From Micromonospora carbonacea (GTDB lineage Bacteria > Actinomycetota > Actinomycetes > Mycobacteriales > Micromonosporaceae), in the NCBI RefSeq assembly GCF_014205165.1, contig NZ_JACHMZ010000001.1:248001-312000 (forward strand): 64,000 nt of DNA. Reading direction: 5' to 3'. The notes under the pieces are model-generated. The model did no database searches. It saw only the letters and a list, made by a program, of their open reading frames with translations, and was not told the origin of the DNA. Below, piece by piece: positions 1 through 64,000 of this stretch (positions are counted from its first letter, which is position 1; each line of letters starts with the position of its first letter). Both the position numbers and the translations under genes were made by a program.

Positions 1-2
1 CG

Positions 3-968
3 GCGTACCGGATCAGGGCGGCAGCCGAACAGGCGGACGTCCCCGACTTCCCGCCGCTGTGCCGGAGCCGCTTCGAGGCGGCGATCCGGCACCCGATGCC
101 GGGCAACGTGCCGGCCTGGGCGCTGGCCCGGCTCGACGGCGAGCCGGCCGGCTTCCTCGCCCTCGACCTGCCGCAGCTCGACAACACCGACAACGCCACC
201 GTCGACCTGTTCACGCACCCGGCGCACCGGCGGCGGGGGGTCGGCCGGGCCCTGCACGCGCACGCCGTGGAGCTGCTGGGCGAGCGGGGGCGCAAGCGGG
301 TGGTCGGCGCGACCGTCGCGGCCCTGCCCGGCGGGCCGGCGCGCGGCGGGGCCGGCGGGGCGTTCGCCGCGACGACGGGGGCGCGGGCGGTGCTCGCCGA
401 GGTCCGCCGCCGCCTCGACACCACCCGGCTCGACCAGGCCGCGCTCGACGCGGCGCTGGCCGACGCCCGGTCCCGCGCCGCCGGCTACCGCACGGTCCGC
501 TGGCAGGGGGCGGCCCCGCAGGAGCACGTCGCCGACGTCGCCCACCTCGACGGCCGGCTGATGGCCGACGCGCCCCTGGGCGAGATGGAGTGGGAGCCGG
601 AGCGGGTCGACGTCGAGCGGATCCGGGGCGTCGAGCGGGCGTTGGACGCGCGGGGCCGCCGCCGCTACCACCACGGGGCGGTGCACGCCGCGTCCGGCCG
701 GCTGGTCGCCTGGACGACGATCGACGTCGGCCCCAGCGTGCCGTGGCACGCGTTCCAGCAGATCACCATCGTCGACCCGGCGCACCGCGGCCACCGGCTC
801 GGGCTCCTCGTGAAGGTCGAGAACCTGCGGTACGCGCTCGACCACGAGCCGGGGCTGCGCGCGGTGGACACCTTCAACGCGCAGGCCAACACGTACATGA
901 TCGCCATCAACGAGGCGCTCGGGTTCCGCCCGGTCGACGCCTGGACCGACTGGCAGCTCACCCTCTGA
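3..968 (+). CDS. Tandem GNAT N-acetyltransferase, 5' end outside the window
   Basis: The frame is open from base 3 and has no start codon with a promoter or RBS inside the window, so the N-terminus is probably missing. The internal ATG at 96 lies within the first acetyltransferase fold. Two GNAT halves are visible. The first carries the acetyl-CoA loop HPAHRRRGVGRAL. The second carries DPAHRGHRLGLLVKVENL followed by NAQANTYMIAINEALGF, the usual last strand and helix of GNAT folds. The acceptor substrate cannot be read from sequence. It is followed after 87 bp by paaN on the same strand, but nothing ties the two functionally. Confidence 0.85.
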   Translation, partial: AYRIRAAAEQADVPDFPPLCRSRFEAAIRHPMPGNVPAWALARLDGEPAGFLALDLPQLDNTDNATVDLFTHPAHRRRGVGRALHAHAVELLGERGRKRVVGATVAALPGGPARGGAGGAFAATTGARAVLAEVRRRLDTTRLDQAALDAALADARSRAAGYRTVRWQGAAPQEHVADVAHLDGRLMADAPLGEMEWEPERVDVERIRGVERALDARGRRRYHHGAVHAASGRLVAWTTIDVGPSVPWHAFQQITIVDPAHRGHRLGLLVKVENLRYALDHEPGLRAVDTFNAQANTYMIAINEALGFRPVDAWTDWQLTL

Positions 969-1055
969 CTGGCCGGCCCGCGGCAGGGGCGGCGGGCGTC
1001 CGGCGGCGTCCGCCGGCCCTACTGCCCACCCGCCGGCTGCGGCATGATGGCGGGC

Positions 1056-2729
1056 ATGACGGAGACCCCGCATCCCGAGTACGACAAGCACGCCGACACC
1101 CTGCACCGGGCGCTGACCGCGATCACGGAGCGCGGGTACTGGTCCGCCTATCCCGAGTCACCCAGCCCCCGGGTGTACGGCGAGACCGCCGCCGCCGACG
1201 GCAAGGCCGCCTTCGAGGCGTACCTGGGCGGCGACTTCCCGCTCGACCAGCCGGGCAGCGGCGACCGGGTCGCCACCGAGGCCAGCCCCTTCGGGCTGGA
1301 GCTGAACGTGAGCTACCCGCACCCGGGCGTCGACGAACTGGTGGCCGCCGCCTCCGCCGCCCTGCCCGCCTGGCGCGACGCCGGCCCGCAGGCCCGCGCG
1401 GGCGTCTGCCTGGAGATCCTCGACCGGCTGCACAGACACGTCTTCGAGCTGGCCAACGCGGTGCAGTTCACCAGCGGCCAGGCGTTCGTGATGGCCTTCC
1501 AGGCCGGCGGCGCGCACGCGCTGGACCGCGCCCTCGAAGCGGTCGCCTACGCGTACGCGGAGATGACCCGCCACCCGGGGACGGCCGGCTGGGAGAAGGC
1601 CGCCGGCAAGGGCGACCCGCTGCGGATGACCAAGACGTTCCACGTGGTGCCGCGCGGGGTGGCCCTGGTGATCGGCTGCAACACCTTCCCGACCTGGAAC
1701 TCCTACCCCGGGCTGTTCGCCTCGCTGGTCACCGGCAACCCGGTGGTCGTCAAGCCGCACCCCCGCGCGGTGCTGCCGCTCGCGATCACCGTGAAGTACG
1801 CCCGCGAGGTGCTCGCCGAGGCCGGCTTCGACCCCAACCTGGTGCTGCTCGCTCCCGAGGCCCCCGGCGAGCGGCTCGCCTCCACCCTCGCCCTGCACCC
1901 GGCCGTGAAGATCGTCGACTTCACCGGCTCCACCGAGTACGGCGACTGGCTGGAGGCCAACGCCCGGCAGGCGACGGTCTACACGGAGAAGGCCGGCCTG
2001 AACGCCGTGGTGATCGACTCCACCGACGACTTCGCGGGGATGTGCCGCAACCTCGGCTTCACGCTGACCCTCTACAGCGGCCAGATGTGCACCACCTCGC
2101 AGAACATCCTCATCCCCGCCGGGGGCATCGACACCGACCAGGGGCACAAGAGCTTCGACGAGGTGGCCGCCGGGATCGCCGCCGTCGTGGGCAAGCTCAC
2201 CGCCGACCCGGCCCGGGGCGTCGAGCTGACCGGCGCGATCGTCAACGACGGGGTGCTGGAACGCCTCGACGAGGTCACCAAGGTCGGAGCGGCGGTGCTG
2301 GAGTCGCGTACCGTCGAGCACCCCACCTTCCCCGGCGCGGTGGTGCGGACGCCGACCATCGTCAAGCTGGCCGCCGCCGACACCGCGACGTACGGCCGGG
2401 AGTGGTTCGGGCCGATCTCGTTCGTGATCGCCACCGACTCCACCGCGCACAGCCTGGAGCTCCTGCGCGCCACCGTGGGCGAGTCCGGGGCGCTGACCGC
2501 CGCCGTCTACTCGACCGACCCGGCGGTGCTGGACGCGGCCGAGGCGGCGGCGATCGACGTCGGCGTGCACCTGTCGTGCAACCTGACCGGCGGCGTCTTC
2601 GTCAACCAGTCGGCGGCGTTCTCCGACTTCCACGGCAGCGGCGCCAACCCGGCGGCGAACGCGGCGCTGACCGACGGCGCGTACGTGGCCAACCGGTTCC
2701 GCATCGTCCAGAGCCGCCGCCCCGCCTGA
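1056..2729 (+). CDS. paaN: PaaN-type aldehyde dehydrogenase of phenylacetate degradation
   Basis: A 557-aa protein of the aldehyde dehydrogenase superfamily matching the phenylacetic-acid-degradation PaaN group over its full length. The catalytic Cys is in SGQMCTTSQN (about residue 345) and the general-base Glu in EKAGLNAV (about residue 311). GNPVVVKPHPRAVLPLAI is the cofactor-binding region. By family it would oxidise the semialdehyde formed by ring opening of phenylacetyl-CoA epoxide. No other paa gene is nearby, so the pathway role is inferred. ATGs at 1044 and 1047 are in frame. 1056 is preferred because CATGAT lies 7 bases upstream, resembling the leaderless promoters of this window. 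The stop codon forms the first bases of the repeat at 2727. Confidence 0.85.
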   Translation: MTETPHPEYDKHADTLHRALTAITERGYWSAYPESPSPRVYGETAAADGKAAFEAYLGGDFPLDQPGSGDRVATEASPFGLELNVSYPHPGVDELVAAASAALPAWRDAGPQARAGVCLEILDRLHRHVFELANAVQFTSGQAFVMAFQAGGAHALDRALEAVAYAYAEMTRHPGTAGWEKAAGKGDPLRMTKTFHVVPRGVALVIGCNTFPTWNSYPGLFASLVTGNPVVVKPHPRAVLPLAITVKYAREVLAEAGFDPNLVLLAPEAPGERLASTLALHPAVKIVDFTGSTEYGDWLEANARQATVYTEKAGLNAVVIDSTDDFAGMCRNLGFTLTLYSGQMCTTSQNILIPAGGIDTDQGHKSFDEVAAGIAAVVGKLTADPARGVELTGAIVNDGVLERLDEVTKVGAAVLESRTVEHPTFPGAVVRTPTIVKLAAADTATYGREWFGPISFVIATDSTAHSLELLRATVGESGALTAAVYSTDPAVLDAAEAAAIDVGVHLSCNLTGGVFVNQSAAFSDFHGSGANPAANAALTDGAYVANRFRIVQSRRPA

Positions 2730-2789
2730 GGTGCAAGGAGGGGCCCCTTGTTAACGCTTTCCGTTGTACAAGGGGCCCCTGCAAACACC
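2727..2789 (+). repeat. Family-1 palindromic repeat, copy R1
   Basis: A 13-bp perfect inverted repeat, AGGGGCCCCTTGT / ACAAGGGGCCCCT, surrounds a GTTAACGC core. The left end reads TGAGGTGCAAGGAGGGG and its TGA is the paaN stop codon. The copy lies between convergent genes (paaN and the GNAT gene ending at 2796), so it could act as a bidirectional terminator. It has no T-tract. Confidence 0.9.
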
Positions 2790-2795
2790 CCCGCC

Positions 2796-3389
2796 TCAGG
2801 CCGGCCGGCGCATCTGTAGTTCGCGCAGGGCGGGGAGCCTCGGGTGCGGGACCCGCACGCCCGTGTCGACGAAGCCCAGCCTCCGGTACGCCCGGTAGGC
2901 GCGGTCGTTGCCGACGACCACCTCCAGCATCAGCTCCGGCCGACCGCACTCGCGGGACCAGGCGGCGACCCCCTCGATCAGCGCGGCGAGCAGCCCGGTG
3001 CCGCGCCGGGCCGGCGTGACGTAGACGGCGTAGACGACGGTGAGGCCGGGTTCGTCCGCCGAGATCGTCCCGCCGGCGTGCCCGACGAGCCGCCCGGCGG
3101 GGCCGCCCGGCCGGTCCGCGCCGGGGTCGGCGACGAACTGGGCGGTGTGCCGGCCGCTGGCGACCGACGCGACGCGGGCCGCGTACTCGGCGTGCGGGCG
3201 GGCGGCGGCCTCCGCCAGGGTCTCCAGGAAGGCCAGCGGCGCGTCGGCGAGCATCTCCAGCCGCAGCGCCCGCATCCGCGCCGCGTCCGGCAGGGTCAAC
3301 CGGCGTACGTCGACTGCCGGCGCGGCGGTGTCGGCCGTCCCCGTCGGGGCGCTGCCCGGGTCGGTCGGCGGGCGGGAACCTGCTGTCAT
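2796..3389 (-). CDS. GNAT family N-acetyltransferase
   Basis: A 197-aa single-domain GNAT enzyme. Residues 1-25 are a disordered Pro/Ala-rich leader. The fold starts at VRRLTLPDAARMRAL and contains the acetyl-CoA motif VTPARRGTGLLAALI and the C-terminal NDRAYRAYRRLGF. It transfers an acetyl group from acetyl-CoA to an amine, and the acceptor is unknown. It is convergent with paaN across repeat R1. The start at 3389 is the first ATG of the open frame. A shorter version starting nearer the fold cannot be excluded. Confidence 0.8.
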   Translation of the reverse strand: MTAGSRPPTDPGSAPTGTADTAAPAVDVRRLTLPDAARMRALRLEMLADAPLAFLETLAEAAARPHAEYAARVASVASGRHTAQFVADPGADRPGGPAGRLVGHAGGTISADEPGLTVVYAVYVTPARRGTGLLAALIEGVAAWSRECGRPELMLEVVVGNDRAYRAYRRLGFVDTGVRVPHPRLPALRELQMRRPA

Positions 3390-3489
3390 CCCGCATACCT
3401 ATCGCAGTGATGGCCGCCTATGCCGCACCGGGTTGAGGTCGGTCCGTTATAGCCCTATTTGTGGTCGTGCGCCGTCGTCACTCCTCGTG

Positions 3490-3495
3490 TAGCGT
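3490..3495 (+). promoter_or_regulatory. Possible -10 box of cspA
   Basis: TAGCGT lies 118 bases before the cspA start. If used, it would give a leader of about 110 nt, in keeping with the long 5' UTRs of cold-shock genes in other bacteria. No clear -35 was identified, so this is only a candidate. Confidence 0.3.
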
Positions 3496-3613
3496 GCGAT
3501 TTCGGTCACTGGTTTCCCGGTCGGCGCAGACGGGTGAAACCGGTGTTCCCGGGGCCGCCGGTTCCGTCGGCGTACCCGCTCGTGGAAGGCCGCGCGACGT
3601 TAGGAAGTGCACC

Positions 3614-3817
3614 GTGGCACAGGGCACCGTGAAGTGGTTCAACGCCGAGAAGGGCTACGGCTTCATCGCCGTCGACGGCGGGCAGGACGTCTTCGTCCAC
3701 TTCTCCGCCATCGAGATGGACGGCTACAAGGCGCTGGACGACGGGCAGCGCGTGGAGTTCGAGATCGCGCAGGGGCAGAAGGGGCCGCAGGCCGAGCGCG
3801 TACGCGTCGTCGCCTGA
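3614..3817 (+). CDS. cspA: Cold-shock protein (CspA family)
   Basis: A 67-aa single cold-shock domain, the full length for the family. It begins [18 protein letters not shown], which contains RNP1 (KGYGFI), followed by DVFVHFSAI (RNP2). It binds single-stranded RNA and DNA and acts as an RNA chaperone. The GTG start is preceded by AGGAAG and fixed by the conserved N-terminus. A longer in-frame ORF starting at 3461 is leader, not protein. The gene stands alone ahead of a 1.2-kb non-coding region. Confidence 0.95.
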
Positions 3818-3831
3818 CGCCCCGACCGGTT

Positions 3832-3851
3832 GGCCCGCGGGCGGGCGGGCC
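3832..3851 (+). terminator. Possible hairpin after cspA
   Basis: GGCCCGC and GCGGGCC form a 7-bp GC stem with a 6-base loop 15 bases past the cspA stop. There is no T-run, which is common in high-GC actinobacteria, so termination here is only suggested. Confidence 0.35.
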
Positions 3852-6664
<2,813 letters not shown>

Positions 6665-6701
6665 GTCCAGCTCCCACCGGAGTTCAGTTACACCGCACGT
6701 C

Positions 6702-6735
6702 GAGGGGGCGGGTCGCGTCAGCGGCCCGCCCCCTC
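6702..6735 (+). terminator. Hairpin terminator after groEL
   Basis: GAGGGGGCGGG pairs perfectly with CCCGCCCCCTC across a 12-base loop, 37 bases past the groEL stop. The stem is strong but there is no T-tract. Confidence 0.65.
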
Positions 6736-6906
6736 CGCGTCGTCACGGCCGCCAGCGCCGGCCACTCCGGCCTCGGACACTTGGGCCGTGGGTACTCCGG
6801 CCAAGGCCACTCGGTCCTCGGGCACTCCCGTGTCGGGCACTGCCGTGTCGGGCACTCCGGCCTCGGGCACGCGCCCGCTGGCGGCTCTCACGCCGGCGGC
6901 GCTCAC
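6718..6906 (-). CDS. Doubtful 62-aa ORF with Val-Pro-Asp repeats
   Basis: The frame starts with a GTG overlapping the stop of the 87-aa gene (GTGA) and encodes a degenerate five-residue repeat of the AVPDT/GVPED kind, then GVAGAGGRDDAEGAG. It overlaps the groEL terminator region and has no recognised domain. The overlap with the upstream stop and GC-rich third positions are the only arguments for translation. It may be a non-coding 15-bp repeat array. Confidence 0.22.
   Translation of the reverse strand: MSAAGVRAASGRVPEAGVPDTAVPDTGVPEDRVALAGVPTAQVSEAGVAGAGGRDDAEGAGR
6765..6872. repeat. Degenerate 15-bp tandem repeat
   Basis: Variants of CGGGCACTCCCGTGT and CGGGCACTCCGGCCT recur about every 15 bases. 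The period is a multiple of three, so the repeat stays in frame for the doubtful ORF on the minus strand. Confidence 0.7.
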
Positions 6907-7166
6907 GTCGGCAGGGGCGGCTGGTCGCGTCGCCGCCCGGCCCGACCGGGCGGCCGGCGGATGCGGATCGGCTCGTCGACGCGGATCGGCTCGTCGACCA
7001 GGACCACCGGCTCCTCCGCCGCGGGCGCGTCGCCCCCGGCCATCTCCGCCAGTTGCTCGGCGTCGCCGTAGTCCAGCCGGTCGAACGGTAGTTGCCCCGG
7101 GATCTCCTCGACCGGCACCCAGGCGGCGGAACGTGGAGCCTCGGCCCGCTCGTCGTCCGTGGTCAT
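6903..7166 (-). CDS. Small hypothetical acidic protein
   Basis: An 87-aa protein with no recognised domain. It is acidic through the middle (YGDAEQLAEMAGGD, then repeated DEPIRVDEPIRI) and basic near the C-terminus (RRPPGRAGRRRDQPP). The start is supported by GGAGG eight bases upstream and by TACCGT upstream of that, giving a very short leader. It has no signal peptide and no membrane segment. It lies downstream of the subtilase and of repeat R2 on the same strand, but its own promoter suggests separate expression. Function unknown. Confidence 0.6.
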   Translation of the reverse strand: MTTDDERAEAPRSAAWVPVEEIPGQLPFDRLDYGDAEQLAEMAGGDAPAAEEPVVLVDEPIRVDEPIRIRRPPGRAGRRRDQPPLPT

Positions 7167-7298
7167 CGCGGCCTCCTCACCTCGACGGTAGGTGACCGTC
7201 GATGCCGGGGCGGCCGAACGGCGCTATCCGGCCCGGTGCCCGTTTCGCCCGCCGCCGGGGCGAGGATCGCGGGGCCGCCGCCGGGGCGCGGGGCGCGA

Positions 7299-7353
7299 GG
7301 TGAGAAGGGGACCCCTCTCTACCGTATGCGTTAACAAGGGGCCCTTCCTTACC
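7299..7353 (-). repeat. Family-1 palindromic repeat, copy R2
   Basis: On the minus strand it reads TAAGGAAGGGCCCCTTGTTA, then ACGCATACGG and a right arm AGGGGTCCCCTTCTCACC. The conserved end starts 4 bases after the stop of the subtilase gene. Subtype with an ATACGGTAGAGA centre, like R10 and R11. Confidence 0.88.
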
Positions 7354-7355
7354 GC

Positions 7356-9881
7356 TCAGCGGGCCGCGCGGACAGCGGCGTACGCGTCGACCAGGCCCGC
7401 CCCGCTGATGTTCGCGTCCCCGCCGCAGGCGTCGGCCGGGTCGCGGGAGGCGTACGTCGCCCCGGCCGGGACGGCGGTGTCGCGCAGGATCCGGCGGGTG
7501 CGCTCCAGGTCGCCGACCAGCGTCGGGTTCGCCGACCACATCAGCGCCACCACGCCCGCGACCTGCGGGGCGGCCATCGACGTGCCGTCGAGGGTGGCGT
7601 AGCCGCCGCCCGGCATCGCGGAGAGCACCCCCACGCCCGGGGCGACCACGTCCGGCTTCGCCGCGCCGGGCACCGGCCCCCGGCTGGAGAAGTCGGCGAC
7701 CTGGCGGTCCCGGTCGGTCGCCCCGACGGTGAACACGTCCGGGTACGTCGCCGGCGGATCCTCGATCGACCGGCAGTACGGCCCGGTGTTGCCGGCCGCC
7801 GCGACGACGAAGATGCCCGCCGCGTCCAGCGCGTCGGTTGCCGGCCGCAGCGCCGCCGGGTCGCAGCCCTCGATCGGCGGGCAGCCCCACGAGTTCGTCA
7901 GCACCTGGGGGGCCCGCTCGGGCCGCCCGTCGGTGAACGGGTCGCCGCCGGCCGGGAACGGGGCCAGCATGAACTGGAGGCAGTCCAGGTAGCGCGCCGG
8001 ACTGCCGAGGTTGCGGTCGAGGTTGACGCAGCCGACCCAGCTCGCCCCGGGGGCCACCCCGATCCCGTCCCGCCCGACGGCGCTGCCCGTCGTGTGGGTG
8101 CCGTGGCCGCCCTGGTCGGTCGGCGCGCGGGTGTGGTCCCACGGGTCGTACCAGGAGTCGTCGCCGCCGCGGAAGCCGCCGGCCAGCGCCGGGTGCCGAC
8201 CGTCCACCCCGGAGTCGGAGCTGCCCACCACGATGCCGGCCCCGGTGACCCCGAGCTGCGACCAGACCTGGTCGGCGCGGAGCAGGGAGACGTTCCACGC
8301 CGGCCCGGAGGGGGCCGCCTGGTCGCCCCGGCTGGTCGGCGCGGGGGCCGGCAGCGGGCGCAGCCGCTGGCTCAGCAGCACCCGGTCCACCTCCCGCCGG
8401 CCCGACAGCCAGGCCCGGACCGCCGGCCCGCCGTCCACCTCGATCGCGTTGACCAGGTAGTACGGCGTCGGGCCGAGCCCCAGCCGGGTCAGGTCGCGGC
8501 GCAGCCCCGCCTGGGTGCGTTCGGCGGTTTCCACCAGCCGCCGGTAGACCTCGCGGGCGCGGGCGTCCCGGCCCGCCTGGCCCGTCCCGCCGGTGGGCAC
8601 GCCGCTCAGGTCGGCCTGCTCGCGCAGCACCACGAGCAGCCGTTCGCCGTGCAGGCCGGGCTGGCCGGGGCCGAGGTGGACCAGCGCCGCCCCGGCGAGC
8701 AGCACGCCGACGGTCGCCACCGCCACCGGCCGGCTCGGCGCGTGCCCGTTCGGGCGGGCCAGCAGCACGCCGTACACGATCGCCAGGAGCGCGGCCACCG
8801 CGAGCCCGCCGGCGGCGGCGACCGCCACCCAGAACGGGACGTCGCGGGTGGCCGCCAGGAGCAGGGTGATCTCCTCCGGGTCGGCGAACGCCAGTGGCCC
8901 GAACGCGGCGAGCCCGACCAGCCAGCGCGCGGGCGCGGGGCCGACCGGCCCGCCGGAGCGCAGCGCGGGCGCCTGGAGGGCGGCCAGCGCGAAGCCGAGC
9001 GGGGGCAGGGTCAGCAGGGCGGGCAGTTGCGCGCCGGACTGCCCGGTGCCGGCGGCGAGCAGCAGCAGCGTCACCCCGGCCACCAGGCCGCCGACCAGCA
9101 CCAGCCGCGCCGGCCGGTGCGGCGGCCCGCCCGCGAGGCGCGCCCAGAACCGGGCGTCGAGCAGTGCCCCGGCGAGGACACCGACGGCCGCGGCGGCCGC
9201 CGCCGCGAGCACGGTCTCCAGCAGCCCGCCGAGCGCGCCGAACCACGCCCAGGGCAGCAGCGTCGCCAGCCCGGCGGCCACCGCCAGCCAGGTCACGGCG
9301 GGTGGGGCCGCCGGGACGGTCCCGCGCGGACCGGCCGGGGCGGTGGGCGCGGCGTGGTCGTGCGGGCGGTCGGGCCCGGCGGGCGGGGCGGGGTCGGCCG
9401 GGCGGCCGGCGGCCGGCGGCGTCGACGCGGGCGCGGGCGCGGGGCCCCGGACCAGCCGGGGCAGCACCACGGCGAGCAGGACCGCCGTCGCCGCCAGCGC
9501 GGCCAGGTACGCCTCGTGGTGCACCGGTGGCAGGGCGCGCAGGCCGGTGAGCGCGCCGAGGGCGAGCAGCCCGCCGAGCCAGGCCCGGCCGGTGGCCCGG
9601 ACGGCCCCCGAGCGGGGCAGCAGGGCCAGCAGCAGCGCCGGCACCCCGGCCAGCAGCACCGTCACGACGGCGACCACCGGCCACAGCCAGACCACCCGGT
9701 CCAGGCCGGTGGCGAGCCGGACCTGGTCGGCCAGCCAGCCGACCAGCTCGGCCGGCGCGACGACCGCGACCGTCCAGCACCCGGCCACCGCCGCCGCGAC
9801 CACGGGCCACGGGCCGGGGCGGGCCGGCGGGACGGCCACGGGCGACAGAAAGGGACGACCTGCGTACGGACCGACCTCCAT
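7356..9881 (-). CDS. Subtilisin-like (S8) serine protease with a polytopic membrane N-terminal half
   Basis: An 841-aa protein. Residues 1 to about 440 hold roughly ten hydrophobic membrane segments broken by a Pro/Ala-rich loop near 150-190. Residues about 530-841 form a peptidase S8 domain with Asp556 in SSDSGVDG, His593 in GGHGTHTTG, oxyanion Asn in AAAGNTGP and Ser768 in GTSMAAPQVAG. By family it is an endopeptidase, and the orientation relative to the membrane is not determinable here. The frame is open far upstream (to 12233), but ATG 9881 is chosen because TACTGT lies six bases before it. A multi-pass domain fused to a subtilase is unusual. Divergent from glpD. Confidence 0.88.
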   Translation of the reverse strand: MEVGPYAGRPFLSPVAVPPARPGPWPVVAAAVAGCWTVAVVAPAELVGWLADQVRLATGLDRVVWLWPVVAVVTVLLAGVPALLLALLPRSGAVRATGRAWLGGLLALGALTGLRALPPVHHEAYLAALAATAVLLAVVLPRLVRGPAPAPASTPPAAGRPADPAPPAGPDRPHDHAAPTAPAGPRGTVPAAPPAVTWLAVAAGLATLLPWAWFGALGGLLETVLAAAAAAAVGVLAGALLDARFWARLAGGPPHRPARLVLVGGLVAGVTLLLLAAGTGQSGAQLPALLTLPPLGFALAALQAPALRSGGPVGPAPARWLVGLAAFGPLAFADPEEITLLLAATRDVPFWVAVAAAGGLAVAALLAIVYGVLLARPNGHAPSRPVAVATVGVLLAGAALVHLGPGQPGLHGERLLVVLREQADLSGVPTGGTGQAGRDARAREVYRRLVETAERTQAGLRRDLTRLGLGPTPYYLVNAIEVDGGPAVRAWLSGRREVDRVLLSQRLRPLPAPAPTSRGDQAAPSGPAWNVSLLRADQVWSQLGVTGAGIVVGSSDSGVDGRHPALAGGFRGGDDSWYDPWDHTRAPTDQGGHGTHTTGSAVGRDGIGVAPGASWVGCVNLDRNLGSPARYLDCLQFMLAPFPAGGDPFTDGRPERAPQVLTNSWGCPPIEGCDPAALRPATDALDAAGIFVVAAAGNTGPYCRSIEDPPATYPDVFTVGATDRDRQVADFSSRGPVPGAAKPDVVAPGVGVLSAMPGGGYATLDGTSMAAPQVAGVVALMWSANPTLVGDLERTRRILRDTAVPAGATYASRDPADACGGDANISGAGLVDAYAAVRAAR

Positions 9882-9887
9882 CCCCCG

Positions 9888-9893
9888 ACAGTA
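9888..9893 (-). promoter_or_regulatory. Leaderless -10 of the S8 protease gene
   Basis: TACTGT on the minus strand, six bases before ATG 9881. It decides the start of the protease. Confidence 0.65.
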
Positions 9894-9932
9894 CGGCCGG
9901 ATCACGACATGCCGTGCGGTGGCCACGGCGGT

Positions 9933-9938
9933 TACGGT
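9933..9938 (+). promoter_or_regulatory. Leaderless -10 of glpD
   Basis: TACGGT six bases before GTG 9945. Back to back with the protease -10, the two boxes being 39 bases apart. Confidence 0.7.
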
Positions 9939-9944
9939 GGACGG

Positions 9945-11777
9945 GTGCGTGACCCCAACGTCTCCCGAAGCGTCGCCGGCCAGCTCTCCCCGGCGCGCCG
10001 CGCCGCCGACCTGCGGCGACTGCGCGCCGAGCGGTTCGACGTCCTGGTGATCGGCGGTGGCGTCACCGGTGCCGGCGCGGCGCTGGACGCCGCCTCCCGG
10101 GGCCTGAAGGTGGCCCTCGTGGAGGCGCGCGACTTCGCCGCCGGCACCTCCAGCCGGTCCAGCAAGCTGATCCACGGCGGCCTGCGCTACCTGGAGCAGT
10201 TGGAGTTCCACCTGGTCCACGAGGCGCTCACCGAGCGGGGGCTGCTCGCCACCCGGCTCGCCCCGCACCTGGTCCGGCCGGTGCCGATCCTGGTCCCGCT
10301 GCCCGCCGGCAAGGGCGTGCGCGACCTGCCCGGCCGCACCTTCCGCCGCTCCTACTACGGCCTCGGCGTGGCCGCGTACGACGCGTTCGCCGGGCTGTTC
10401 GGGGGCGGGCGGGGGATGCCGCTGCACCGGCACCTCACCCGGGAGGGCGCGCGGCGGGTCTTCCCGAGCCTGCGCGCCGACGGCCTCGCCGGGGCGATCC
10501 GCTACTACGACGGGCAGGTCGACGACGCCCGGCTGGTGGTCACCCTGGCCCGCACCGCCGCCAGCCTGGGGGCGACGGTGGTCAGCAGCACCCGCGCCGT
10601 CGGCCTCGTCCGGCAGGCGCGCGAGGTGACCGGGGTCCGGGTGCGGAACCTGGAGGCGCCGACCGGCTCGCCGGACGCCGAGTTCGACGTACGCGCCCGC
10701 ACGGTCGTCGCCGCCACCGGCGTGTGGACCGACGACATGTCGCGGATGCTCAACGACGTCGGGCTGCGCCGGGGCGTCCGGGTCCGGGCGTCGAAGGGGG
10801 TGCACCTGGTGGTGCCCCGCTCGGCGATCACCGGCGAGGCGGGCCTGATCCTGCGTACCGCCACCAGCGTGTTGTTCGTCATCCCCTGGGGCGGGCACTG
10901 GATCATCGGCACCACCGACACCGACTGGCGGCTCGACCGGTCCCACCCGGCCGCGTCGGCCCGCGACATCGCCTACCTGCTGGAGCAGGTCAACACGGTG
11001 CTGGACCGGCCGCTGACCACCGACGACATCGAGGGCGTCTACGCCGGCCTGCGGCCGCTGCTGGCCGGCGAGGCGGACTCCACCTCCAAGCTGTCCCGGG
11101 AACACGCGGTGGTCGAGCCCATGCTCGGGCTGCTGCTCGTCGCCGGGGGCAAGTACACGACGTACCGGGTGATGGCCTCCGACGTGGTGGACCGCGCGGC
11201 CCGCCGGCTCGGCGGGGTCCGCCCGTCCCGCACGGCCGACCTGCCGCTGCTCGGCGCCGACGGGTACGCCGCGATGTGGCGGGACCGGGCCGACCTGGCC
11301 CGCCGGCACGGGGTGCCGGTCGGGGTGGTCGAGCACCTGCTGGAGCGGTACGGCACCCTCACCCTCGACCTGTTGGCGCTGGTCGACGCGGATCCGCTGC
11401 TCGCCTCCCCGCTGGCCGGCGCGCCGGAATACCTGGCGGCCGAGGTGACGTACGCGGCCCGCGCCGAGGGGGCGCTGCACCTGGAGGACGTGCTGACCCG
11501 GCGTACCCGGATCTCCTTCGAGACCGCCCACCGCGGCCTGGAGTCGGCCGAGCACACCGCCGAGCTGATGGGCGCGGTGCTGGGCTGGGACGCGGCGACC
11601 CGGGCGCGCGAGGTCGCGCACTACCGGGCCCGGGTGGAGGCGGAGCGGGAGTCCCAGCTCATGCCGGACGACGCGACGGCGGACGCGGCCCGGCTCGGCG
11701 CGCCCGACGTGCGGGGCTTCGCGGCGGACCGGGGCACCGACGGCGACCCGGCCGAACTCCCGTCGTCCCCCCGGTAG
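9945..11777 (+). CDS. glpD: Glycerol-3-phosphate dehydrogenase
   Basis: A 610-aa FAD enzyme that oxidises sn-glycerol 3-phosphate to dihydroxyacetone phosphate and passes electrons to quinone at the membrane. The Rossmann motif GGGVTGAG is at residues 37-44. It is followed by EARDFAAGTSSRSSKLIHGG, typical of GlpD, and by the FAD-binding LLVAGGKYTTYR. A C-terminal domain from about residue 420 (GVPVGVVEHLLERYG) matches the GlpD cap. The length is normal. The start is set by the TACGGT box six bases before GTG. No glpF or glpK is adjacent. Confidence 0.95.
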   Translation: MRDPNVSRSVAGQLSPARRAADLRRLRAERFDVLVIGGGVTGAGAALDAASRGLKVALVEARDFAAGTSSRSSKLIHGGLRYLEQLEFHLVHEALTERGLLATRLAPHLVRPVPILVPLPAGKGVRDLPGRTFRRSYYGLGVAAYDAFAGLFGGGRGMPLHRHLTREGARRVFPSLRADGLAGAIRYYDGQVDDARLVVTLARTAASLGATVVSSTRAVGLVRQAREVTGVRVRNLEAPTGSPDAEFDVRARTVVAATGVWTDDMSRMLNDVGLRRGVRVRASKGVHLVVPRSAITGEAGLILRTATSVLFVIPWGGHWIIGTTDTDWRLDRSHPAASARDIAYLLEQVNTVLDRPLTTDDIEGVYAGLRPLLAGEADSTSKLSREHAVVEPMLGLLLVAGGKYTTYRVMASDVVDRAARRLGGVRPSRTADLPLLGADGYAAMWRDRADLARRHGVPVGVVEHLLERYGTLTLDLLALVDADPLLASPLAGAPEYLAAEVTYAARAEGALHLEDVLTRRTRISFETAHRGLESAEHTAELMGAVLGWDAATRAREVAHYRARVEAERESQLMPDDATADAARLGAPDVRGFAADRGTDGDPAELPSSPR

Positions 11778-11849
11778 CCGAACCCTTACCGGAGGGCGGG
11801 CCACCCCTGACCGGCCGCTCGGCCGGTACCCGCCGGCACCATGATCGGG

Positions 11850-11855
11850 TACGTT
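11850..11855 (+). promoter_or_regulatory. Leaderless -10 of the lipoprotein gene
   Basis: TACGTT seven bases before GTG 11863. Confidence 0.65.
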
Positions 11856-11862
11856 CCGGCGC

Positions 11863-12399
11863 GTGATCCGCCCTTTCCGTGCGCGTTCGATCATCCCGGT
11901 GGCCGCCGGTGCCCTGCTCGCCGCGGCGCTCGCCGCCTGCTCGGCGGTCGGGCCGGTCCGGCGGGCCGGCACGGCGACCGCCCCGCCGCCCGACGGGACG
12001 ACGGCATCCCCGGCCGGCGGTGCGGCGGCCGGCGGGCCGGCACGGGTGGAACTGGTGCAGAAGCACGGCCAGGACGGCCCGGTGCGGATGCTGACCGTCC
12101 TGCCCGACGGGCGGTGGGAGTGCAGCAACTGCGCCGGCGACGACGTCCGGTCGTCGGGGCAGCTCGACCCCGAGCGGACGCAGCGGCTGCGGGCGCTGCT
12201 CACCGACGAGCGGCTGGCCGCCGAGACCGACAAGGCCCGGGGCTACCGGGTGAGCTGCATCGACGCGCTGACGTCCGTGCTGGTCACCACGCCCGGCCCG
12301 ATCACGATCGAGGACTGCCCGGGGGAGGAGCGGCCGCCCCTCGGGTACGAGATCCTGCTGCTGCTCACCCAGGCCACCCCGGCGGAGGCCACCGCCTGA
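11863..12399 (+). CDS. Predicted secreted lipoprotein of unknown function
   Basis: A 178-aa protein with a lipobox LAAC whose Cys is residue 26, after an Arg-containing n-region and an Ala/Leu h-region, so it should be lipid-anchored outside the cell. A Thr/Ala/Pro/Gly linker (about 35-60) leads to a compact domain with four Cys (CSNC, RVSCIDA, EDCPG) that could form two disulfides. The region ERTQRLRALLTDERLA is helical. No known domain was recognised. GTG start with a leaderless -10. Confidence 0.75.
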   Translation: MIRPFRARSIIPVAAGALLAAALAACSAVGPVRRAGTATAPPPDGTTASPAGGAAAGGPARVELVQKHGQDGPVRMLTVLPDGRWECSNCAGDDVRSSGQLDPERTQRLRALLTDERLAAETDKARGYRVSCIDALTSVLVTTPGPITIEDCPGEERPPLGYEILLLLTQATPAEATA

Positions 12400-12443
12400 C
12401 GCTGTGTTCGGCCGGGGCCTGGGCCGCCGCAGCGGCACCGACG

Positions 12444-13844
12444 TCAGAGCACCTTGCCGGGGTTGAACAGCCCCGCCGGGTCGAGCGCCGCCCTGATCGC
12501 CTGGTGCACCCGCACCCCGACCGGCCCGATCTCCTGGGCCAGCCAGTCCCGCTTGAGCAGCCCCACCCCGTGCTCGCCGGTGCAGGTGCCGCCCAGTTCC
12601 AGCCCGAGCCGCATGATCTCGTCGAACGCCCGCCGGCCCCGCTCCACGCTCGCCGGGTCGGCCCGGTCGACCACGATGTTCGGGTGCAGGTTGCCGTCGC
12701 CGGCGTGCCCCACCACCCCGATCGGCACGGCGCACTCCTCGGCGATGCGGGCCACCCCGTCCAGCAGTTCGGCGAGCGCCCCGCGCGGCACCGCCACGTC
12801 GTCGATGACCAGACCCCCGTTGCCGCCCGGGTACGCGTCGGCGGCGAACTTCTCCATCGCCGGGTGGGCCAGCCGCCGGGCCTGGAGCAGCGCCGCCGCC
12901 TCCACGGCGTCGGTGGCCGCGTACACCTCGTCGGCCCCGGCGTATTCGCACACCTCGGCGATGCGGGCCAGGTCGTCGGCGGCCCGCGACCCGGTGTCCA
13001 CGGCGGCCAGCAGCAGCGCCTGCGCGTCGGTGCGCAGCCCCATCGGCTGGTACGCCTCGATGGCCCGCAGGTGGGTGCGGTCGAGCAGCTCCAGCAGGCT
13101 CGGGGTGAGGCCCTTCGCGGCGATCTGGGCCACCGCCGTGCCGGCGTCCGCCGTCGAGTCGAAGACGGCCACCAGGGTCAGCGACTCCTCCGGGGCGGGC
13201 CGCAGCGCGACGGTCACCTCCGTGATCACCCCGAGGGTGCCCTCCGAGCCGACGAAGAGCCGGGTCAGGTCGTAGCCGGCGACGCCCTTGGCGGTGCGCC
13301 GCCCGGTGCGCAGCACCTCGCCGGAGGCGAGCACCACCTCCAGGCCGAGCACGTACTCCGTGGTCACGCCGTACTTGACGCAGCACATGCCACCCGCGTT
13401 GGTGGCCACGTTGCCGCCGATCGTCGACGACTCCCAGGAGCCCGGGTCCGGCGGATAGTAGAGCCCCTCCCGGCGCACCGCCCCGGCCAGCGCCGCGTTC
13501 ACCACGCCGGGCTGGACCACGGCGATCCGGCCCACCGGGTCGATCTCCAGGATCCGGTCCATGGCCACCGTGCTCAGCACCACCGCGCCGTCCACCGCGT
13601 TCGCCGCGCCGGCCAGCCCGGTCCGCGCACCCTGCGGCACCACGGGTACGCCGTGCCGGGCCGCCGCCCGGACCACGCCGGCCACCTGGGCGGTGTCGCG
13701 CGGACGGACCACCACCAGCGGCGTGCCGGAGGCGCACAGGTCGGCTTCGTCCCGCTCGTGCATCCGCAGCAGGTCCGGGTCGGTCAGGACGGCGGCGTCA
13801 CCGAGGAGGGCGCGCAGCTCAGCGAGGAGAGGGGATCCGGCCAT
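12444..13844 (-). CDS. FAD-linked oxidase of the GlcD / D-lactate dehydrogenase family
   Basis: A 466-aa enzyme with an N-terminal PCMH-type FAD domain (PQGARTGLAGAANAV and SSTIGGNVATNAGG) and a C-terminal FAD-oxidase domain with GHAGDGNLHPNIVV and TGEHGVGLLKR, ending LFNPGKVL. The family oxidises 2-hydroxy acids such as glycolate or D-lactate. The true substrate cannot be set from sequence. No GlcE or GlcF partner is adjacent. ATG 13844 is supported by TAACCT seven bases upstream. It shares a 35-bp divergent promoter region with the DUF4031 gene. Confidence 0.9.
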   Translation of the reverse strand: MAGSPLLAELRALLGDAAVLTDPDLLRMHERDEADLCASGTPLVVVRPRDTAQVAGVVRAAARHGVPVVPQGARTGLAGAANAVDGAVVLSTVAMDRILEIDPVGRIAVVQPGVVNAALAGAVRREGLYYPPDPGSWESSTIGGNVATNAGGMCCVKYGVTTEYVLGLEVVLASGEVLRTGRRTAKGVAGYDLTRLFVGSEGTLGVITEVTVALRPAPEESLTLVAVFDSTADAGTAVAQIAAKGLTPSLLELLDRTHLRAIEAYQPMGLRTDAQALLLAAVDTGSRAADDLARIAEVCEYAGADEVYAATDAVEAAALLQARRLAHPAMEKFAADAYPGGNGGLVIDDVAVPRGALAELLDGVARIAEECAVPIGVVGHAGDGNLHPNIVVDRADPASVERGRRAFDEIMRLGLELGGTCTGEHGVGLLKRDWLAQEIGPVGVRVHQAIRAALDPAGLFNPGKVL

Positions 13845-13851
13845 GCAGGAG

Positions 13852-13857
13852 AGGTTA
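13852..13857 (-). promoter_or_regulatory. Leaderless -10 of the FAD oxidase
   Basis: TAACCT on the minus strand, seven bases before ATG 13844. It is nine bases from the -10 of the divergent DUF4031 gene. Confidence 0.65.
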
Positions 13858-13866
13858 ACCGGCGGC

Positions 13867-13872
13867 TAGGTT
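13867..13872 (+). promoter_or_regulatory. Leaderless -10 of the DUF4031 gene
   Basis: TAGGTT seven bases before ATG 13880. Its -35 region falls on the divergent promoter and start codon. Confidence 0.7.
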
Positions 13873-13879
13873 GGCGGCC

Positions 13880-14152
13880 ATGCTGTACGTGGACCAGCCC
13901 CGCTGGCCGGCGCGCGGACGACTCTGGTCCCACCTGATCAGCGACGCCTCCCTCGCCGAGCTGCACGTCTTCGCCGAGACGCTGGGCGTGCCCCGGCGCG
14001 CCTTCGACCGGGACCACTACGACATCCCCGCCGAGCGGTACCGGATGGCGGTGCACCTCGGCGCGCGGGTCGTCCCGAGCCGCGACCTGGTCCGCCTGCT
14101 GCGCACTGCCGACCTCCGCCGCCCCAAGCACCTCCACCGCCCGGCTCCCTGA
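13880..14152 (+). CDS. DUF4031 domain protein
   Basis: A 90-aa protein beginning MLYVDQPRWPARGRLWSHL, a signature of the DUF4031 family, with FAETLGVPRRAFDRDHYDIP in the middle. The family is small, soluble and of unknown function. An in-frame ATG at 13871 is rejected because it overlaps the TAGGTT box. The next gene on either strand is over 400 bp away. Confidence 0.85.
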   Translation: MLYVDQPRWPARGRLWSHLISDASLAELHVFAETLGVPRRAFDRDHYDIPAERYRMAVHLGARVVPSRDLVRLLRTADLRRPKHLHRPAP

Positions 14153-14575
14153 GCCCGGCGGCGCCGTTCTCCGCTCTACGCTGGTGCCGCGCCGGCGCCT
14201 GCCCGACGACCCGGCGCCGGATGTCCGACGACGGTGCAGGGCAGGCCGCGCCGGCGCACCGGGGAAGCCCCCGCCCCCAGGTGTGGGAGCCGCGAGGCGG
14301 GGCCTTCCCGCCCGGTGTGGGCTCAGCTGGTCGTCAGGTCAGCTGAGCCCACATCCGTTTCCGGCCAGCGTCACCACGAGGCCCGCCGAGTAGGCGACGA
14401 CCTTCAGTGCCAAGGCCACCCACTCGCCGACCTCTCTCCACTGGTTGGCTTTGGTCCGCTGGTTTCCTCGCGGGCCCGAAGGCCCCTTACGGCGCATCGT
14501 CACTCGCGCCCCTCCCGAGATCGACGGGTCGGGGAAACGGTCGTCCCCCGGCCGTCGGGACGATCCGCGCCCACC
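14153..14575. other. Intergenic stretch between convergent genes
   Basis: No credible gene. The short frames are Arg/Pro/Gly-rich with no start signal. The only structure seen is the 13-bp inverted repeat at 14316-14353. Confidence 0.7.
14316..14353. terminator. Strong hairpin between convergent genes
   Basis: TGTGGGCTCAGCT pairs perfectly with AGCTGAGCCCACA across a 12-base loop. The symmetric stem could stop transcription from both sides, although it is 160 bp from the DUF4031 stop and 220 bp from the other gene end. Confidence 0.5.
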
Positions 14576-15280
14576 TCAATCCGGGGGTTGTGCCAGCCTG
14601 CGCGGTGACGGGCGGCGCAGCTCGTACCGGAGCTCGAACATCCGGTTGAACTGCCTCAGCACGTAGAGCAGTTGTGCCCCGTAGGTGCGCCTCTCTTCCG
14701 CGAGCCCGTACAGTTCGGCCCGGAGTTCCTCGTCGTACCGTGCCCGCTGGTCCGGCGGAAGGATCCGGACGATGAAGTCGACCATGCGTAACGCCTGCCT
14801 TCGCGGCTGAAGCTCGGCGTCGATCGGCGGGATGTCCTCGGCGAGGCGCGCCTCGGATCGTCCGAGATCCTCGGCGAGGTCGCGATCGAGGTGTACGCGG
14901 ATCCCGACGTGCGCGAAGGTCCCGTACCCGTGGGCGAGGGCGAGTCGCAGATCCTCGGCGCTGCTGCAGGCGAGTCGGAAACACCGGACGAGGAAGCTGA
15001 CCCGGGCGCTGTTGTCGCCCGTCCGCCACGCGGTTCCCTCGGCGAGGGCGAGAGTCCTGTCGAGTTCCCGGGTCAGGGCCTGGTCCAGATCGCACACCCG
15101 GCGGTAGGCGCGTCGGTCGTCGCGGTTCTCCAGGTCGTGAACGATGGCGATCACTTCGCGGTCCAGCCGGGCGATCTCGTCAGCCATCGGGCGACCTTCG
15201 GGAATCCGCTGCGCCAGGTCCTCGGAGAGGGCGGAGAGCACTTCGAGGTCGCGGGACAGGTGGTATGCGTGGAAGCTCAT
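14576..15280 (-). CDS. Hypothetical helical protein with a permease-prefix-like C-terminus, downstream of padR
   Basis: A 234-aa, mostly alpha-helical, charged protein without membrane segments. Residues about 170-225 (FIVRILPPDQRARYDEELRA and the helices after it) resemble the permease prefix regions that often sit next to PadR regulators and ahead of membrane transporters. Here no transporter follows. The first 160 residues are not recognised. The start codon overlaps the PadR stop by four bases (ATGA), so the two are co-translated. Function unknown, perhaps a partner or target of the PadR switch. Confidence 0.65.
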   Translation of the reverse strand: MSFHAYHLSRDLEVLSALSEDLAQRIPEGRPMADEIARLDREVIAIVHDLENRDDRRAYRRVCDLDQALTRELDRTLALAEGTAWRTGDNSARVSFLVRCFRLACSSAEDLRLALAHGYGTFAHVGIRVHLDRDLAEDLGRSEARLAEDIPPIDAELQPRRQALRMVDFIVRILPPDQRARYDEELRAELYGLAEERRTYGAQLLYVLRQFNRMFELRYELRRPSPRRLAQPPD

Positions 15281-15609
15281 GCGAGCCCACCCGGGAGGGC
15301 CGGGTTCGCACCGCGGAAACGGCGGGCCTCGACCGCGGCCAGGGCGGTGCGCGCCTGCTGTGCGCCGTCCGGGCTCAGCCGGTAGTAGCGCCTGCGCGGC
15401 CGTCCGGCCCGATGCGGGTCGACGTTCTCCCAGTGGGACTCCAGCCAGCCCACCTTTTCGAGGCGGGCCAGGATCGGGTGGATGGTGCCGCTGGCCAGGT
15501 TGGCCTCCTCGCAGATCTGCAGGCCATATCTCGCCTCGGCGGGCTTGTCCAAGAGGACCCGCAGCACCCGCTGTGTCGCCAGCGTCATCCGCACTTCCGA
15601 TGTGGACAT
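15277..15609 (-). CDS. PadR family transcriptional regulator
   Basis: A 110-aa winged-helix repressor. The recognition helix and wing show as YGLQICEEANLASGTIHPIL and RLEKVGWLESHWE, followed by the typical GRPRRRYYRLSPDG turn and a short C-terminal dimer helix, as in the small PadR subfamily. It is first gene of a two-gene operon with the 234-aa protein. TAGAGT six bases before ATG sets the start. A CTAGCTA inverted repeat just upstream is a likely self-operator. The inducing ligand is not known. Confidence 0.92.
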   Translation of the reverse strand: MSTSEVRMTLATQRVLRVLLDKPAEARYGLQICEEANLASGTIHPILARLEKVGWLESHWENVDPHRAGRPRRRYYRLSPDGAQQARTALAAVEARRFRGANPALPGGLA

Positions 15610-15615
15610 GGTCGT

Positions 15616-15621
15616 ACTCTA
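15616..15621 (-). promoter_or_regulatory. Leaderless -10 of padR
   Basis: TAGAGT on the minus strand, six bases before ATG 15609. Confidence 0.65.
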
Positions 15622-15622
15622 C

Positions 15623-15646
15623 CTAGCTACCTCTATCTCTAGCTAG
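15623..15646 (-). promoter_or_regulatory. Candidate PadR operator
   Basis: CTAGCTA-N10-TAGCTAG, a perfect 7-bp inverted repeat starting one base upstream of the -10 box and covering the spacer and -35 zone. This AT-containing block stands out from its GC-rich surroundings. Binding by PadR is inferred from position. Confidence 0.55.
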
Positions 15647-15674
15647 CCCCCTCGGCGTCGCCCCCAACCTCGGC

Positions 15675-15742
15675 GATCTTGCGCTTTGGGCCCGCCTCTT
15701 GGGGGTTTTCACACCTTTTGTCGGGGCCGTAAGTGCAAGATC
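15675..15742. repeat. Family-2 inverted repeat, copy A
   Basis: The arms are GATCTTGCGCTTTGGGCCC and the complement of GGGGCCGTAAGTGCAAGATC, about 29 bases apart. It is preceded, reading on the minus strand from the HD gene, by a C-rich, G-poor tract (15743-15800). Copies B (43591) and C (42639) share this layout. Confidence 0.85.
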
Positions 15743-15759
15743 ACGAAGAGGGGGTGGCG

Positions 15760-16548
15760 TCAGGGGGTGTGGGGGCTGGGGGGTGGGGGTGGGGTGGTGA
15801 GGGTGGTCAGTTCGCGGGTGAGGTTGGCGTGGGCCTGCGGGGTCCAGTGGGTTTGCAGGTGGGGGTGGCGGTAGAGGGTGGGCAGGGACAGGAGGGAGCG
15901 CAGGACCCGCGCCCGGCCACGGCGGAAGTCCCCGTCCGGCACGTGCGCGTACTCCCGGCGGATGGCGGCGGCATAGCGGTCGTACTCCTCGGGCGGCCCG
16001 GCCAGCACGGCCAGGTCGGCGTCGCAGAGCAACGCCCCGTCGCGGTCGTCGGCGGCGACCGTGTGCCCGGCGGTGAGCAGCACCAGCCGGCGCACCTCGG
16101 CCACCGCCGCCGCCGGCACCCCGAGCCCGGTGAGCAGCCCCTCGGCGAGATCTGCGCTGGCCCGCTCGTTGGCGTCCCCGGCGGCGCGCGGGTCGTAGAC
16201 CGCGTCGTGGCACCAGGCGGCCAGGCGGACCAGGTCCGGACGACCGGCGCAGCCGGCGTACGCGTCGACCACGTCGAGGACGGCGGCCAGGTGCCGGACC
16301 GTGTGGTAGCGGCGGTGCGGCTCCCGCCAGCGGGCCAGCAGCTCCTGCCCGGCGCGGGCCAGCGCGGGGCCGTCGGGTGCGCCGGCGCCCCGCACCGCCG
16401 CCCGCCACCGGGGCACCAGGCCGGCGCCCCGCCCGTCGTCGGCGTCGGCCCCCCGGTCGTCGTGCGGGACTGCCGCGCGGTGGTCGTCGGCCTCGGCCGC
16501 CCGGTCGTCGTGCGGGTCGGGCACCCGGGCATCGTCCAGCTCCGTCAC
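15760..16548 (-). CDS. HD-domain phosphohydrolase-like protein
   Basis: A 262-aa protein. Residues about 78-240 show the HD-superfamily metal motif: RRYHTVRHL, then WCHDAVYD and later LLTAGHT. It belongs to the predicted metal-dependent hydrolases, and the substrate is unknown. Residues 5-40 are a duplicated acidic/His segment (PHDDRAAEADD, PHDDRGADADD) and are probably disordered. The C-terminal TTPPPPPSPHTP is encoded by the C-rich tract that precedes repeat copy A. The GTG start at 16548 is uncertain, since a start after the duplicated leader is possible. Confidence 0.75.
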   Translation of the reverse strand: MTELDDARVPDPHDDRAAEADDHRAAVPHDDRGADADDGRGAGLVPRWRAAVRGAGAPDGPALARAGQELLARWREPHRRYHTVRHLAAVLDVVDAYAGCAGRPDLVRLAAWCHDAVYDPRAAGDANERASADLAEGLLTGLGVPAAAVAEVRRLVLLTAGHTVAADDRDGALLCDADLAVLAGPPEEYDRYAAAIRREYAHVPDGDFRRGRARVLRSLLSLPTLYRHPHLQTHWTPQAHANLTRELTTLTTPPPPPSPHTP

Positions 16549-16608
16549 CCGGCCGAGTCTGCCGCAGCGGGCGAGGATTCGCCGTCCCCGCTACGGGTAG
16601 TCCCCGCC

Positions 16609-17880
16609 ATGGCCGTGGCCCGGGACCGCCGACCCTCGCTGCTGGGGCGCGCCACGATGCGCGACGGCAACGGCGGTGACGTCGACGCGCCACGGATCGC
16701 GGCGGCGATGGAACAGCTGCGCCACCGGGGCAGGGCCACGCTGCACGACCGGCTGCACCGGGTCCGGATGGCGCTCGGGCTGGCCGTCCAGGCCGGGCTG
16801 GCCGCGGCGCTGGCCTGGATCGTCTCCCACGAGCTGCTGCACAACCCGCAGCCGGTCTTCGCGCCGATCTCGGCGGTCGGCACCCTCGCCGCGTCGGTCG
16901 GCCAGCGGCTGCGGCGCACCGTCGAGCTGATCGTCGGGGTGGCGGTCGGGGTGTTCCTCGGCGACGTGCTGATCTACTTCCTGGGCACCGGCGGTTGGCA
17001 GCTCGGGATGGTGGTGACGGCCGCGATCCTGCTGACCATCTTCTTCGGCGCGAGCGTGGCGATCGTCATCCAGGCCGCCGCGACGGCCGTGCTGATCGTC
17101 ACGCTCAGCCCGTCCACCGAGAACCTGGAGATACCGCGCTTCGTCGACGCGTTCGTCGGCGGCGGGATCGCGCTGGTGGTGACGGCGATCCTGCTGCCGC
17201 TGAACCCGCTGCGCGTGATCAACCGGGCCGCCCGGCCGGCGCTCGACCTGCTCGCCGACCAGCTCGACGTGGCCGCCGCCGCGCTGCGCGACCGGGACCG
17301 CGACAGCGCCCAGGGCGCACTGGAGCGGCTCCGGGAGAACAAGGCGGAGCTGGCCACCTTCACGGAGGCGATCGAGGGCGCGAAGGAGACCAGCACCCTC
17401 TCCCCGGCCCGCTGGCACCGGCGCAGCGAGCTGACCCACTATGCCGACGCGGCCGAGCCCATCGACCGGGCGATGCGCAACAGCGGCACCCTGATCCGGC
17501 GCTCGGTCACCATGATCGAGGACGGCGAGCCGGTGCCCGGCCCCATGCCCGACGCGGTGGGCCACCTCGCGGAGGCGGTCCGCCTGCTCCGCCACGAGTT
17601 CGCCGTCGGGGCGGAGCCGGAGAAGGCCCGGGAACGGTCCCTGCGCGCGGTCAGCGAGGCCGGCCGGGCATACGAGCAGGGGGTCGGATTCTCCGGCAGC
17701 GTGGTGGTCGCGCAGGTGCGGACCACCGCCAGTGACCTGCTGGTGGCCTCGGGCATCGAGCAGCAGGAGGCGAACCGGCTGGTCCGGGAGTCCTTCGGCG
17801 AGCAGGAGAAGCCGGCCCCGGAGGCGGACGAAGGCGAGCCCGGCCCCCGCAGGTCGCCCGCTGCCCCGTCCGTCGGCTGA
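16609..17880 (+). CDS. FUSC-family (aromatic acid exporter-like) membrane protein
   Basis: A 423-aa protein. Residues about 55-205 contain several membrane helices, beginning LGLAVQAGLAAALAWIVSHE and continuing through PVFAPISAVGTLAASVGQRL, the signature of the FUSC / aromatic-acid exporter-like domain. A long helical cytoplasmic half follows from about residue 210. The likely role is export of organic acids or drugs, by family only. The start is the ATG after CCCCGCC. No convincing RBS was seen, and the start could shift by a few codons. It ends in the 41-bp duplicated terminator. Confidence 0.85.
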   Translation: MAVARDRRPSLLGRATMRDGNGGDVDAPRIAAAMEQLRHRGRATLHDRLHRVRMALGLAVQAGLAAALAWIVSHELLHNPQPVFAPISAVGTLAASVGQRLRRTVELIVGVAVGVFLGDVLIYFLGTGGWQLGMVVTAAILLTIFFGASVAIVIQAAATAVLIVTLSPSTENLEIPRFVDAFVGGGIALVVTAILLPLNPLRVINRAARPALDLLADQLDVAAAALRDRDRDSAQGALERLRENKAELATFTEAIEGAKETSTLSPARWHRRSELTHYADAAEPIDRAMRNSGTLIRRSVTMIEDGEPVPGPMPDAVGHLAEAVRLLRHEFAVGAEPEKARERSLRAVSEAGRAYEQGVGFSGSVVVAQVRTTASDLLVASGIEQQEANRLVRESFGEQEKPAPEADEGEPGPRRSPAAPSVG

Positions 17881-17945
17881 GCGGCCGGGCCGCGCTCAGC
17901 CCCGCCCCGTCCGTCGGCTGAGCGGCCGGGGCGCGCTCAGCCCCG
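17864..17945. repeat. 41-bp tandem duplication carrying a hairpin
   Basis: Copy 1 (17864-17904) and copy 2 (17905-17945) differ at one base. Each holds GGCTGAGCG...CGCTCAGCC, a stem that would end transcription between the convergent FUSC and aminotransferase genes. Copy 1 includes the FUSC stop codon. A recent duplication of a terminator is the simplest reading. Confidence 0.85.
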
Positions 17946-17961
17946 CCCCGGGCCGACCGGG

Positions 17962-19260
17962 TCAGCCCAGCTCGGCGAGGGCGGCCAGCAGGCGGTCGAC
18001 GTCGCGCGCCGTGCTGCCCAGGCCGAGGCTCGCCCGCAGGGCGGTCGGCGGCAGGTCCGCCCGGCCGCTGCGGGCCGCCGCCTCGGCGAGCAGCCGCCGG
18101 GCCAGCGGGTGTGCGCAGAACAGCCCGTCGCGGACCCCGACGTCGTGCCGGGCCGCCAGCTCCGCCGCCACCTCGCCCGAGTCCCGGCCGGCGACGACGA
18201 ACGAGACGATGCCGACGCGGGGCGCGTCCGGGCCGAAGGTACGCAGCTCCACCACGTGCGGCAGGGCGGCCAGGCCCTGCCGGAGCCGGGCCAGCAGGGC
18301 CTGCTCCCGGGCGTGCAGCTCGTCCCGGTCGGCCTCGGCGAGCGCCGCGCAGACCGCCGCGAGGGCGACCGCGCCGAGCAGGTTGGGGGTGCCCGCCTCG
18401 TGCCGGGCCGGGCCGGCGGCCCAGCGCACCTCGTGCGTGGCGTCCCCGACGTGGCTGGTCGCGCCCCCACCCGCCAGGTACGGCGGGGCCGCGTCGAGCC
18501 AGTCGCCCCGCCCGAGCAGCACCCCCGCGCCGAACGGCGCGTACAGCTTGTGCCCGGAGACCGCCAGGTAGTCGACGCCCAGCGCGGCGACGTCGACCGG
18601 GGCGTGCGGGGCGAGCTGGGCGGCGTCCACGGCGATCCGGGCGGCGTGCCGGCGGGCGACGGCCGCCAGCTCGGCCACCGGCCAGCGTTCCCCGGTCACG
18701 TTGCTCGCCCCGGTGACCGCCACCAGCACCGGCGGGCCGGCGGGGCGGCTCGGGCCCCCGGCCCCCGGCGTCGCGTCCCGGCGCAGCTCGGTCAGCGCCG
18801 CGTCCAGGGCCCGGACCGCCTCGCCGGGGCCCGCCGGCACGGGCAACCGCACCGAGCCGCGCGGCCAGGGCAGCAGGTTGGCGTGGTGCTCGCCGGCGAA
18901 CGTCACCACCGTCGTCCCGGTGGGCAGGGCGCGGGCCAGCAGGTTCAGCGCGTCCGTCGTGTTGCGGGTGAAGATCACGTGGTCGCCGGGGCGGGCGCCG
19001 AAGAAGTCGCCGACGGTCTGCCGGGCCCGCTCGTAGGCGAGGGTGCAGCGCCGCGACAGCGCGCCCGCGCCCCGGTGCACGCTGGCGTACCAGGGGAGCA
19101 GCTCGGCCACGGCGTCGGCCGCCGCCCGCGCGCACGGCGCGCTGGCCGCGTGGTCCAGGTTGGTCTGGCCCGGCACGCCGAGCACGTCGAGCGGCCGCGA
19201 CGACGCCGGCGCGGTCCGCGCGGGCAGCGGGGCGGGCGGGGGTACGAGGGTGACGGTCAT
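17962..19260 (-). CDS. Class-V aminotransferase / cysteine desulfurase-like PLP enzyme under a SAM riboswitch
   Basis: A 432-aa PLP enzyme. Lys238 in VSGHKLYAPFG binds the cofactor, VDAAQLAPHAPVDV carries the Asp and Gln that hold the ring, and TNLDHAASAPCA is the usual N-terminal motif. No clear mobile-loop catalytic Cys in an SSGSACT-type context was seen. The matching place reads VRDGLFCAHP, so a Cys is present but the context is atypical. A desulfurase, or a selenocysteine-lyase-like or other C-S lyase activity, is possible. The SAM riboswitch in its leader ties it to methionine or cysteine metabolism. RBS GGAGG precedes the ATG. Confidence 0.88.
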   Translation of the reverse strand: MTVTLVPPPAPLPARTAPASSRPLDVLGVPGQTNLDHAASAPCARAAADAVAELLPWYASVHRGAGALSRRCTLAYERARQTVGDFFGARPGDHVIFTRNTTDALNLLARALPTGTTVVTFAGEHHANLLPWPRGSVRLPVPAGPGEAVRALDAALTELRRDATPGAGGPSRPAGPPVLVAVTGASNVTGERWPVAELAAVARRHAARIAVDAAQLAPHAPVDVAALGVDYLAVSGHKLYAPFGAGVLLGRGDWLDAAPPYLAGGGATSHVGDATHEVRWAAGPARHEAGTPNLLGAVALAAVCAALAEADRDELHAREQALLARLRQGLAALPHVVELRTFGPDAPRVGIVSFVVAGRDSGEVAAELAARHDVGVRDGLFCAHPLARRLLAEAAARSGRADLPPTALRASLGLGSTARDVDRLLAALAELG

Positions 19261-19317
19261 GCCGACCTCCGGGTCCGGGGACCCCGGGTGACGCCACCGG
19301 AGACGGGGTCCGCGCTT

Positions 19318-19426
19318 GCCCAGCGCCGGACGGGGCTGGGCCCGGTCATCACCCGGGGCACCCCACCGCGAACTCGACGAGGGTTGCCGGCCAGCAAGCC
19401 GGGGCTTGACGCTGGCGCTCGTGACC
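19318..19426 (-). ncRNA. SAM riboswitch (SAM-I/SAM-IV type) in the aminotransferase leader
   Basis: Read on the minus strand, the leader has GGTCACGAGCGCCAGCG, then GGCTTGCTGGCCGGCAACC, GCGGTGGGGTGCCCCGGGT and the closing GATGACC (core 19344-19426). These match the conserved SAM-binding core of the actinobacterial S-box/SAM-IV class. A GCCCAGC / GCTGGGC hairpin follows at 19318-19341, as in SAM-IV. The remaining 57 bases to the ATG contain GGGGTCCCCGG, which could pair near the RBS. SAM should switch off the downstream gene. Assignment to SAM-IV rather than SAM-I rests on the 3' hairpin. Confidence 0.87.
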
Positions 19427-19433
19427 TGACGAC

Positions 19434-19439
19434 AGGATA
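19434..19439 (-). promoter_or_regulatory. -10 box of the riboswitch transcript
   Basis: TATCCT on the minus strand, seven bases before the first base of the riboswitch, so transcription would start at about 19427, where the P1 stem begins. Confidence 0.65.
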
Positions 19440-19480
19440 ACGGTCGGCGGATGCGCCCGGAACGGGCGGCGGGGGGTGAC

Positions 19481-19486
19481 TACGCT
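19481..19486 (+). promoter_or_regulatory. Leaderless -10 of prsW
   Basis: TACGCT six bases before ATG 19493. Confidence 0.7.
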
Positions 19487-19492
19487 GACAGA

Positions 19493-20950
19493 ATGGCCGA
19501 CACCCCACCCGGCGGCGCGCCGGTGCCGCCGTGGACCGCGCCCGACGTCCCCGCGCCGCCCGGCGGGTCCGCCCCCCGGATGCCGCTGCGCCGGCTGGGC
19601 TGGCGACGGTTCCTGGTGCTGGCCCTGGTGGTGCTGCTGATCGCGGCGTGCGCGGTCTACATGCTCTTCGTGCTCGGCTCCAACCTCGGGCCGCAGGCGC
19701 TGCTGATCGGGGTGGTCGCCGCGATCCTGCCGGTGCCGGTGCTGGTCTCCTGCTTCCTGTGGCTCGACCGGTACGAGCCGGAGCCGCTGAAATACCTGAT
19801 CTTCTGCTTCGCGTGGGGCGCGTTCGTCTCGACGGCCGCCTCGCTGACCGTGAACGAGTTCTTCGCCGCCAGGTTCGCCGACTGGGGGCTGCCGAACGCC
19901 CTCACCGGCGTGCTCGTCGCCCCGTTCATCGAGGAGCTGACGAAGGCGCTCGGGCCCATCCTGCTGCTGATCTTCCGCCGCCGCGAGTGGTCCGGGATCA
20001 CCGACGGCCTGGTCTACTGCGGCCTGTCGGCGGTCGGCTTCGCCATGGTGGAGAACATCCTCTACCTGGGCGGCTACGGCTACGCCTCCGGCGTCGACGA
20101 GTACGGCCCCGCCACCGGCGCGCGGCAGGTCATCGCGATCTTCATCGTCCGGATCCTGCTGTTCGGGTTCGCGCACCCGCTGTTCACCTCGATGACCGGG
20201 GTGGGGCTCGGCATCGCCGCCCGCACGGCCGACCGGCGGGTGCGGTTCCTCGCCCCGCTCGCCGGCCTGCTGCTGGCGATGATGCTGCACGGCACCTGGA
20301 ACCTGCTGCCGTCGCTGGCCCAGGCCACCGGCCAGGCCATGATCGCCCTGTACGGCTATCTGGGCGTGATGGTGCCGATCTTCTTCGCCATGGTCGGGCT
20401 GGCCATCTGGCTGCGCGGCTGGGAGGGGCGGCTGACCGAACGCACCCTGCCCGACTACGTGCGGGCCGGCTGGCTCACCCCGCCCGAGGTGGCGTCGCTG
20501 GGCAGCCTCGGCCGGCGGCACGCGGCCCGCACCTGGGCCCGTCGGGTGGCCGGCGACGCGGGACTCAGGGCGATGCGGGGATACCAGTTCTCGGCCACCC
20601 GGCTGGCGCTGCTGCGCGACGGGATGCGCCGGGGGCTGGACCGCCGGCCCGCCGACCGGGAACGGACGATCAGGGAGGAACGGGAGCTGCTGGACGCGCT
20701 CACCGCGTACCGGTCGTTCTTCGTCGGACGGGACCCGCAGGCGCCCGTCGGCAGCTGGGACGGCCACCGCTACCACCTGCGGTTCCCCGACGGCTCGCAG
20801 CGCGCCGTCGACGCGCCGGACGAGCCGGTCGTGCCGATCCCGGTGGTGCTCGTCCCGCCGCCACCGCCCCCGGCCCACCCGGCGGGCTACGGCCCACCCG
20901 GCTGGTACGGCCCTCACCAGCCCCCGCCCTGGCCACCACGGACGGGCTGA
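19493..20950 (+). CDS. prsW: PrsW-family intramembrane metalloprotease
   Basis: A 485-aa protein with about eight membrane segments between residues 40 and 310. It has the four family motifs: EELTK (Glu147, Glu148), ENILY (about 187), FAHPLFTSMTG (His228) and LHGTWN (His266). The family (DUF2324-type, related to CPBP/CAAX proteases) includes the Bacillus anti-sigma protease PrsW. The target here is unknown. The first 30 residues are Pro-rich. The last 170 residues are cytoplasmic, helical, and end in a Pro/Gly/Tyr-rich tail. Divergent from the riboswitch transcript. Confidence 0.92.
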   Translation: MADTPPGGAPVPPWTAPDVPAPPGGSAPRMPLRRLGWRRFLVLALVVLLIAACAVYMLFVLGSNLGPQALLIGVVAAILPVPVLVSCFLWLDRYEPEPLKYLIFCFAWGAFVSTAASLTVNEFFAARFADWGLPNALTGVLVAPFIEELTKALGPILLLIFRRREWSGITDGLVYCGLSAVGFAMVENILYLGGYGYASGVDEYGPATGARQVIAIFIVRILLFGFAHPLFTSMTGVGLGIAARTADRRVRFLAPLAGLLLAMMLHGTWNLLPSLAQATGQAMIALYGYLGVMVPIFFAMVGLAIWLRGWEGRLTERTLPDYVRAGWLTPPEVASLGSLGRRHAARTWARRVAGDAGLRAMRGYQFSATRLALLRDGMRRGLDRRPADRERTIREERELLDALTAYRSFFVGRDPQAPVGSWDGHRYHLRFPDGSQRAVDAPDEPVVPIPVVLVPPPPPPAHPAGYGPPGWYGPHQPPPWPPRTG

Positions 20951-20985
20951 CGGCCGGGCGTGTGCGGGGTGGGCGGGCGGCCCGT

Positions 20986-21153
20986 TCAGGTCGTCAGGCC
21001 GGTGAGGAAGTCGCCCATGCCCTGCGCCATCGCCATCAGGCCCCCGCCGACCGACCTGCACACCTGCGCCGCGCCGTCCGGCCGGAACGCCACGAAGTAG
21101 ATCAGGAACGCGACGCCGCCCCAGAGGAACACCTTTTTCCAGAACACCGGCAC
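20986..21153 (-). CDS. Small single-pass membrane protein
   Basis: A 55-aa protein starting at GTG 21153 after GGGGAGGGGAGC: one membrane helix (VFLWGGVAFLIYFVAFRP) followed by a short soluble tail AQVCRSVGGGLMAMAQGMGD. The longer open frame back to 21264 is rejected because it runs towards repeat R3 and has no RBS. No family was recognised, but the strong Shine-Dalgarno sequence and plausible topology support a gene. It is convergent with prsW, 35 bp away. Confidence 0.65.
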   Translation of the reverse strand: MPVFWKKVFLWGGVAFLIYFVAFRPDGAAQVCRSVGGGLMAMAQGMGDFLTGLTT

Positions 21154-21261
21154 ACGCTCCCCTCCCCAGGGTGCTGGACGTGCCTGGCTTCCCGTCGCGG
21201 ACGGCCGCAAACGAAGCAGCCCCCGCCAGGCCGCGCACGGTGCGCCCCGGGGGAGGAGTGT

Positions 21262-21312
21262 CAAGAGGGGGCCCCTGCTATGCAGAAAGCGTTAACAGGG
21301 GGCCCTTCCTTA
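21262..21312 (-). repeat. Family-1 palindromic repeat, copy R3
   Basis: On the minus strand it reads TAAGGAAGGGCCCCCTGTTA, then ACGCTTTCTGCATAGCAG and GGGCCCCCTCTTG. The TAA is the stop codon of the GroES-like gene. It lies between two minus-strand genes. Confidence 0.9.
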
Positions 21313-21657
21313 CAGGTAGAGGCCGGTGGAGCCGGTGGTCTCCGCCTCGACGCGTTCGGCGGCCACGGCGTGCACGTCCCGCTCGCGCAGCAGCACGTAG
21401 CCCCGGCCCTGGAGCTCGACCTCGGAGCGGTCGTCGGGGTCGAAGAGGACGCGGTCGCCGGAGACGATCGAGCGGACGTGGGGACCCACGCCGACGGCGG
21501 TCGCCCAGGCGAGGCGCTTGCCGACGGCGGCGGTCGCCGGGATCACGATGCCGGCGGTGGAGCGGCGCTCACCCTCGCTCCCCTCCAACCGCACCAGCAC
21601 CCGGTCGTGCAGCAGACGGATCGGCAGGCCGGAGTCGAGGCTGTCATCGGCGGTCAC
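21310..21657 (-). CDS. GroES-like co-chaperonin
   Basis: A 115-aa protein of the chaperonin-10 fold: LPIRLLHDRVLVRLEG, STAGIVIPATA, KRLAWATAVGVGPHVRSIVS, GDRVLFDPDDRSEVE and the final YVLLRERDVHAV. It is longer than typical GroES (about 97 aa) at both ends, and the mobile loop reads EGSEGERRSTAGIVIP. It could cap the solitary GroEL encoded 15 kb away or act as a diverged paralogue. GTG 21657 is supported by TACCGT seven bases upstream. No groEL and no CIRCE element is adjacent. Its TAA stop is part of repeat R3. Confidence 0.85.
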   Translation of the reverse strand: MTADDSLDSGLPIRLLHDRVLVRLEGSEGERRSTAGIVIPATAAVGKRLAWATAVGVGPHVRSIVSGDRVLFDPDDRSEVELQGRGYVLLRERDVHAVAAERVEAETTGSTGLYL

Positions 21658-21664
21658 GACGGGA

Positions 21665-21670
21665 ACGGTA
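21665..21670 (-). promoter_or_regulatory. Leaderless -10 of the GroES-like gene
   Basis: TACCGT on the minus strand, seven bases before GTG 21657. Confidence 0.65.
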
Positions 21671-21771
21671 CCGCGTCCCCGCAGACCGGTCCGCCGGTGG
21701 TTACGGGGTCGAGGCCCAGGGCAATGTTGGCGCAACCGCCCTAGGCTGGGACGGAAGGACGTATCCTGTCC

Positions 21772-21777
21772 ACCCCT
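21772..21777 (+). promoter_or_regulatory. Possible -10 of the AI-2E transporter gene
   Basis: TATCCT about 38 bases before the TTG start would leave a short leader that contains the GGGAGG RBS. TAGGCT at 21742 is an alternative. Confidence 0.35.
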
Positions 21778-21815
21778 GTCGTCTGGGCGGGCGGGTTCTG
21801 CTGCGGGAGGTGCGC

Positions 21816-23159
21816 TTGAGCCGCTTCGAGCGGGTGTGGGGACGGCTGCACCGCGCGTACGAGTCGGGACGGGACGCGGTGCGGCAGGCCCGCGCCGACC
21901 CGACCGGGCGGGCCGACGTGACGGGCCGCCGGGCGTCGCCCGGCAGCATCGACGCCTCGGCCGAGGCGGGGGTGGCCTCGCCCCGCTCGCCGGGGCCGGT
22001 GGCCCCGCCGTCGGCGGTCGTGGTCGGCGCCGAGCTGCCCGCCGCGCTGCACAACTCCACCTCCAGCCGCGACGACGCGGACGTGCCGCACGCGCTGCGT
22101 ATCGCGGCCGCGTGGTCGTGGCGGCTGATCGTCATCGGCGTCGTGTTCTGGGCGCTGCTGAAGATCGTCGCCACCGTCAGCATCGTGATCATCCCGCTGG
22201 CCATCGCCATGCTGCTCTCGGCGCTGCTCGCGCCGGCCGTGGGCTGGCTGCTGCGGGCGCGTTTCCCCCGTTCGCTGGCGACGGCCGTGGTGCTGGTCGG
22301 CGGCCTGGCGGCCGTGGTCGGCACGCTGACGCTGGTGGTCAACGAGTTCATCAAGGGCGTGCCGGAGCTGAGCAAGAAGTCCTCCGAGGGCGTGCGGCAG
22401 ATCCAGGACTGGCTCAAGACCGGCCCGCTGCACCTGTCGGACAGCCAGCTCGACCGGTACATCGAGGAGGCCCAGTCCTGGATCAACAACAACACCGAGC
22501 GGTTCACCAGCGGGGCGGTCTCCACGGCGGCGACCCTGGCCGAGGTGCTCACCGGCATCGTGCTGGTGCTCTTCGCCACGTTCTTCTTCCTGCGTGACGG
22601 CAGCCGGATCTGGCGTTTCCTGGTGCGGTTGCTGCCGGTGGCGGCCCGGTGGAAGGTCGACGACGCCGGCCGGGCGTCCTGGGAGACGCTGGGCGCCTAC
22701 GTGCGGGCCACGGTGCTGGTCGCGTTCATCGACGCGGTCGGCATCGGCACCTTCCTGGTGATCTTCGACATCCCGTTCGCGTTCCCGCTGGCGGCGCTGG
22801 TCTTCCTCGGCGCGTTCATCCCCATCGTCGGGGCCGCGCTCTCCGGCGGGGTCGCGGTGCTGGTGGCGCTGGTCGACAGCGGCCCGGTCACCGCCCTGAT
22901 CATCCTCGGCGTGGTGATCGGCGTGCAGCAGGTCGAGGGGCACGTGCTCCAGCCGCTGATCATGGGCCGGGCGGTGGCCATCCACCCGCTCGCGGTGATC
23001 ATCGGCATCGCGGCGGGCGTGGTGCTCGCCGGGATCACCGGCGCGCTGGTGTCGGTGCCGCTGATCGCGGTGCTCAACACGGCCGTCCGCCGGCTCGCCG
23101 CGCGGACGGTGCCGGACACCCCGCCCGACGCCGTGGTGGTCGCCTCGCAAGCACCCTGA
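21816..23159 (+). CDS. AI-2E family transporter
   Basis: A 447-aa membrane protein with about eight helices and the family's central soluble segment (ELSKKSSEGVRQIQDWLKTG). Further signatures are LVLFATFFFLRDG, the FLGAFIPIVGAALSG motif and HVLQPLIMGRAVAIHPL. The family holds autoinducer-2 exporters, but also Na+/H+ antiporter-like and unknown members, so the cargo is open. There is an N-terminal cytoplasmic tail of about 95 residues. No ATG fits. TTG 21816 after GGGAGG is chosen. A GTG at 21810 overlaps the RBS and is less likely. Confidence 0.87.
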   Translation: MSRFERVWGRLHRAYESGRDAVRQARADPTGRADVTGRRASPGSIDASAEAGVASPRSPGPVAPPSAVVVGAELPAALHNSTSSRDDADVPHALRIAAAWSWRLIVIGVVFWALLKIVATVSIVIIPLAIAMLLSALLAPAVGWLLRARFPRSLATAVVLVGGLAAVVGTLTLVVNEFIKGVPELSKKSSEGVRQIQDWLKTGPLHLSDSQLDRYIEEAQSWINNNTERFTSGAVSTAATLAEVLTGIVLVLFATFFFLRDGSRIWRFLVRLLPVAARWKVDDAGRASWETLGAYVRATVLVAFIDAVGIGTFLVIFDIPFAFPLAALVFLGAFIPIVGAALSGGVAVLVALVDSGPVTALIILGVVIGVQQVEGHVLQPLIMGRAVAIHPLAVIIGIAAGVVLAGITGALVSVPLIAVLNTAVRRLAARTVPDTPPDAVVVASQAP

Positions 23160-23202
23160 CCGGCCGGCGGGCGAACCGGCCCGCCCCGCCGACCCGGCCG
23201 CG

Positions 23203-25365
23203 TCACGACCTGCCGAGCCGCTCCAGCGCCCCCCGGGCCACCTCCGGGCGCGTCGTGTACCAGAACGGGGGCAGCGAGCGGCGCAGGAACGGGCCGTAGC
23301 CCCGGGCCGTCTCCAGCCGCGAGTCGAGCACCGCGACCACGCCCCGGTCACCGGTGGCCCGGATCAGCCGGCCCACCCCCTGCGCCAGCCGGACCGCCGC
23401 GATCGGCACGCTGACGGCGGAGAACCCGGAGCCGCCGCCCGCGTCCACGGCGGCGGCGCGGGCCGCCGCGAGCGGCTCGTCCGGCCGGGGGAACGGCAGC
23501 CGGTCGATCACGACGAGCTGGCAGGAGTCGCCCGGCACGTCGACCCCCTGCCACAGCGACATCACGCCGAACAGGCAGCTCGACTGCTCCTCGCGGAACC
23601 GGCGCACCAGCAGCGGCAGCGACTCCTCGCCCTGGAGCAGGACCGGCAGGTCGGTCTTCGCGCGCAGCAGCTCCGCCGCCTGCTGCGCGGCCCGCCGGGA
23701 GGAGAACAGCCCGAGGGTACGCCCACCCAGCGCCCCGACCAGCGCCAGCAGCTCCTCGCCGGCCGCGTCGGGCAGCCCGGAGGCGGCGGGGCGGGGCAGG
23801 TGCGCCGCCACGTAGAGGATGCCCTGCCGGGCGTAGTCGAACGGGGAGCCGACGTCGAGCGACCGCCAGCCCGGCCCCTCGGTGGCGGGCACGGTGCCGG
23901 TGGTGGGGCGGCTGCCCGGGGCGGCGGCCACCGGCGTCGCGCCGGCCGGGGCGTCCCCCCGGGCGGTGGCGGCGGCCAGCGCGGCGGCGGCCGGGGACGG
24001 CGGGGCGGGCGGCGGCGCCTCCAGCCCCAGGGCCCGGGCCACCGTGTCGAACCGGCCGCCCAGCGCCAGGGTCGCCGAGGTGGCGACGACGGTGCGCTCG
24101 TCGTACAGGTGGGTGGCGAGGGTGCCGGCGACCGACAGCGGGGCCACCACCAGGGCCCGGCGGCTGCCGTTGTCGGGCTTCTCCACCCACGCCACGTCGT
24201 GCTCGGACTCCTCCAGCAGCCGCTGGGCGGTGGCCGACAGCTCGTCGAGCACCGCCTTGGCCTGCTGCTTGCGGACCGGGTCCGGGTCGTCGGACTTGAC
24301 CTCGCCGATCGCGTCGAGCCCGGCCCGGGTGGCGGCGTCGAGCAGGGTGCACGCCTCGCGCAGCGGGCCGGGCAGCCCGGCGGTGAGGCGGCCGGCGGGC
24401 ACCTCGGCCAGCCCGACGGCGAGCGCGTCGCCGGCCTCGGTGAGCCGCTCGGCGACCTCCGGACGCAGCAGCGGCCGGGCCCGCCGGGTGGACCGGTCGA
24501 TCAGCTCCGGCACCAGCTCGGCCTGGGCCGCCGAGGAGACCCGGTCGGCCAGCTCGTGCGCCTCGTCGACGATCAGCAGCTTGTGCGGCGGCACGATGTG
24601 CCGGCCGGCGATCATGTCGACGGCGAGCAGGCTGTGGTTGGTCACCACGATGTCGGCCTCGCGGGCGCGGGCCCGGGACGCCTCGGCGAAGCACTCCGCG
24701 CCGAACGGGCAGCGGGACGCCCCCACGCACTCCCGGGCCGGCATCGACACCAGCCGCCAGGCCAGGTCGTCGACGCCCGGGTCCAGCTCGTCGCGGTCGC
24801 CGGTGTCGGTCTCCATCGCCCAGTCGCGCAGCCGCTCGATCTGCTTGCCGAGCCGGCCCGCCTCGCCGAGCCACCTCCCGCCCCCGCCGCCCGACCGGGG
24901 CTCGACGGCGTCGAACAGGGTGTCCGTCGGCTCGTCCTCCGTCGAGTTGTCCAGCCGGGCCAGGCACAGGTAGTGGTGGCGGCCCTTGAGCACGGCGAAG
25001 GTGGGCCGGCGGCCGAGCACGGGCTCCACCGCCTCGGCGAGCCGGGGCAGGTCGTGCTCGACGAGCTGGGACTGCAACGCCAGGGTCGCGGTGGAGACCA
25101 CCACCGGGCCGTCCACGGTCAGGGCCGGGGCCAGGTAGCCCAGCGACTTGCCGGTGCCGGTGCCGGCCTGCACCAGCAGGTGCTCGCCGGAGGCCACGCA
25201 CTCGGAGATCGCCGTGGCCATCTGCTGCTGGCCGGGGCGGGCCGCGCCGCCGGGGACCGCGCCGACCGCGGCGGCGAGCAGCTCGCCGGCGTCGGCCCGC
25301 TTGCCGCGCCGCCGGGCGGAGGTGCGGGGGAGGGCGGAACCGGGAGCGGTGCGCGGCGGAGTCAC
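23203..25365 (-). CDS. dinG: DinG/XPD-type ATP-dependent DNA helicase
   Basis: A 720-aa superfamily-2 helicase. Walker A AGTGTGKS is at 67-74, the DEAH box (VDEAHEL) at 267-270, and motif VI reads QGVGRLIRATGD. Four Cys (HYLCLARL, ARECVGASRCPFGAEC) lie between motifs Ia and II where the XPD/DinG iron-sulfur cluster binds. An Ala/Pro-rich insertion at about 465-505 looks disordered. The enzyme unwinds DNA 5' to 3', probably in repair or R-loop removal. GTG 25365 is set by TACCTT six bases upstream. Divergent from the DUF402 gene. Confidence 0.92.
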   Translation of the reverse strand: MTPPRTAPGSALPRTSARRRGKRADAGELLAAAVGAVPGGAARPGQQQMATAISECVASGEHLLVQAGTGTGKSLGYLAPALTVDGPVVVSTATLALQSQLVEHDLPRLAEAVEPVLGRRPTFAVLKGRHHYLCLARLDNSTEDEPTDTLFDAVEPRSGGGGGRWLGEAGRLGKQIERLRDWAMETDTGDRDELDPGVDDLAWRLVSMPARECVGASRCPFGAECFAEASRARAREADIVVTNHSLLAVDMIAGRHIVPPHKLLIVDEAHELADRVSSAAQAELVPELIDRSTRRARPLLRPEVAERLTEAGDALAVGLAEVPAGRLTAGLPGPLREACTLLDAATRAGLDAIGEVKSDDPDPVRKQQAKAVLDELSATAQRLLEESEHDVAWVEKPDNGSRRALVVAPLSVAGTLATHLYDERTVVATSATLALGGRFDTVARALGLEAPPPAPPSPAAAALAAATARGDAPAGATPVAAAPGSRPTTGTVPATEGPGWRSLDVGSPFDYARQGILYVAAHLPRPAASGLPDAAGEELLALVGALGGRTLGLFSSRRAAQQAAELLRAKTDLPVLLQGEESLPLLVRRFREEQSSCLFGVMSLWQGVDVPGDSCQLVVIDRLPFPRPDEPLAAARAAAVDAGGGSGFSAVSVPIAAVRLAQGVGRLIRATGDRGVVAVLDSRLETARGYGPFLRRSLPPFWYTTRPEVARGALERLGRS

Positions 25366-25371
25366 CGTGCG

Positions 25372-25377
25372 AAGGTA
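25372..25377 (-). promoter_or_regulatory. Leaderless -10 of the helicase gene
   Basis: TACCTT on the minus strand, six bases before GTG 25365. Confidence 0.65.
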
Positions 25378-25445
25378 CCCGCCGCCGCCGACACCGGTCC
25401 GCCCCCGCCCCGCGTGGCGGGGTCACCGTACGAAATCTCCTGGCA

Positions 25446-25489
25446 TCGATTCCGTTACTTCCCCCCGCGCGACGGGTGGGCGGAATCGA
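25446..25489 (+). promoter_or_regulatory. Inverted repeat upstream of the DUF402 gene
   Basis: TCGATTCCG and CGGAATCGA, 26 bases apart, end one base before the -10 at 25491. The spacing suggests a possible two-site operator or stem. Confidence 0.35.
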
Positions 25490-25490
25490 C

Positions 25491-25496
25491 TAGGGT
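25491..25496 (+). promoter_or_regulatory. Leaderless -10 of the DUF402 gene
   Basis: TAGGGT seven bases before ATG 25504. Confidence 0.7.
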
Positions 25497-25503
25497 GCGA
25501 CTC

Positions 25504-26010
25504 ATGCCGAGCGACGTGGTCCGCGTGATCTACCGTAAATACGACGGCAGAGCCCACCGCGACTACCCGGCCCGCCGCCTGGCCACGGACGATCTCGGCG
25601 TGTGGCTCGGCGTGCCGGCCGGCACCGAGTCCATCTACCACGGCCAGCCGTCGGTCGAGCAGATCCCCTTCGTCCTGCTGGTGCCGCACCACGCCTGGTG
25701 GACGTGCATGTTCAACCCGCCGCCGCGCACGAGCGAGGTCTACTGCGACATCGCCACCCCGGCCCGCTGGGAGGGCGACGACACCGTCCACCTGTTCGAC
25801 CTCGACCTCGACGTGGTGCGCCGCCGGGGCACCGGCCTGGTCGAGCTGCGCGACGAGGACGAGTTCGCCGAGCACCGCGAGCAGTTCGGCTACCCCGACG
25901 ACCTGGTGGCCGAGGCGGAGACGGCCTCCCGCTGGCTGCTGGGCGTGCTCGGCGACGGCAGCGAGCCGTTCGCCACGGCGTACCGGAAGTGGCTGGCCCT
26001 GGTGGTCTGA
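25504..26010 (+). CDS. DUF402 domain protein
   Basis: A 168-aa soluble protein with the DUF402 barrel. Signatures are WTCMFNPPPRTSEVYCDIAT and LFDLDLDVVRRRGTGLVELRD with the metal-binding DLD acidic cluster, followed by FAEHREQFGYP and a helical tail. Characterised relatives include phosphohydrolases of nucleotides (Ntdp) and FomD. The substrate here is unknown. The DUF402 core is complete. It stands alone between a divergent helicase and ppk2. Confidence 0.85.
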   Translation: MPSDVVRVIYRKYDGRAHRDYPARRLATDDLGVWLGVPAGTESIYHGQPSVEQIPFVLLVPHHAWWTCMFNPPPRTSEVYCDIATPARWEGDDTVHLFDLDLDVVRRRGTGLVELRDEDEFAEHREQFGYPDDLVAEAETASRWLLGVLGDGSEPFATAYRKWLALVV

Positions 26011-26101
26011 GCCCGGCCCGCCCGCGGCCCGCCGCCGGCGACCGCGAACGTGACACCGCGCTCGACGGGCGGGAGTGGCCGGGGTAGGTGATGATCCAGT
26101 C

Positions 26102-27088
26102 ATGAGCGGGTTCGATGGTGCGCGGTCGGCTGCCGGCCGCGCGGTCCGGGACGTCGTGCCGCCCCACGGGGCGACGATGCGGGAGTTGCTGCGGGTGGGC
26201 GGGGGCGCCGTCGACCTGGCGGCGATCGACCCCCGGTCGACGCCGGGGCTGCCGGCGGTCGCCGCCGAGGGCGACGGGGGCCGCAAGGCGTGGGCGCGGG
26301 AGCAGGTGCGGTTGCTCGGCGCGGCCCTGGGGCGGCAGCAGGAGATGCTGTACGCCGGCGCGCAGGCCGCCGCTGGTCGGGGCGCGCCCACCGGCGCTCC
26401 CGCGGCGGCCGACGCCGCACCGGGGCGGGACCGGCCCGACCGGGTGCTGCTGGTGTTGCAGGCCATGGACTGCGGCGGCAAGGACGGCACGATCCGGCGG
26501 GTCGCCGGGGCGATGAACCCGCTCGGGCTGCACATCCGGTCGTTCGGGCCGCCGACGGCGCAGGAGCGGCGGCGCGGCTTCCTGTGGCGGATCCGCCGGG
26601 CCCTGCCCCCGCCCGGCTACGTCGGGGTCTTCAACCGGTCGCACTACGAGGACGTGCTGATCGCCCGGGTGGAGTCGCTGGTGTCGGAGGCCACCTGGCG
26701 GGCCCGGTACGACCAGATCAACGCCTTCGAGCGGGAGCTGACCGGCTCCGGGGTGCGGCTGGTCAAGGTCATGCTGCACATCTCGTACGCGGAGCAGGGC
26801 GAGCGGCTGCTGGCCCGGCTGACCGACCCGACGAAGCACTGGAAGTACCACCCGAGCGACCTGGACTCCCGGGCCCGCTGGGGCGACTACCAGGCCGCGT
26901 ACGCCGAGGCCCTGAGCCGGTGCGGCACGGACGCCGCGCCGTGGCACGTGGTGCCGGCCGACCGGAAGTGGTACCGGGACTGGGCGGTGGCGCACCTGCT
27001 GCGGGAGACGTTCGACGACCTGGATCTCGGGTATCCGCCGGCGGACTTCGGCGTGGCGGCGGAGCGCAGGCGGCTGCGCGGCGACTGA
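26102..27088 (+). CDS. ppk2: Polyphosphate kinase 2 family protein
   Basis: A 328-aa P-loop kinase. Walker A is LQAMDCGGKDGTIR (near residue 120), the lid/base region FNRSHYEDVLIARV, and the substrate segment KHWKYHPSDLDSRARWGDY, all typical of PPK2. It moves phosphate between polyphosphate and nucleotides (the AMP-, ADP- or GDP-preferring class is not resolved here). ATG 26102 is preferred over 26075. GATGAT lies six bases before it, a weak -10. It lies next to the DUF47-Pit pair, which fits phosphate storage and uptake. Confidence 0.9.
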   Translation: MSGFDGARSAAGRAVRDVVPPHGATMRELLRVGGGAVDLAAIDPRSTPGLPAVAAEGDGGRKAWAREQVRLLGAALGRQQEMLYAGAQAAAGRGAPTGAPAAADAAPGRDRPDRVLLVLQAMDCGGKDGTIRRVAGAMNPLGLHIRSFGPPTAQERRRGFLWRIRRALPPPGYVGVFNRSHYEDVLIARVESLVSEATWRARYDQINAFERELTGSGVRLVKVMLHISYAEQGERLLARLTDPTKHWKYHPSDLDSRARWGDYQAAYAEALSRCGTDAAPWHVVPADRKWYRDWAVAHLLRETFDDLDLGYPPADFGVAAERRRLRGD

Positions 27089-27196
27089 CCGGCCGGTTAC
27101 GCGGCGGCTGACCGGCGGTGAGCTGGCCGGGCGTCGTCCGGCGGTCGGCCGGCGCTCGTGGGCCGGTGCCCGGTGGTTGCGGGCCGGGTGCCCGGT

Positions 27197-27218
27197 TCCA
27201 GGTGAACGACAGGTGAAC
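27197..27218 (-). promoter_or_regulatory. PHO box (PhoP site) upstream of the DUF47-pit operon
   Basis: On the minus strand two adjacent 11-bp units read GTTCACCTGTC and GTTCACCTGGA, matching the actinobacterial PhoP consensus. A weaker third unit (ATTTACTGGTA) precedes them. The repeats run opposite to the operon, so PhoP may repress or act from a reverse site. Confidence 0.75.
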
Positions 27219-27346
27219 TACCAGTAAATGGCGGCTGGCCAGGGGTGGGCCGACGAATTCGCGGCCCGGCCGTTTCCTAGCATTCCCGTTGCAGGCACCC
27301 CCGGGGGCGTCCGCCACCCTTCCACCGACACGACGAGGTCCAGGCT

Positions 27347-27973
27347 GTGAAGTTTTCCTTCCGCCCCACCGAGGGCGCCTTCTACGAGCTCTTCACCAGG
27401 GCCGCGCAGAACCTGGTGCGGGGCACCGAGCTGCTCAACGAGCTGGCCCTGCCGGGCGTGGACGTGCAGTCGGTGAGCGAGCGGCTGACCGAGGTCGAGC
27501 ACGACAGCGACCAGATCACCCACGACCTCTACAAGAAGATCAACTCCACCTTCATCACCCCGTTCGACCGGGAGGACATCTACCGGCTGGGGTCGCTGCT
27601 CGACGACGTGATGGACCACCTGGAGGCCGTGGGCAACCTGCTCTACCTCTACGGACTGACCAAGCTGCCGGCGCTCCCGCGCGAGCTGCACGAGCTGGTC
27701 AACGTGCTGGACCAGCAGGCGAAGCTGACCGCCGAGGCGATGCCCCGGCTCAAGTCGATGAAGGACCTCGAGGACTACTGGATCGAGTGCAACCGGCTGG
27801 AGAACGACGGCGACCAGGCGTACCGGATGCTGCTGGTCCGCCTCTTCTCCGGCGAGTACGACGCGCTCACGGTGCTCAAGATGAAGGAGGTCGCCGACGA
27901 GCTGGAGGCCGCCTGCGACGCCTTCGAGCACGTGGCCAACACCGTCGAGACCATCGCGGTCAAGGAGTCCTGA
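27347..27973 (+). CDS. DUF47 / PhoU-like Pit accessory protein
   Basis: A 208-aa all-helical protein with PhoU-like metal motifs (EVEHDSDQITHDLYKKINSTF, split as EVEHDSDQ and ITHDLYKK, and the later ENDGDQAYR). It starts FRPTEGAFYELF, typical of the DUF47 proteins that partner with Pit transporters. It probably sits at the inner membrane face and gates or senses phosphate uptake. GTG start; ACGAGG about 13 bases upstream is a weak RBS. Pit starts 5 bases after its stop, so the pair forms an operon, headed by the PHO box at 27197. Confidence 0.9.
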   Translation: MKFSFRPTEGAFYELFTRAAQNLVRGTELLNELALPGVDVQSVSERLTEVEHDSDQITHDLYKKINSTFITPFDREDIYRLGSLLDDVMDHLEAVGNLLYLYGLTKLPALPRELHELVNVLDQQAKLTAEAMPRLKSMKDLEDYWIECNRLENDGDQAYRMLLVRLFSGEYDALTVLKMKEVADELEAACDAFEHVANTVETIAVKES

Positions 27974-27977
27974 TCCT

Positions 27978-28985
27978 GTGAGTCCCGAACTCATCGCCGT
28001 GCTGGCGGTGATCGCGGTGGCCCTGGCGTTCGACTACACCAACGGCTTCCACGACGCCGCCAACGCGATCGCGACCAGCGTCTCCACCCGCGCCCTGACA
28101 CCCCGGGTCGCGCTCGCCCTCGCGGCCGTCGGCAACTTCGTCGGCGCACACTTCGGCGCCGGGGTCGCCAAGACCGTCGGCGACAACCTCGTCACCCTGC
28201 CCACCGGCATCGCGAGCCTGGGGGTCGTCTTCGCCGGGGTGCTCGGCGCGATCGCCTGGAACCTGATCACCTGGTACTTCGGCCTGCCGTCGTCGTCCTC
28301 GCACGCGCTGTTCGGCGGCCTGGTCGGGGCGACCCTGCTGGCCACCGGCGGCGTCGTGCAGTGGATCAACATCGGCGAGAAGGTGCTGCTGCCGATGGTG
28401 CTCTCGCCGATCGTCGGCCTGACGCTGGGCTACCTGCTGATGCTGGCGATCCTGTGGCTGTTCCGCAACGGGCAGCCGGGCAAGCTGAACCGGGGCTTCC
28501 GCTGGGCGCAGACCGCGTCGGCGGCGGCCATGTCCGTCGGCCACGGCATGCAGGACGCCGCGAAGACCATGGGCATCGTGGTCCTCGCCCTCTACACGGG
28601 CGGCTTCCAGGACGACAAGACCCACATCCCCGGCTGGGTGTTCTGGACGTCGGCGGCGATGCTGGCGGCCGGCACGTACGCCGGTGGCTGGCGGATCATC
28701 CGGACCCTCGGCCGCAAGATCATCGACCTGGGCCCGCCGGAGGGCTTCGCCGCCGAGACGGTGGCCAGCTCGGTGCTCTACTTCAACGCGCTGGTGCTCC
28801 ACGCGCCGATCTCCACCACCCACACGATCACCTCGGCGATCATGGGCGTGGGGGCGACAAAACGGCTCTCCGCGGTGCGCTGGAACGTCGCCGGCAACAT
28901 CGTGGTCGCCTGGATCATCACGTTCCCGGCGGCGGCGCTGATCGCCTGCGTCACCTACCTGCTGGTCCGCCCCCTCTTCGGCTGA
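27978..28985 (+). CDS. pit: Low-affinity inorganic phosphate transporter (PiT family)
   Basis: A 335-aa integral membrane protein with about ten helices. It has both PiT signatures: ALAFDYTNGFHDAANAIAT near the N-terminus, and the inverted repeat counterpart SAAAMSVGHGMQDAAKTMG. The loop WYFGLPSSSSHALFGGLVG and LHAPISTTHTITSAIMG are the paired re-entrant motifs. It imports metal-phosphate by symport. Second gene of the PHO-box operon. It ends facing repeat R4 and a convergent gene. Confidence 0.95.
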   Translation: MSPELIAVLAVIAVALAFDYTNGFHDAANAIATSVSTRALTPRVALALAAVGNFVGAHFGAGVAKTVGDNLVTLPTGIASLGVVFAGVLGAIAWNLITWYFGLPSSSSHALFGGLVGATLLATGGVVQWINIGEKVLLPMVLSPIVGLTLGYLLMLAILWLFRNGQPGKLNRGFRWAQTASAAAMSVGHGMQDAAKTMGIVVLALYTGGFQDDKTHIPGWVFWTSAAMLAAGTYAGGWRIIRTLGRKIIDLGPPEGFAAETVASSVLYFNALVLHAPISTTHTITSAIMGVGATKRLSAVRWNVAGNIVVAWIITFPAAALIACVTYLLVRPLFG

Positions 28986-29046
28986 CGACCGCCCGCCGCG
29001 CGCGACGTCCGGCGGTCTCACCCGCCCGGCGCGCGCCGGCCCGGCG

Positions 29047-29106
29047 GTTAGGAAGGGCCCCCTGTACAACAGAAGGCGTTAACAGGGGGCCCTTCCTTGC
29101 ACCTCA
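29047..29106 (-). repeat. Family-1 palindromic repeat, copy R4
   Basis: On the minus strand: TGAGGTGCAAGGAAGGGCCC, then CCTGTTAACGCCTTCTG and TACAGGGGGCCCTTCCTAAC. The TGA is the stop codon of the oxidoreductase gene. It lies between convergent genes. Confidence 0.92.
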
Positions 29107-30072
29107 CTTGTAGTGGACGCCGATCTGCTCGCGGATCGCGTCCAGCAGGCCCATCACCTCGAGCGTGGTGGCGTGCGGCACCAGCGGGCTCTCCGTCAGC
29201 CCCGCCGCGAGGCAGCGCTGCACCTCGATCGCCTCGTACTGGTAGCCGCCGCCGGTCAGGTCGGCCGGGATCGTCTCCGGCTCCGCGCCGGCCCGGTGCA
29301 GCGTCGCCGACGGCGGCCGGAAGAACGGCGCGGGCAGGTCGATGCGGCCGGTGGTGCCGGTGATCGAGGCGACCATCGGGCTCGCCCCGATCATGCCGCA
29401 GCTCAGCGTCGCCACGGCCCCCGAGTCGTAGCCGAAGACGATGCCGGTGTTCTCGTCGACCCCCTCCGGGCCGATCTTCGCCCACGACCGCACGTGCTGC
29501 GGGACGCCGAGCAGCAGGTGGGCCAGGCTGACCGGGTAGACGCCCAGGTCGAGCAGCGCGCCCCCGCCCAGCGCGCGGGCCCGCATCCGGCTCTCCGGCG
29601 CGAACGGCCCGGCCACCCCGAAGTCGGCCTGCACGCCGGTGACCTGCCCGATCGCCCCCTCGGCGAGCAGCTCCACCACCCGCAGGACCAGCGGGTTCGT
29701 GCGCATCCACATGGCCTCCATGAGGAAGACCCCCCGGGCGCGGGCCGCCTCGACCAGCTCGGTGCTGTCGGCCAGGTCGAGGGTGAACGGCTTCTCCACC
29801 AGCACCGCCCGGCCCGCCGTCAGGCAGGTCATCGTCGCCTCGTGGTGCGCCGAGTGCGGGGTCGCCACGTAGATCGCGTCCACCTCGTCGTCGGCGGCCA
29901 GGTCCGCCCAGGACCCGTACGCCCGCCGTGCGCCGTGCCGGTCGGCGAACGCCCGCGCCGACTCCGACGTGCGCGAGCCGACCGCGACCAGCTCGGCCCC
30001 CGGCACGTGCCGCAGGTCCTCGGCGAAGTGGGCGGCGATGTTACCGGTGGCCAGAATCCCCCAACGTGTCAT
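29104..30072 (-). CDS. Gfo/Idh/MocA family oxidoreductase
   Basis: A 322-aa NAD(P)-dependent dehydrogenase. The Rossmann start is WGILATGNIAAHFAEDL, the family signature VLVEKPFTLD carries the conserved Lys, and GGGALLDLGVYPVSLAHLLL is the C-terminal catalytic segment. It resembles dimeric dihydrodiol or glucose-fructose oxidoreductase types. The sugar or diol substrate is unknown. ATG 30072 is fixed by TAGCGT six bases upstream. Its stop codon starts repeat R4. Confidence 0.9.
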   Translation of the reverse strand: MTRWGILATGNIAAHFAEDLRHVPGAELVAVGSRTSESARAFADRHGARRAYGSWADLAADDEVDAIYVATPHSAHHEATMTCLTAGRAVLVEKPFTLDLADSTELVEAARARGVFLMEAMWMRTNPLVLRVVELLAEGAIGQVTGVQADFGVAGPFAPESRMRARALGGGALLDLGVYPVSLAHLLLGVPQHVRSWAKIGPEGVDENTGIVFGYDSGAVATLSCGMIGASPMVASITGTTGRIDLPAPFFRPPSATLHRAGAEPETIPADLTGGGYQYEAIEVQRCLAAGLTESPLVPHATTLEVMGLLDAIREQIGVHYK

Positions 30073-30078
30073 GCGACC

Positions 30079-30084
30079 ACGCTA
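30079..30084 (-). promoter_or_regulatory. Leaderless -10 of the oxidoreductase gene
   Basis: TAGCGT on the minus strand, six bases before ATG 30072. Confidence 0.7.
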
Positions 30085-30141
30085 GCCGGGCGGGAGCGGA
30101 CCCCCCACCGCTGCCGGACCGGCGGATCCACCCTGCGGGAC

Positions 30142-30147
30142 TACGCT
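30142..30147 (+). promoter_or_regulatory. Leaderless -10 of the NUDIX gene
   Basis: TACGCT six bases before ATG 30154, divergent from the oxidoreductase promoter. Confidence 0.7.
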
Positions 30148-30153
30148 CGCGGC

Positions 30154-30987
30154 ATGACGATCGACAGCCACGGTTTCCCCGCCCCGCCGGCCCTGGTCGC
30201 GCACGCCCGGCGGTTCCGCGCCGAGGGCGGCACGCCCGCGCGGCCCCGGGTCGCGGCCACCGTGCTGCTGCTGCGCCCGGCCGGCGACGACTTCGAGGTG
30301 TACGTCATCCGTCGCGCCGCCGCGATGGCCTTCGGCGGCGTGTACGCGTTCCCCGGCGGCGGCGTGGACCCGTCCGACTCGGCGGCGCACCTCGACTGGG
30401 CGGGGCCCGAGCCGGCGGGCTGGGCCGGGCGGCTGGGTGTCGCGCCGGACGCCGCGCAGGCGGTGGTGTGCGCCGCGGCCCGTGAGGTCTTCGAGGAGTC
30501 CGGGGTGCTCCTGGCCGGGCCGGACCCGGCGACAGTGGTGGGCGACGTCAGCGGGGACGACTGGGAGTCCGCCCGGCAGGACCTGGAGGCCCGTCGCCGG
30601 GGCTTCGCCGACCTGCTCGCCGGGCGGGGGCTGACCCTCCGGTCGGACCTGCTGCTGCCGTGGAGCCGGTGGATCACCCCGGAGTTCGAGCCGCGCCGCT
30701 TCGACACGTACTTCTTCGTGGCCCTGCTGCCGGCCGGGCAGCGGACCCGGGACGTCTCCGGCGAGGCCGACCACACCATGTGGGTACGCCCGGCGGACGC
30801 CCTGGCCCGCGCGGAGGCCGGCGAGCTGACCATGCTGCCGCCGACCCTGGTGACGCTGGCCGAGGTGGCCGCCGCCGGTGACCTGGCCGGGGTGGCCCGC
30901 GCGTCGGCCACCCGCGACGCGGCGACGCCGATCACCCCGCGCCTGGACCTGCCCGCCGACGGCGAGCCCCGCTTCGTGCTCGGCTGA
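30154..30987 (+). CDS. NUDIX hydrolase (NUDT19-like split Nudix box)
   Basis: A 277-aa protein. It has YAFPGGGVDPSDS, then about 40 residues, then AAREVFEESGVLL, so the Nudix box (G-x5-E-x7-REUxEExGU) is interrupted by an insertion, as in NUDT19/CoA-diphosphatase relatives. The catalytic REVFEESG is intact. It hydrolyses a nucleoside diphosphate linked to another moiety, perhaps acyl-CoA. The C-terminal LPPTLVTLAEVAA helix is shared with that subfamily. Confidence 0.87.
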   Translation: MTIDSHGFPAPPALVAHARRFRAEGGTPARPRVAATVLLLRPAGDDFEVYVIRRAAAMAFGGVYAFPGGGVDPSDSAAHLDWAGPEPAGWAGRLGVAPDAAQAVVCAAAREVFEESGVLLAGPDPATVVGDVSGDDWESARQDLEARRRGFADLLAGRGLTLRSDLLLPWSRWITPEFEPRRFDTYFFVALLPAGQRTRDVSGEADHTMWVRPADALARAEAGELTMLPPTLVTLAEVAAAGDLAGVARASATRDAATPITPRLDLPADGEPRFVLG

Positions 30988-31024
30988 GCGCCCTCGCCCT
31001 GCCTGCCCGCCCGGCGGCCCGCCG

Positions 31025-31084
31025 GGTTAGGAAGGGCCCCCTGTGCAACAGAAAGCGTTGACAGGGGGCCCTTCCTTGCACCTC
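31025..31084 (-). repeat. Family-1 palindromic repeat, copy R5
   Basis: On the minus strand: GAGGTGCAAGGAAGGGCCCC, then CTGTCAACGCTTTCTGT and CACAGGGGGCCCTTCCTAAC. It starts 8 bases after the pstB stop, between convergent NUDIX and pst genes. Confidence 0.9.
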
Positions 31085-31092
31085 TGCGGGCC

Positions 31093-31869
31093 TCAGCCGA
31101 AGCGGCCCGTGATGTAGTCCTCGGTCTTCTTCTGGCTCGGGTTGCTGAAGATCTTCTGGGTGTTGTCGTACTCGATGAGGCGGCCCGGGTCGCCGGTCTT
31201 CTCGATCGAGAAGAAGGCCGTGCGGTCGGAGACGCGGGCGGCCTGCTGCATGTTGTGCGTGACGATGATGATGGTGAACTTGTCCTTGAGCTGGAACATC
31301 AGATCCTCGATCGCCAGCGTGGAGATCGGGTCCAGCGCCGAGCACGGCTCGTCCATCAGCACCACCTGCGGCTCGACGGCGATCGTGCGGGCGATGCAGA
31401 GCCGCTGCTGCTGGCCGCCGGACAGGCCCGCGCCCGGCTTGCCGAGGCGGTCCTTCACCTCGTTCCACAGGTTCGCCGCGCGCAGCGAGTTCTCGGCCGC
31501 CTCGTCCAGGATCGACTTCTTGCGCACCCCGTTGAGCCGCAGCCCGGCCACCACGTTCTCGTAGATGCTCATGGTGGGGAACGGGTTGGGCCGCTGGAAG
31601 ACCATGCCGATCATCCGGCGTACGGCGGTGACGTCCACGTCGCGGTCGTAGATGTTCTGCCCGTCGATGGTGAGGTCGCCCTCGACGCGGGCGCCCGGCA
31701 GCACCTCGTGCATCCGGTTGATCGACCGAAGGAACGTCGACTTGCCGCAGCCGGACGGCCCGATGAGGGCGGTCACGGTCTTCGGCTCGACGGTCAGGTT
31801 GATGTTCTCGATCGCCTTGAAGCCGCCGTAGTAGGCGGTGACGTTTGTGGCGTCGACGCGCTTGGCCAT
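31093..31869 (-). CDS. pstB: Phosphate ABC transporter ATP-binding protein
   Basis: A 258-aa ATPase. Walker A is [10 protein letters not shown], the Q-loop VFQRPNPFP, the signature [13 protein letters not shown] and Walker [13 protein letters not shown], with the H-loop in VTHNMQQ. The PNPFP segment is typical of PstB. It powers high-affinity phosphate import with PstS, PstC and PstA. RBS GGAGG precedes ATG 31869. It is last in the pstSCAB operon, 20 bp after pstA, and ends at repeat R5. Confidence 0.97.
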
Positions 31870-31889
31870 GGTGGTGGTACCTCCGGGAT

Positions 31890-32978
31890 TCATCGGCCGA
31901 GCCGGTTCCGGCGAGCCAGCAGCTTCGCCGCGATCGTCAGGATCAGCACGAGGGCGACCAGGGTCAGCGCCGCCGTCCACGCGCGAGCCGGGGCGTACTT
32001 CGACGCGTCGCCCGCCTGCTGGTAGACGAACAGGGCCAGCGACGACTGGTTGTTCTCGAACGGGTTGAAGTTGATCGCCGCGCCGCCGCCGGCCACGAGC
32101 AGCACCGGCGCGGTCTCGCCGGCCGCCCGCGCGATGGCGAGCATGACGCCGGTGACGATGCCGGGCAGCGCGGTCGGGAGCACGACCCGCAGGATGGTCT
32201 TCCACTTCGGCACGCCGAGGGCGTACGCGCCCTCGCGCAGCGGCGCGGGGACGAGCCGCAGCATCTCCTCGGTGGAGCGGACGACGGTGGGCAGCATCAG
32301 CACGCTCAGCGCCAGCGCGGCGGCGAAGCCGGAGAAGCCCGGCCGCCCGTCGTTGAACACCGGCGAGACGACCAGCACCCAGAAGGCCAGCACGAAGAGG
32401 CCGGAGACGATGGACGGGATGCCGGTCATCACGTCGACGAAGAACCGGATCGCGAAGGCGAACCGGCCCCGGCCGTACTCGACGATGTAGATCGCGCAGA
32501 GGATGCCGAGCGGGACGGTGATCAGCGCGGCGATGCCGACCTGCTCCAGCGTCCCGACGATCGCGTGGTACGCGCCGCCGTTGGCGTCCCGGGCCCCGAT
32601 GTTGTTCATCGAGGTGCCGAAGAAGTTGCCGTCGAGGCGCTCGACGCCCTTGCTGACCAGCGTCCACACCACGGACGCCAGGGGCAGCACGGCCAGCACG
32701 AACGCCGAGTGGATCAGCGCGCTCCAGGTGCGGTTGCGGGCCGAGCGCCGCCCCTCGACGGCGTGCGCGGCGGCGAAGAGACCGGCCAGGTAGAGCAGCG
32801 CGGCGACGGCCACGACGAGCACGGGGCCGCCGATGCCGGTGCCGTACACGACGGCGGCGGCGACCGCGACGGCCCCGACGGCGATGGCCGGCGGGGCGTA
32901 CTTCGGCAGCCGCTTCGCCCGGAGGCTGGCCGGCTGGGCCGGCGGCCGGGTGCGGTGGTTGGCGACGGTGGTGCTCAT
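31890..32978 (-). CDS. pstA: Phosphate ABC transporter permease PstA
   Basis: A 362-aa permease. A Pro/Arg-rich cytoplasmic start is followed by two extra N-terminal helices (about 30-75), then the six-helix ABC permease core with the EAA loop [20 protein letters not shown]. It is longer than E. coli PstA because of the N-terminal helices. ATG 32978 overlaps the pstC stop by four bases (ATGA), so the two permease subunits are translationally coupled. Confidence 0.95.
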
Positions 32979-34066
32979 GCGGCCGACTCCGTGAACTCGC
33001 GGCGGCGGTAGATGATCGCCCGCGCCGTGATGTTGACGATCAGCGTGATGGTGAACAGCACCAGGCCGGAGGCGATGAGGGCACCCCGCCCGGTGTCGTT
33101 CGCCTCGCCGAACGCGTTGGCGATGTTGGCGGCGATGGTGTTGCCGCCGTTCTCGATCAGGTTGAACGAGATGCCGAAGGTGATGCCGAGGGTCATCGCC
33201 AGCGCGATGGTCTCGCCGAGCGCGCGGCCGAGGCCGAGCATCACGGCGGCGATGATGCCGGGGCGGCCGTACGGGAGGACGGCGGTGCGGATCATCTCCC
33301 ACCGGGTCGCGCCGAGCGCGAGGGCCGCCTCCTCGTTGGCGGTCGGGGTCTGGAGGAACACCTCGCGGGAGAGCGAGGTGACGATCGGCAGCACCATGAT
33401 CGCCAGCACCAGCGCGCCGAGCATGATCGACTTACCGAACGGGCCGTCGCCGCCGAAGATCGGGATCCAGCCGAAGTAGGTGTTCAGCCAGACCGAGAAG
33501 TCCCGCACCGGGTTGACGAAGATGTCCCGCCCCCAGAGGCCGAAGACCACGCTCGGCACGGCGGCCAGCAGGTCGATGAGGAAGCCCAGCGCGGTGCCGA
33601 GCCGGCGCGGCGCGTAGTGGGACAGGTAGAGCGCGATGCCCAGCGCCACCGGCACCGCGATCAGCAGCGCCAGCGCGGAGCTGAGCACCGTGCCGAAGGC
33701 GAGCGTGCCGATGCCGAACTTCGGGGCGGTGTCGTTGGGCGACCAGCCCTCGTACGTCCAGAAGTTCGCGGTGTTGGCGCGCAGGGCCGGCACCGCCTTG
33801 GCGATCAGGAAGACCGCGATGGCGGCGATGATCACCAGGACGGCGGCGCCGGCGGCCAGGGTCAGGCCGCGGAAGGCGCGCTCCGCGCCGAAGGCCCGCG
33901 CCCGGGGCAGGCCACCGCCGCCGCCGAGGCCGCCCCCGCCGGGGGTACGGGTGCTGACTGGTGCCTCGGCCACACGCGCCGAGGCACCGGCGGGTCGCCC
34001 GTGGCCCGAGGCCACGCGGATCCCGCCGGTGCCGGCGTCGGCCGAGCGGGGAGGGGTTTCACCCAT
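32975..34066 (-). CDS. pstC: Phosphate ABC transporter permease PstC
   Basis: A 363-aa permease. Residues 1-60 are a Gly/Pro/Ala-rich cytoplasmic tail ([10 protein letters not shown]), then six helices with [10 protein letters not shown] and the EAA loop [20 protein letters not shown]. It forms the membrane channel with PstA. The 46-bp gap to pstS carries no obvious terminator, so the genes are one operon. The GAGCGAG upstream of ATG 34066 is a weak RBS. Confidence 0.95.
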
Positions 34067-34112
34067 CTGCTCGCTCGCTTCGAGTTGAGGGAGGTGGTGG
34101 TGTCGGTCGCGG

Positions 34113-35219
34113 TCAGGAGAGGTTCTTGACCGCGGCCTCGACCTTGGTGCGGACCGAGTCCGGCAGCGGGGCGTAGCCCAGCTCGGTCAGCTCGGCCTGG
34201 CCCTGGGCGCTGGCGGCGTGGCCCAGCAGGCCCTTGACCAGCGGCAGCTTGTCGGCGGCGATGCCCTTGCTGCAGACGATCTCGTAGGTCACCAGGACGA
34301 TCGGGTACGCCCCGGCCTCCTTGGTGGCGTAGTCGACCGACATCTTCAGGTCGTCGCCCTGGCCCTCGATCTTGGCCCCGGCGATGGTCTTGCCCGCGTT
34401 CTCGGCGGTCAGCTCGGCGAACTCGCCCGCCCCGTTACCGATCTTGGCCATCTTCAGGCCGGCGTTCTCGGCGAAGGACCACTCCATGTAGCCGATCGAG
34501 CCGTCGGCGCCCTTGACGGAGCTGGCCACGCCGTCGGAGCCCTTCGCGCCGGTGCCGCCCGGGGCCTTCCACGCCTTGGCGTTCTCGAAGGTCCAGTCCG
34601 CGGCCGAGGTCTTGGCCAGGAACTTGGTGAAGTTGTCGGTGGTGCCGGACTCGTCGGAGCGGTGCACCGTCTGGATGGTGGTCGACGGCAGCTTGGCGTC
34701 CGGGTTGTCGGCCTTGATCGCCGGGTCGTCCCACTTGGTGACCTTGCCCGCGAAGATCTTCGCGAGGGTGGCCGGCTTGAGCTGGAGGTTGTCCACGCCG
34801 CTGACGTTGTAGGCGACGGCGACCGGGCCGATCACCATCGGCAGGTGGATCGCCGCGCCGCCGGCGCACTTGGCGTCGGCCTGCGGCTGCTCCTCGGGCT
34901 TGAGCGCCGAGTCGGAGCCGGCGAAGTCGGCGGTGCCGGCGATGAACGCCTGGATGCCCGCGCCCGAGCCGGACGGCTCGTAGTTGATCGTGCTACCGGC
35001 GCACTTCTGCTGGTAAGCCTTGATCCACTCAGCCATGGCGTTCTTCTGGGCCGACGAGCCCTGCGCGTTCAGGGTGCCGGTGGCGCAGTCGGCCGCGGCG
35101 GCCGAGCCGGACGCGGAGGCGCCGCTGGCGGGCTCGTTGTTGTCCGAGCCGCATGCACTGAGACCGAGCACCGCAGTAAGAGCGAGGCAGGCGATAGTGC
35201 CGTGCCGCTGGAGCTTCAC
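34113..35219 (-). CDS. pstS: Phosphate-binding lipoprotein PstS
   Basis: A 368-aa substrate-binding protein. The lipobox LSAC with Cys23 is followed by a Ser/Ala/Gly linker. The phosphate-binding signatures include GSSAQKNAM, EPSGSGAGIQAF, the VAYNVSGV strand and RSDESGTTDNFTKFL. It captures phosphate outside the membrane and hands it to PstCA. The GTG start lacks a strong RBS. Transcription is probably PhoP-controlled through the PHO box at 35336. First gene of pstSCAB. Confidence 0.97.
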   Translation of the reverse strand: MKLQRHGTIACLALTAVLGLSACGSDNNEPASGASASGSAAAADCATGTLNAQGSSAQKNAMAEWIKAYQQKCAGSTINYEPSGSGAGIQAFIAGTADFAGSDSALKPEEQPQADAKCAGGAAIHLPMVIGPVAVAYNVSGVDNLQLKPATLAKIFAGKVTKWDDPAIKADNPDAKLPSTTIQTVHRSDESGTTDNFTKFLAKTSAADWTFENAKAWKAPGGTGAKGSDGVASSVKGADGSIGYMEWSFAENAGLKMAKIGNGAGEFAELTAENAGKTIAGAKIEGQGDDLKMSVDYATKEAGAYPIVLVTYEIVCSKGIAADKLPLVKGLLGHAASAQGQAELTELGYAPLPDSVRTKVEAAVKNLS

Positions 35220-35302
35220 CTGAGGGGTTTCCCTTCACGTCTGGACGGGCCGTTCCCGGCTGGGTGACCCGGGGGAGGGCCGGCGTGACCCGGCTGAACT
35301 GA

Positions 35303-35308
35303 AAGTTA
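35303..35308 (-). promoter_or_regulatory. Possible -10 of pstS
   Basis: TAACTT on the minus strand, 27 bases downstream of the PHO box. It would give a leader of about 75 nt. Confidence 0.4.
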
Positions 35309-35335
35309 GGAGGGCCAGGTAGCCGGATCGCCGGT

Positions 35336-35357
35336 CGCAAGTGAACGAGGAGTGAAC
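35336..35357 (-). promoter_or_regulatory. PHO box (PhoP site) of pstSCAB
   Basis: Two adjacent 11-bp units on the minus strand, GTTCACTCCTC and GTTCACTTGCG, in the same direction as pstS. They match the actinobacterial PhoP direct-repeat unit, so the operon should be induced when phosphate is scarce. Confidence 0.85.
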
Positions 35358-35529
35358 AGGTGCGGCCGGGCGGGTTGCCGCAGGCTGAGGAAGGGTTGTC
35401 CATTTCGTGAACTCGCGGCCGACTATCGCTATTAATGCGATATATCCGGGCAGCCGTTATCGCGCCGAGGCCGTGCCGTGACGCCTCCGTGACGCGGCGG
35501 GTGCCGGTGTGGGTGCCGGGGCGGGGCCG
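35358..35529. other. Intergenic region with an AT-rich palindrome
   Basis: There is no gene. It contains ATCGC-TATTAAT-GCGAT at 35425-35441 next to ATATATCC, a striking AT-rich patch in GC-rich DNA, upstream of the pstS PHO box and downstream of mshD. It could be a further operator or an early promoter for pst. Confidence 0.5.
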
Positions 35530-36453
35530 TCAGCCGAGGTGGTAGTTGACGTGCGCGGACCAGCGGGCGAAGCCGGCCCGCTCGTAGAGGGCGACCGCAC
35601 CGGCGTTCGACTCGTCCACGTAGAGCATCACCCGGTTCAGCCCCCGCCGACGCAGGTACGCCAGCCCGGCCGAGGTGAGCGCCCGGCCGAGCCCGCCGCC
35701 GTGCGCGGCCGGGTCGACCCCGAGCACGTAGACCTCGCCGATGCCGGCCGCGCCCGGCCGGGTGTGCACCTTCGTCCAGTGGAAGCCGAGCAGCCGGCCG
35801 GTGTCCGTGGCGACGGCGAGCAGGAAGCCGGCCGGGTCGAACCACGGCTCGGCGAGGCGTACCCGCAGGTCGTCCGCCGTCCAGCGACCCTGCTCCGGGT
35901 GGCTGGCGAAGGCCCGGGCGTTCAGCGCGAGCCAGTCCGCGTCGTCCTGCCCCGGCACGAACGCGCGCAGCGCCACCCCGTCGGGCAGGCGCGGCTCGGG
36001 CGGCGGGTCGGCCAGGGGCCGGCGCAGTTGCCAGAGCACCCGGGCCCGGGTGAGGCCGAGGTCGACGCCGAGCGCGGCGGCGGACGGGTGGTCGCCGTGC
36101 GCCCAGGCGCGTACCGGCCCGGTGGCGGCCGCGAGGGCCTCCCGGGCCAGCGCCCGGCCGGTGCCCCGCCGCCGGTGCGCGGGGTGCACGGCCAGCTCCA
36201 CGCCGACGCCGCCGGCCGGGTCGGTGGTGTCCAGGTGCGCGTACCCGGTCAGGGCGCCGCCGGGCGCACGGGCCGCGAGGTGCACCGCCGGGGCGTGCGG
36301 GTCGCGCAGCCGCAGCAGCGTGTGCTCGTCGAACGGGTCGGCCCCGTCGGCGTCGCCCGCCGCGCGGGCCAGGGCCAGCACCTCGGTCACCTCGCCCGGC
36401 GTCAGCAGGTCGGCCCGGGTCACCCGGTCGGTCGTCGGCTCGGCGCTGCTCAT
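35530..36453 (-). CDS. mshD: Mycothiol synthase
   Basis: A 307-aa tandem GNAT protein matching MshD, which acetylates Cys-GlcN-inositol to finish mycothiol, the main low-molecular thiol of actinobacteria. The first GNAT half has ELAVHPAHRRRGTGRALARE, and the second GEVYVLGVDPAAHGGGLGRA and ESNAGAVALYERAGF. The conserved MshD C-terminal segment (LNRVMLYVDESN) is present. ATG 36453 is set by TACCGT seven bases upstream. No other msh gene is adjacent. Confidence 0.93.
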   Translation of the reverse strand: MSSAEPTTDRVTRADLLTPGEVTEVLALARAAGDADGADPFDEHTLLRLRDPHAPAVHLAARAPGGALTGYAHLDTTDPAGGVGVELAVHPAHRRRGTGRALAREALAAATGPVRAWAHGDHPSAAALGVDLGLTRARVLWQLRRPLADPPPEPRLPDGVALRAFVPGQDDADWLALNARAFASHPEQGRWTADDLRVRLAEPWFDPAGFLLAVATDTGRLLGFHWTKVHTRPGAAGIGEVYVLGVDPAAHGGGLGRALTSAGLAYLRRRGLNRVMLYVDESNAGAVALYERAGFARWSAHVNYHLG

Positions 36454-36460
36454 CCGACCA

Positions 36461-36466
36461 ACGGTA
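36461..36466 (-). promoter_or_regulatory. Leaderless -10 of mshD
   Basis: TACCGT on the minus strand, seven bases before ATG 36453. Confidence 0.65.
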
Positions 36467-36556
36467 GCGGGACCGCCGCCCGGGCGGGGCCGTTGGCCCG
36501 GGCACCGCTGGACGGGGGGCCGACGCCAGGTGGTGCCCGGCCCAGGCGGCCCCGGC

Positions 36557-37537
36557 TCAGGCGCTGCCGGTGGGCAGGGCCTCCAGCCGGAACCGGGCCG
36601 CCAGGTCCGGCAGGATGCTGCGCAGCGCGTCCACCGTGCCCTGCCGGTTGCCGCCCGCGTCGTGCAGCAGCACGATCGAGCCCGGCTGCGCCTCGGCGGA
36701 GACGTCGCGGACGATCCGGGCCGCCCCCGGGGCCCGCCAGTCCGACGGGTCGACGGTCCAGTGCAGGGGGATCAGCCCCAGCTCCTCGGCCACCGACACC
36801 ACCGGGTACGTCCACGCCCCGCCCGGCTGGCGGTAGTAGGCGATCTCGGCGTCGGGCACGGCGGCCCGGATCGCCGCGTTGGTGCGCAGCAGGTCGGCCC
36901 GGATGACGTCGGTCGACCGCTTGCCGAGCAGCTCGTCGTGGTGCCAGGAGTGGTTGCACAGGGTGTGGCCGTCGGCCACGATCGCCTGGATCAGGTCGGG
37001 GTGGCGCTGCGCGTTCTCGCCGACCACGCAGAAGGTGGCCTTGACGCCCTGCTCCCGCAGCAACGCCAGGACCTGCGGCGTGTACTGCGGGTCCGGCCCG
37101 TCGTCGAAGGTCAGCGCCACCTGCGCCGACCCGGTGGTGACCCGGGCGCCGAACAGGCCGTCGCCCCCGGTCTCCGGCGGCTGCGCGGTCCCGCCGTCCT
37201 GGCCGTCCTGGCCGGACTCGGTGGGCGCGCCGGGCCCGTCGGTGGCGGTGGGCGGCGCCCCGCCCCGGCCGGGGCCACCCTGCGCCGGCTGGTCGGCGAA
37301 GCTCGGGTCGTCCGCGCTCGCGCTGACCCCGGTGGCCTGCCGGGCCGGGCCGGGCACCATGCTGCGGCCCAGCGCGTACGCGGAGCCGAGCAGGGAGACC
37401 ACCACCAGGGTGGCGAGCGCCACGAACCGCCCGGTCGTGTCGACGCGCATCAGTGGTCGCCGCCGCTCGGTCGCGGGGGTCGGCCCCTCGTCGCCCCCGT
37501 GGTCATCGCACGCACCGTCGCCCCTTTCCTCGGCCAC
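36557..37537 (-). CDS. Membrane-anchored polysaccharide deacetylase (NodB domain)
   Basis: A 326-aa protein. A membrane helix at about 38-56 (FVALATLVVVSLLGSAYALG) is followed by a disordered Gly/Pro/Gln linker to about 130, then the NodB domain with TFDDGPD (motif 1), HSWHH (motif 2), YRQPGG (motif 3), WTVDPSDW (motif 4) and IVLLHDAGG (motif 5). It should remove acetyl groups from peptidoglycan or another wall polymer outside the cell. The start may be GTG 37537 or the ATG of MRVDTTG at 37450. TATCCT lies 10 bases before GTG 37537. Confidence 0.9.
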   Translation of the reverse strand: MAEERGDGACDDHGGDEGPTPATERRRPLMRVDTTGRFVALATLVVVSLLGSAYALGRSMVPGPARQATGVSASADDPSFADQPAQGGPGRGGAPPTATDGPGAPTESGQDGQDGGTAQPPETGGDGLFGARVTTGSAQVALTFDDGPDPQYTPQVLALLREQGVKATFCVVGENAQRHPDLIQAIVADGHTLCNHSWHHDELLGKRSTDVIRADLLRTNAAIRAAVPDAEIAYYRQPGGAWTYPVVSVAEELGLIPLHWTVDPSDWRAPGAARIVRDVSAEAQPGSIVLLHDAGGNRQGTVDALRSILPDLAARFRLEALPTGSA

Positions 37538-37710
37538 TTCGCCAGTCAGGATAAAACTGGCTAGTGGAGCAAAAGGGGCAAACCGGAAACTCCGCGACGT
37601 CGACTGTCCCCGGCGGATCAGCCGGAACGGGGCGGATCAGCTGGGGACAGGGGGACGGACCGTTGGTGACGGGCCGGGCGGGGACCGGGCCGGGCGGGGA
37701 CCGGGGCCGG

Positions 37711-38424
37711 TCAGACCGGGATCGGGGCGTGCTCCGACTCGGGCAGCGACCGCGACGGCGGCACGACGAACTTGTAGCCGACCTGGCGCACGGTGCCGAT
37801 CATCGACTCGTACTCCGAGCCGAGCTTCGCCCGCAGCCGCCGCACGTGCACGTCCACGGTGCGGGTGCCGCCGAAGTAGTCGTAGCCCCAGACCTCGCGC
37901 AGCAGCTGGTCCCGGGTGAAGACCCGACCCGGGTGCTGGGCCAGGAACTTCAACAGCTCGAACTCCTTGTACGTCAGGTCGAGCGGCCGGCCCTTGAGCT
38001 TCGCGGCATACGTGTCGGGGTCGATGCTCAGCTCGCCGGCCCGGATCGAGCCGCCGGCACCGGACGTGGCGTTGCTCAACCTGCCGACCGCCAGCCGCAG
38101 CCGCGCCTCCACCTCGGCCGGACCGGCGCTGGCGAGGATGACGTCGTCGACGCCCCAGTCCGCGTTCAGCGCGATCAGCCCGGCCTCGGTGACCACCGCG
38201 ACCAGCGGCACCCCGAGCCCGGTGGCATGCAGCATCCGACAGGTGGCCCGGGCCTCGCTCAGCTCCGAGCGCGCGTCCACGAGGACGGCGTCGGGGCTTG
38301 GACCGGCAACCAGCGTGCGGACGTCGCGGGGCGCGGTGCGCACCGAGTGTGGCAGCAGGTCGAGCGCCGGCAGCACCACCGATGGTTCACCTGCGCGCGC
38401 GGTCACCAGCAGCAGGATCTCCAC
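37711..38424 (-). CDS. glnR: OmpR-type winged-helix regulator, GlnR-like
   Basis: A 237-aa response-regulator-like protein closely resembling GlnR, the nitrogen regulator of actinobacteria. The receiver half carries Asp50 in [11 protein letters not shown] but lacks the usual full acidic pocket, as GlnR does, so it is not expected to be switched by a standard histidine kinase. The DNA-binding half has [20 protein letters not shown] and [23 protein letters not shown] 38424 follows GGAGGTGATC. No kinase is adjacent. A paralogue rather than the main GlnR is possible. Confidence 0.88.
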
Positions 38425-38664
38425 ACGATCACCTCCGTCCCGGCGGCCTTCACGGCCGCGCGCGACCAGCGGCACCCTGAGGCGGGGTGCGCTGAGAACT
38501 TGCGTGGGTCCCGGCGTCGCTGACGGGCGGGTAACGGCTTGAGCGTAACCGATCGCTCCGTCCGTGCCTCCAGGTCGTTTCCCGTTTGTCGGCCTTGCCC
38601 ACGAACGCGCCACAGGTTTTAACGTCACGGAAACCGTGGCCACCGATCCGACACCCCGGTCTGG

Positions 38665-38670
38665 CACGAT
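38665..38670 (+). promoter_or_regulatory. Atypical leaderless -10 (CACGAT)
   Basis: CACGAT six bases before GTG 38677, differing from TANNNT only at the first base. The same box occurs before GTG 45318. Confidence 0.45.
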
Positions 38671-38676
38671 CAGGTC

Positions 38677-39729
38677 GTGTTTCCCTCGACCTCCTCCGAG
38701 GCCGGCCGGGACCCGTGGGCCGACGACGTCCACCCTGGGCCGGCCGGTCGTGCGCATCCACCGGCCCCGCGCACCGGCCCGGACGTCGACGACGACGGGC
38801 CCCCGGCCCGCCGCGGGCGGCCCCGTCGGCTGCGCCGGGGCGGCGAGCCCGCCCGGCGGCCCGACGACGAGGCCGTCGAGGAGCTGGAAGAGGAGGAGAT
38901 CGAGCCGGTCGAGGTGCGCCGGCCGCTCGCCCTGACCGTCGCCGGGTTCGCCGCGCTGCTCGGCGTCGGCCTGGTGCTCGGCGCGCAGACCGCCGGGCCC
39001 GGGCACCGGCTGCCCTTCGCGCTCATCATCTTCGGCGTACAACTGATCTTCGTGCTGGCCTGGACGATGGCCATGCGCCCGCCCGCGTTGCTGCTGGTGG
39101 CGGTCACCAGCGCCGTGGTGGCCGCCGCCGCCGACGTCGCCGCCGTGCGGTCCGACGTCGCCGGCCTCGCCCCGCTGGGCTACCTGGCCGCCGGAGGCTT
39201 CCTGCTCGGCGTGCTCGGGCAGCTGGTCCGCCGGGTCGACCGGGTCCGGGTCACCGACTCGCTCGGCACCACGCTGCTGATCGTGGTGGGCGTGGTCGCG
39301 TTCGCCACGCTGATCGTGCTCAGCCGGATCCCGGCGGGCACCCAGGCGATCACCGTCTGCCTCACCGCCACCGGCGTCGCGCTCACCGTGGCCCGGATCA
39401 CCGACGCGGTGCTGCCCTGGCCCCGGCTCGCCCCGCAGGTGCCCCGGGGGGCGGCCGGCGTCGTGATCGGCGCGATGGTCGGCACCCTCGCCAGCGCCGT
39501 CCTCGGCAGCTTCCTGGTCAGCTTCACCCCGACCAGCGGAGCGGTGATCGGCCTGGTCACCGCCGCCACCGCCGTGCTCGCCGACCTCGCCGTCGGATAC
39601 GCGGAGGCGGGGCGGCTGATGGCCGGCGAGCCGCCGACGATGTGGGTCGCCCGGCACATGCAGGGCCCGCTCGGCGGCTTCGCCCTGGCCGCCCCGGCGG
39701 CGTACGCCATGTGCGTGCTGTTCCTCTGA
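38677..39729 (+). CDS. Integral membrane protein of unknown function
   Basis: A 350-aa protein. Residues 1-80 are charged and disordered (PRRLRRGG, then [16 protein letters not shown]). About eight membrane helices follow from about 85 to the end, with no extended loops and no recognised motif. The C-terminal helices ([20 protein letters not shown]) vaguely recall prenyl or cytidylyl membrane enzymes, but no catalytic signature is present. GTG start with a CACGAT box. Divergent from glnR, 252 bp apart. Confidence 0.8.
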
Positions 39730-39875
39730 CGCCCCCTGCGGGCGGGCCGAGGGCCGGCCGAACGGGCCGTGCGGCGCGACGGACGGTTGGCGCTTTCCCG
39801 CTTCGGGTACTCTCCGGGGCGCCGCTCGGGCGGCACCGGTGCCAGGGGCGCGCCGGCACGACAGAAGGAGGCGGC

Positions 39876-40664
39876 GTGGCGACGGCCCACCCGGCGTACG
39901 AGGAACGTCCCCGGCGACGCGGGCGCAAGGTACTCATCACGCTGGTGGTCCTGCTGCTGATCCTGGGCGGGCTGCTGGTGGCCGCCGACCGGGTGGCCGC
40001 CGGGGTGGCCGAGCGGGCCATCACCGACCAGGTCAGCCAGCAGATCACCAAGCAGGGCGCCCAGTCCTCGCCGCCCGAGGTCGAGGTCGGCGGCTTCCCG
40101 TTCCTCACCCAGGTGCTCGACGGCAGGTACGAACGGATCTCCATCCGGCTGCGCGACGTGCGGGGCTCGGTCAACGGCGACGCGGTGGCCCTGCCCGAGT
40201 TGGACGTCGACGCCCGCAACGTGCGGGCCTCCCTGGAGACCCTGCGCACCCAGCAGGGCGACGTGGTCGCCGAGACCGTCGACGGCACCGGCACCATCAC
40301 GTACGAGAGCCTGGCCGCGCTCCTCGACCGGCCCGGCCTGACCCTCGGCCAGCGCGACGGCCGGCTCGCCGTCACCGCCCCCGTCGACATCCTCGGGCAG
40401 AAGCTGACGCTCACCGGGACCGCCGACGTGACCGTCGGCAAGGAGGGCGCGATCTCGCTGCGCTTCAACGACGTCGACGCCGAGGGGCTGCCGAACATCC
40501 CGCTGGCCCGCACCCTGCTGAGCAACTACGCCAAGGACATCTCGATCGACGTCCCCCTGCCCGACCTGCCGTTCCAGCTCGCGGTGCGCGAGGTCAGGCC
40601 GCTGCCGCAGGGCCTGGCGGTGACCGCCGCCGCCAAGGACGTCCCGATCAACTCGGCCGGCTGA
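39876..40664 (+). CDS. DUF2993 (LmeA-like) membrane-anchored protein
   Basis: A 262-aa protein with one N-terminal helix ([20 protein letters not shown]) and then a DUF2993 domain ([20 protein letters not shown], later [18 protein letters not shown]) that folds as a lipid-binding tube. The mycobacterial relative LmeA helps mature lipomannan in the periplasm; the role here is inferred from that. GTG 39876 follows GAAGGAGG, a strong RBS. Confidence 0.88.
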
Positions 40665-40767
40665 CCGCCCGCGCTCGCCCGCACGGTGAGCGCCCGCCCG
40701 GCGACTGTCCGTCGGGACGGGCGTCCCGGATGCTGGTCGGGGCGGTGGCGTTCCCCGGGATGGCTGG

Positions 40768-40773
40768 TAGTGT
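40768..40773 (+). promoter_or_regulatory. Leaderless -10 of the cysteine-rich leader peptide
   Basis: TAGTGT eight bases before ATG 40782. Confidence 0.65.
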
Positions 40774-40781
40774 CCCTGCTC

Positions 40782-40859
40782 ATGGGGACGCTCCTCACCA
40801 AACGGCGCGCGGTCGACCTGTGCCGCGTGGCCACCTGCCTGTGTCGCCCCGTCATCTGA
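40782..40859 (+). CDS. 25-aa Cys-rich regulatory leader peptide (uORF)
   Basis: It encodes MGTLLTKRRAVDLCRVATCL followed by CRPVI, with three Cys clustered near the C-terminus. This matches the family of actinobacterial leader peptides ahead of sulfur-assimilation genes. In mycobacteria, similar leaderless poly-Cys uORFs sense charged cysteinyl-tRNA and attenuate the downstream operon. Ribosomes stalling at the Cys codons would change folding of the 205-nt leader that follows. It is too short to be a stand-alone enzyme. Confidence 0.85.
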   Translation: MGTLLTKRRAVDLCRVATCLCRPVI

Positions 40860-40875
40860 CGGCGGGGCTGTCCTC

Positions 40876-40893
40876 GGCCGCCTGACGGCGGCC
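40876..40893 (+). promoter_or_regulatory. Hairpin after the leader peptide, possible attenuator
   Basis: GGCCGCC-TGAC-GGCGGCC, a 7-bp perfect stem 16 bases past the uORF stop, within reach of a stalled ribosome. Further competing stems are likely between here and 41064 but were not resolved by eye. Confidence 0.45.
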
Positions 40894-41064
40894 ACCGGCC
40901 ACAGGGTCTGCGTACCCTCCCGGTTCTTCCCCCTGAACGCCCGGCAGCGGCGCCGTCGCACGAACCCGTGATCCCGTCCTTTCTCTGGGTCCCGCGCGTG
41001 GTGCGACAGCTACAGACTTCGTCCTCGCGCAGGCTCACCATCCACCTCACCAGGGAGTGATCTG

Positions 41065-41913
41065 ATGAGTCGCGACACCGCACTCGTCTCGGCCGAGTGG
41101 GCCGAGAAGAACATCGACGCCCCGGGCGTCGTCTTCGTCGAGGTCGACGAAGACACCTCGGCCTACGACACCGGCCACATCGCCGGCGCGATCAAGCTCG
41201 ACTGGCGCACCGACCTCCAGGACCCGGTCCGCCGGGACTTCGTCAACAAGTCCCAGTTCGAGGCGCTGCTCTCCGAGCGCGGCATCTCCAACGACGACGT
41301 CGTCGTCCTCTACGGCGGCAACAACAACTGGTTCGCCGCGTACGCGTACTGGTACTTCAAGCTCTACGGCCACCGCGACGTCAAGCTGCTCGACGGCGGC
41401 CGCAAGAAGTGGGAGCTGGACGCCCGCCCGCTGGTGACCGACGCGGTGACCCGCCCGGCCACCCAGTACGTCGCGCAGGAGCCGGACACCTCGATCCGCG
41501 CCTTCCGCGACGAGGTCGTCGCCGCGATCGGGACCAAGAACCTGGTCGACGTGCGCAGCCCCGACGAGTTCGCCGGCCGGCTGCTCGCCCCCGCCCACCT
41601 CCCGCAGGAGCAGGCGCAGCGCGCCGGCCACATCCCCACCGCGATCAGCGTGCCGTGGTCCAAGGCGGCGAACGAGGACGGCACCTTCAAGTCCGACGAC
41701 GAGCTGCGCAAGATCTACGCCGCGGCCGGGCTGGACGACAGCAAGGAAACCATCGCCTACTGCCGGATCGGCGAGCGCTCCTCGCACACCTGGTTCGTGC
41801 TCCAGGAGCTGCTCGGCCACGCCAACGTGAAGAACTACGACGGATCCTGGACCGAGTACGGCTCGCTGGTCGGCGTGCCGGTCGCGCTCGGCGACGAGCC
41901 CGGGGAGGCCTGA
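41065..41913 (+). CDS. Thiosulfate / 3-mercaptopyruvate sulfurtransferase (two rhodanese domains)
   Basis: A 282-aa enzyme. The first, inactive rhodanese domain has VDEDTSAYDTGHIAGAIKLD. The second carries the active-site loop CRIGERSS with Cys233, between ETIAY and HTWFVLQELLG. The CRIGERS loop is that of the CysA/SseA thiosulfate-sulfurtransferase group. It transfers sulfane sulfur to an acceptor such as cyanide or a thiol. RBS AGGGAG precedes ATG 41065. It is followed after 3 bases by the DUF1416 gene, the same pair as Rv3117-Rv3118 in M. tuberculosis. Confidence 0.95.
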   Translation: MSRDTALVSAEWAEKNIDAPGVVFVEVDEDTSAYDTGHIAGAIKLDWRTDLQDPVRRDFVNKSQFEALLSERGISNDDVVVLYGGNNNWFAAYAYWYFKLYGHRDVKLLDGGRKKWELDARPLVTDAVTRPATQYVAQEPDTSIRAFRDEVVAAIGTKNLVDVRSPDEFAGRLLAPAHLPQEQAQRAGHIPTAISVPWSKAANEDGTFKSDDELRKIYAAAGLDDSKETIAYCRIGERSSHTWFVLQELLGHANVKNYDGSWTEYGSLVGVPVALGDEPGEA

Positions 41914-41916
41914 GCC

Positions 41917-42249
41917 ATGACTGCTCCCACCGCTCCTACCGCTGCCGGGTGCGCCGCGCCCGACCAGGCCGCCCCGCTGCCGGCGAGCCTGGACCTGGAG
42001 AAGGAGACCGTCATCACCGGCGCCGTCCGGTCCGAGGCGGGCGACACCGTCGCGGGCGCGTACGTCCGGCTGCTCGACTCGACCGGTGAGTTCACCGCCG
42101 AGGTGGTCACCTCGCCGGCCGGCCAGTTCCGGTTCTTCGCCGCCCCGGGCACCTGGACGCTGCGGGCGCTGTCCCGGCACGGCAACGGCGACACCACCGT
42201 GACGGCCGCGCGCGGCATCAACGAGGTAACGGTCACCGTAGCGCCCTGA
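41917..42249 (+). CDS. sseC: DUF1416 (SseC-like) protein
   Basis: A 110-aa protein. After an Ala/Pro-rich start with Cys12 comes a single beta-sandwich of the carboxypeptidase regulatory-like type: TVITGAVRSEAGDTVAGAYV and PAGQFRFFAAPGTWTLRALS. DUF1416 proteins are paired with sulfurtransferases throughout actinobacteria, so a role in sulfur transfer or carriage is inferred; biochemistry is not known to me. Same operon as the sulfurtransferase. Its stop codon is the first triplet of repeat R6. Confidence 0.9.
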   Translation: MTAPTAPTAAGCAAPDQAAPLPASLDLEKETVITGAVRSEAGDTVAGAYVRLLDSTGEFTAEVVTSPAGQFRFFAAPGTWTLRALSRHGNGDTTVTAARGINEVTVTVAP

Positions 42250-42309
42250 GGTGCAAGGAAGGGCCCCCTGTCAACGCTTTCTGTATAGGAAGGGCCCCCT
42301 CCTAACATC
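42247..42309 (+). repeat. Family-1 palindromic repeat, copy R6
   Basis: TGAGGTGCAAGGAAGGGCCC, then CCTGTCAACGCTTTCTG and TATAGGAAGGGCCCCCTCC. The TGA is the sseC stop codon. Copy R7 has nearly the same inner sequence. Confidence 0.92.
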
Positions 42310-42328
42310 TCGGCATCGCACGCGCATC

Positions 42329-42372
42329 GGCTCGGGCCGGTCGCCCCGCACAAGGGGTGACCGGCCCGAGCC
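42329..42372. terminator. Long hairpin after R6
   Basis: GGCTCGGGCCGGTCGCCCC pairs with GGGGTGACCGGCCCGAGCC across a 6-base loop: a 19-bp stem with one G-U type pair. It is the strongest simple hairpin in the window, 80 bp past the sulfurtransferase operon. Confidence 0.75.
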
Positions 42373-42913
42373 GTGTCGGCCTCGGGAGCGCCTCACGACG
42401 TGCAGCCGCCGGCATGATCGACGCGCCGCACGCAGCGGCGTCGACCGCCGAGCCGCCGGTCGCAGCAGACCTGGTGCTGCGCGTCCGGCGCGCCCTGCTC
42501 CGACGCCGTGGTCTCGCCGAGCCCTGGCTCCGGCAGGAACGCCAGCGACCTGCCGATCGCGCGGGCCAGCAGCCGCGCCGCCGGCAAGGGCATCTTCGTC
42601 ACCGATCCGGCGACCTGGCTGCGCAAGCCCTGACCGGCGAGATCTTGGCAGAATTCGGCCCCCAGAGGGGCCACAAACTTTCAAGATCTCCTGTTCCCGC
42701 GCCGCCAGGCGCGGGCGGGGCGGGCGGGGTGGGCGGGGCGGGGTAGGGCGGGCATGATCGTGCTCGATCAGGGATCGAGTGGCCTCCCACGCGGGAAACG
42801 CGGGGCGACGCCACTCTTTCCCCGATCGAGCGGGGCCTCCCTCCCGCCAGGCGCGGTCTTGCGCCCCGAGCGGGTGCGCCCGTACGGATGCCCCGAGCGG
42901 GCGCGGAGGGCGC
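42373..42913. other. Gene-poor stretch, possible gene remnant
   Basis: No gene can be supported. A frame ending at 42632 reads GKGIFVTDPATWLRKP before its stop, which looks protein-like, but upstream it has no start or domain. It may be the tail of a decayed gene. Family-2 repeat copy C lies at 42639-42690, followed by a G-rich tract (about 42705-42752). Confidence 0.5.
42639..42690. repeat. Family-2 inverted repeat, copy C (shorter)
   Basis: GAGATCTTG...CAAGATCTC outer arms with inner GGCCCCC / GGGGCC. It is a shorter, diverged copy of the elements at 15675 and 43591, and again has a G-rich tract on its right (C-rich in minus-strand RNA). Confidence 0.65.
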
Positions 42914-43504
42914 TTACCCGTCCGACGCCTGTTCGGCTGCGCGCTGCACCCGGGCGCGGTGCTCCGCCCACCGGCTCGCGTCGGCGTACGGCAGGTTGTC
43001 GATGCCCCGCAGCAGCCCGGCGGTGCCGTCGATCGTCTCCCGGACGATGTCCGCGTGCCCGGCGTGCCGGTGGCTCTCTGCGGTCACGTGCACCAGGACC
43101 CGGTGCAGGGTCACGTCGTTGCGGCCGGCCGGCCACCAGGGCACGGTGCCGGTCGCGTCGAGCGGCAGCGCCTCGATCGTCGCGTCGGCGTGTGCCCAGG
43201 CCCGGCGGTAGAGCGCGACGATCTGCGCGCGAGACTCGTCGGCGGTCGCCCACATGTCCGCGTTGGGGTCGGCGTCGGAGTCGAACCAGGGCATCGGCTC
43301 GTCGTACGGGCGGCCGAAGGTCGGCCCGAAGTAGCCGAACTCGACGCCGGCCAGGTGCTTGACCAGCCCCAGCAGGTTGGTGCCGGTCGGGGTCACGGGC
43401 CGGCGGATGTCGTACTCCGAGAGCCCGTCGAGCTTCCACAGCAGGGCCTCGCGGGCGTCACGCAGATACTGGTGCAGGTCGGCCTTGGCATCGGGTGGCG
43501 TCAT
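42914..43504 (-). CDS. DinB/DUF664 family protein (putative thiol transferase)
   Basis: A 196-aa four-helix-bundle protein. Motifs are LLGLVKHLAGVEFGYFGPTF (first metal His), the acidic MPWFDSDADPNADMWATADE, and LHRVLVHVTAESHRHAGHAD (His pair). This matches DUF664/DinB_2, proteins often annotated as mycothiol-dependent transferases. The metal is probably bound by the His residues named. The substrate is unknown. ATG 43504 follows GGGAGGG. Confidence 0.88.
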   Translation of the reverse strand: MTPPDAKADLHQYLRDAREALLWKLDGLSEYDIRRPVTPTGTNLLGLVKHLAGVEFGYFGPTFGRPYDEPMPWFDSDADPNADMWATADESRAQIVALYRRAWAHADATIEALPLDATGTVPWWPAGRNDVTLHRVLVHVTAESHRHAGHADIVRETIDGTAGLLRGIDNLPYADASRWAEHRARVQRAAEQASDG

Positions 43505-43745
43505 CCGCACACCCTCCCACCCGCCTCCCCACCCCACCCGCACCCGCACCCGCCGCACCCCCGTCCCTGCCGCCACCCCCCCGCCTGCGCCGATCTTGCA
43601 CTTTGGGCCCCGATTCTGTCCCTTTTGCTGCTTATGCGGGGGCCGAAACTGCAAGATCGCGGAGAGGGGGGAGGGGGTGGGGGAGGGGGAGCGGGGAGGG
43701 GGAGCCGGGGCGGGGAGTCGGGGGTGGGGGTGGGGCAGGCAGGGG
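43505..43745. other. Intergenic block with C-rich and G-rich tracts around a family-2 repeat
   Basis: The left part (43505-43585) is C-rich on the + strand and the right part (43660-43740) is made of G-runs, with repeat copy B between. Reading the minus strand, the micropeptide gene is followed by an 80-nt C-rich, G-poor stretch and then the hairpin. The G-runs could form quadruplexes. Confidence 0.6.
43591..43659. repeat. Family-2 inverted repeat, copy B
   Basis: CGATCTTGCACTTTGGGCCC and, as its partner, GGGCCGAAACTGCAAGATCG, about 30 bases apart. The best-preserved copy of the family. Confidence 0.85.
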
Positions 43746-43886
43746 TCAGTTGCCTCGGCGGCGGAGCTTGGCGCCCCACTGGGCGACCGTCACCAGCAGC
43801 GCGCCGACGCCGAGGGCGAGGGCGCCGATCAGGCCGACGGCCGCCGTGGAGGCGCCCGTCACCGGCAGATCCTGGCTCGCGGACAT
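43746..43886 (-). CDS. 46-aa LPXTG micropeptide coupled to a glycosyltransferase
   Basis: The protein is essentially one cell-wall sorting signal: MSASQD, then LPVTG (residues 7-11), a membrane helix (AAVGLIGALALGVGALLVTV) and the basic tail KLRRRGN. There is no signal peptide and no domain in front. RBS GAGGTG lies just before ATG 43886, 11 bases after the stop of the GT2 gene, so the two are co-translated. A continuous open frame upstream (to 45308) is antiphase to the GT2 gene and rejected. Sortase substrate, regulator or membrane partner of the glycosyltransferase are all possible. Confidence 0.75.
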   Translation of the reverse strand: MSASQDLPVTGASTAAVGLIGALALGVGALLVTVAQWGAKLRRRGN

Positions 43887-43897
43887 GTTCACCTCCC

Positions 43898-45112
43898 TCA
43901 CGCGTCCGTGGCGGAGGGGACGGCGAGGCGGGTGGGGGAGGCCCACACGCACCGGTCCACCGTTGGCTGGCGGATGGCCTTGACCAGGGCGTGCACCAGG
44001 ATCACCCGGTACAGCAGGTCGGCCAGCACGATCGTCGGCAGGAAGAGCAGCAGGCGGGGGCGGCGCAGCCGCCAGGCGGCGAGCGCGACCCAGAGCCCCT
44101 GGCCGGCGAGCAGGAGCAGCAGGCCCGTGCCGAGGCCCGGCCCGGCGGTGGCGAGCAGCCACAGCGTGAGCGGCGCGCCGAGCACGTAGAGCAGCCAGTG
44201 CGCCATGAGCAGCACGTACGCGTAGTCGAAGCGGGTGTTCCGGCGGCCGACGGAGTGCCCGATGATGCCCTGGAAGGTGCCCCACAGCCAGCGCAGGTTC
44301 TGCTTGTACCAGTCCCGGCCGTTCGTCGGGTCCTGCAACAGCGCGGTGGCGCGGGGGGCGTACACGACGCGGCCCAGGCCCCGGCGGTGCGTCTCCAGCA
44401 CCCAGTACGTGTCGTCGACGATGTACGGCGGCTGCTGCGGCAGCAGCACGTCGAGCAGCTCCGTGCGGTAGATCGAGTTCGAGCCGGAGATGCAGTTCAT
44501 GACGTTGAAGTGGCTCTGGATGCGGCGTACGACGGCCTGGTAGTTCCAGTAGCTGTAGGCGCGCTTGGCCAGCCACGGGTTCCACCGCCGCTCCGGCGGC
44601 CACCAGGTGACGTTGTGCCCGACGACGATCGCCACCCGCTCGGTGAGGTGCGCCAGCGCGGCGGTGACGAAGTCGGGCGCGACCAGCACGTCGTCGTCGA
44701 GGATGGCGACGGCCCGGTACGCCGTGCCGAGCCCGAACCGGACGTACCCGGCGTGCAGGGCGGCGGGCTTGCCGACGTTCTCCGTGAGCTCCAGCACCTC
44801 GGCGCCGGCCTCGGCGGCCTCCCGCGCGGTCGCGTCGGTGGAGGCGTCGGAGACCACGTAGACCCGGGCGCCGGTGGCGCGGGCGGCCCGCACCGCTCCG
44901 GCGATCGTCGCCGCCCCGTTCCGGCAGGCGATCATGATGGCCACCTCGTCGGGGGCGACCGGCCGGTACCGGGGGAACTCGGGGCGCTCGCCGTGCCGGG
45001 TGACCCGCTCGGGGCGGAGGAAGCCGTAGCCGAACGCGGCCACGAGGAGGAACAGAATGATCCCACCGAGAGTAATCGTGGAGATCAGGAGAGCTTCCCG
45101 CATGAGGCCCAT
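43898..45112 (-). CDS. Membrane GT2 family glycosyltransferase (processive type)
   Basis: A 404-aa enzyme with an N-terminal helix (about 10-28) and a GT-A domain: IMIACRNGAATIAGAVRAAR, VYVVSDAST, ILDDDVLV (DxD) and VDDTYWVLE. The QNLRWLWG motif of processive cellulose/hyaluronan-synthase-like enzymes follows, then three to four C-terminal helices. It probably makes or extends an extracellular or lipid-linked polysaccharide. ATG 45112 is the first in frame. A second ATG at 45103 is possible. It is operonic with the LPXTG micropeptide. Confidence 0.9.
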   Translation of the reverse strand: MGLMREALLISTITLGGIILFLLVAAFGYGFLRPERVTRHGERPEFPRYRPVAPDEVAIMIACRNGAATIAGAVRAARATGARVYVVSDASTDATAREAAEAGAEVLELTENVGKPAALHAGYVRFGLGTAYRAVAILDDDVLVAPDFVTAALAHLTERVAIVVGHNVTWWPPERRWNPWLAKRAYSYWNYQAVVRRIQSHFNVMNCISGSNSIYRTELLDVLLPQQPPYIVDDTYWVLETHRRGLGRVVYAPRATALLQDPTNGRDWYKQNLRWLWGTFQGIIGHSVGRRNTRFDYAYVLLMAHWLLYVLGAPLTLWLLATAGPGLGTGLLLLLAGQGLWVALAAWRLRRPRLLLFLPTIVLADLLYRVILVHALVKAIRQPTVDRCVWASPTRLAVPSATDA

Positions 45113-45305
45113 TTCGCAGGTGAGAGGGTATGCGAAGGCCGCTCACGTTGCGGCGCTGCGGTAACGCTACGTGTTCTTCCGGCGGTCGCCAAATGCCGGC
45201 CCGGGTTCTGGCCGTTCGGCCGACCCGCCGGCCCCGCCCGGTGGAGTCGCCGCCGGTCAGGGGCACGATGCGCCGCGCGCCGACCGGGCGTTCGGCCCCG
45301 CGTGA

Positions 45306-45311
45306 CACGAT
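45306..45311 (+). promoter_or_regulatory. Atypical leaderless -10 (CACGAT)
   Basis: CACGAT six bases before GTG 45318, identical to the box before 38677. Confidence 0.45.
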
Positions 45312-45317
45312 GAGCGG

Positions 45318-46172
45318 GTGAGTGGTGCTGCCCCCGCCGGATACGCCCCGCCGACCGGTCCCGGCGGAAACGGAGAGCCGACGCCGCCGGCCCGCCGGTC
45401 CCGTTGGCTGCTCGTGGCGACCGTGGGCTGGGCGGTGCTGCTCGGCGTACTCACCTGGGTCTCGGTCCGCGACGACGGGCCGACGGTCCGCGAGCAGCGC
45501 AGCCTGGCCCAGGCCGGGCCGGTGGTCGACCGCGCGGTGGGCGAGCTGGTCGCGGCGGCCGGCGACCGGGCCGTCGCGCTCACGCCGGCCCGGACGGAGC
45601 CCGGCTGCCGGGTGACCCCCCTGCTCGACGGCGCGACCCTGGAGCGCGGCGTGGAGATCCTCGACCCCGCCGCCGACCCGCGCGCGGTGCTCACCGAGCT
45701 CGCCGACCGGCTGCCGGCCGGCTGGGAGGCCGGGGTCCGGGTGACCGGCGACGGCCCCCGCCTGCGGGCCGACGCGGGGGAGTTCGTGCTGGTCGAGGGT
45801 CGCCCGGCCGGCGACGGCCGGCTCCGGCTGACCGTCCGCACCGGGTGCCGGCCCGTCGGCGACGGCTACCGCCCGCCCTCCGCGCAGGGCGGCCCGGAGG
45901 CCGACGCGCTCGCCGCCGCCCGGCGGGCGTTGTCCGCCCCCGCCGGCCCGGCCCCCGAGCTGCTCGCCGCGCCGTGCCCCGGCGGCGACCGCCAGGCCCG
46001 CACCGCCCGTGTCACCCTCGACCCCGTCCCGGCCGCGCCGGCCACCGCGCTCGCCCCGGCCGCCGGCCGCGCGGTCCTGTTCGACACCCCCGAGGGGTAC
46101 GCCTACCGTGCCGGCGGGGTCACGGTGGCCCTCTCCGGCGGCGACCTCACCGCCACCACGTCCTGCCGCTGA
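45318..46172 (+). CDS. Hypothetical membrane-anchored protein
   Basis: A 284-aa protein. A Pro/Gly-rich start is followed by one helix at about 30-50 (WLLVATVGWAVLLGVLTWVS) and an extracytoplasmic Ala/Arg-rich domain with five Cys (GCRVTP, TGCRPVG, APCPGGD and the C-terminal TTSCR among them). No family was recognised. It is convergent with the debranching-type gene and divergent from the GT2 gene. Confidence 0.75.
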   Translation: MSGAAPAGYAPPTGPGGNGEPTPPARRSRWLLVATVGWAVLLGVLTWVSVRDDGPTVREQRSLAQAGPVVDRAVGELVAAAGDRAVALTPARTEPGCRVTPLLDGATLERGVEILDPAADPRAVLTELADRLPAGWEAGVRVTGDGPRLRADAGEFVLVEGRPAGDGRLRLTVRTGCRPVGDGYRPPSAQGGPEADALAAARRALSAPAGPAPELLAAPCPGGDRQARTARVTLDPVPAAPATALAPAAGRAVLFDTPEGYAYRAGGVTVALSGGDLTATTSCR

Positions 46173-46200
46173 GCACCCGGGGCGGCAGGCCCGGCAGGGC

Positions 46201-48252
46201 TCAGCGGCGCACCGGGTCGCTCGCGGTGCGGCTGCGGCCCAGCGCGTCGACCAGCCCCCACCGGCCGGGGATGTCGAGCAGCTCCACCCGGCCCATGCCC
46301 TCCGGCACCGCCGGATCGATGATCAGGTGCTCGCCCTGCGGCTCCAGGCCGAGCATCACCCGCAGCAGCAGCAGCGGGGTGCCGGCCGACCACGCCTGCG
46401 GGCTGCATGCGGTCGGATACTCCACCGGATAGTCGGTGAGGTCCCGCTCGTAGCCGGCGAACGCCTCCGGCAGCCGCCCGCCGAAGTGCCGGGACGCGGA
46501 GAAGATCCCCTCGCAGATCCGGCCGGCCTCCTCGCGGAAGCCGTACCGCCACAGGCCCCACGCGATGATCGAGTTGTCGAACGGCCACACCGTGCCGACG
46601 TGGTAGCCGATCGGGTTGTAGCGGCCCTGGTCGTCGGCGAGCGTACGCACGCCCCAGCCGGAGAACAGCCGGGGCCCGAGCAGGTGCGCGGCGACCGGCC
46701 CGGCCTTGTCGGCGTCGACGATCCCGCTCCACAGCAGGTGGCCGATGTTCGACGACAGGGCGTCGACGGGCTGCCCGTCCTGGTCCAGCGCCAGCGCGTA
46801 GAACTCGCGGTCGGGCAGCCAGAAGTCCCGGTTGAACCGCTCCTTCAGCTCCGCCGCCTCCCGCTCCAGCCGCTCCGCGTACGCGGGATCGTGCCAGACC
46901 TCGCGGGCCAGCCGCGCCCCGCGCAGCTTCGCGTCGTACGCGTACCCCTGGGTCTCGCAGGTGGCTCGGGGGAAGCCCGGCAGCCGGCCGTCGGCGTAGG
47001 AGATCGCGTCCCAGGAGTCCTTCCAGCACTGGTTCGCCAACCCCGTCGCCGGGTTGCGGGTCCGGTACCAGACGTACCCGGTGCCCAGCAGGTCGCCGTA
47101 CGTGTCGATCCACTCCAGCGCGCCCCGGGCCGCGGCCTCCAACTGCCGCACCAGCCCGGTGTCGCCCGTCCACCGCTCGTACTCGTCGAGCAGGATCACG
47201 AACAGGGGCGTCGAGTCGGCGGCGCCGTAGTACGGCGAGTGCGGCTGCTCCTCGAACCCGGCCGTCTCGCCGTACCGCAGCTCGTGCAGGATCTTGCCGG
47301 GCTCCTCGTCGCGGAAGTCGTCGATCCGGAACCCCTGGAGACCGGCCAGCATGGTGATCGTCGGCGGCACCACGTCCGGCAGGAACGGCAGCACCTGGAG
47401 CGAGGTGAAGATGCTGTCCCGACCGAACAGGGTCATGAACCAGGGCAGCCCGGCGGCCATCAGCCGCACCCCGAGGGCGATCGACTCGTAGCGCAGGGCC
47501 GCCAGGTCGTTCAGGCTCCGCAGGTACGCCCCGGCCAGCGGCTCGCAGTCGCAGCCGAGCTTCGGTGCCCGCGCGATGACCTCCTCGTGTTCGGTCTGGA
47601 TGTCGGCGATGGACCGGTGCGCGCCGAGCGGCAGGCTGTCCCGGACGTCCTCGCCCCGGGCCCCGTAGATCACCGTCTGGACGTCGAGCCGGGTGGTCCA
47701 CTCCCCGTGCGGCTCGACGCGCACCCGGAACGTCATCCCCGTCGGGTCGACGGTCGCCGTGGCGCTGCTGACCACCACGGTCTCCCGGTGGAAACCCTCG
47801 CGCCGGTAGGTGAACCGCAGCTCGTCCTCCCCCGGGGCGGCGGTGGCCCGGCCCGTCTTGCGCCGGGTCTGCTTGATCTCGAACAGGTCGGCGAAGTCGG
47901 CCCCCATGTCGACCCGGACGACGAACACGACCTCGCGCCCGGAGTGGTTGAGGACGGTCAGCTCCTCGGCGAAGCTGCCGCCGATGGACCGGCTGCGGAT
48001 CACCGACACCTTCGCGTCCAGGTAGTGCGAGGGCGCGCCGGGCACCAGGAAGAACCGGGTGCGGTACGAGAACGCGTCGTCGACGGAGAGCGGATGCAGC
48101 CGCTCCCCGTCGACGGTCAGCACCCAGGTCGACAGGAACCGCGTGTCGAAGGAGAACAACCCGGTCGGGAAGTCCTGCGCCGGCTCGATGTCGCCCCGCC
48201 GGTCGCTGACCAAGAAGGTGTTGCCGTCGAGGATGCTGACCTGCCCCCTCAC
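46201..48252 (-). CDS. Glycogen-debranching-type enzyme (amylo-alpha-1,6-glucosidase-like)
   Basis: A 683-aa protein. The N-terminal domain (about 1-220; ILDGNTFLVSDRRGDIEPAQ) matches the GDE N-terminal bis domain. An (alpha/alpha)6 glycoside hydrolase barrel follows: LPWFMTLFGRDSIFTSLQVL, YYGAADSTPLFVILLDEYER, GRYNPIGYHVGTVWPFDNSI and a C-terminal cap. It acts on alpha-1,6 branches or a related oligosaccharide. The substrate is not fixed. GTG 48252 follows GAGGAA and starts 10 bp after the SCP2 stop, so the two are one operon. Confidence 0.88.
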   Translation of the reverse strand: MRGQVSILDGNTFLVSDRRGDIEPAQDFPTGLFSFDTRFLSTWVLTVDGERLHPLSVDDAFSYRTRFFLVPGAPSHYLDAKVSVIRSRSIGGSFAEELTVLNHSGREVVFVVRVDMGADFADLFEIKQTRRKTGRATAAPGEDELRFTYRREGFHRETVVVSSATATVDPTGMTFRVRVEPHGEWTTRLDVQTVIYGARGEDVRDSLPLGAHRSIADIQTEHEEVIARAPKLGCDCEPLAGAYLRSLNDLAALRYESIALGVRLMAAGLPWFMTLFGRDSIFTSLQVLPFLPDVVPPTITMLAGLQGFRIDDFRDEEPGKILHELRYGETAGFEEQPHSPYYGAADSTPLFVILLDEYERWTGDTGLVRQLEAAARGALEWIDTYGDLLGTGYVWYRTRNPATGLANQCWKDSWDAISYADGRLPGFPRATCETQGYAYDAKLRGARLAREVWHDPAYAERLEREAAELKERFNRDFWLPDREFYALALDQDGQPVDALSSNIGHLLWSGIVDADKAGPVAAHLLGPRLFSGWGVRTLADDQGRYNPIGYHVGTVWPFDNSIIAWGLWRYGFREEAGRICEGIFSASRHFGGRLPEAFAGYERDLTDYPVEYPTACSPQAWSAGTPLLLLRVMLGLEPQGEHLIIDPAVPEGMGRVELLDIPGRWGLVDALGRSRTASDPVRR

Positions 48253-48262
48253 GCCGGCTTCC

Positions 48263-48655
48263 TCACCCCGGCCGCCCGGTCTGCTCCCGGGCCACCGCCC
48301 GGGGATCCCGGGTGCCCGGCCGCTGCGGGAAGAACCGCCGGAAGGCGAGGTAGAGCACCACGTCGCCGGCGAGCGTGCTCTCGTTGCGCAGCATCGACGA
48401 GATGCCGTGCGCCCGGCCCGTGACGAGCCGGTCGAAGAGGTCGGCGCTGCCGAACCAGTAGGCGTCCGCCGGCCCGGTCTCCCGGGTGACCCGGGCCGAG
48501 CCGGGGGCCATCTCGACCCGCCAGTGCTCGCTGTGGTCGCCGGTGGTGAGCCGGAGCTGGAGCGTGCCCCGCACCGGGCCGCGCAGGACGGCGGGGGCGC
48601 GCGCCGGCAGCGACGCGAAGAACCGCTCCGTCGCCTCGGTCGTCTCCCCGGTCAC
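48263..48655 (-). CDS. SCP2-fold sterol/lipid-binding-like protein
   Basis: A 130-aa protein with an SCP2-like fold: GTLQLRLTTGDHSEHWRVEM, ADAYWFGSADLFDRLVTGRA and NESTLAGDVVLYLAFRRFF. Such domains bind lipids or serve as co-factors of enzymes. Coupling to the debranching-type gene is conserved only by position here. GTG 48655 is set by TACGAT seven bases upstream. Confidence 0.8.
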   Translation of the reverse strand: MTGETTEATERFFASLPARAPAVLRGPVRGTLQLRLTTGDHSEHWRVEMAPGSARVTRETGPADAYWFGSADLFDRLVTGRAHGISSMLRNESTLAGDVVLYLAFRRFFPQRPGTRDPRAVAREQTGRPG

Positions 48656-48662
48656 AGGGGAG

Positions 48663-48668
48663 ATCGTA
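48663..48668 (-). promoter_or_regulatory. Leaderless -10 of the SCP2 operon
   Basis: TACGAT on the minus strand, seven bases before GTG 48655. Confidence 0.65.
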
Positions 48669-48704
48669 GGCAGCGCAGGGGACGAACCGGGTGGTTATCG
48701 ACAC

Positions 48705-49067
48705 TCAGTAGACGAGTGCCCGCGCACCCTCGGCCATCGCCTCCTCGACGAAGACCGCCGCCCCGGCGATCCGCACCCCGGGCAGCACGTCGCCGGGGCC
48801 GATGTCCCGCCGGGCCGCGCACTGGGTGCAGGCGGTCACCCGGCCCGTCGTCAGGATCACGTGCAGCAGCTCGCCCAGCGGCGCGGAGTGCGGCAGCTCG
48901 AACTGCTGCGCCCGCCCCGGCAGCGCGAACCAGGTCGATTCCCCGGTCAGCCAGAGCGACACGTCCACCCCGGCGGCGGCGGCCGTGGCGGCGACGGTGA
49001 AGGCCTGGGCGCACCGCTCCGGGGCGTCGGCCCCGGCGGTCGCCTTGACGACGAGAGAGCGGGCCAT
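48705..49067 (-). CDS. DsrE-family sulfur-carrier-like protein
   Basis: A 120-aa alpha/beta protein starting MARSLVVKATAGADAPERCA, with GVDVSLWLTGESTWFAL and TACTQCAARR, which carries two Cys where DsrE/TusD proteins hold sulfur, and ending FVEEAMAEGARALVY. It may relay sulfane sulfur, by family. ATG 49067 is chosen over 49079 because TATGCT lies seven bases upstream of it. Confidence 0.85.
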   Translation of the reverse strand: MARSLVVKATAGADAPERCAQAFTVAATAAAAGVDVSLWLTGESTWFALPGRAQQFELPHSAPLGELLHVILTTGRVTACTQCAARRDIGPGDVLPGVRIAGAAVFVEEAMAEGARALVY

Positions 49068-49074
49068 GGGGCCC

Positions 49075-49080
49075 AGCATA
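49075..49080 (-). promoter_or_regulatory. Leaderless -10 of the DsrE gene
   Basis: TATGCT on the minus strand, seven bases before ATG 49067. It shares bases 49079-49080 with the -10 of the divergent micropeptide gene. Confidence 0.7.
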
Positions 49081-49084
49081 GGAT
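49079..49084 (+). promoter_or_regulatory. Leaderless -10 of the 34-aa gene
   Basis: TAGGAT seven bases before ATG 49092, overlapping the opposite -10 by two bases. Confidence 0.65.
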
Positions 49085-49091
49085 GGCCGGG

Positions 49092-49196
49092 ATGGTTACC
49101 GAGATCGGGTTCGTCAGCCTGCTGGTCGCCGGCCTGGGCGCGCTCGCCGGTGGCCTGGTCTACGCTGCCGTGCGCATTTCGAGAGGACGTTGGTGA
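49092..49196 (+). CDS. 34-aa membrane micropeptide
   Basis: MVTEIGFVSLLVAGLGALAG, GLVYAAV, then a basic end RISRGRW: a single membrane helix with a positive inside tail. A leaderless -10 sets ATG 49092; ATG 49083 is in frame but lies in the -10. The nitrobindin-like gene starts 4 bases after its stop, so the micropeptide probably serves as the first cistron. Too short for family assignment. Confidence 0.6.
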   Translation: MVTEIGFVSLLVAGLGALAGGLVYAAVRISRGRW

Positions 49197-49200
49197 CCTG

Positions 49201-49794
49201 GTGAGCGACGAGAACCCCCTCCAGCCGCCGTGGCTGAACGCGCCCCCGGTCGACCCGTACCCGTACGAGGAGAGTCACGACCTGCGCGTCGGCCCGAAGC
49301 TCCACCCGACGCTGGACGGCCTGCTGCCGTACGTCGGGGTGTGGCGCGGCCGGGGCCGGGGCGGCTACCCGACGATCGAGGACTTCGACTTCGCCCAGGA
49401 GATCCGGATCAGCCACGACGGCCGGCCGTTCCTGCACTACGAGTCGCGGGCGTGGATCCTCGACGAGCAGAGCCGGCCGGTGCGCGCCGGCGGCCGGGAG
49501 ATCGGCTGGTGGCGTCCGGTGCTCGACGGCGACGGCCGGGCAACCGACGAGCTGGAGGCCCTCATGTCGGTGCCGACGGGCGTGATGGAGCTGCACATCG
49601 GCAAGCGCAAGGGCACCCAGGTCGAGTTCGTCACCGACGCCGTGGTGCGCACCGCCACGGCCAAGGAGGTCACCGCCGGCCACCGCCTCTTCGGCATCGT
49701 CGAGGGCGCCCTGCTCTACGCGCAGGACATGGCCGCCGTGGGCCACTCCCTGACCCCGCACCTCTCGGCCCGCCTGATCCGCGTCGCCGGCTGA
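49201..49794 (+). CDS. Nitrobindin / FABP-like (THAP4) heme-binding protein
   Basis: A 197-aa beta-barrel protein with LLPYVGVWRGRGRGGYPTIE (the GxWxGxG signature) and EIRISHDGRPFLHYESRAWI, the later GHRLFGIVEGALLYAQDMA and a final HLSARLIRV. Bacterial nitrobindins bind ferric heme and react with peroxynitrite. The proximal His was not assigned by eye. GTG 49201 lacks its own promoter. Translation is probably coupled to the micropeptide. Confidence 0.85.
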   Translation: MSDENPLQPPWLNAPPVDPYPYEESHDLRVGPKLHPTLDGLLPYVGVWRGRGRGGYPTIEDFDFAQEIRISHDGRPFLHYESRAWILDEQSRPVRAGGREIGWWRPVLDGDGRATDELEALMSVPTGVMELHIGKRKGTQVEFVTDAVVRTATAKEVTAGHRLFGIVEGALLYAQDMAAVGHSLTPHLSARLIRVAG

Positions 49795-49831
49795 CCCGCG
49801 CTGCCGGCCCGGCCCTCGCCGCCCCGCGTCC

Positions 49832-50713
49832 TCAGCGGGGGTGGGCCAGCAGGGCCTGGGCGGCGTCGGTGTGCGCCGAGCGCGGCAGGCGCACCCCGTC
49901 CAGGGTGTGCACCGGGGCCAGCCCGCGCAGGGACGACGTGAGCCACACCCCGTCGGCGGCGCGCAGCCCCGCCGGGGTGACCATGCGCTCCTCGGCGGTC
50001 AGGCCCAGCTCGGCGGCGTGCCCCAGCAGCCAGGCGGCGGTCACCCCGGGCAGGATGCCGGTGGCGTCGGCCGGCACCGTGCACAGGGCGCGCCCGGCCA
50101 CCCAGACGACGTTCGCGGTCGGCCCCTCCAGGGCGTAGCCGTCGGTGGAGACCCACAGCGCGTCGTCCACGCCGTGCCCGGCGACCCACCGGCGGGCGGC
50201 GGCGCTCACCGCGTACGACGTCGACTTGACGCCGACCGGCAGCCAGCCCAGGGCGGGGCGGGCGGTGGCGGCCACGCCCAGCGGCAGGGTCGCCACCGAG
50301 ATCCCGCCGCGCCGGGCCTGCCGGGCGGCGACCGGCAGCCCGGCGAGCGTGGCGTGCGCCGACGGCGGCCCGCCGCCCTCCGGCCCCCGGGTGCAGACCA
50401 GGCGCAGCGCGCCCTCCGCGTCGACCGGCCAGCCCGCGCAGACCTCCTCCAGCAGCCCGGCCAGCACCCCGGCCGGGGGCAGCGGCAGGCCGATCCGGGC
50501 GGCCCCCCGGGCCAGCCGGGCCAGGTGCTCGTCGCGCAGCCACGGCCGGCCGCCGCGCACGTGCATGGTCTCGAAGAGCCCGTCGCCCTGGAGCGCGCCC
50601 AGGTCGTCGCCGCGCAGCACCGGCGCGCCGGCCGGCACGACGCCCCGCCCCAGCACCGCGACCCGCACGTCCGCCCCGCCGCCCGTCGCCGCCCCGCCCG
50701 CCACCTCCGCCAC
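49832..50713 (-). CDS. pabC: Aminotransferase class IV, PabC-like (aminodeoxychorismate lyase)
   Basis: A 293-aa fold-type IV PLP enzyme. GDGLFETMHV starts the small domain, Lys in LPVGVKSTSYAVS binds PLP, and Glu in YALEGPTANVVW contacts the ring. GILPGVTAAWLLGHA is the cofactor phosphate loop. The pattern fits 4-amino-4-deoxychorismate lyase (p-aminobenzoate and folate), but a D-amino or branched-chain aminotransferase cannot be excluded. The next downstream folate-related gene is ygfZ on the other strand. TAGGCT eight bases before GTG 50713. Confidence 0.85.
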   Translation of the reverse strand: MAEVAGGAATGGGADVRVAVLGRGVVPAGAPVLRGDDLGALQGDGLFETMHVRGGRPWLRDEHLARLARGAARIGLPLPPAGVLAGLLEEVCAGWPVDAEGALRLVCTRGPEGGGPPSAHATLAGLPVAARQARRGGISVATLPLGVAATARPALGWLPVGVKSTSYAVSAAARRWVAGHGVDDALWVSTDGYALEGPTANVVWVAGRALCTVPADATGILPGVTAAWLLGHAAELGLTAEERMVTPAGLRAADGVWLTSSLRGLAPVHTLDGVRLPRSAHTDAAQALLAHPR

Positions 50714-50721
50714 GACCGGTG

Positions 50722-50727
50722 AGCCTA
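50722..50727 (-). promoter_or_regulatory. Leaderless -10 of the pabC-like gene
   Basis: TAGGCT on the minus strand, eight bases before GTG 50713. Confidence 0.6.
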
Positions 50728-50770
50728 GTCGCGTACCCCCGTGGCGGCCGGCGCGTCGCGGCGGCCGAAC

Positions 50771-50776
50771 TATGAT
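50771..50776 (+). promoter_or_regulatory. Leaderless -10 of the Fur-ygfZ operon
   Basis: TATGAT six bases before GTG 50783. Confidence 0.7.
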
Positions 50777-50782
50777 CGGACG

Positions 50783-51250
50783 GTGTCCGAGTCATCCCTC
50801 GCGGAAGTGCTCCGCGCCCGTGGGCTGCGGCTGACGGCGCAGCGGCAGCTGATCCTCCAGGCGGTGCTGGATCTCGGGCACGCCACACCGGAGCAGGTGC
50901 ACACCGCCGTGCGCGAGGTCGCCGCCGGGGTCAACATCACCACCATCTACCGCACGCTGGAGCTGCTGGAACGCCTCGGCCTGGTGACCCACACCCACCT
51001 GTCGCACGGCTCGCCCACCTACCACGCGGCCGGCGAGCACCAGCACGTCCACCTGGTCTGCCGCGAGTGCGGCGCGATCGACGAGATCGACCCGGAGCTG
51101 CTCGGGCCGCTGGCCGACCGGCTGGTCGCCGAGCGCGGGTTCCGGGTGGACATCGGGCACGTGGCGCTGTTCGGCGTCTGCGGCCGGTGTGGGGAGGAGC
51201 CCGCGGGCGAAGGCGTTCCGGGCCGGGGCGAGGACGGGGAGCAGCAATGA
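50783..51250 (+). CDS. Fur-family metalloregulator (FurB/Zur-like)
   Basis: A 155-aa regulator. A winged-helix domain (RLTAQRQLILQAVLDLGHAT, NITTIYRTLELLERLGLVTH) is followed by the metal-binding half: HQHVHLVCREC and CGRCGEEP give two CxxC zinc knuckles, and EHQHVH with GHVALFG gives regulatory His. This suggests a Zur- or Fur-type sensor, and the metal cannot be fixed by eye. The stop overlaps the ygfZ start (ATGA), linking the two genes. Confidence 0.92.
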   Translation: MSESSLAEVLRARGLRLTAQRQLILQAVLDLGHATPEQVHTAVREVAAGVNITTIYRTLELLERLGLVTHTHLSHGSPTYHAAGEHQHVHLVCRECGAIDEIDPELLGPLADRLVAERGFRVDIGHVALFGVCGRCGEEPAGEGVPGRGEDGEQQ

Positions 51251-52353
51251 TCGACATCGCAGGCGCGGTGGCCACCGACGCCATCGACGAGGAGACCCGG
51301 GACCAGCCGGAGCCGGCGCACCGGGCGGCCGGGGTGCGGCCCGTCGCCGCCCACTACGGCGACCCGCTGCGGGAGCAGCGCGTCCTCGACACCGCCGTCG
51401 GCCTCGTCGACCGGTCACACCGGGGCGTCGTCGCCGTGCCCGGCGAGGAGCGCATCGGCTGGCTGCACACCCTCACCACCCAGCACCTCGCCGCCCTGGC
51501 CCCGGGCGAGGGCACCGAGCTGCTGGTGCTCTCCCCACACGGCCACGTCGAGCAGCACGCCATGGTCGCCGAGGACGGCGACACCACCTGGCTCGACACC
51601 GAGCCCGGGGCCACCGGGGGCCTGCTGACGTACCTGGAGAAGATGCGGTTCTTCAGCAAGGTCGAGCCGCGCGACGCCACCGCCGAGCACGCCCTGCTCT
51701 CGCTGGTCGGCCCCGAGGCGACCGGGGCGCTCGCCACGCTGGGCGTGACCGGGCTGGCCGCGCCCGACGCCGTCGCGGTGCCCGGCCCGAAGTTCCGCGC
51801 CGGCGAACTGCCGCCCCGCCCCACCGTCCGCTACGCTGTCGCGCCGCTGCCCGGCGGCGGGTGGGCCCGCCGGGGCCCGCTGGGCGTGGACCTGCTGGTG
51901 CCCCGGCCCGCCATGGACCGGGTCGTCGCCGAGCTGCGCGCGGCCGGGGTGCCGCCGGTGGGGCTGTGGGCGTACGAGGCGATCCGGGTGGCCGCCCGGC
52001 GGGCCCGGGTCGGGGTGGACACCGACCACCGGACCATCCCGGCCGAGGTGGACCTGATCGCCCCGGCGGTGCACCTGGACAAGGGCTGCTACCGGGGCCA
52101 GGAGACGGTGGCCCGGGTGCACAACATGGGTCGGCCGCCGCGTCGCCTCGTCCTGCTGCACCTGGACGGGGTGACCACCGACCGGCTGCCGGCGGCCGGC
52201 ACGCCGGTGACCCTCGACGGCCGGGCGGTCGGCTTCGTCGGCACGGCGGTGCTGCACCACGAGCTGGGCCAGGTCGCGCTGGCGGTGCTGAAGCGCAACG
52301 TCCCCGACGACGCCCGCCTGCTGGTCGGCGAGTCGGCCGCCGCCATCGAGTAA
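51247..52353 (+). CDS. ygfZ: Folate-binding YgfZ/GcvT-like protein
   Basis: A 368-aa protein with the aminomethyltransferase-type tripartite fold and the YgfZ signature KGCYRGQET. It starts VRPVAAHYGDPLREQRVLDT and has AVGLVDRSHRGVVAVPGEER. YgfZ uses tetrahydrofolate in making or repairing Fe-S enzymes. Its coupling with a Fur-type regulator fits a role in metal or Fe-S homeostasis. The TAA stop is part of repeat R7. Confidence 0.93.
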   Translation: MIDIAGAVATDAIDEETRDQPEPAHRAAGVRPVAAHYGDPLREQRVLDTAVGLVDRSHRGVVAVPGEERIGWLHTLTTQHLAALAPGEGTELLVLSPHGHVEQHAMVAEDGDTTWLDTEPGATGGLLTYLEKMRFFSKVEPRDATAEHALLSLVGPEATGALATLGVTGLAAPDAVAVPGPKFRAGELPPRPTVRYAVAPLPGGGWARRGPLGVDLLVPRPAMDRVVAELRAAGVPPVGLWAYEAIRVAARRARVGVDTDHRTIPAEVDLIAPAVHLDKGCYRGQETVARVHNMGRPPRRLVLLHLDGVTTDRLPAAGTPVTLDGRAVGFVGTAVLHHELGQVALAVLKRNVPDDARLLVGESAAAIE

Positions 52354-52406
52354 GGAAGGGCCCCCTGTTAACGCTTTCTGTATAGGAAGGGCCCCCTCCT
52401 AACACC
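52351..52406 (+). repeat. Family-1 palindromic repeat, copy R7
   Basis: TAAGGAAGGGCCCCCTGTTA, ACGCTTTCTGTATAGG, then AAGGGCCCCCTCCTAACACC. The TAA is the ygfZ stop codon. It lies ahead of a gene on the same strand. Confidence 0.92.
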
Positions 52407-52539
52407 GCAGCCGGCGCGCAGTCGCACCGCAGCCGGCGTGCGGGCGGGGAGTGAGCGGCGCGCGGCGTTGCGACCGGCTGGCGGACGGGCGCGTCCGCTG
52501 GGGGAGCGCGCGCCGTCGACCGGGCCCCCGCCGGGCGTC

Positions 52540-52545
52540 TAGGAT
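52540..52545 (+). promoter_or_regulatory. Leaderless -10 of the BKACE gene
   Basis: TAGGAT seven bases before ATG 52553. Confidence 0.7.
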
Positions 52546-52552
52546 CGCCGGC

Positions 52553-53389
52553 ATGACGACAGGGACGTTGATCACGGTTGCCCCCACCGGCGCGGAGTCG
52601 GCCAAGGCGGAGGTCCCGGCGCTGCCGGTGACCCTCGACGAGCTGATGCTGACCGCCAAGGAGTGCGAGGCGCTCGGCGCCGCCGTGATCCACGTCCACA
52701 TCCGCGACGACGAGGCCCGGCCCACACTCGACCAGGGGCGGCTGCGGGAGACCGTGGCGGCCCTGCGCGAGGGCACCGACCTGATCGTGCAGCTCTCCAC
52801 CGGCGGCGCGGTCACCGACCCGGAGGCCGACCGGCTGGCCGTCCTCGACGCCGGGCCGGACATGGCGTCCTGCACCATGGGCACGCTCAACTTCGGCGAC
52901 GACGTCTTCCTCAACCGCTGGGAGTTCATCGTCGACCTGCACACCCGGATGCAGGAGCGCGGCATCGTGCCCGAGTACGAGATCTTCGACCTCGGCCACC
53001 TGACCGCCCTGCAACGGCTCCTCGGCAAGCACGGGCTGCCGCACGGCGGGCACGTGCACGTCGACTTCGTGATGGGCGTGCCGGGCGGCATGCCGGGCAC
53101 CACGGCGACGCTTGCCGCCGCCCACCAGGCGCTGCGCGACCTGCCGGAGGGCACCACGTTCTCGGCCACCGGCATCGGGCGCAGCACCATCCCGGTGCTG
53201 CTGGCCTCCCTGTCGGCCGGCGGGCACCTGCGGGTCGGCATGGAGGACACGGTGACGTACGCGAAGGGCCGGCCGGTCGAGTCGAACATGCAGCTCGTGG
53301 CGCGGGCGGTGGGCTTCGCCCAGCTCGCGCAGCGCCCGCCGCTGACCACCGCCGAGGCCCGCGCCCTGCTCGGCGTCGCCCCCCGCTAG
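52553..53389 (+). CDS. BKACE-family beta-keto acid cleavage enzyme
   Basis: A 278-aa TIM-barrel protein matching the BKACE (DUF849) family, which condenses a beta-keto acid with acetyl-CoA. The metal site is HVHIRDDE (His-x-His), and LSTGGAVTDPEADRL and HVHVDFVMGVPGGMPG are further active-site segments. RVGMEDTVTYAKGRP is a family signature. The keto acid substrate (lysine fermentation, carnitine or other) is not known. Confidence 0.9.
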   Translation: MTTGTLITVAPTGAESAKAEVPALPVTLDELMLTAKECEALGAAVIHVHIRDDEARPTLDQGRLRETVAALREGTDLIVQLSTGGAVTDPEADRLAVLDAGPDMASCTMGTLNFGDDVFLNRWEFIVDLHTRMQERGIVPEYEIFDLGHLTALQRLLGKHGLPHGGHVHVDFVMGVPGGMPGTTATLAAAHQALRDLPEGTTFSATGIGRSTIPVLLASLSAGGHLRVGMEDTVTYAKGRPVESNMQLVARAVGFAQLAQRPPLTTAEARALLGVAPR

Positions 53390-53498
53390 GCCACGGGCGG
53401 GCGGCGCGCGCCGGTAAGCCCCGGCCAGGCCGTCGCCCCTGTCGCGGCTCGGGTGACTGCGCTGTTCACCCGCGTTTCGCCCCCCGCCGGCCCCTCGG

Positions 53499-53504
53499 TA
53501 CCGT
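53499..53504 (+). promoter_or_regulatory. Leaderless -10 of the asparaginase gene
   Basis: TACCGT six bases before GTG 53511. Confidence 0.65.
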
Positions 53505-53510
53505 CCACCC

Positions 53511-54470
53511 GTGAGCAAGACGTACTCCGGTGGCGTGCCGCTGGCCGAGGTGGTCCGTTCCGGGTTCGTGGAGGGGCTGCACCGCGGCTCGGTGGTGGTG
53601 CTCGACGCGGCCGGCGCGACGGTCGCCGCCGCCGGGGACGTGGCGTCCCCGGTCTTCCCCCGCTCGGCCAGCAAGCCGATGCAGACGGTCGGCATGCTCC
53701 GCGCCGGGCTGCCGCTGACCGACCCGGCCGACGTGGCGATCGTGTCGGCCAGCCACGCCGGGGAGGAGTTCCACGTGGCCCGGGTCGGCGCGCTGCTGGC
53801 CGGTGCCGGGCTGGACGAGTCCGACCTGGGCTGCCCGCCCGACCTGCCGATGGGCGAGCTGGCCCGGGAGGCGGTGCTGCGCGCGGGCGGCGGGCCCACC
53901 CGGGGCCGGATGAACTGCTCCGGCAAGCACACCGGCATGCTGCTCACCTGCCTGGCCGCCGGCTGGCCCCGGGCGGGCTACCGGCAGCCGGAGCACCCGT
54001 TGCAGCGCGCGCTGCGCTCGGCCGTCCAGGAGTGCGCCGGGGAGCCGGTGGCGGCGGTCGGGGTGGACGGCTGCGGCGCGCCGGTGCTGGCCGTGTCGCT
54101 GACCGGGCTGGCCCGCGCGTACCTGCGGCTGGTCTCGGCCGGGCCGGGCTCGCCCGAGCGGGCCGTCGCGGACGCCATGCGGGCGCACCCGGAGCTGGTC
54201 GGCGGTACCTGGGCCGAGGACAGCCGGCTGATGCGCGGCCTGCCCGGCGCGCTCGCGAAGATCGGCGCGGAGGGGGTGATCGCCGCCGCGCTCCCGGGGG
54301 TCGGCGCGGTCGCCCTGAAGGTCGACGACGGGGCTTCGCGGGCCCGGATGCCGGTCCTGGTCTCCGCGCTGCGCCGGCTGGGCGTCCGGGCGCCCGTCCT
54401 CGACGAGTACGCCGAGCTGCCGCTGCTCGGCGGCGGGATCCCGGTCGGGGCGGTCCGCCCGGTCTGGTGA
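53511..54470 (+). CDS. L-asparaginase II (ReAV-type, class 3)
   Basis: A 319-aa protein related to the Rhizobium-type asparaginases. It has the two SxxK motifs (FPRSASKPMQ and NCSGKHTGM) that carry the catalytic Ser-Lys pairs, and VGVDGCGAPV with the zinc-binding Cys region. It should hydrolyse L-asparagine to aspartate and ammonia in the cytosol, with no signal peptide. Alone between BKACE and the hydrolase. Confidence 0.9.
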   Translation: MSKTYSGGVPLAEVVRSGFVEGLHRGSVVVLDAAGATVAAAGDVASPVFPRSASKPMQTVGMLRAGLPLTDPADVAIVSASHAGEEFHVARVGALLAGAGLDESDLGCPPDLPMGELAREAVLRAGGGPTRGRMNCSGKHTGMLLTCLAAGWPRAGYRQPEHPLQRALRSAVQECAGEPVAAVGVDGCGAPVLAVSLTGLARAYLRLVSAGPGSPERAVADAMRAHPELVGGTWAEDSRLMRGLPGALAKIGAEGVIAAALPGVGAVALKVDDGASRARMPVLVSALRRLGVRAPVLDEYAELPLLGGGIPVGAVRPVW

Positions 54471-54476
54471 CGGCGA

Positions 54477-54534
54477 TAGGAAGGGCCCCTTGTTAACAGA
54501 CGTCTGTTAACAAGGGGCCCTTCCTTGCACCTCA
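54477..54534 (-). repeat. Family-1 palindromic repeat, copy R8: perfect 48-bp palindrome
   Basis: Bases 54478-54525 are a perfect 48-bp palindrome centred on ACGT in CAGACGTCTG, built from AGGAAGGGCCCCTTGTTAAC and its complement. The conserved end TGAGGTGCAAGG on the minus strand begins with the hydrolase stop. It sits between convergent genes. Confidence 0.95.
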
Positions 54535-55329
54535 CCGCAGGAAGTCCAGCAGGGCGTCGTTGACGGCGTCCGGCCGCTCCAGGGGGAGCAGGTGCCCGGC
54601 GTCCGGCACGTCCGGCAGCCGCACCGCGCCCGGCACCTCGGCGGCGATCCGGTCGGCGAGCCGTCCGATGTCCGGCACGTCGGCGGCCCCGGCGGCCACC
54701 AGCACCGGTACGCGCAGCTCGCCGAGCCGCTCGATCGCGGGCGGGTCGAGTTCGGCCACGTCGACGGCGCTGAGCGCCAGCTCGGCCGCGAGCGCCCGGC
54801 GGTCCATCTCCTCGGCGAACCGGACCAGCTCCGGGTCGACCTCCTCGGGGCGGCGGACCGGGCCGACCACCCAGAACCGCACCTCGCCTGCCGCCGTGGC
54901 CGCGAAGTCCTCGGGGTCCGTCTCGCCCACCAGGTCGTCCCAGAGGTCGTTTGCCTCGTCGGACCACTCGCTGCCGCTGACGGCCGTGCCGAACAGGGCG
55001 AGTGCGTCGACCCGATCCGGGTATGCGAGGGCGGTGTCCAGTGCCACGGCCCCGCCGAAGGAGCACCCGACGAGGGCGGCCCGGGGCAGTCCCAGGGCGT
55101 CCAGCAGGCCGACCACGTCGTCGTGGTGGGCGAACGGGTCGGTGGGCAGCTCGGAGTCGCCGTAGCCGCGCAGGTCGACGGTGATCACGCGGTGCCGGGT
55201 GGCCAGTGCGGGCACCTGTTCCCGCCACATGCGCCGGTCGGCGATGCCGGCGTGCAGCAGGAGCACGGGCGTTCCGTCACCCGTGTCGTCGTACGCGAGG
55301 TTCGCGCCGTTGATCTCGATCTTCGTCAC
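54532..55329 (-). CDS. Alpha/beta-fold hydrolase
   Basis: A 265-aa hydrolase. The N-terminal NLAYDDTGDGTPVLLLHAG carries the oxyanion HG-like HAG, the nucleophile is GCSFGGAVALDT, the acid is probably in the LVAAGAADVPDI region, and the His is in AGHLLPLERPDAV. It probably hydrolyses an ester, lactone or amide. The substrate is unknown. GTG 55329 is set by TACCTT seven bases upstream. The frame open to 55437 is rejected. Its stop codon starts repeat R8. Confidence 0.9.
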   Translation of the reverse strand: MTKIEINGANLAYDDTGDGTPVLLLHAGIADRRMWREQVPALATRHRVITVDLRGYGDSELPTDPFAHHDDVVGLLDALGLPRAALVGCSFGGAVALDTALAYPDRVDALALFGTAVSGSEWSDEANDLWDDLVGETDPEDFAATAAGEVRFWVVGPVRRPEEVDPELVRFAEEMDRRALAAELALSAVDVAELDPPAIERLGELRVPVLVAAGAADVPDIGRLADRIAAEVPGAVRLPDVPDAGHLLPLERPDAVNDALLDFLR

Positions 55330-55336
55330 CTCGGGG

Positions 55337-55342
55337 AAGGTA
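55337..55342 (-). promoter_or_regulatory. Leaderless -10 of the hydrolase gene
   Basis: TACCTT on the minus strand, seven bases before GTG 55329. Confidence 0.65.
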
Positions 55343-55471
55343 CGGACCGGACGCACGGCGCGCAACAGATTCACGTCGGGCGGCGCTGACCAGGGGCGGG
55401 CCGGGAGACGTGGCTGGGTTGATCGGCATCCCGCCACGCGACGACCGCGTGCCCGGCCGGCGTGAGACCTT

Positions 55472-55523
55472 GCTAACTCGGGTTAGCGTTTTGCTTGCAG
55501 CAGCTAGCAGGGCCGGTTAGCGT
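55472..55523 (+). promoter_or_regulatory. Candidate autoregulatory operator of the XRE gene
   Basis: GCTAAC-TCGG-GTTAGC is a 6-bp inverted repeat at 55472-55487. The GGTTAGCGT half-site recurs at 55515-55523, where it contains the -10 box. Spacing between the two GGTTAGCGT copies is 34 bases, close to three helical turns. Confidence 0.5.
55518..55523 (+). promoter_or_regulatory. Leaderless -10 of the XRE gene
   Basis: TAGCGT six bases before ATG 55530, embedded in GGTTAGCGT. Confidence 0.7.
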
Positions 55524-55529
55524 GGGGGC

Positions 55530-56285
55530 ATGGCCACTCCCAAGGACCTACCCGACGTCGGCGGGTTCATCCGTGACCTGCGGCGCAACGCGAAGATCTC
55601 GCTGCGGCAGCTCGCCGAGCAGGCGGGCGTCAGCAACCCGTACCTCAGCCAGATCGAGCGGGGCCTGCGCAAGCCCAGCGCCGAGGTGCTCCAGCAGCTC
55701 GCCAGCGCGCTGCGGGTCTCCACCCCGGCGATGTACCTGCGGGCCGGCCTGCTCGACGACAAGGAGGGGCAGGGCGTGCTCGCCGCCATCGCGGTCGATC
55801 CCGACCTGACGATGGCGCAGAAGCAGTCCCTGACCCAGATCTACGAGACGTTCCGCCGGGAGAACAGCCGGCTCGCCGAGGCGACGGCCGCCACCGAGGC
55901 CGCCGAAGCCGCCACCGAGGCCGCGCAGGCCAGCACCGAGGCCACCGCCCAGGCCGCCGAAGCCGGCCCGGCCGGCACGAACAGCACGGCGGCCCCGGCC
56001 ACCACGGCCCCGGCCACCAGAGCCCCGGCCACCACGGCGGACCCGGCGGCCCCGTCCGCGCCGGGGGTCGCCCCGGAGGCCCCGGGCACGCTGACCCCGG
56101 CCGCGACCGGGCCCACCACGCCGGAGGGCACCCCGACCGAGGCGGTCCTGGAGTCGGTCGCCGTCACCGAGGCCGGCCCGGCGCCCGCCCCGCCCAGCAG
56201 CACGCCCGCGAGGAAGGCCGCCGAGAAGGCGACCGCCGTCGAGACCGAGCAGACCGCCGCCGCGGTCGAGGAGGAGAAGTCATGA
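55530..56285 (+). CDS. XRE-type HTH regulator with an Ala/Thr-rich tail
   Basis: A 251-aa protein. Residues about 8-70 form a helix-turn-helix (IRDLRRNAKISLRQLAEQAG, then SNPYLSQIERGLRKPSAEVL). A helical linker (about 90-115) is followed by a low-complexity tail of repeated Ala/Thr/Pro/Glu (residues about 115-251). It matches Rv0474, which precedes hbhA in mycobacteria. The HbhA-like gene starts at its stop (ATGA). The tail is longer than usual for such a regulator. Confidence 0.88.
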   Translation: MATPKDLPDVGGFIRDLRRNAKISLRQLAEQAGVSNPYLSQIERGLRKPSAEVLQQLASALRVSTPAMYLRAGLLDDKEGQGVLAAIAVDPDLTMAQKQSLTQIYETFRRENSRLAEATAATEAAEAATEAAQASTEATAQAAEAGPAGTNSTAAPATTAPATRAPATTADPAAPSAPGVAPEAPGTLTPAATGPTTPEGTPTEAVLESVAVTEAGPAPAPPSSTPARKAAEKATAVETEQTAAAVEEEKS

Positions 56286-57157
56286 GCCCGAAGACCAACC
56301 GCATCCCGGCCCCGCTCTACGCCGCCGCCGGCGCCGGCGACCTGGCCCTGGAGCAGCTCCGCAAGCTGCCCACCGTGGTCACCGACCTGAGCGGCAGGGT
56401 CGCCGCCGACCTGGGCGGCAAGGCCGTCGTGACCGGCTTCGAGCTGCGCCAGAAGGCCACCGAGACTCTGCGTACGGCCAACCAGACCGCCGCCGAGCTG
56501 CGGGGCCGGTCGGTCCCGGCCGAGCTGAACCGGCTGCGCGAGGCGGCCGACGTCAACCGCCTGCGCGAGGCCGCCGACCTGAACCGCCTGCGCGAGGTCG
56601 CCGACGTCGACCGGCTGCGCGAGCTGACCGACCTCGACCGGCTGCGCGGGCTGGCCGCCCGGAACGCGGCCGTCGTCGTCGCCGGCGCGCAGGCCGCCCA
56701 GGAGCGGGCCCTCGCCGCGTACGCGGAGCTGGTCGCCCGTGGCGAGCGGGTGGTCGGCGCCGGCGTGCTGGAGGCCGCCGACACCGTCAACGCCGACATC
56801 GCGGCGACCGAGGCCGACCTGAACCCGGCCCCGGCCGCCCCCGCCGCGCCCGCCCCGGCGGCGAAGGCCGACGTCCCGACCCCGGCCGACGTGGCCGAGG
56901 TCGTCGAGGCCAAGCCGACCGCCGCGCGGACCCCGCGCACCCGCGCGACGAAGGCGACCGCAACCAAGGCGACCGCGACCAAGGCGAGCACGACCAAGGC
57001 GGCAGGGGCCAAGGCCAGCGCGAAGACCGCTGCCAGGGGCGACACCGGTGCCGGCCCCAAGGCCGAGGCCACCGACGGCCCGACCCCGGAGGCCACCGAC
57101 ACCCCGTCGGCCAAGCTGCCCAAGGCCACCCGGCGGACCCGCCCGGCCGCCGAGTAG
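56282..57157 (+). CDS. HbhA-like heparin-binding hemagglutinin homologue with nonapeptide repeats
   Basis: A 291-aa protein. An N-terminal helical region (PLYAAAGAGDLALEQLRKLP) similar to HbhA is followed at residues 82-125 by five near-identical nonads of the form L/V-N/D-RLRE-x-x-D. A second helix (ARNAAVVVAGAQAAQERALA) and a Lys/Ala/Thr-rich tail (KATATKASTTKAAGAKASAK) resembling the HbhA heparin-binding tail follow. It has no signal peptide, like HbhA. Surface adhesion or wall association is inferred. Synteny with Rv0474-Rv0476 supports the call. Confidence 0.85.
   Translation: MSPKTNRIPAPLYAAAGAGDLALEQLRKLPTVVTDLSGRVAADLGGKAVVTGFELRQKATETLRTANQTAAELRGRSVPAELNRLREAADVNRLREAADLNRLREVADVDRLRELTDLDRLRGLAARNAAVVVAGAQAAQERALAAYAELVARGERVVGAGVLEAADTVNADIAATEADLNPAPAAPAAPAPAAKADVPTPADVAEVVEAKPTAARTPRTRATKATATKATATKASTTKAAGAKASAKTAARGDTGAGPKAEATDGPTPEATDTPSAKLPKATRRTRPAAE
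56525..56658 (+). repeat. 27-bp tandem repeat inside the HbhA-like gene
   Basis: Five in-frame units encode L/VNRLREAAD-type nonads (residues 82-125); the second and third units are the most alike. The charge pattern would place Arg and Glu on the same helix face every nine residues. Confidence 0.85.
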
Positions 57158-57213
57158 CCGACCTGGTCCGCGCGACCCGGGGTTGACCTCCCCGGCCCGC
57201 GCTTCCCGGCCCG

Positions 57214-57261
57214 CCCCGGTCCGTGGCCGCCCCGGTCCGTGGCCGCCCCGGTCCGTGGCCC
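57214..57261 (+). repeat. 16-bp tandem repeat, three copies
   Basis: CCCCGGTCCGTGGCCG occurs at 57214 and 57230, with a third copy differing in the last base at 57246, in the gap between the HbhA-like gene and the DUF2516 gene. Confidence 0.85.
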
Positions 57262-57348
57262 GCGCCGCGACCGGCGGGTCGGCCAGCCCGGGAGAGACGC
57301 CGCACGACCCCGGAGACGTCCTGGCGGACGGATCCGGGGTCGTCGGCA

Positions 57349-57354
57349 TAAGCT
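57349..57354 (+). promoter_or_regulatory. Leaderless -10 of the DUF2516 gene
   Basis: TAAGCT seven bases before ATG 57362. Confidence 0.65.
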
Positions 57355-57361
57355 TGCCGGC

Positions 57362-57679
57362 ATGGCCATCGCCGCGCCGATCTTCGCTTTCCAGGTCCAG
57401 TATTGGATCACCATGCTGCTGCTGGTGTTCGCCCTCGTCATCGAGGGGGTGGCGCTCGTGCACGCGATCACCCAGCGCGGCGAGGGCTTCGCCGCGATCG
57501 GCACCCTGCCCAAGGGCGGATGGATCGCCATCCTCGCGGTGTGCCTGGTGCTCACGCTGCTGACCAACAACGTGCTGAACATCTTCGGCCTGATCGGCAT
57601 CGCCGCCGCCCTGATCTATCTGCTGGACGTCCGGGTCGGGCTGCGTGACCTGCACGACGGCCGGGGATCCTCCTGGTGA
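57362..57679 (+). CDS. DUF2516 membrane protein
   Basis: A 105-aa protein with about three helices (AFQVQYWITMLLLVFALVIE, then VHAITQRGEGFAAIG and WIAILAVCLVLTLL). It matches DUF2516, found downstream of hbhA in mycobacteria (Rv0476). It overlaps the start of the next gene by GTGA. Function unknown. Confidence 0.88.
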   Translation: MAIAAPIFAFQVQYWITMLLLVFALVIEGVALVHAITQRGEGFAAIGTLPKGGWIAILAVCLVLTLLTNNVLNIFGLIGIAAALIYLLDVRVGLRDLHDGRGSSW

Positions 57680-58563
57680 GAGGGTTCCGCTGGCCACCGC
57701 CGCCGGACGGCGGGCCACGGACCTGGGGCCCCGGCCCGGGCGCCCCGCGTACGGGCCGGCCGGCCCTGCCCGAGCCGGAGACCGAGCTGGTCGCCACCCC
57801 ACACGGGGCACGCCTCGAACAGCTCGTCACCGGAGCCGGCGATCCCGTCACCGTGTTCGCGCACGGGCTGGGCAACGGCATCGCCACCACCCGCCCCTTC
57901 GGCAGCGGCGTCGCCGGCCGCAAGGTCTTCTTCCAGTTCCGGGGGCACGGCCGCTCCGACGCGCCCCCCGGCCCGTGGAGCTACCTCGACCTCGCCCGGG
58001 ACCTGCGGGCCGTCGCCGACCTCGCCAACGCCACCCGGGCGTTCGGCGCGAGCCTCGGCGCGGGCGCGCTGTGCCGGCTGCTCGCCGAGAGCCCGGAGCG
58101 CTTCGACCGGCTGGTCTTCTTCCTTCCGGCGGCGCTCGACCAGCCCCGCACCCCGGCCGCCCGGGAGCGGATCGCCGCCCTGATCGAGGCGGTGGAGAGC
58201 GGGGACGCCTCCGCCGTCGCCGACGTCGTCTCGGCCGAGCTGCCGCCCGCCGTGCGCAACACGCCCGCCGGGTGGGCGTACCTTCGGCAGCGGCTCGACC
58301 ACCTGCTGCGCGACGGCCTCGCGGCGGGCCTCGCCGACCTGCCCGACCAGGCCCCGCTGGGCGACCGGGCGGAGCTGGCCGCGGTGACCGCCCCGGCCCT
58401 GGTGCTCGCCTGCGCGGGCGACGACCTGCACCCGGTCGAGGTCGCCGAGCAGCTCGCGGCCGCCCTGCCCCGCGCCACCCTGCACGTGTACGACCGCCCG
58501 GGCGTGCTCTGGTCGGAACGCGCCGACCTGCGGGAGCGGATCTCGGGGTTCCTCAACGGCTGA
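57676..58563 (+). CDS. Alpha/beta-fold hydrolase
   Basis: A 295-aa hydrolase with a Pro/Gly-rich start of about 40 residues. HGLGNGIATTRPF is the oxyanion region, the nucleophile is FGASLGAGALC, and the acid is in ACAGDDLHPVEV. The position normally holding a GH catalytic His reads RPGVLWSERADL, with no His, so the catalytic triad may be incomplete. GTG 57676 overlaps the DUF2516 stop. Last gene of the XRE-HbhA-like-DUF2516 series. Confidence 0.82.
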   Translation: MRGFRWPPPPDGGPRTWGPGPGAPRTGRPALPEPETELVATPHGARLEQLVTGAGDPVTVFAHGLGNGIATTRPFGSGVAGRKVFFQFRGHGRSDAPPGPWSYLDLARDLRAVADLANATRAFGASLGAGALCRLLAESPERFDRLVFFLPAALDQPRTPAARERIAALIEAVESGDASAVADVVSAELPPAVRNTPAGWAYLRQRLDHLLRDGLAAGLADLPDQAPLGDRAELAAVTAPALVLACAGDDLHPVEVAEQLAAALPRATLHVYDRPGVLWSERADLRERISGFLNG

Positions 58564-58581
58564 CGCCGGCCGCCGGGGGTG

Positions 58582-59280
58582 TCAGCCGTGGGCCGCCCCG
58601 ACCGGCGGCAGGTGGGCGGCCCGCACGTCGAGCAGCCAGCGCTCCACGGTCGCCTCGTCGGGCCGCTGCGGCAGCGGCGTACGCGTCGTGCCGAAGTCGT
58701 GTTCCGCCTCGGCGAGCAGGTCCCGCGCCTCCGCCAGCTCCCCGTCGGCCACCCGCTCCCCGAACGCCCGGAACCGCTCCGGGTCGGCCAGCCGGATCTC
58801 CAGCACGCCGGTGGCGTAGAGCCGCCGGCCCTGGTGCACCAGCCGGGCCAGGTGCCGGGCGTGCTTCGCGGTCCGCCGCCGCGTGTCCGCCGAGAACGTC
58901 CCGTCGCCCCGGGACGCCAGCTTGCGGAACTGCTGCGCGGCGTACCCGAGGTAGGCGTCGCGGACCCGGGGCGCGCTGAGGAACGCCGACCGGATGCCGA
59001 TCAGCCGGTCGCCCAGCGCGGTGCGCGTCTCGTAGCAGTCGTCGGGCAGCCACATCAGCTCGGTGGCGGTCGGGTTGCCGCCCAGCGCCAGCCGGGCGTA
59101 CTTGCCGGCCTCGTGCAGGGTGACGTCCGGGTCGGTGGTGACCACCGACTCCCGGGGCGGGCGCAGGCCGTGGAAGGCGACGGTCGGCGCGGCGAACACC
59201 CCGATCCGGTCGACGTCGGAGCCGGGCCGGGCCAGCCCGTACGCCACCGAGCCGACGATCCCGGAGAGCAGCAGGCGCAT
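58582..59280 (-). CDS. Predicted nucleotidyltransferase (Pol-beta superfamily)
   Basis: A 232-aa protein. GSVAYGLARPGSDVDRIGVF is the Pol-beta-type GS...DxD motif; HEAGKYARLALGGNPTATEL and ARHLARLVHQGRRLYATG form the helical part. It resembles the phage/YcgL-type nucleotidyltransferases of unknown target. ATG 59280 is preferred because CATGAT lies six bases upstream. It is divergent from the SDR gene. Confidence 0.85.
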   Translation of the reverse strand: MRLLLSGIVGSVAYGLARPGSDVDRIGVFAAPTVAFHGLRPPRESVVTTDPDVTLHEAGKYARLALGGNPTATELMWLPDDCYETRTALGDRLIGIRSAFLSAPRVRDAYLGYAAQQFRKLASRGDGTFSADTRRRTAKHARHLARLVHQGRRLYATGVLEIRLADPERFRAFGERVADGELAEARDLLAEAEHDFGTTRTPLPQRPDEATVERWLLDVRAAHLPPVGAAHG

Positions 59281-59355
59281 AAGCCGATCATGACGCAGGA
59301 CACCCGTTCGGGAAACCGGACTTCGGCTGTCAGGTATCGCTGTCAGGGTCGACGC

Positions 59356-60276
59356 ATGACAACGAAACCCCTGACCGGGAGGGTCGCGCTCGTCGCCGGG
59401 GCGACCCGGGGCGCCGGCCGGCAGATCGCGATCCAACTCGGCGCGGCCGGGGCGACGGTGTACGCCACCGGCCGCAGCAGCCGCACCGCCGGCCGCTCCG
59501 AACTCGACCGGCCCGAGACCATCGAGGAGACCGCCGAGCTGGTCACCGCCGCCGGCGGCACCGGCATCGCCGCCCGGGTCGACCACCTCGTGCCCGAGCA
59601 GGTGCGCGACCTGGTCGCCCGCATCGACGCCGAGCAGGGCCGGCTCGACGTGCTGGTCAACGACGTCTGGGGCGCCGACCCCCTGATCACCTGGGAGAAG
59701 CCGGTCTGGGAACAGCCCCTCGACGCCGGCTTCCGGACCCTGCGGCTCGCGGTCGACACCCACGTCGTCACCAGCCACTTCGCGCTGCCGCTGCTGATCC
59801 GCCGCCCCGGCGGGCTGGTGGTGGAGATCGGCGACGGCACCCGGGAGTACAACGACGCCCACTACCGGCTGTCGGTCTTCTACGACCTGGCCAAGACCTG
59901 CGTGAACCGGCTCGCCTTCACCCAGGCGCACGAGCTGGAGCCGCACGGCGGCACCGCCGTCGCGCTCACCCCCGGCTGGATCCGCTCCGAGTTCATGCTG
60001 GAGCACTTCGGCGTCACCGAGGCCAACTGGCGCGACGGCGCGGCGACGGACCCGCACTTCCTCATCTCGGAGACCCCGGCGTTCGTCGGGCGGGCCGTCG
60101 CCGCGCTGGCCGCCGACCCCGACCGGGCCCGCTGGAACGGCAGGTCCACCTCCAGCGGCGAGCTGGCCCGGGTGTACGGCTTCACCGACGTCGACGGCAG
60201 CCGACCCGACGCCTTCCGCTACCTCGACGAGGTGGTGCACGGCGGCAGGCAGGCCGACGCCGCCGACTACCGCTGA
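59356..60276 (+). CDS. Short-chain dehydrogenase/reductase
   Basis: A 306-aa NAD(P) enzyme. The TGxxxGxG equivalent is AGATRGAGRQIAIQL. The catalytic region reads VVEIGDGT, then HYRLSVFYDLAKTCVNRLAF, where a Y-x3-K motif (YDLAK) is present but the expected upstream Ser is not obvious. Substrate unknown. The -10 region shows CAGGGT six bases before ATG, and a direct repeat GCTGTCAGG-tatc-GCTGTCAGG (59325-59346) that may bind a regulator. It ends in the 18-bp repeat shared with the WYL gene end. Confidence 0.87.
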   Translation: MTTKPLTGRVALVAGATRGAGRQIAIQLGAAGATVYATGRSSRTAGRSELDRPETIEETAELVTAAGGTGIAARVDHLVPEQVRDLVARIDAEQGRLDVLVNDVWGADPLITWEKPVWEQPLDAGFRTLRLAVDTHVVTSHFALPLLIRRPGGLVVEIGDGTREYNDAHYRLSVFYDLAKTCVNRLAFTQAHELEPHGGTAVALTPGWIRSEFMLEHFGVTEANWRDGAATDPHFLISETPAFVGRAVAALAADPDRARWNGRSTSSGELARVYGFTDVDGSRPDAFRYLDEVVHGGRQADAADYR

Positions 60277-60335
60277 CCGCCGAGATGCCGCTGACCGCCG
60301 GGACACCGCTGAGCGCCGACTACCGCTGACCGCCG
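60265..60335. repeat. 18-bp tandem repeat across a convergent gene junction
   Basis: Four units of the GACTACCGCTGACCGCCG type (one is 17 bp) span the end of the SDR gene (stop in unit 1) and the end of the WYL gene (stop in unit 4). Each unit contains TGA, so stop codons are repeated with the unit. Confidence 0.8.
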
Positions 60336-61339
60336 CCCGCCCGCCGGTGACCCTCCCGTCCGCCGCCCGGCCCGCCGTACAGCGCGGCGAGCCGGGCGGC
60401 GGCAGCGGCCACCCGCCCCCGCAGCTCCGGCGGATCCAGCACCTCCGCCTCCGGCCCGAGCCGCAGCGCCAGGTGGTACGCCACGTCGACGGACTCGATC
60501 GGCAGCCAGGTGACCACCCAGCCGTCCCCGTCGGGCGCACCGGCGGCGGCCGTCGCCTCGGCGTACGCGAAGGGGGCCTCCGGGGCGCTGCGGAGCTCGC
60601 GCAGGCCGGCGGGGCTCAGCCGGACGCGGACCCGGGTCCGCTGCATGCTGCGCAGGAACGCCTCGGCCTGCCCGCGCCAGTATCCGCCGAGGTCGAAGCG
60701 CTCGTCGCGGTCGAACGTCTCCCCGCCCGGGGCCACGTCGACCACCCGGTCGACCCGGTACGTGCGCGTGTCGTCGCCGACGCGGGCGACCAGATACCAG
60801 GTCCCGCTCTTGAGCACGAGCCCGTACGGCTCGACCCGCCGGACGACCTCGCCGTCGCCGCGCCGGTAGCGCAGCTCGACGACCCGGTCGCCCCACACGG
60901 CGCGGGCCAGCTCGGCCAGCCGGGGCGGCGGCGACGCGTCGCGGAACCAGCCCGGCACGTCCAGGTGGAACCGCTGCCCGGCGCGGGCGGGCGCGTCGCG
61001 CAGCGCGGGCGGCAGCGCGGCCAGCACCTTCAGTTCGGCCGAGGCGACCGCGTCGGCCAGCCCCATGTCGCCCGCCGGCCCGGGCAGCCCGGCGAGGAAC
61101 AACGCCTCCGCCTCGTCCCGGGTGAGCCCGGTCAGCCGGGTCCGGTAGCCGCCGAGCAGCCGGTAGCCGCCGGCCCGGCCCCGATCGGCGTAGACGGGCA
61201 CCCCGGCGGCCGACAGGGCCAGCACGTCCCGGTAGACCGTGCGCTCGGAGACCTCCAGCTCACGGGCCAGCTCGGCCGCCGTCATCGCCCCCCGCGCCTG
61301 GAGCAGCAGCACCACCGAGATCAACCGCGAGGCTCGCAC
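60320..61339 (-). CDS. YafY-type HTH regulator with WYL domain
   Basis: A 339-aa protein. An N-terminal winged helix (LQARGAMTAAELARELEVSE, RTVYRDVLALSAAGVPVYAD) is followed by a WYL domain (residues about 140-220: ELRYRRGDGEVVRRVEPYGL, LKSGTWYLVARVGDDTRTY) and the WCX tail. It probably senses a ligand or nucleic acid through WYL and controls a nearby or remote gene. GTG 61339 has CACAAT six bases upstream, placed right against repeat R9. Confidence 0.93.
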   Translation of the reverse strand: MRASRLISVVLLLQARGAMTAAELARELEVSERTVYRDVLALSAAGVPVYADRGRAGGYRLLGGYRTRLTGLTRDEAEALFLAGLPGPAGDMGLADAVASAELKVLAALPPALRDAPARAGQRFHLDVPGWFRDASPPPRLAELARAVWGDRVVELRYRRGDGEVVRRVEPYGLVLKSGTWYLVARVGDDTRTYRVDRVVDVAPGGETFDRDERFDLGGYWRGQAEAFLRSMQRTRVRVRLSPAGLRELRSAPEAPFAYAEATAAAGAPDGDGWVVTWLPIESVDVAYHLALRLGPEAEVLDPPELRGRVAAAAARLAALYGGPGGGREGHRRAGGGQR

Positions 61340-61345
61340 CCGCCT

Positions 61346-61351
61346 ATTGTG
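61346..61351 (-). promoter_or_regulatory. Possible -10 of the WYL gene (CACAAT)
   Basis: CACAAT on the minus strand, six bases before GTG 61339. Repeat R9 begins at the next base upstream, so R9 would supply the -35 zone. Confidence 0.45.
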
Positions 61352-61405
61352 TAAGGAAGGGCCCCCTGTTAACGCCTGCGGTATAGAAGGGAACCCTTCT
61401 CACCC
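61352..61405 (+). repeat. Family-1 palindromic repeat, copy R9 (in a divergent promoter)
   Basis: TAAGGAAGGGCCCCCTGTTA, ACGCCTGCGGTATAG, then AAGGGAACCCTTCTCACC. It is the only copy between divergent genes, so it cannot be a terminator for either. Its conserved end faces the WYL promoter. Confidence 0.9.
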
Positions 61406-61446
61406 CGCTCCGCGTTGCTTGGCGGGGCGGACGGGACAGGCGCGGT

Positions 61447-61452
61447 TAGGCT
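61447..61452 (+). promoter_or_regulatory. Leaderless -10 of the EI24 gene
   Basis: TAGGCT eight bases before GTG 61461. Confidence 0.6.
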
Positions 61453-61460
61453 CAGCGGTC

Positions 61461-62276
61461 GTGAACGTACCCAGCAGCATCACCGCGCCGGTGACCGGCG
61501 CCGTCGGCCGATTCTTCTCCGGGGTCGGGCTGCTCCTGCGCGGCATCGGCCTGTACGTCCGCAGCCCCGGCCTGATGCTGCTCGGCATCGTGCCGGCGCT
61601 GATCTCCGGAACCCTCTTCGTGGCCGCCTTCGCCACCCTCGTCTACTTCGTGGACGACCTGGCCGCGCTGGTCACCCCGTTCGCCGACGACTGGTCGCGC
61701 ACCGCCCGCAGCCTCGTCCGGGTCGTCGCCGGCCTGGCCTTCCTCGGCGTCGGCGGGCTGCTCGGGGTGCTCACCTTCACCGCCGTGACCCTGGCCATCG
61801 GCGATCCGTTCTACGAGAAGATCTCCGAGCGGGTCGAGGAGCGTTACGGCGGCACGCCCGGCGCGGTGGAGGCGCCGTTCTGGGCGTCGCTGCGTCGCAG
61901 CATCGTCGACTCGCTGCGGCTGGTCGCGATCTCCGTACTCGTGGGTATTCCGCTCTTCGCGGCCGGCTTCATCCCGGTGGTCGGGCAGACCGTCGTGCCG
62001 GTGATCGGGGCGGCGGTCGGCGGCTGGTTCCTCGCGCTGGAGCTGGCGGGGGCCCCGTTCTACCGGCGCGGCATGCGGCTGCCCGACCGCCGGGCGCTGC
62101 TCAAGGCCGACCGGCCGACGACGCTGGGCTTCGGGGTGGCGGTCTTCGTGTGCTTCCTGATCCCGCTCGGCGCGGTGCTGGTCATGCCGGCGGCGGTGGC
62201 CGGCGCTACCCTGCTCACCCGCCGCGCGATGGGCCAGTCCATCGAGCCGCCGGGCCGCCCCGTCGAGAAGCGGTGA
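61461..62276 (+). CDS. EI24-domain (CysZ-like) membrane protein
   Basis: A 271-aa protein with about five helices and the EI24/DUF540 pattern: RSPGLMLLGIVPALISGTLF, then GDPFYEKISERVEERYGGTP and GWFLALELAGAPFYRRGMRL. E. coli CysZ, the nearest characterised relative, moves sulfate. The role here is unproven. GTG 61461 is set by a leaderless -10. Confidence 0.87.
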   Translation: MNVPSSITAPVTGAVGRFFSGVGLLLRGIGLYVRSPGLMLLGIVPALISGTLFVAAFATLVYFVDDLAALVTPFADDWSRTARSLVRVVAGLAFLGVGGLLGVLTFTAVTLAIGDPFYEKISERVEERYGGTPGAVEAPFWASLRRSIVDSLRLVAISVLVGIPLFAAGFIPVVGQTVVPVIGAAVGGWFLALELAGAPFYRRGMRLPDRRALLKADRPTTLGFGVAVFVCFLIPLGAVLVMPAAVAGATLLTRRAMGQSIEPPGRPVEKR

Positions 62277-62313
62277 CGTGGAGGTCGACCCTGCCGCGTG
62301 CACGCCCCGCCAG

Positions 62314-62372
62314 AGGTGGTGAGAAGGGAACCCCTCTCTACCGTATGCGTTAACAAGGGGCCCCTCCTTACG
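62314..62372 (-). repeat. Family-1 palindromic repeat, copy R10
   Basis: On the minus strand: TAAGGAGGGGCCCCTTGTTA, ACGCATACGGTAGAGAGG and GGTTCCCTTCTCACC. Its conserved end faces the start of the gene at 62407. The R10-R11 likeness extends into the flank (GAGGTGGTGAGAAGGG). Confidence 0.88.
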
Positions 62373-62374
62373 CC

Positions 62375-62380
62375 TATCCT
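62375..62380 (+). promoter_or_regulatory. Possible -10 of the secreted-protein gene
   Basis: TATCCT three bases after repeat R10 would give a leader of about 20 nt with an AAGGG RBS. Confidence 0.45.
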
Positions 62381-62406
62381 TAATCGGACGAAAGGTGCGA
62401 TAAGGG

Positions 62407-62940
62407 ATGCCTCGCGTGCGGGCCGACCGGTTCAGGTCCGCGGTTTCGGCGACCGCGGCCTGCCTGCTGCTGCTCGGGGTCGCGGGCCTGCCCCGGCGCG
62501 AGGCCCGGCCCGGCCCATCGACCGACCGCCCGCCCGCGCCGCCGGTGCCGCCCGCGCCCCTGCCCGGTCCACGCACGACGATCCGGCTGGCTCCGGCCGA
62601 CGCGCCGGTCCGGGCGGCCGGCCGCGAGCCGGCCTGCGCCGCGGGCCTGGGCGGCGGGCCCTATCCCGACGAGGACGTGTGGGTGTTCGGCCTGCCGGCC
62701 GGCGCCCGGTTCGTCGCGGTGACGCCCGAGTTCGTGGCCCCGGACCGGGAACGCGTCGCCCCCACCGTGCCCACCGAGGCCGGCGTGCTGACCGTCGACG
62801 GGGCCGGGGGCAGCGCGGCGTGGCTGCGCCTGCCCGCCGGCTGGACCCTGACGGGCGGCTCGGCGGCGATCGCCGGGGACGCCGACTCCTTCGCGCTCGC
62901 GGCGGTCTGCCCGGCGTCCGTGTCGCCGTCGTCGTCCTGA
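62407..62940 (+). CDS. Predicted secreted or anchored protein of unknown function
   Basis: A 177-aa protein. Residues about 12-28 (AVSATAACLLLLGVAGL) form a signal helix after an Arg-rich n-region. Pro-rich residues 33-55 look like a linker, then there is a compact domain without a recognised family, with Cys near 75 (EPACAAG) and near 166 (AVCPAS). The ATG 62407 follows AAGGG. It could be released or stay anchored. Confidence 0.65.
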   Translation: MPRVRADRFRSAVSATAACLLLLGVAGLPRREARPGPSTDRPPAPPVPPAPLPGPRTTIRLAPADAPVRAAGREPACAAGLGGGPYPDEDVWVFGLPAGARFVAVTPEFVAPDRERVAPTVPTEAGVLTVDGAGGSAAWLRLPAGWTLTGGSAAIAGDADSFALAAVCPASVSPSSS

Positions 62941-63035
62941 CCGGCCCGCCAGGTGCGACCCCACCGCCGGGGCGGGGGCGTCGCCGGCGACCGGTGCCTG
63001 TTCCGCCGGGGCAACCCCGCCGGCGGAGCGCACCG

Positions 63036-63452
63036 TCAGCTGCCGGGGTCCCGGACGGCGGCGACCGCCTCCACCTCGACGAGCTGGTCGTCGTAGCCGA
63101 GCACGGTCACCCCGAGCAGGGTGCTCGGCGGCTCGTGGCCGCCGAACGCGTCCCGGACCACCTCCCACGCGGCCACCAGGTCGGCCTGCCGGGACGACGC
63201 CACGTACACCGTGGTCTTGACGACGTCGGCGAGCCGCGCCCCGGCGGCGGCGAGCGCGACCTCCAGGTTCGCCATCACCTGCCGGGCCTGCGCCGCCGGG
63301 TCGCCCGGCGCGACCGTACGCCCGGCGGCGTCCAACGGGCACGCGCCGGCGGCGAACACCAGTCGGGCGGGCGGGGCGACGGTCGCCGCGTACGCGTACT
63401 CGGCGACGTCGGAGAGTTCGGACACGCGCACCAGCGCCGCGGGATCGCTCAC
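63036..63452 (-). CDS. RidA/YjgF-family protein
   Basis: A 138-aa protein starting VSDPAALVRVSELSDVAEYA, with FAAGACPLDAAGR, the subunit-interface ARQVMANLEVALAAAGARLA and TTVYVASSRQADL, and ending VEVEAVAAVRD. RidA trims reactive enamine/imine intermediates; relatives differ. The arginine seen in canonical RidA active sites (a usual C-terminal R) was not confirmed. GTG 63452 is set by TAGCGT seven bases upstream. The frame open to 63509 is rejected. Confidence 0.88.
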   Translation of the reverse strand: MSDPAALVRVSELSDVAEYAYAATVAPPARLVFAAGACPLDAAGRTVAPGDPAAQARQVMANLEVALAAAGARLADVVKTTVYVASSRQADLVAAWEVVRDAFGGHEPPSTLLGVTVLGYDDQLVEVEAVAAVRDPGS

Positions 63453-63459
63453 CCGCGCG

Positions 63460-63465
63460 ACGCTA
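63460..63465 (-). promoter_or_regulatory. Leaderless -10 of the RidA gene
   Basis: TAGCGT on the minus strand, seven bases before GTG 63452. Confidence 0.7.
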
Positions 63466-63527
63466 GCCCGCCCCCGGACCCCGCCGCCACGCGACAACCG
63501 CCCCGCCACGCGCTCACGCGCCCGCCG

Positions 63528-63585
63528 GAGGTGGTGAGAAGGGGGCCCCTCTCTACCGTATGCGTTAACAAGGGGCCCCTCCTTA
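63528..63585 (-). repeat. Family-1 palindromic repeat, copy R11
   Basis: On the minus strand: TAAGGAGGGGCCCCTTGTTA, ACGCATACGGTAGAGAGG and GGCCCCCTTCTCACCACC. The TAA is the stop of the LacI-type gene. Confidence 0.9.
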
Positions 63586-64000
63586 AGCCGAGGCGCGCAG
63601 GACCAGCTCCGTGGGCAGCACGAGGGCCGGCTCGACGTCCTCGCCGGCCGCGATCCGCAGGAGCTGGCGGGTCGCCTGCCGGCCCAGGTCGACGATCGGC
63701 TGCCGCACGGTGGTCAGCGGCGGGTCCGTGTACGCGGCCGTCTCGATGTCGTCGAACCCGATCATCGCCACGTCGGCGGGCACCCGCCGCCCCGCCTCGC
63801 GCAGCGTCCGCATGGCGGCGTGCGCCATCAGGTCGGAGGCGGCGAAGACGGCGTCGGTGTCGGGGTGGGTGGCGAGGAGCTGCCGCATCGCCGCGGCCCC
63901 CGACTCCCGGGTGAAGTCGCCGTACGCCACCCGCTCGGGCAGCCCCGCCTCGGCGACCGCCGCCCGGTAGCCGGCGAGGCGTTCCACCCCGGCGAACATG
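63583..64000 (-). CDS. LacI-family regulator, C-terminal part (cut by the window end)
   Basis: About 139 residues of the ligand-binding domain of a LacI/GalR regulator: ATHPDTDAVFAASDLMAHAA, RRVPADVAMIGFDDIETAAY, TTVRQPIVDLGRQATRQLLR and ELVLRASA at the end. The HTH lies beyond base 64000. The ATG at 63999 is internal. It controls a sugar or related pathway outside the window. Its TAA stop is the start of repeat R11. Confidence 0.92.
   Translation of the reverse strand, partial: MFAGVERLAGYRAAVAEAGLPERVAYGDFTRESGAAAMRQLLATHPDTDAVFAASDLMAHAAMRTLREAGRRVPADVAMIGFDDIETAAYTDPPLTTVRQPIVDLGRQATRQLLRIAAGEDVEPALVLPTELVLRASA

Follow-up and report, generated by a model that had tools for sequence, protein, structure and literature searches.

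Stop codons and the ends of transcripts are usually regarded as separate signals. In high-GC actinobacteria, canonical T-tract terminators are rare. Can a single repeated sequence couple the two? This question is raised by a 64,000-nt stretch of the Micromonospora carbonacea genome (NZ_JACHMZ010000001.1, positions 248,001 to 312,000; here called the window, 74.8% GC). Within it, a palindromic repeat of ~60 bp, GGTGYAAGGARGGGCCCC..TTAACGC..GGGGCCCYTYCTAACACC, occurs 11 times. An earlier note on this DNA described the repeat as a polar module docked at stop codons, either inserted at stops or selected as a fused stop plus terminator.

The repeat unit is composed of two self-palindromic boxes, GGAAGGGCCCCYTNTTAAC, whose starts lie 31 nt apart, a spacing that is fixed in 11/11 of the same-strand box pairs listed. 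This means the paired boxes form one long GC-rich hairpin that can fold in RNA of either strand. Terminal inverted repeats are seen by inspection (GGTG../..CACC, i.e. GGTGYAAGGARGGG / ..TCCTAACACC), and the 3' end is loosely kept. Against dinucleotide shuffles, the fold of 5/11 window copies has a z below -2.5 and that of the other six lies between -2.1 and -0.2. Covariation of the arms comprises 15 double-changed cells (shuffled mean 6.5, maximum 19). At the Rfam gathering score, the repeat is without match and the window yields only a SAM-IV riboswitch.

All 11 window copies were confirmed at the positions of the earlier note, and independent codon-model gene calls agree with it that a gene reads into the conserved end of nine. 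Stop positions are expressed here relative to AAGGA: register -5 is TGA|GGTGYAAGG and register +2 the TAA of GTAAGG. In four copies, TGA immediately precedes GGTGCAAGGA in register -5. R1 (2728..2791, +) adjoins the TGA (2727-2729) of an aldehyde dehydrogenase gene (1044-2729), and R4 (29042..29105, -), located in a convergent spacer, that of a Gfo/Idh/MocA oxidoreductase gene (29104-29106). R6 (42248..42312, +) adjoins the TGA (42247-42249) of a DUF1416 gene (41917-42249). R8 (54471..54533, -), a near-perfect palindrome, follows an alpha/beta hydrolase gene (TGA 54532-54534, -), whose convergent partner, an asparaginase II gene, stops at 54468-54470 (+). In three further copies, the stop is the repeat's own TAA within TAAGGA, register +2. 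These are R3 (21256..21316, -; TAA 21310-21312) at a Cpn10/GroES gene (21310-21657, -), R7 (52347..52408, +; TAA 52351-52353) at a GCV_T-like gene (51247-52353) and R11 (63528..63589, -; TAA 63583-63585) at a LacI-type sugar-binding-domain gene (63583-63999, -) that is truncated at the window end. Orthologues were compared at the R3 locus, and the R7 locus was used for cross-species comparison. At R2 (7295..7356, -), the TGA (7356-7358) of a subtilase gene (7356-9839, -) is followed by 4 nt and TAAGG (TGA GCGGTAAGG, register -5). R2 shares the register of R1, as its stop ends 5 nt before AAGGA. At R5 (31021..31083, -), an ABC-transporter ATPase gene (31093-31869, -) converges with a NUDIX gene; its TGA is followed by 8 nt and GAGGTGC and ends 15 nt before AAGGA. 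The remaining two copies differ: R9 (61349..61408, +) lies in the spacer from which a WYL regulator gene (60320-61315, -) and a CysZ/EI24-like gene (61461-62276, +) diverge, its conserved end without a stop, and R10 (62313..62375, -) turns its 3' edge, not the conserved end, toward the stop of the latter gene.

Does the docking extend beyond the window? In 1.264 Mb of the 7.53-Mb genome, an HMM found 77 copies, of which 56 have a gene reading into the conserved end. Genes were called with a codon-model script of our own instead of a standard gene finder, which yields approximate starts and exact stops. The stop lies within -12..+3 nt of AAGGA in 46 of these 56 genes. When the 75 intergenic copies were re-placed in their own spacers at random place and orientation (2000 rounds, gene overlap of at most 10 nt allowed), the mean was 12.1 and the maximum 23. 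Two exact registers hold 33 stops, 14 at -5 and 19 at +2, compared to a null mean of 1.6 and a maximum of 6 in 2000 rounds. The docking in this sample exceeds chance. Among docked stops 19/44 are TAA, among the others 33/901. Docking within -12..+3 was likewise found in three other genomes, G025 (11/12), U21 (14/16) and G035 (14/19). The docking is polar: The 5' edge lies within -8..+7 of the stop in 46/56 cases, the 3' edge in 6/48, and of 35 convergent spacers, 31 have the 5' edge nearer to a stop than the 3' edge, with the reverse in 4. What speaks against the earlier note is that, in one-sided spacers, orientation taken by itself gives a weak signal (21 '>>' vs 13 '<<', P 0.23). The repeat docks one particular end at gene stop codons and its 3' edge is not so docked; the stop-docked module held up in the sample and the three additional genomes.

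Is the stop codon part of the repeat? In 21 own copies, six of them in divergent spacers, no gene reads into the conserved end. In these, positions -5 to -2 keep G, G, T and G at 47%, 57%, 42% and 90%, respectively, and positions -8 to -6, the TGA slot, are C/C/G at 52/38/38%. As GGTG is kept and the TGA slot is not, the 5' end of the element is better set at GGTGY, and TGA consequently abuts the repeat without belonging to it. The TAA stop sits inside the terminal repeat (Y = T of GGTGY).

Usually, the stop position was there before. In G010 and G031, two relatives without intact copies, orthologues of docked genes terminate at an identical codon position in 15/19 cases each, somewhat less often than those of undocked genes (256/268 and 231/246; pairs under 60% identity dropped). 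Between the sister species U21 and BL4, gene length is unchanged in 14/16 docked U21 genes. For +2-register genes, the orthologue stops are TGA (4), TAG (1) and TAA (2) in G010 and TGA (6) and TAA (1) in G031 (n=7 each), and TAG (1) and TGA (3) in BL4 for four U21 genes. TAA is poorly conserved even when undocked: own TAA stops remain TAA in 8/16 cases in G010 and in 10/14 in G031. Since orthologues without intact copies mostly share the end codon, these comparisons show, at the level of sequence, that the stop position usually pre-exists and that the +2-register stop is the repeat's own TAA, often where relatives have TGA or TAG. Insertion at stops or stop creation by the repeat, one of the two origins proposed earlier, is not the rule; in the +2 register the triplet often differs from that of the orthologue, and the CDS end mostly stays unmoved. 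The earlier interpretation is thus supported in part.

What might a hairpin do at this position? Among spacers of at least 40 bp, 34/140 convergent, 34/430 codirectional and 6/173 divergent ones contain a copy. Most copies therefore sit in a spacer where at least one gene ends. Non-repeat hairpins follow 34/84 (G010) and 35/66 (G031) convergent stops, but only 1/72 and 4/81 operon-internal stops; the stretches used from these two genomes are copy-free, while repeat hairpins directed at the opposite gene may have entered the hairpin counts for the own genome and G025. The preference for convergent spacers together with unrelated hairpins after stops in relatives lets us read the repeat as a REP/MITE-like bidirectional 3'-end hairpin. 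It is probably a reusable end-of-gene signal, and may act in transcription termination or mRNA protection. The proposal of a fused stop plus terminator agrees with the convergent-spacer bias, but the window copies have no T-tract after the stem, and termination is a role that we infer. A standard terminator scan of 41-56 kb of the window (15 kb) missed all three copies there.

The family is distributed unevenly. Among 37 genomes of the genus, with up to 2 mismatches allowed, 16 gave 17-267 matches, five gave 1-3 and another 16 gave none. The 299 pattern matches with up to 3 mismatches do not equal a copy number, as second boxes and both strands of palindromes were possibly counted. Asanoa ishikariensis has 92 matches, and occurrence is patchy family-wide. 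The carrier state flips between sister species; a one-gene tree with 53 rows shows 10 changes, of which well-supported branches force at least six. TTAACGC occurs 67 times in intergenic and 5 times in coding DNA of the own 1.26 Mb; G010 and G031, at 400 kb per genome, have 0 intergenic occurrences. At 27 U21 sites compared with BL4, at least six BL4 loci have a copy recognisable by eye as eroded and some are empty. For orthologues of docked genes as a group, eroded remnants were not significant (P 0.21 in G010, 0.73 in G031), so that only at individual sites is a copy shown to have been present in a common ancestor. Restriction at GTTAAC was considered as a cause of loss and rejected, because this sequence is neither avoided nor enriched outside the elements (own 11 vs 11.7 expected, G010 2 vs 3.3, G031 4 vs 2.7).

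With moderate confidence, we favour a dispersed REP/MITE-like family of Micromonosporaceae that works as a bidirectional 3'-end hairpin. It is palindromic, high in copy number and extragenic in 75/77 own copies, as are REPs in the broad sense, and shows the filled/empty polymorphism between close relatives (U21 vs BL4) known from MITEs. The hairpin would stop read-through between convergent genes and/or block 3' exonucleases, and copies in other places would be lost as harmful. Exact docking could be tolerated or favoured because the hairpin begins right at the end of translation. The family may be kept sharp only while a putative spreading or homogenising factor is present; in lineages without this factor copies would erode, which we propose as the source of the on/off pattern among species.

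A non-autonomous transposon (MITE) that prefers stop codons, inserts within the stop or directly ahead of it and provides a new TAA with its own end appears rather unlikely. The terminal inverted repeats, the high copy number and the patchy family-wide occurrence suit it, and a C-terminal shift is slightly commoner in docked than in undocked genes (4/19 vs 12/268 in G010). At one U21 site, L281/L111, the native C-terminal codons and the native TGA are intact downstream of the copy, an 8-bp direct repeat, ATCGACCC, flanks it, and the site is simple in BL4 and in the clade's other 10 non-carriers. This single site looks like an insertion that would have placed a new TAA ahead of the retained native TGA; it is also the sole candidate for a target duplication. 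Direct repeats of at least 8 were found at 6/77 own copies (3.3 expected) and 2/27 U21 copies (1.06 expected) without a common register, which argues against general target-site duplication. Between inverted arm pairs 1-3.4 kb apart (1.66 Mb sampled), neither an IS nor an autonomous partner was recognised, with intervening ORFs not annotated one by one. RAYT/Y1 was rejected as mobiliser, since Y1 transposase, the only family looked for, is absent from 14/16 genus genomes with 17 or more matches. A bolder version seems unlikely: a mobile element would land on the stop codon itself, keep the native T and add its own AA (TGA/TAG to TAA) with the protein unchanged, and place a hairpin at the ribosome release point. 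Translation stop and transcript end would then be one exchangeable cassette, whose upkeep across the genome would depend on a trans-acting factor gained and lost by species.

Improbable, too, is a translational device in which the hairpin would fall within the region covered by the ribosome at termination, delay release and reduce output or the lifetime of the mRNA. The 46/56 own stops within -12..+3 of AAGGA and the ribosome stalling by stop-proximal REPs described in the accessible part of PMC12306157 point to it, but the convergent-spacer bias and the palindromic form better suit a two-strand job, and non-repeat hairpins begin later, at a median of 11-15 nt when counted from the first stop base. 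It is very improbable that the repeat is a DNA-protein site (a nucleoid, recombination or uptake signal) that gathers at gene ends merely because spacer is available there. The 31-bp distance between its two boxes, about three helical turns, and the on/off behaviour of the whole family would fit, but this reading predicts neither two exact stop registers nor one-sided polarity, and GTTAAC shows neither depletion nor excess outside the elements.

The repeat fixes the spacing between stop and hairpin at dozens of genes, and U21 and BL4 are sister species with and without it. This contrast permits a direct test of how hairpin position affects release, read-through and mRNA life. The repeat would also exemplify how an end-of-gene signal is gained or eroded across a whole genome.

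Among the PMC papers listed by literature searches, including those with the letter strings of the boxes, no description of the Micromonospora repeat was found; subscription papers and preprints lay outside this scope. Rickettsia palindromic elements have copies inside coding sequences in open frame. This trait is shared, but rare here (2/77 own copies, 578366 and 582150; a further one at U21 site L286, compared with BL4). These elements are named in the accessible part of PMC10969869. Among intrinsic terminators of high-GC actinobacteria, stable and long GC hairpins trailed by few U are likewise reported in Streptomyces (PMC12207403), where the median distance of transcript ends from the CDS is 66-76 nt; unlike the Micromonospora repeat, such terminators are not one repeated sequence.

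The closest kinds are SPRITE, stop-proximal REPs and uptake-sequence terminators. As far as its accessible description goes, SPRITE is also a short dispersed hairpin enriched between convergent genes and near CDS 3' ends, and co-option as terminator has been proposed. It differs in its U-rich tract of about 48% U, where the Micromonospora repeat has no T-tract, and in its GC-poor host from another phylum; exact stop registers are not told in that part. DNA uptake sequence terminators of Neisseria and Pasteurellaceae are likewise made of a high-copy motif paired into post-gene hairpins; a species has the motif in common, while its relatives have lost or altered it (PMC1852404, PMC2397512). In contrast to them, the Micromonospora box is self-palindromic and forms a fixed 31-nt pair, and single copies are not strewn in genes, as the TTAACGC counts show (67 intergenic vs 5 coding). 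REP/BIME elements are likewise palindromic, extragenic and present in hundreds of copies, some within 15 nt of the stop, where E. coli REPs are reported to slow release and lower output or mRNA life (PMC12306157). They differ in their Y1/RAYT-type transposase, absent in 14/16 Micromonospora carriers, and in the extent of docking: only ~11% of candidates in E. coli are found no more than 15 nt from a stop (PMC12306157), compared to 46/77 copies within -12..+3 here.

The positions of the 11 window copies claimed by the earlier note were all verified. The window (G000:C1:248001-312000; GC content 74.8%) lies in a single-contig genome of 7.53 Mb, and the best-matching relatives of a window protein are from Micromonospora, the nearest named one being Micromonospora sp. 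ATCC 39149 (95% identity). The repeat consensus, based on 68 aligned rows of the match listing and inspection, is GGTGYAAGGARGGGCCCCYTGTTAACGC - ~10 nt - AGAAGGGGCCCCTTCTTAACACC. Each half contains one self-palindromic box, and the halves can also pair with one another. Among the matches listed with both boxes, box starts are 31 nt apart in 11/11 same-strand pairs. Folding yielded z values below -2.5 for five of the 11 window copies and not below for the other six; R8, with z -10.3, is palindromic almost throughout.

The 23-nt box pattern with up to three mismatches has 299 matches in the genome, its reversed control none. An HMM detected 77 copies in a 1.264-Mb sample (248001-712000 and 4.8-5.6 Mb). 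Exact box matches are unevenly distributed: among the 100 listed, which extend to 5.88 Mb, 40 are below 1 Mb, 13 at 1.65-4.8 Mb and 35 at 4.8-5.88 Mb. The 77 copies have convergent neighbours in 35 cases, neighbours in the same direction in 21 and both neighbours opposite in 13; six have no gene end on either side and two are inside coding sequences. Copies occupy 34/140 convergent, 34/430 codirectional and 6/173 divergent spacers. R9 (61349-61408 of the window) is located in a divergent spacer between genes for a WYL regulator and a CysZ-like protein, with no stop near its conserved end. The in-CDS copies at 578366 and 582150, like that at L286 of genome U21, use the sole stop-free frame of the repeat. 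The L286 copy is missing from the orthologue in the sister species BL4.

The conserved end, which carries AAGGA, is met by a reading-in gene in 56 of the 77 copies, and in 46 of these the stop falls within -12..+3 nt of AAGGA. Random re-placement of the 75 intergenic copies (2000 rounds) gave a mean of 12.1, so that the proposed docking at stop codons holds in the 1.264-Mb sample. Two exact registers stand out: TGA abutting GGTGYAAGG (-5; 14 genes) and TAA of GTAAGG (+2; 19 genes), together 33 compared to a random mean of 1.6 and a maximum of 6. Docking was also found in genomes G025 (11/12), U21 (14/16) and G035 (14/19; +2 five times, -5 three times). In a further 16 reading-in copies from other loci, many of them at one orthologous gene, +2 is the commonest register (8). 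The claimed polarity is borne out by the edges, since the 5' edge lies within -8..+7 of a stop in 46/56 cases and the 3' edge in 6/48, but not by orientation in spacers with one gene end, where 21 vs. 13 alone is not significant. Of 35 convergent spacers, 31 have the 5' edge nearer to a stop than the 3' edge.

The stop had been described as the first triplet of the element. TAA does belong to the repeat, inside its end, and is used by 19/44 docked and 33/901 other genes, because YAAGGA with Y=T yields TAA. TGA does not: copies without a gene retain GGTG but not TGA, which therefore lies outside the repeat. Orthologues (pairs below 60% identity excluded) share the last codon position with docked genes in 15/19 (G010), 15/19 (G031) and 13/19 cases (G025), and with undocked genes in 256/268, 231/246 and 235/245, respectively. 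A stop moved or created by the repeat is thus not the rule. Orthologues of TAA-docked genes end, in small numbers, with TGA (4), TAG (1) or TAA (2) in G010 and TGA (6) or TAA (1) in G031. Undocked TAA genes, also few, kept TAA in 8/16 (G010) and 10/14 (G031). Two genes, 626904-628046 and 636198-637283 (-), enter the repeat and end at its inner TAA (TTAACGC), their final residues being repeat-coded. At L303 of U21 a gene ends likewise, and its BL4 orthologue retains the repeat-coded tail despite an eroded copy.

On a one-gene tree (53 rows; carriers defined by at least 10 matches), carrier states need 10 changes, at least six of them forced by well-supported branches. U21, with 99 matches, has BL4 (1 match) as its sister and falls within a group of 11 non-carriers. 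From 30 U21 loci three were dropped, two because they were the second strand of a palindrome and one because it was a second-box match, and the remaining 27 sites were aligned to BL4, 26 through a joined-flank query and one from a separate search. An eroded copy is recognisable by eye at at least six BL4 sites (L282, L287, L291, L302, L303, L304), with the TTAAC core altered in each of these six; others are empty (e.g. L275, L281, L293) or too divergent for judgement. At docked-gene sites protein length is equal in 14/16; in the other two the U21 protein lacks 3 and 2 residues relative to BL4. At the four +2 sites of U21, BL4 has TAG, TGA, TGA and TGA. Judged from the alignments, L281 (= L111) is the clearest probable insertion among the compared sites: the native final codons and TGA lie downstream of the copy, which is flanked by an 8-bp direct repeat. 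This direct repeat proves little alone, because about one chance match is expected in 27 copies; better evidence is the native stop left in place. Several relatives in which the pattern is matched rarely or not at all keep TAAGG followed by an eroded core at a GCV_T-like locus (e.g. L084, L085, L117). This speaks for a probable old presence with later loss, which as a group test across docked orthologues was not significant. TTAACGC and GGAAGGGCCCC do not occur in intergenic DNA of G010 and G031 (400 kb each); 1.26 Mb of the source genome contain 67 and 78 intergenic occurrences.

Stretches of G010 and G031 without copies carry other hairpins at convergent stops (34/84 and 35/66) and seldom at operon-internal ones (1/72 and 4/81). 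This means that a post-stop hairpin is normal 3'-end anatomy in Micromonospora, of which the repeat represents a serial form. What the repeat does is inferred from where it lies and how it is built. Between its arms, 15 double-changed cells were counted, compared with a shuffled mean of 6.5 and maximum of 19. The repeat has no T-tract; PMC12207403 reports that few U follow long hairpins in Streptomyces. Another inverted-repeat family of the spacers, centred on GATCTTGCA, has nine intergenic and no coding occurrences in G010 (L183-L202) and 11 and two, respectively, in stretches of the source genome. A SAM-IV riboswitch (window 19307-19426 (-), 100.9 bits) ends shortly upstream of the called gene 17962-19260 (-).

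A description of the repeat was not found in the open-access literature searched. SPRITE (PMC3049150) is the nearest known kind by behaviour; partly alike are those REPs that lie no more than 15 nt from a stop (PMC12306157), as are the uptake-sequence terminators (PMC1852404, PMC2397512). Nearness to a stop is ordinary, because, as PMC8355165 reports, hairpins up to 20 bases from stops are common in bacteria. The unusual feature is that stops fall in two exact registers, one abutting the repeat and one within it.
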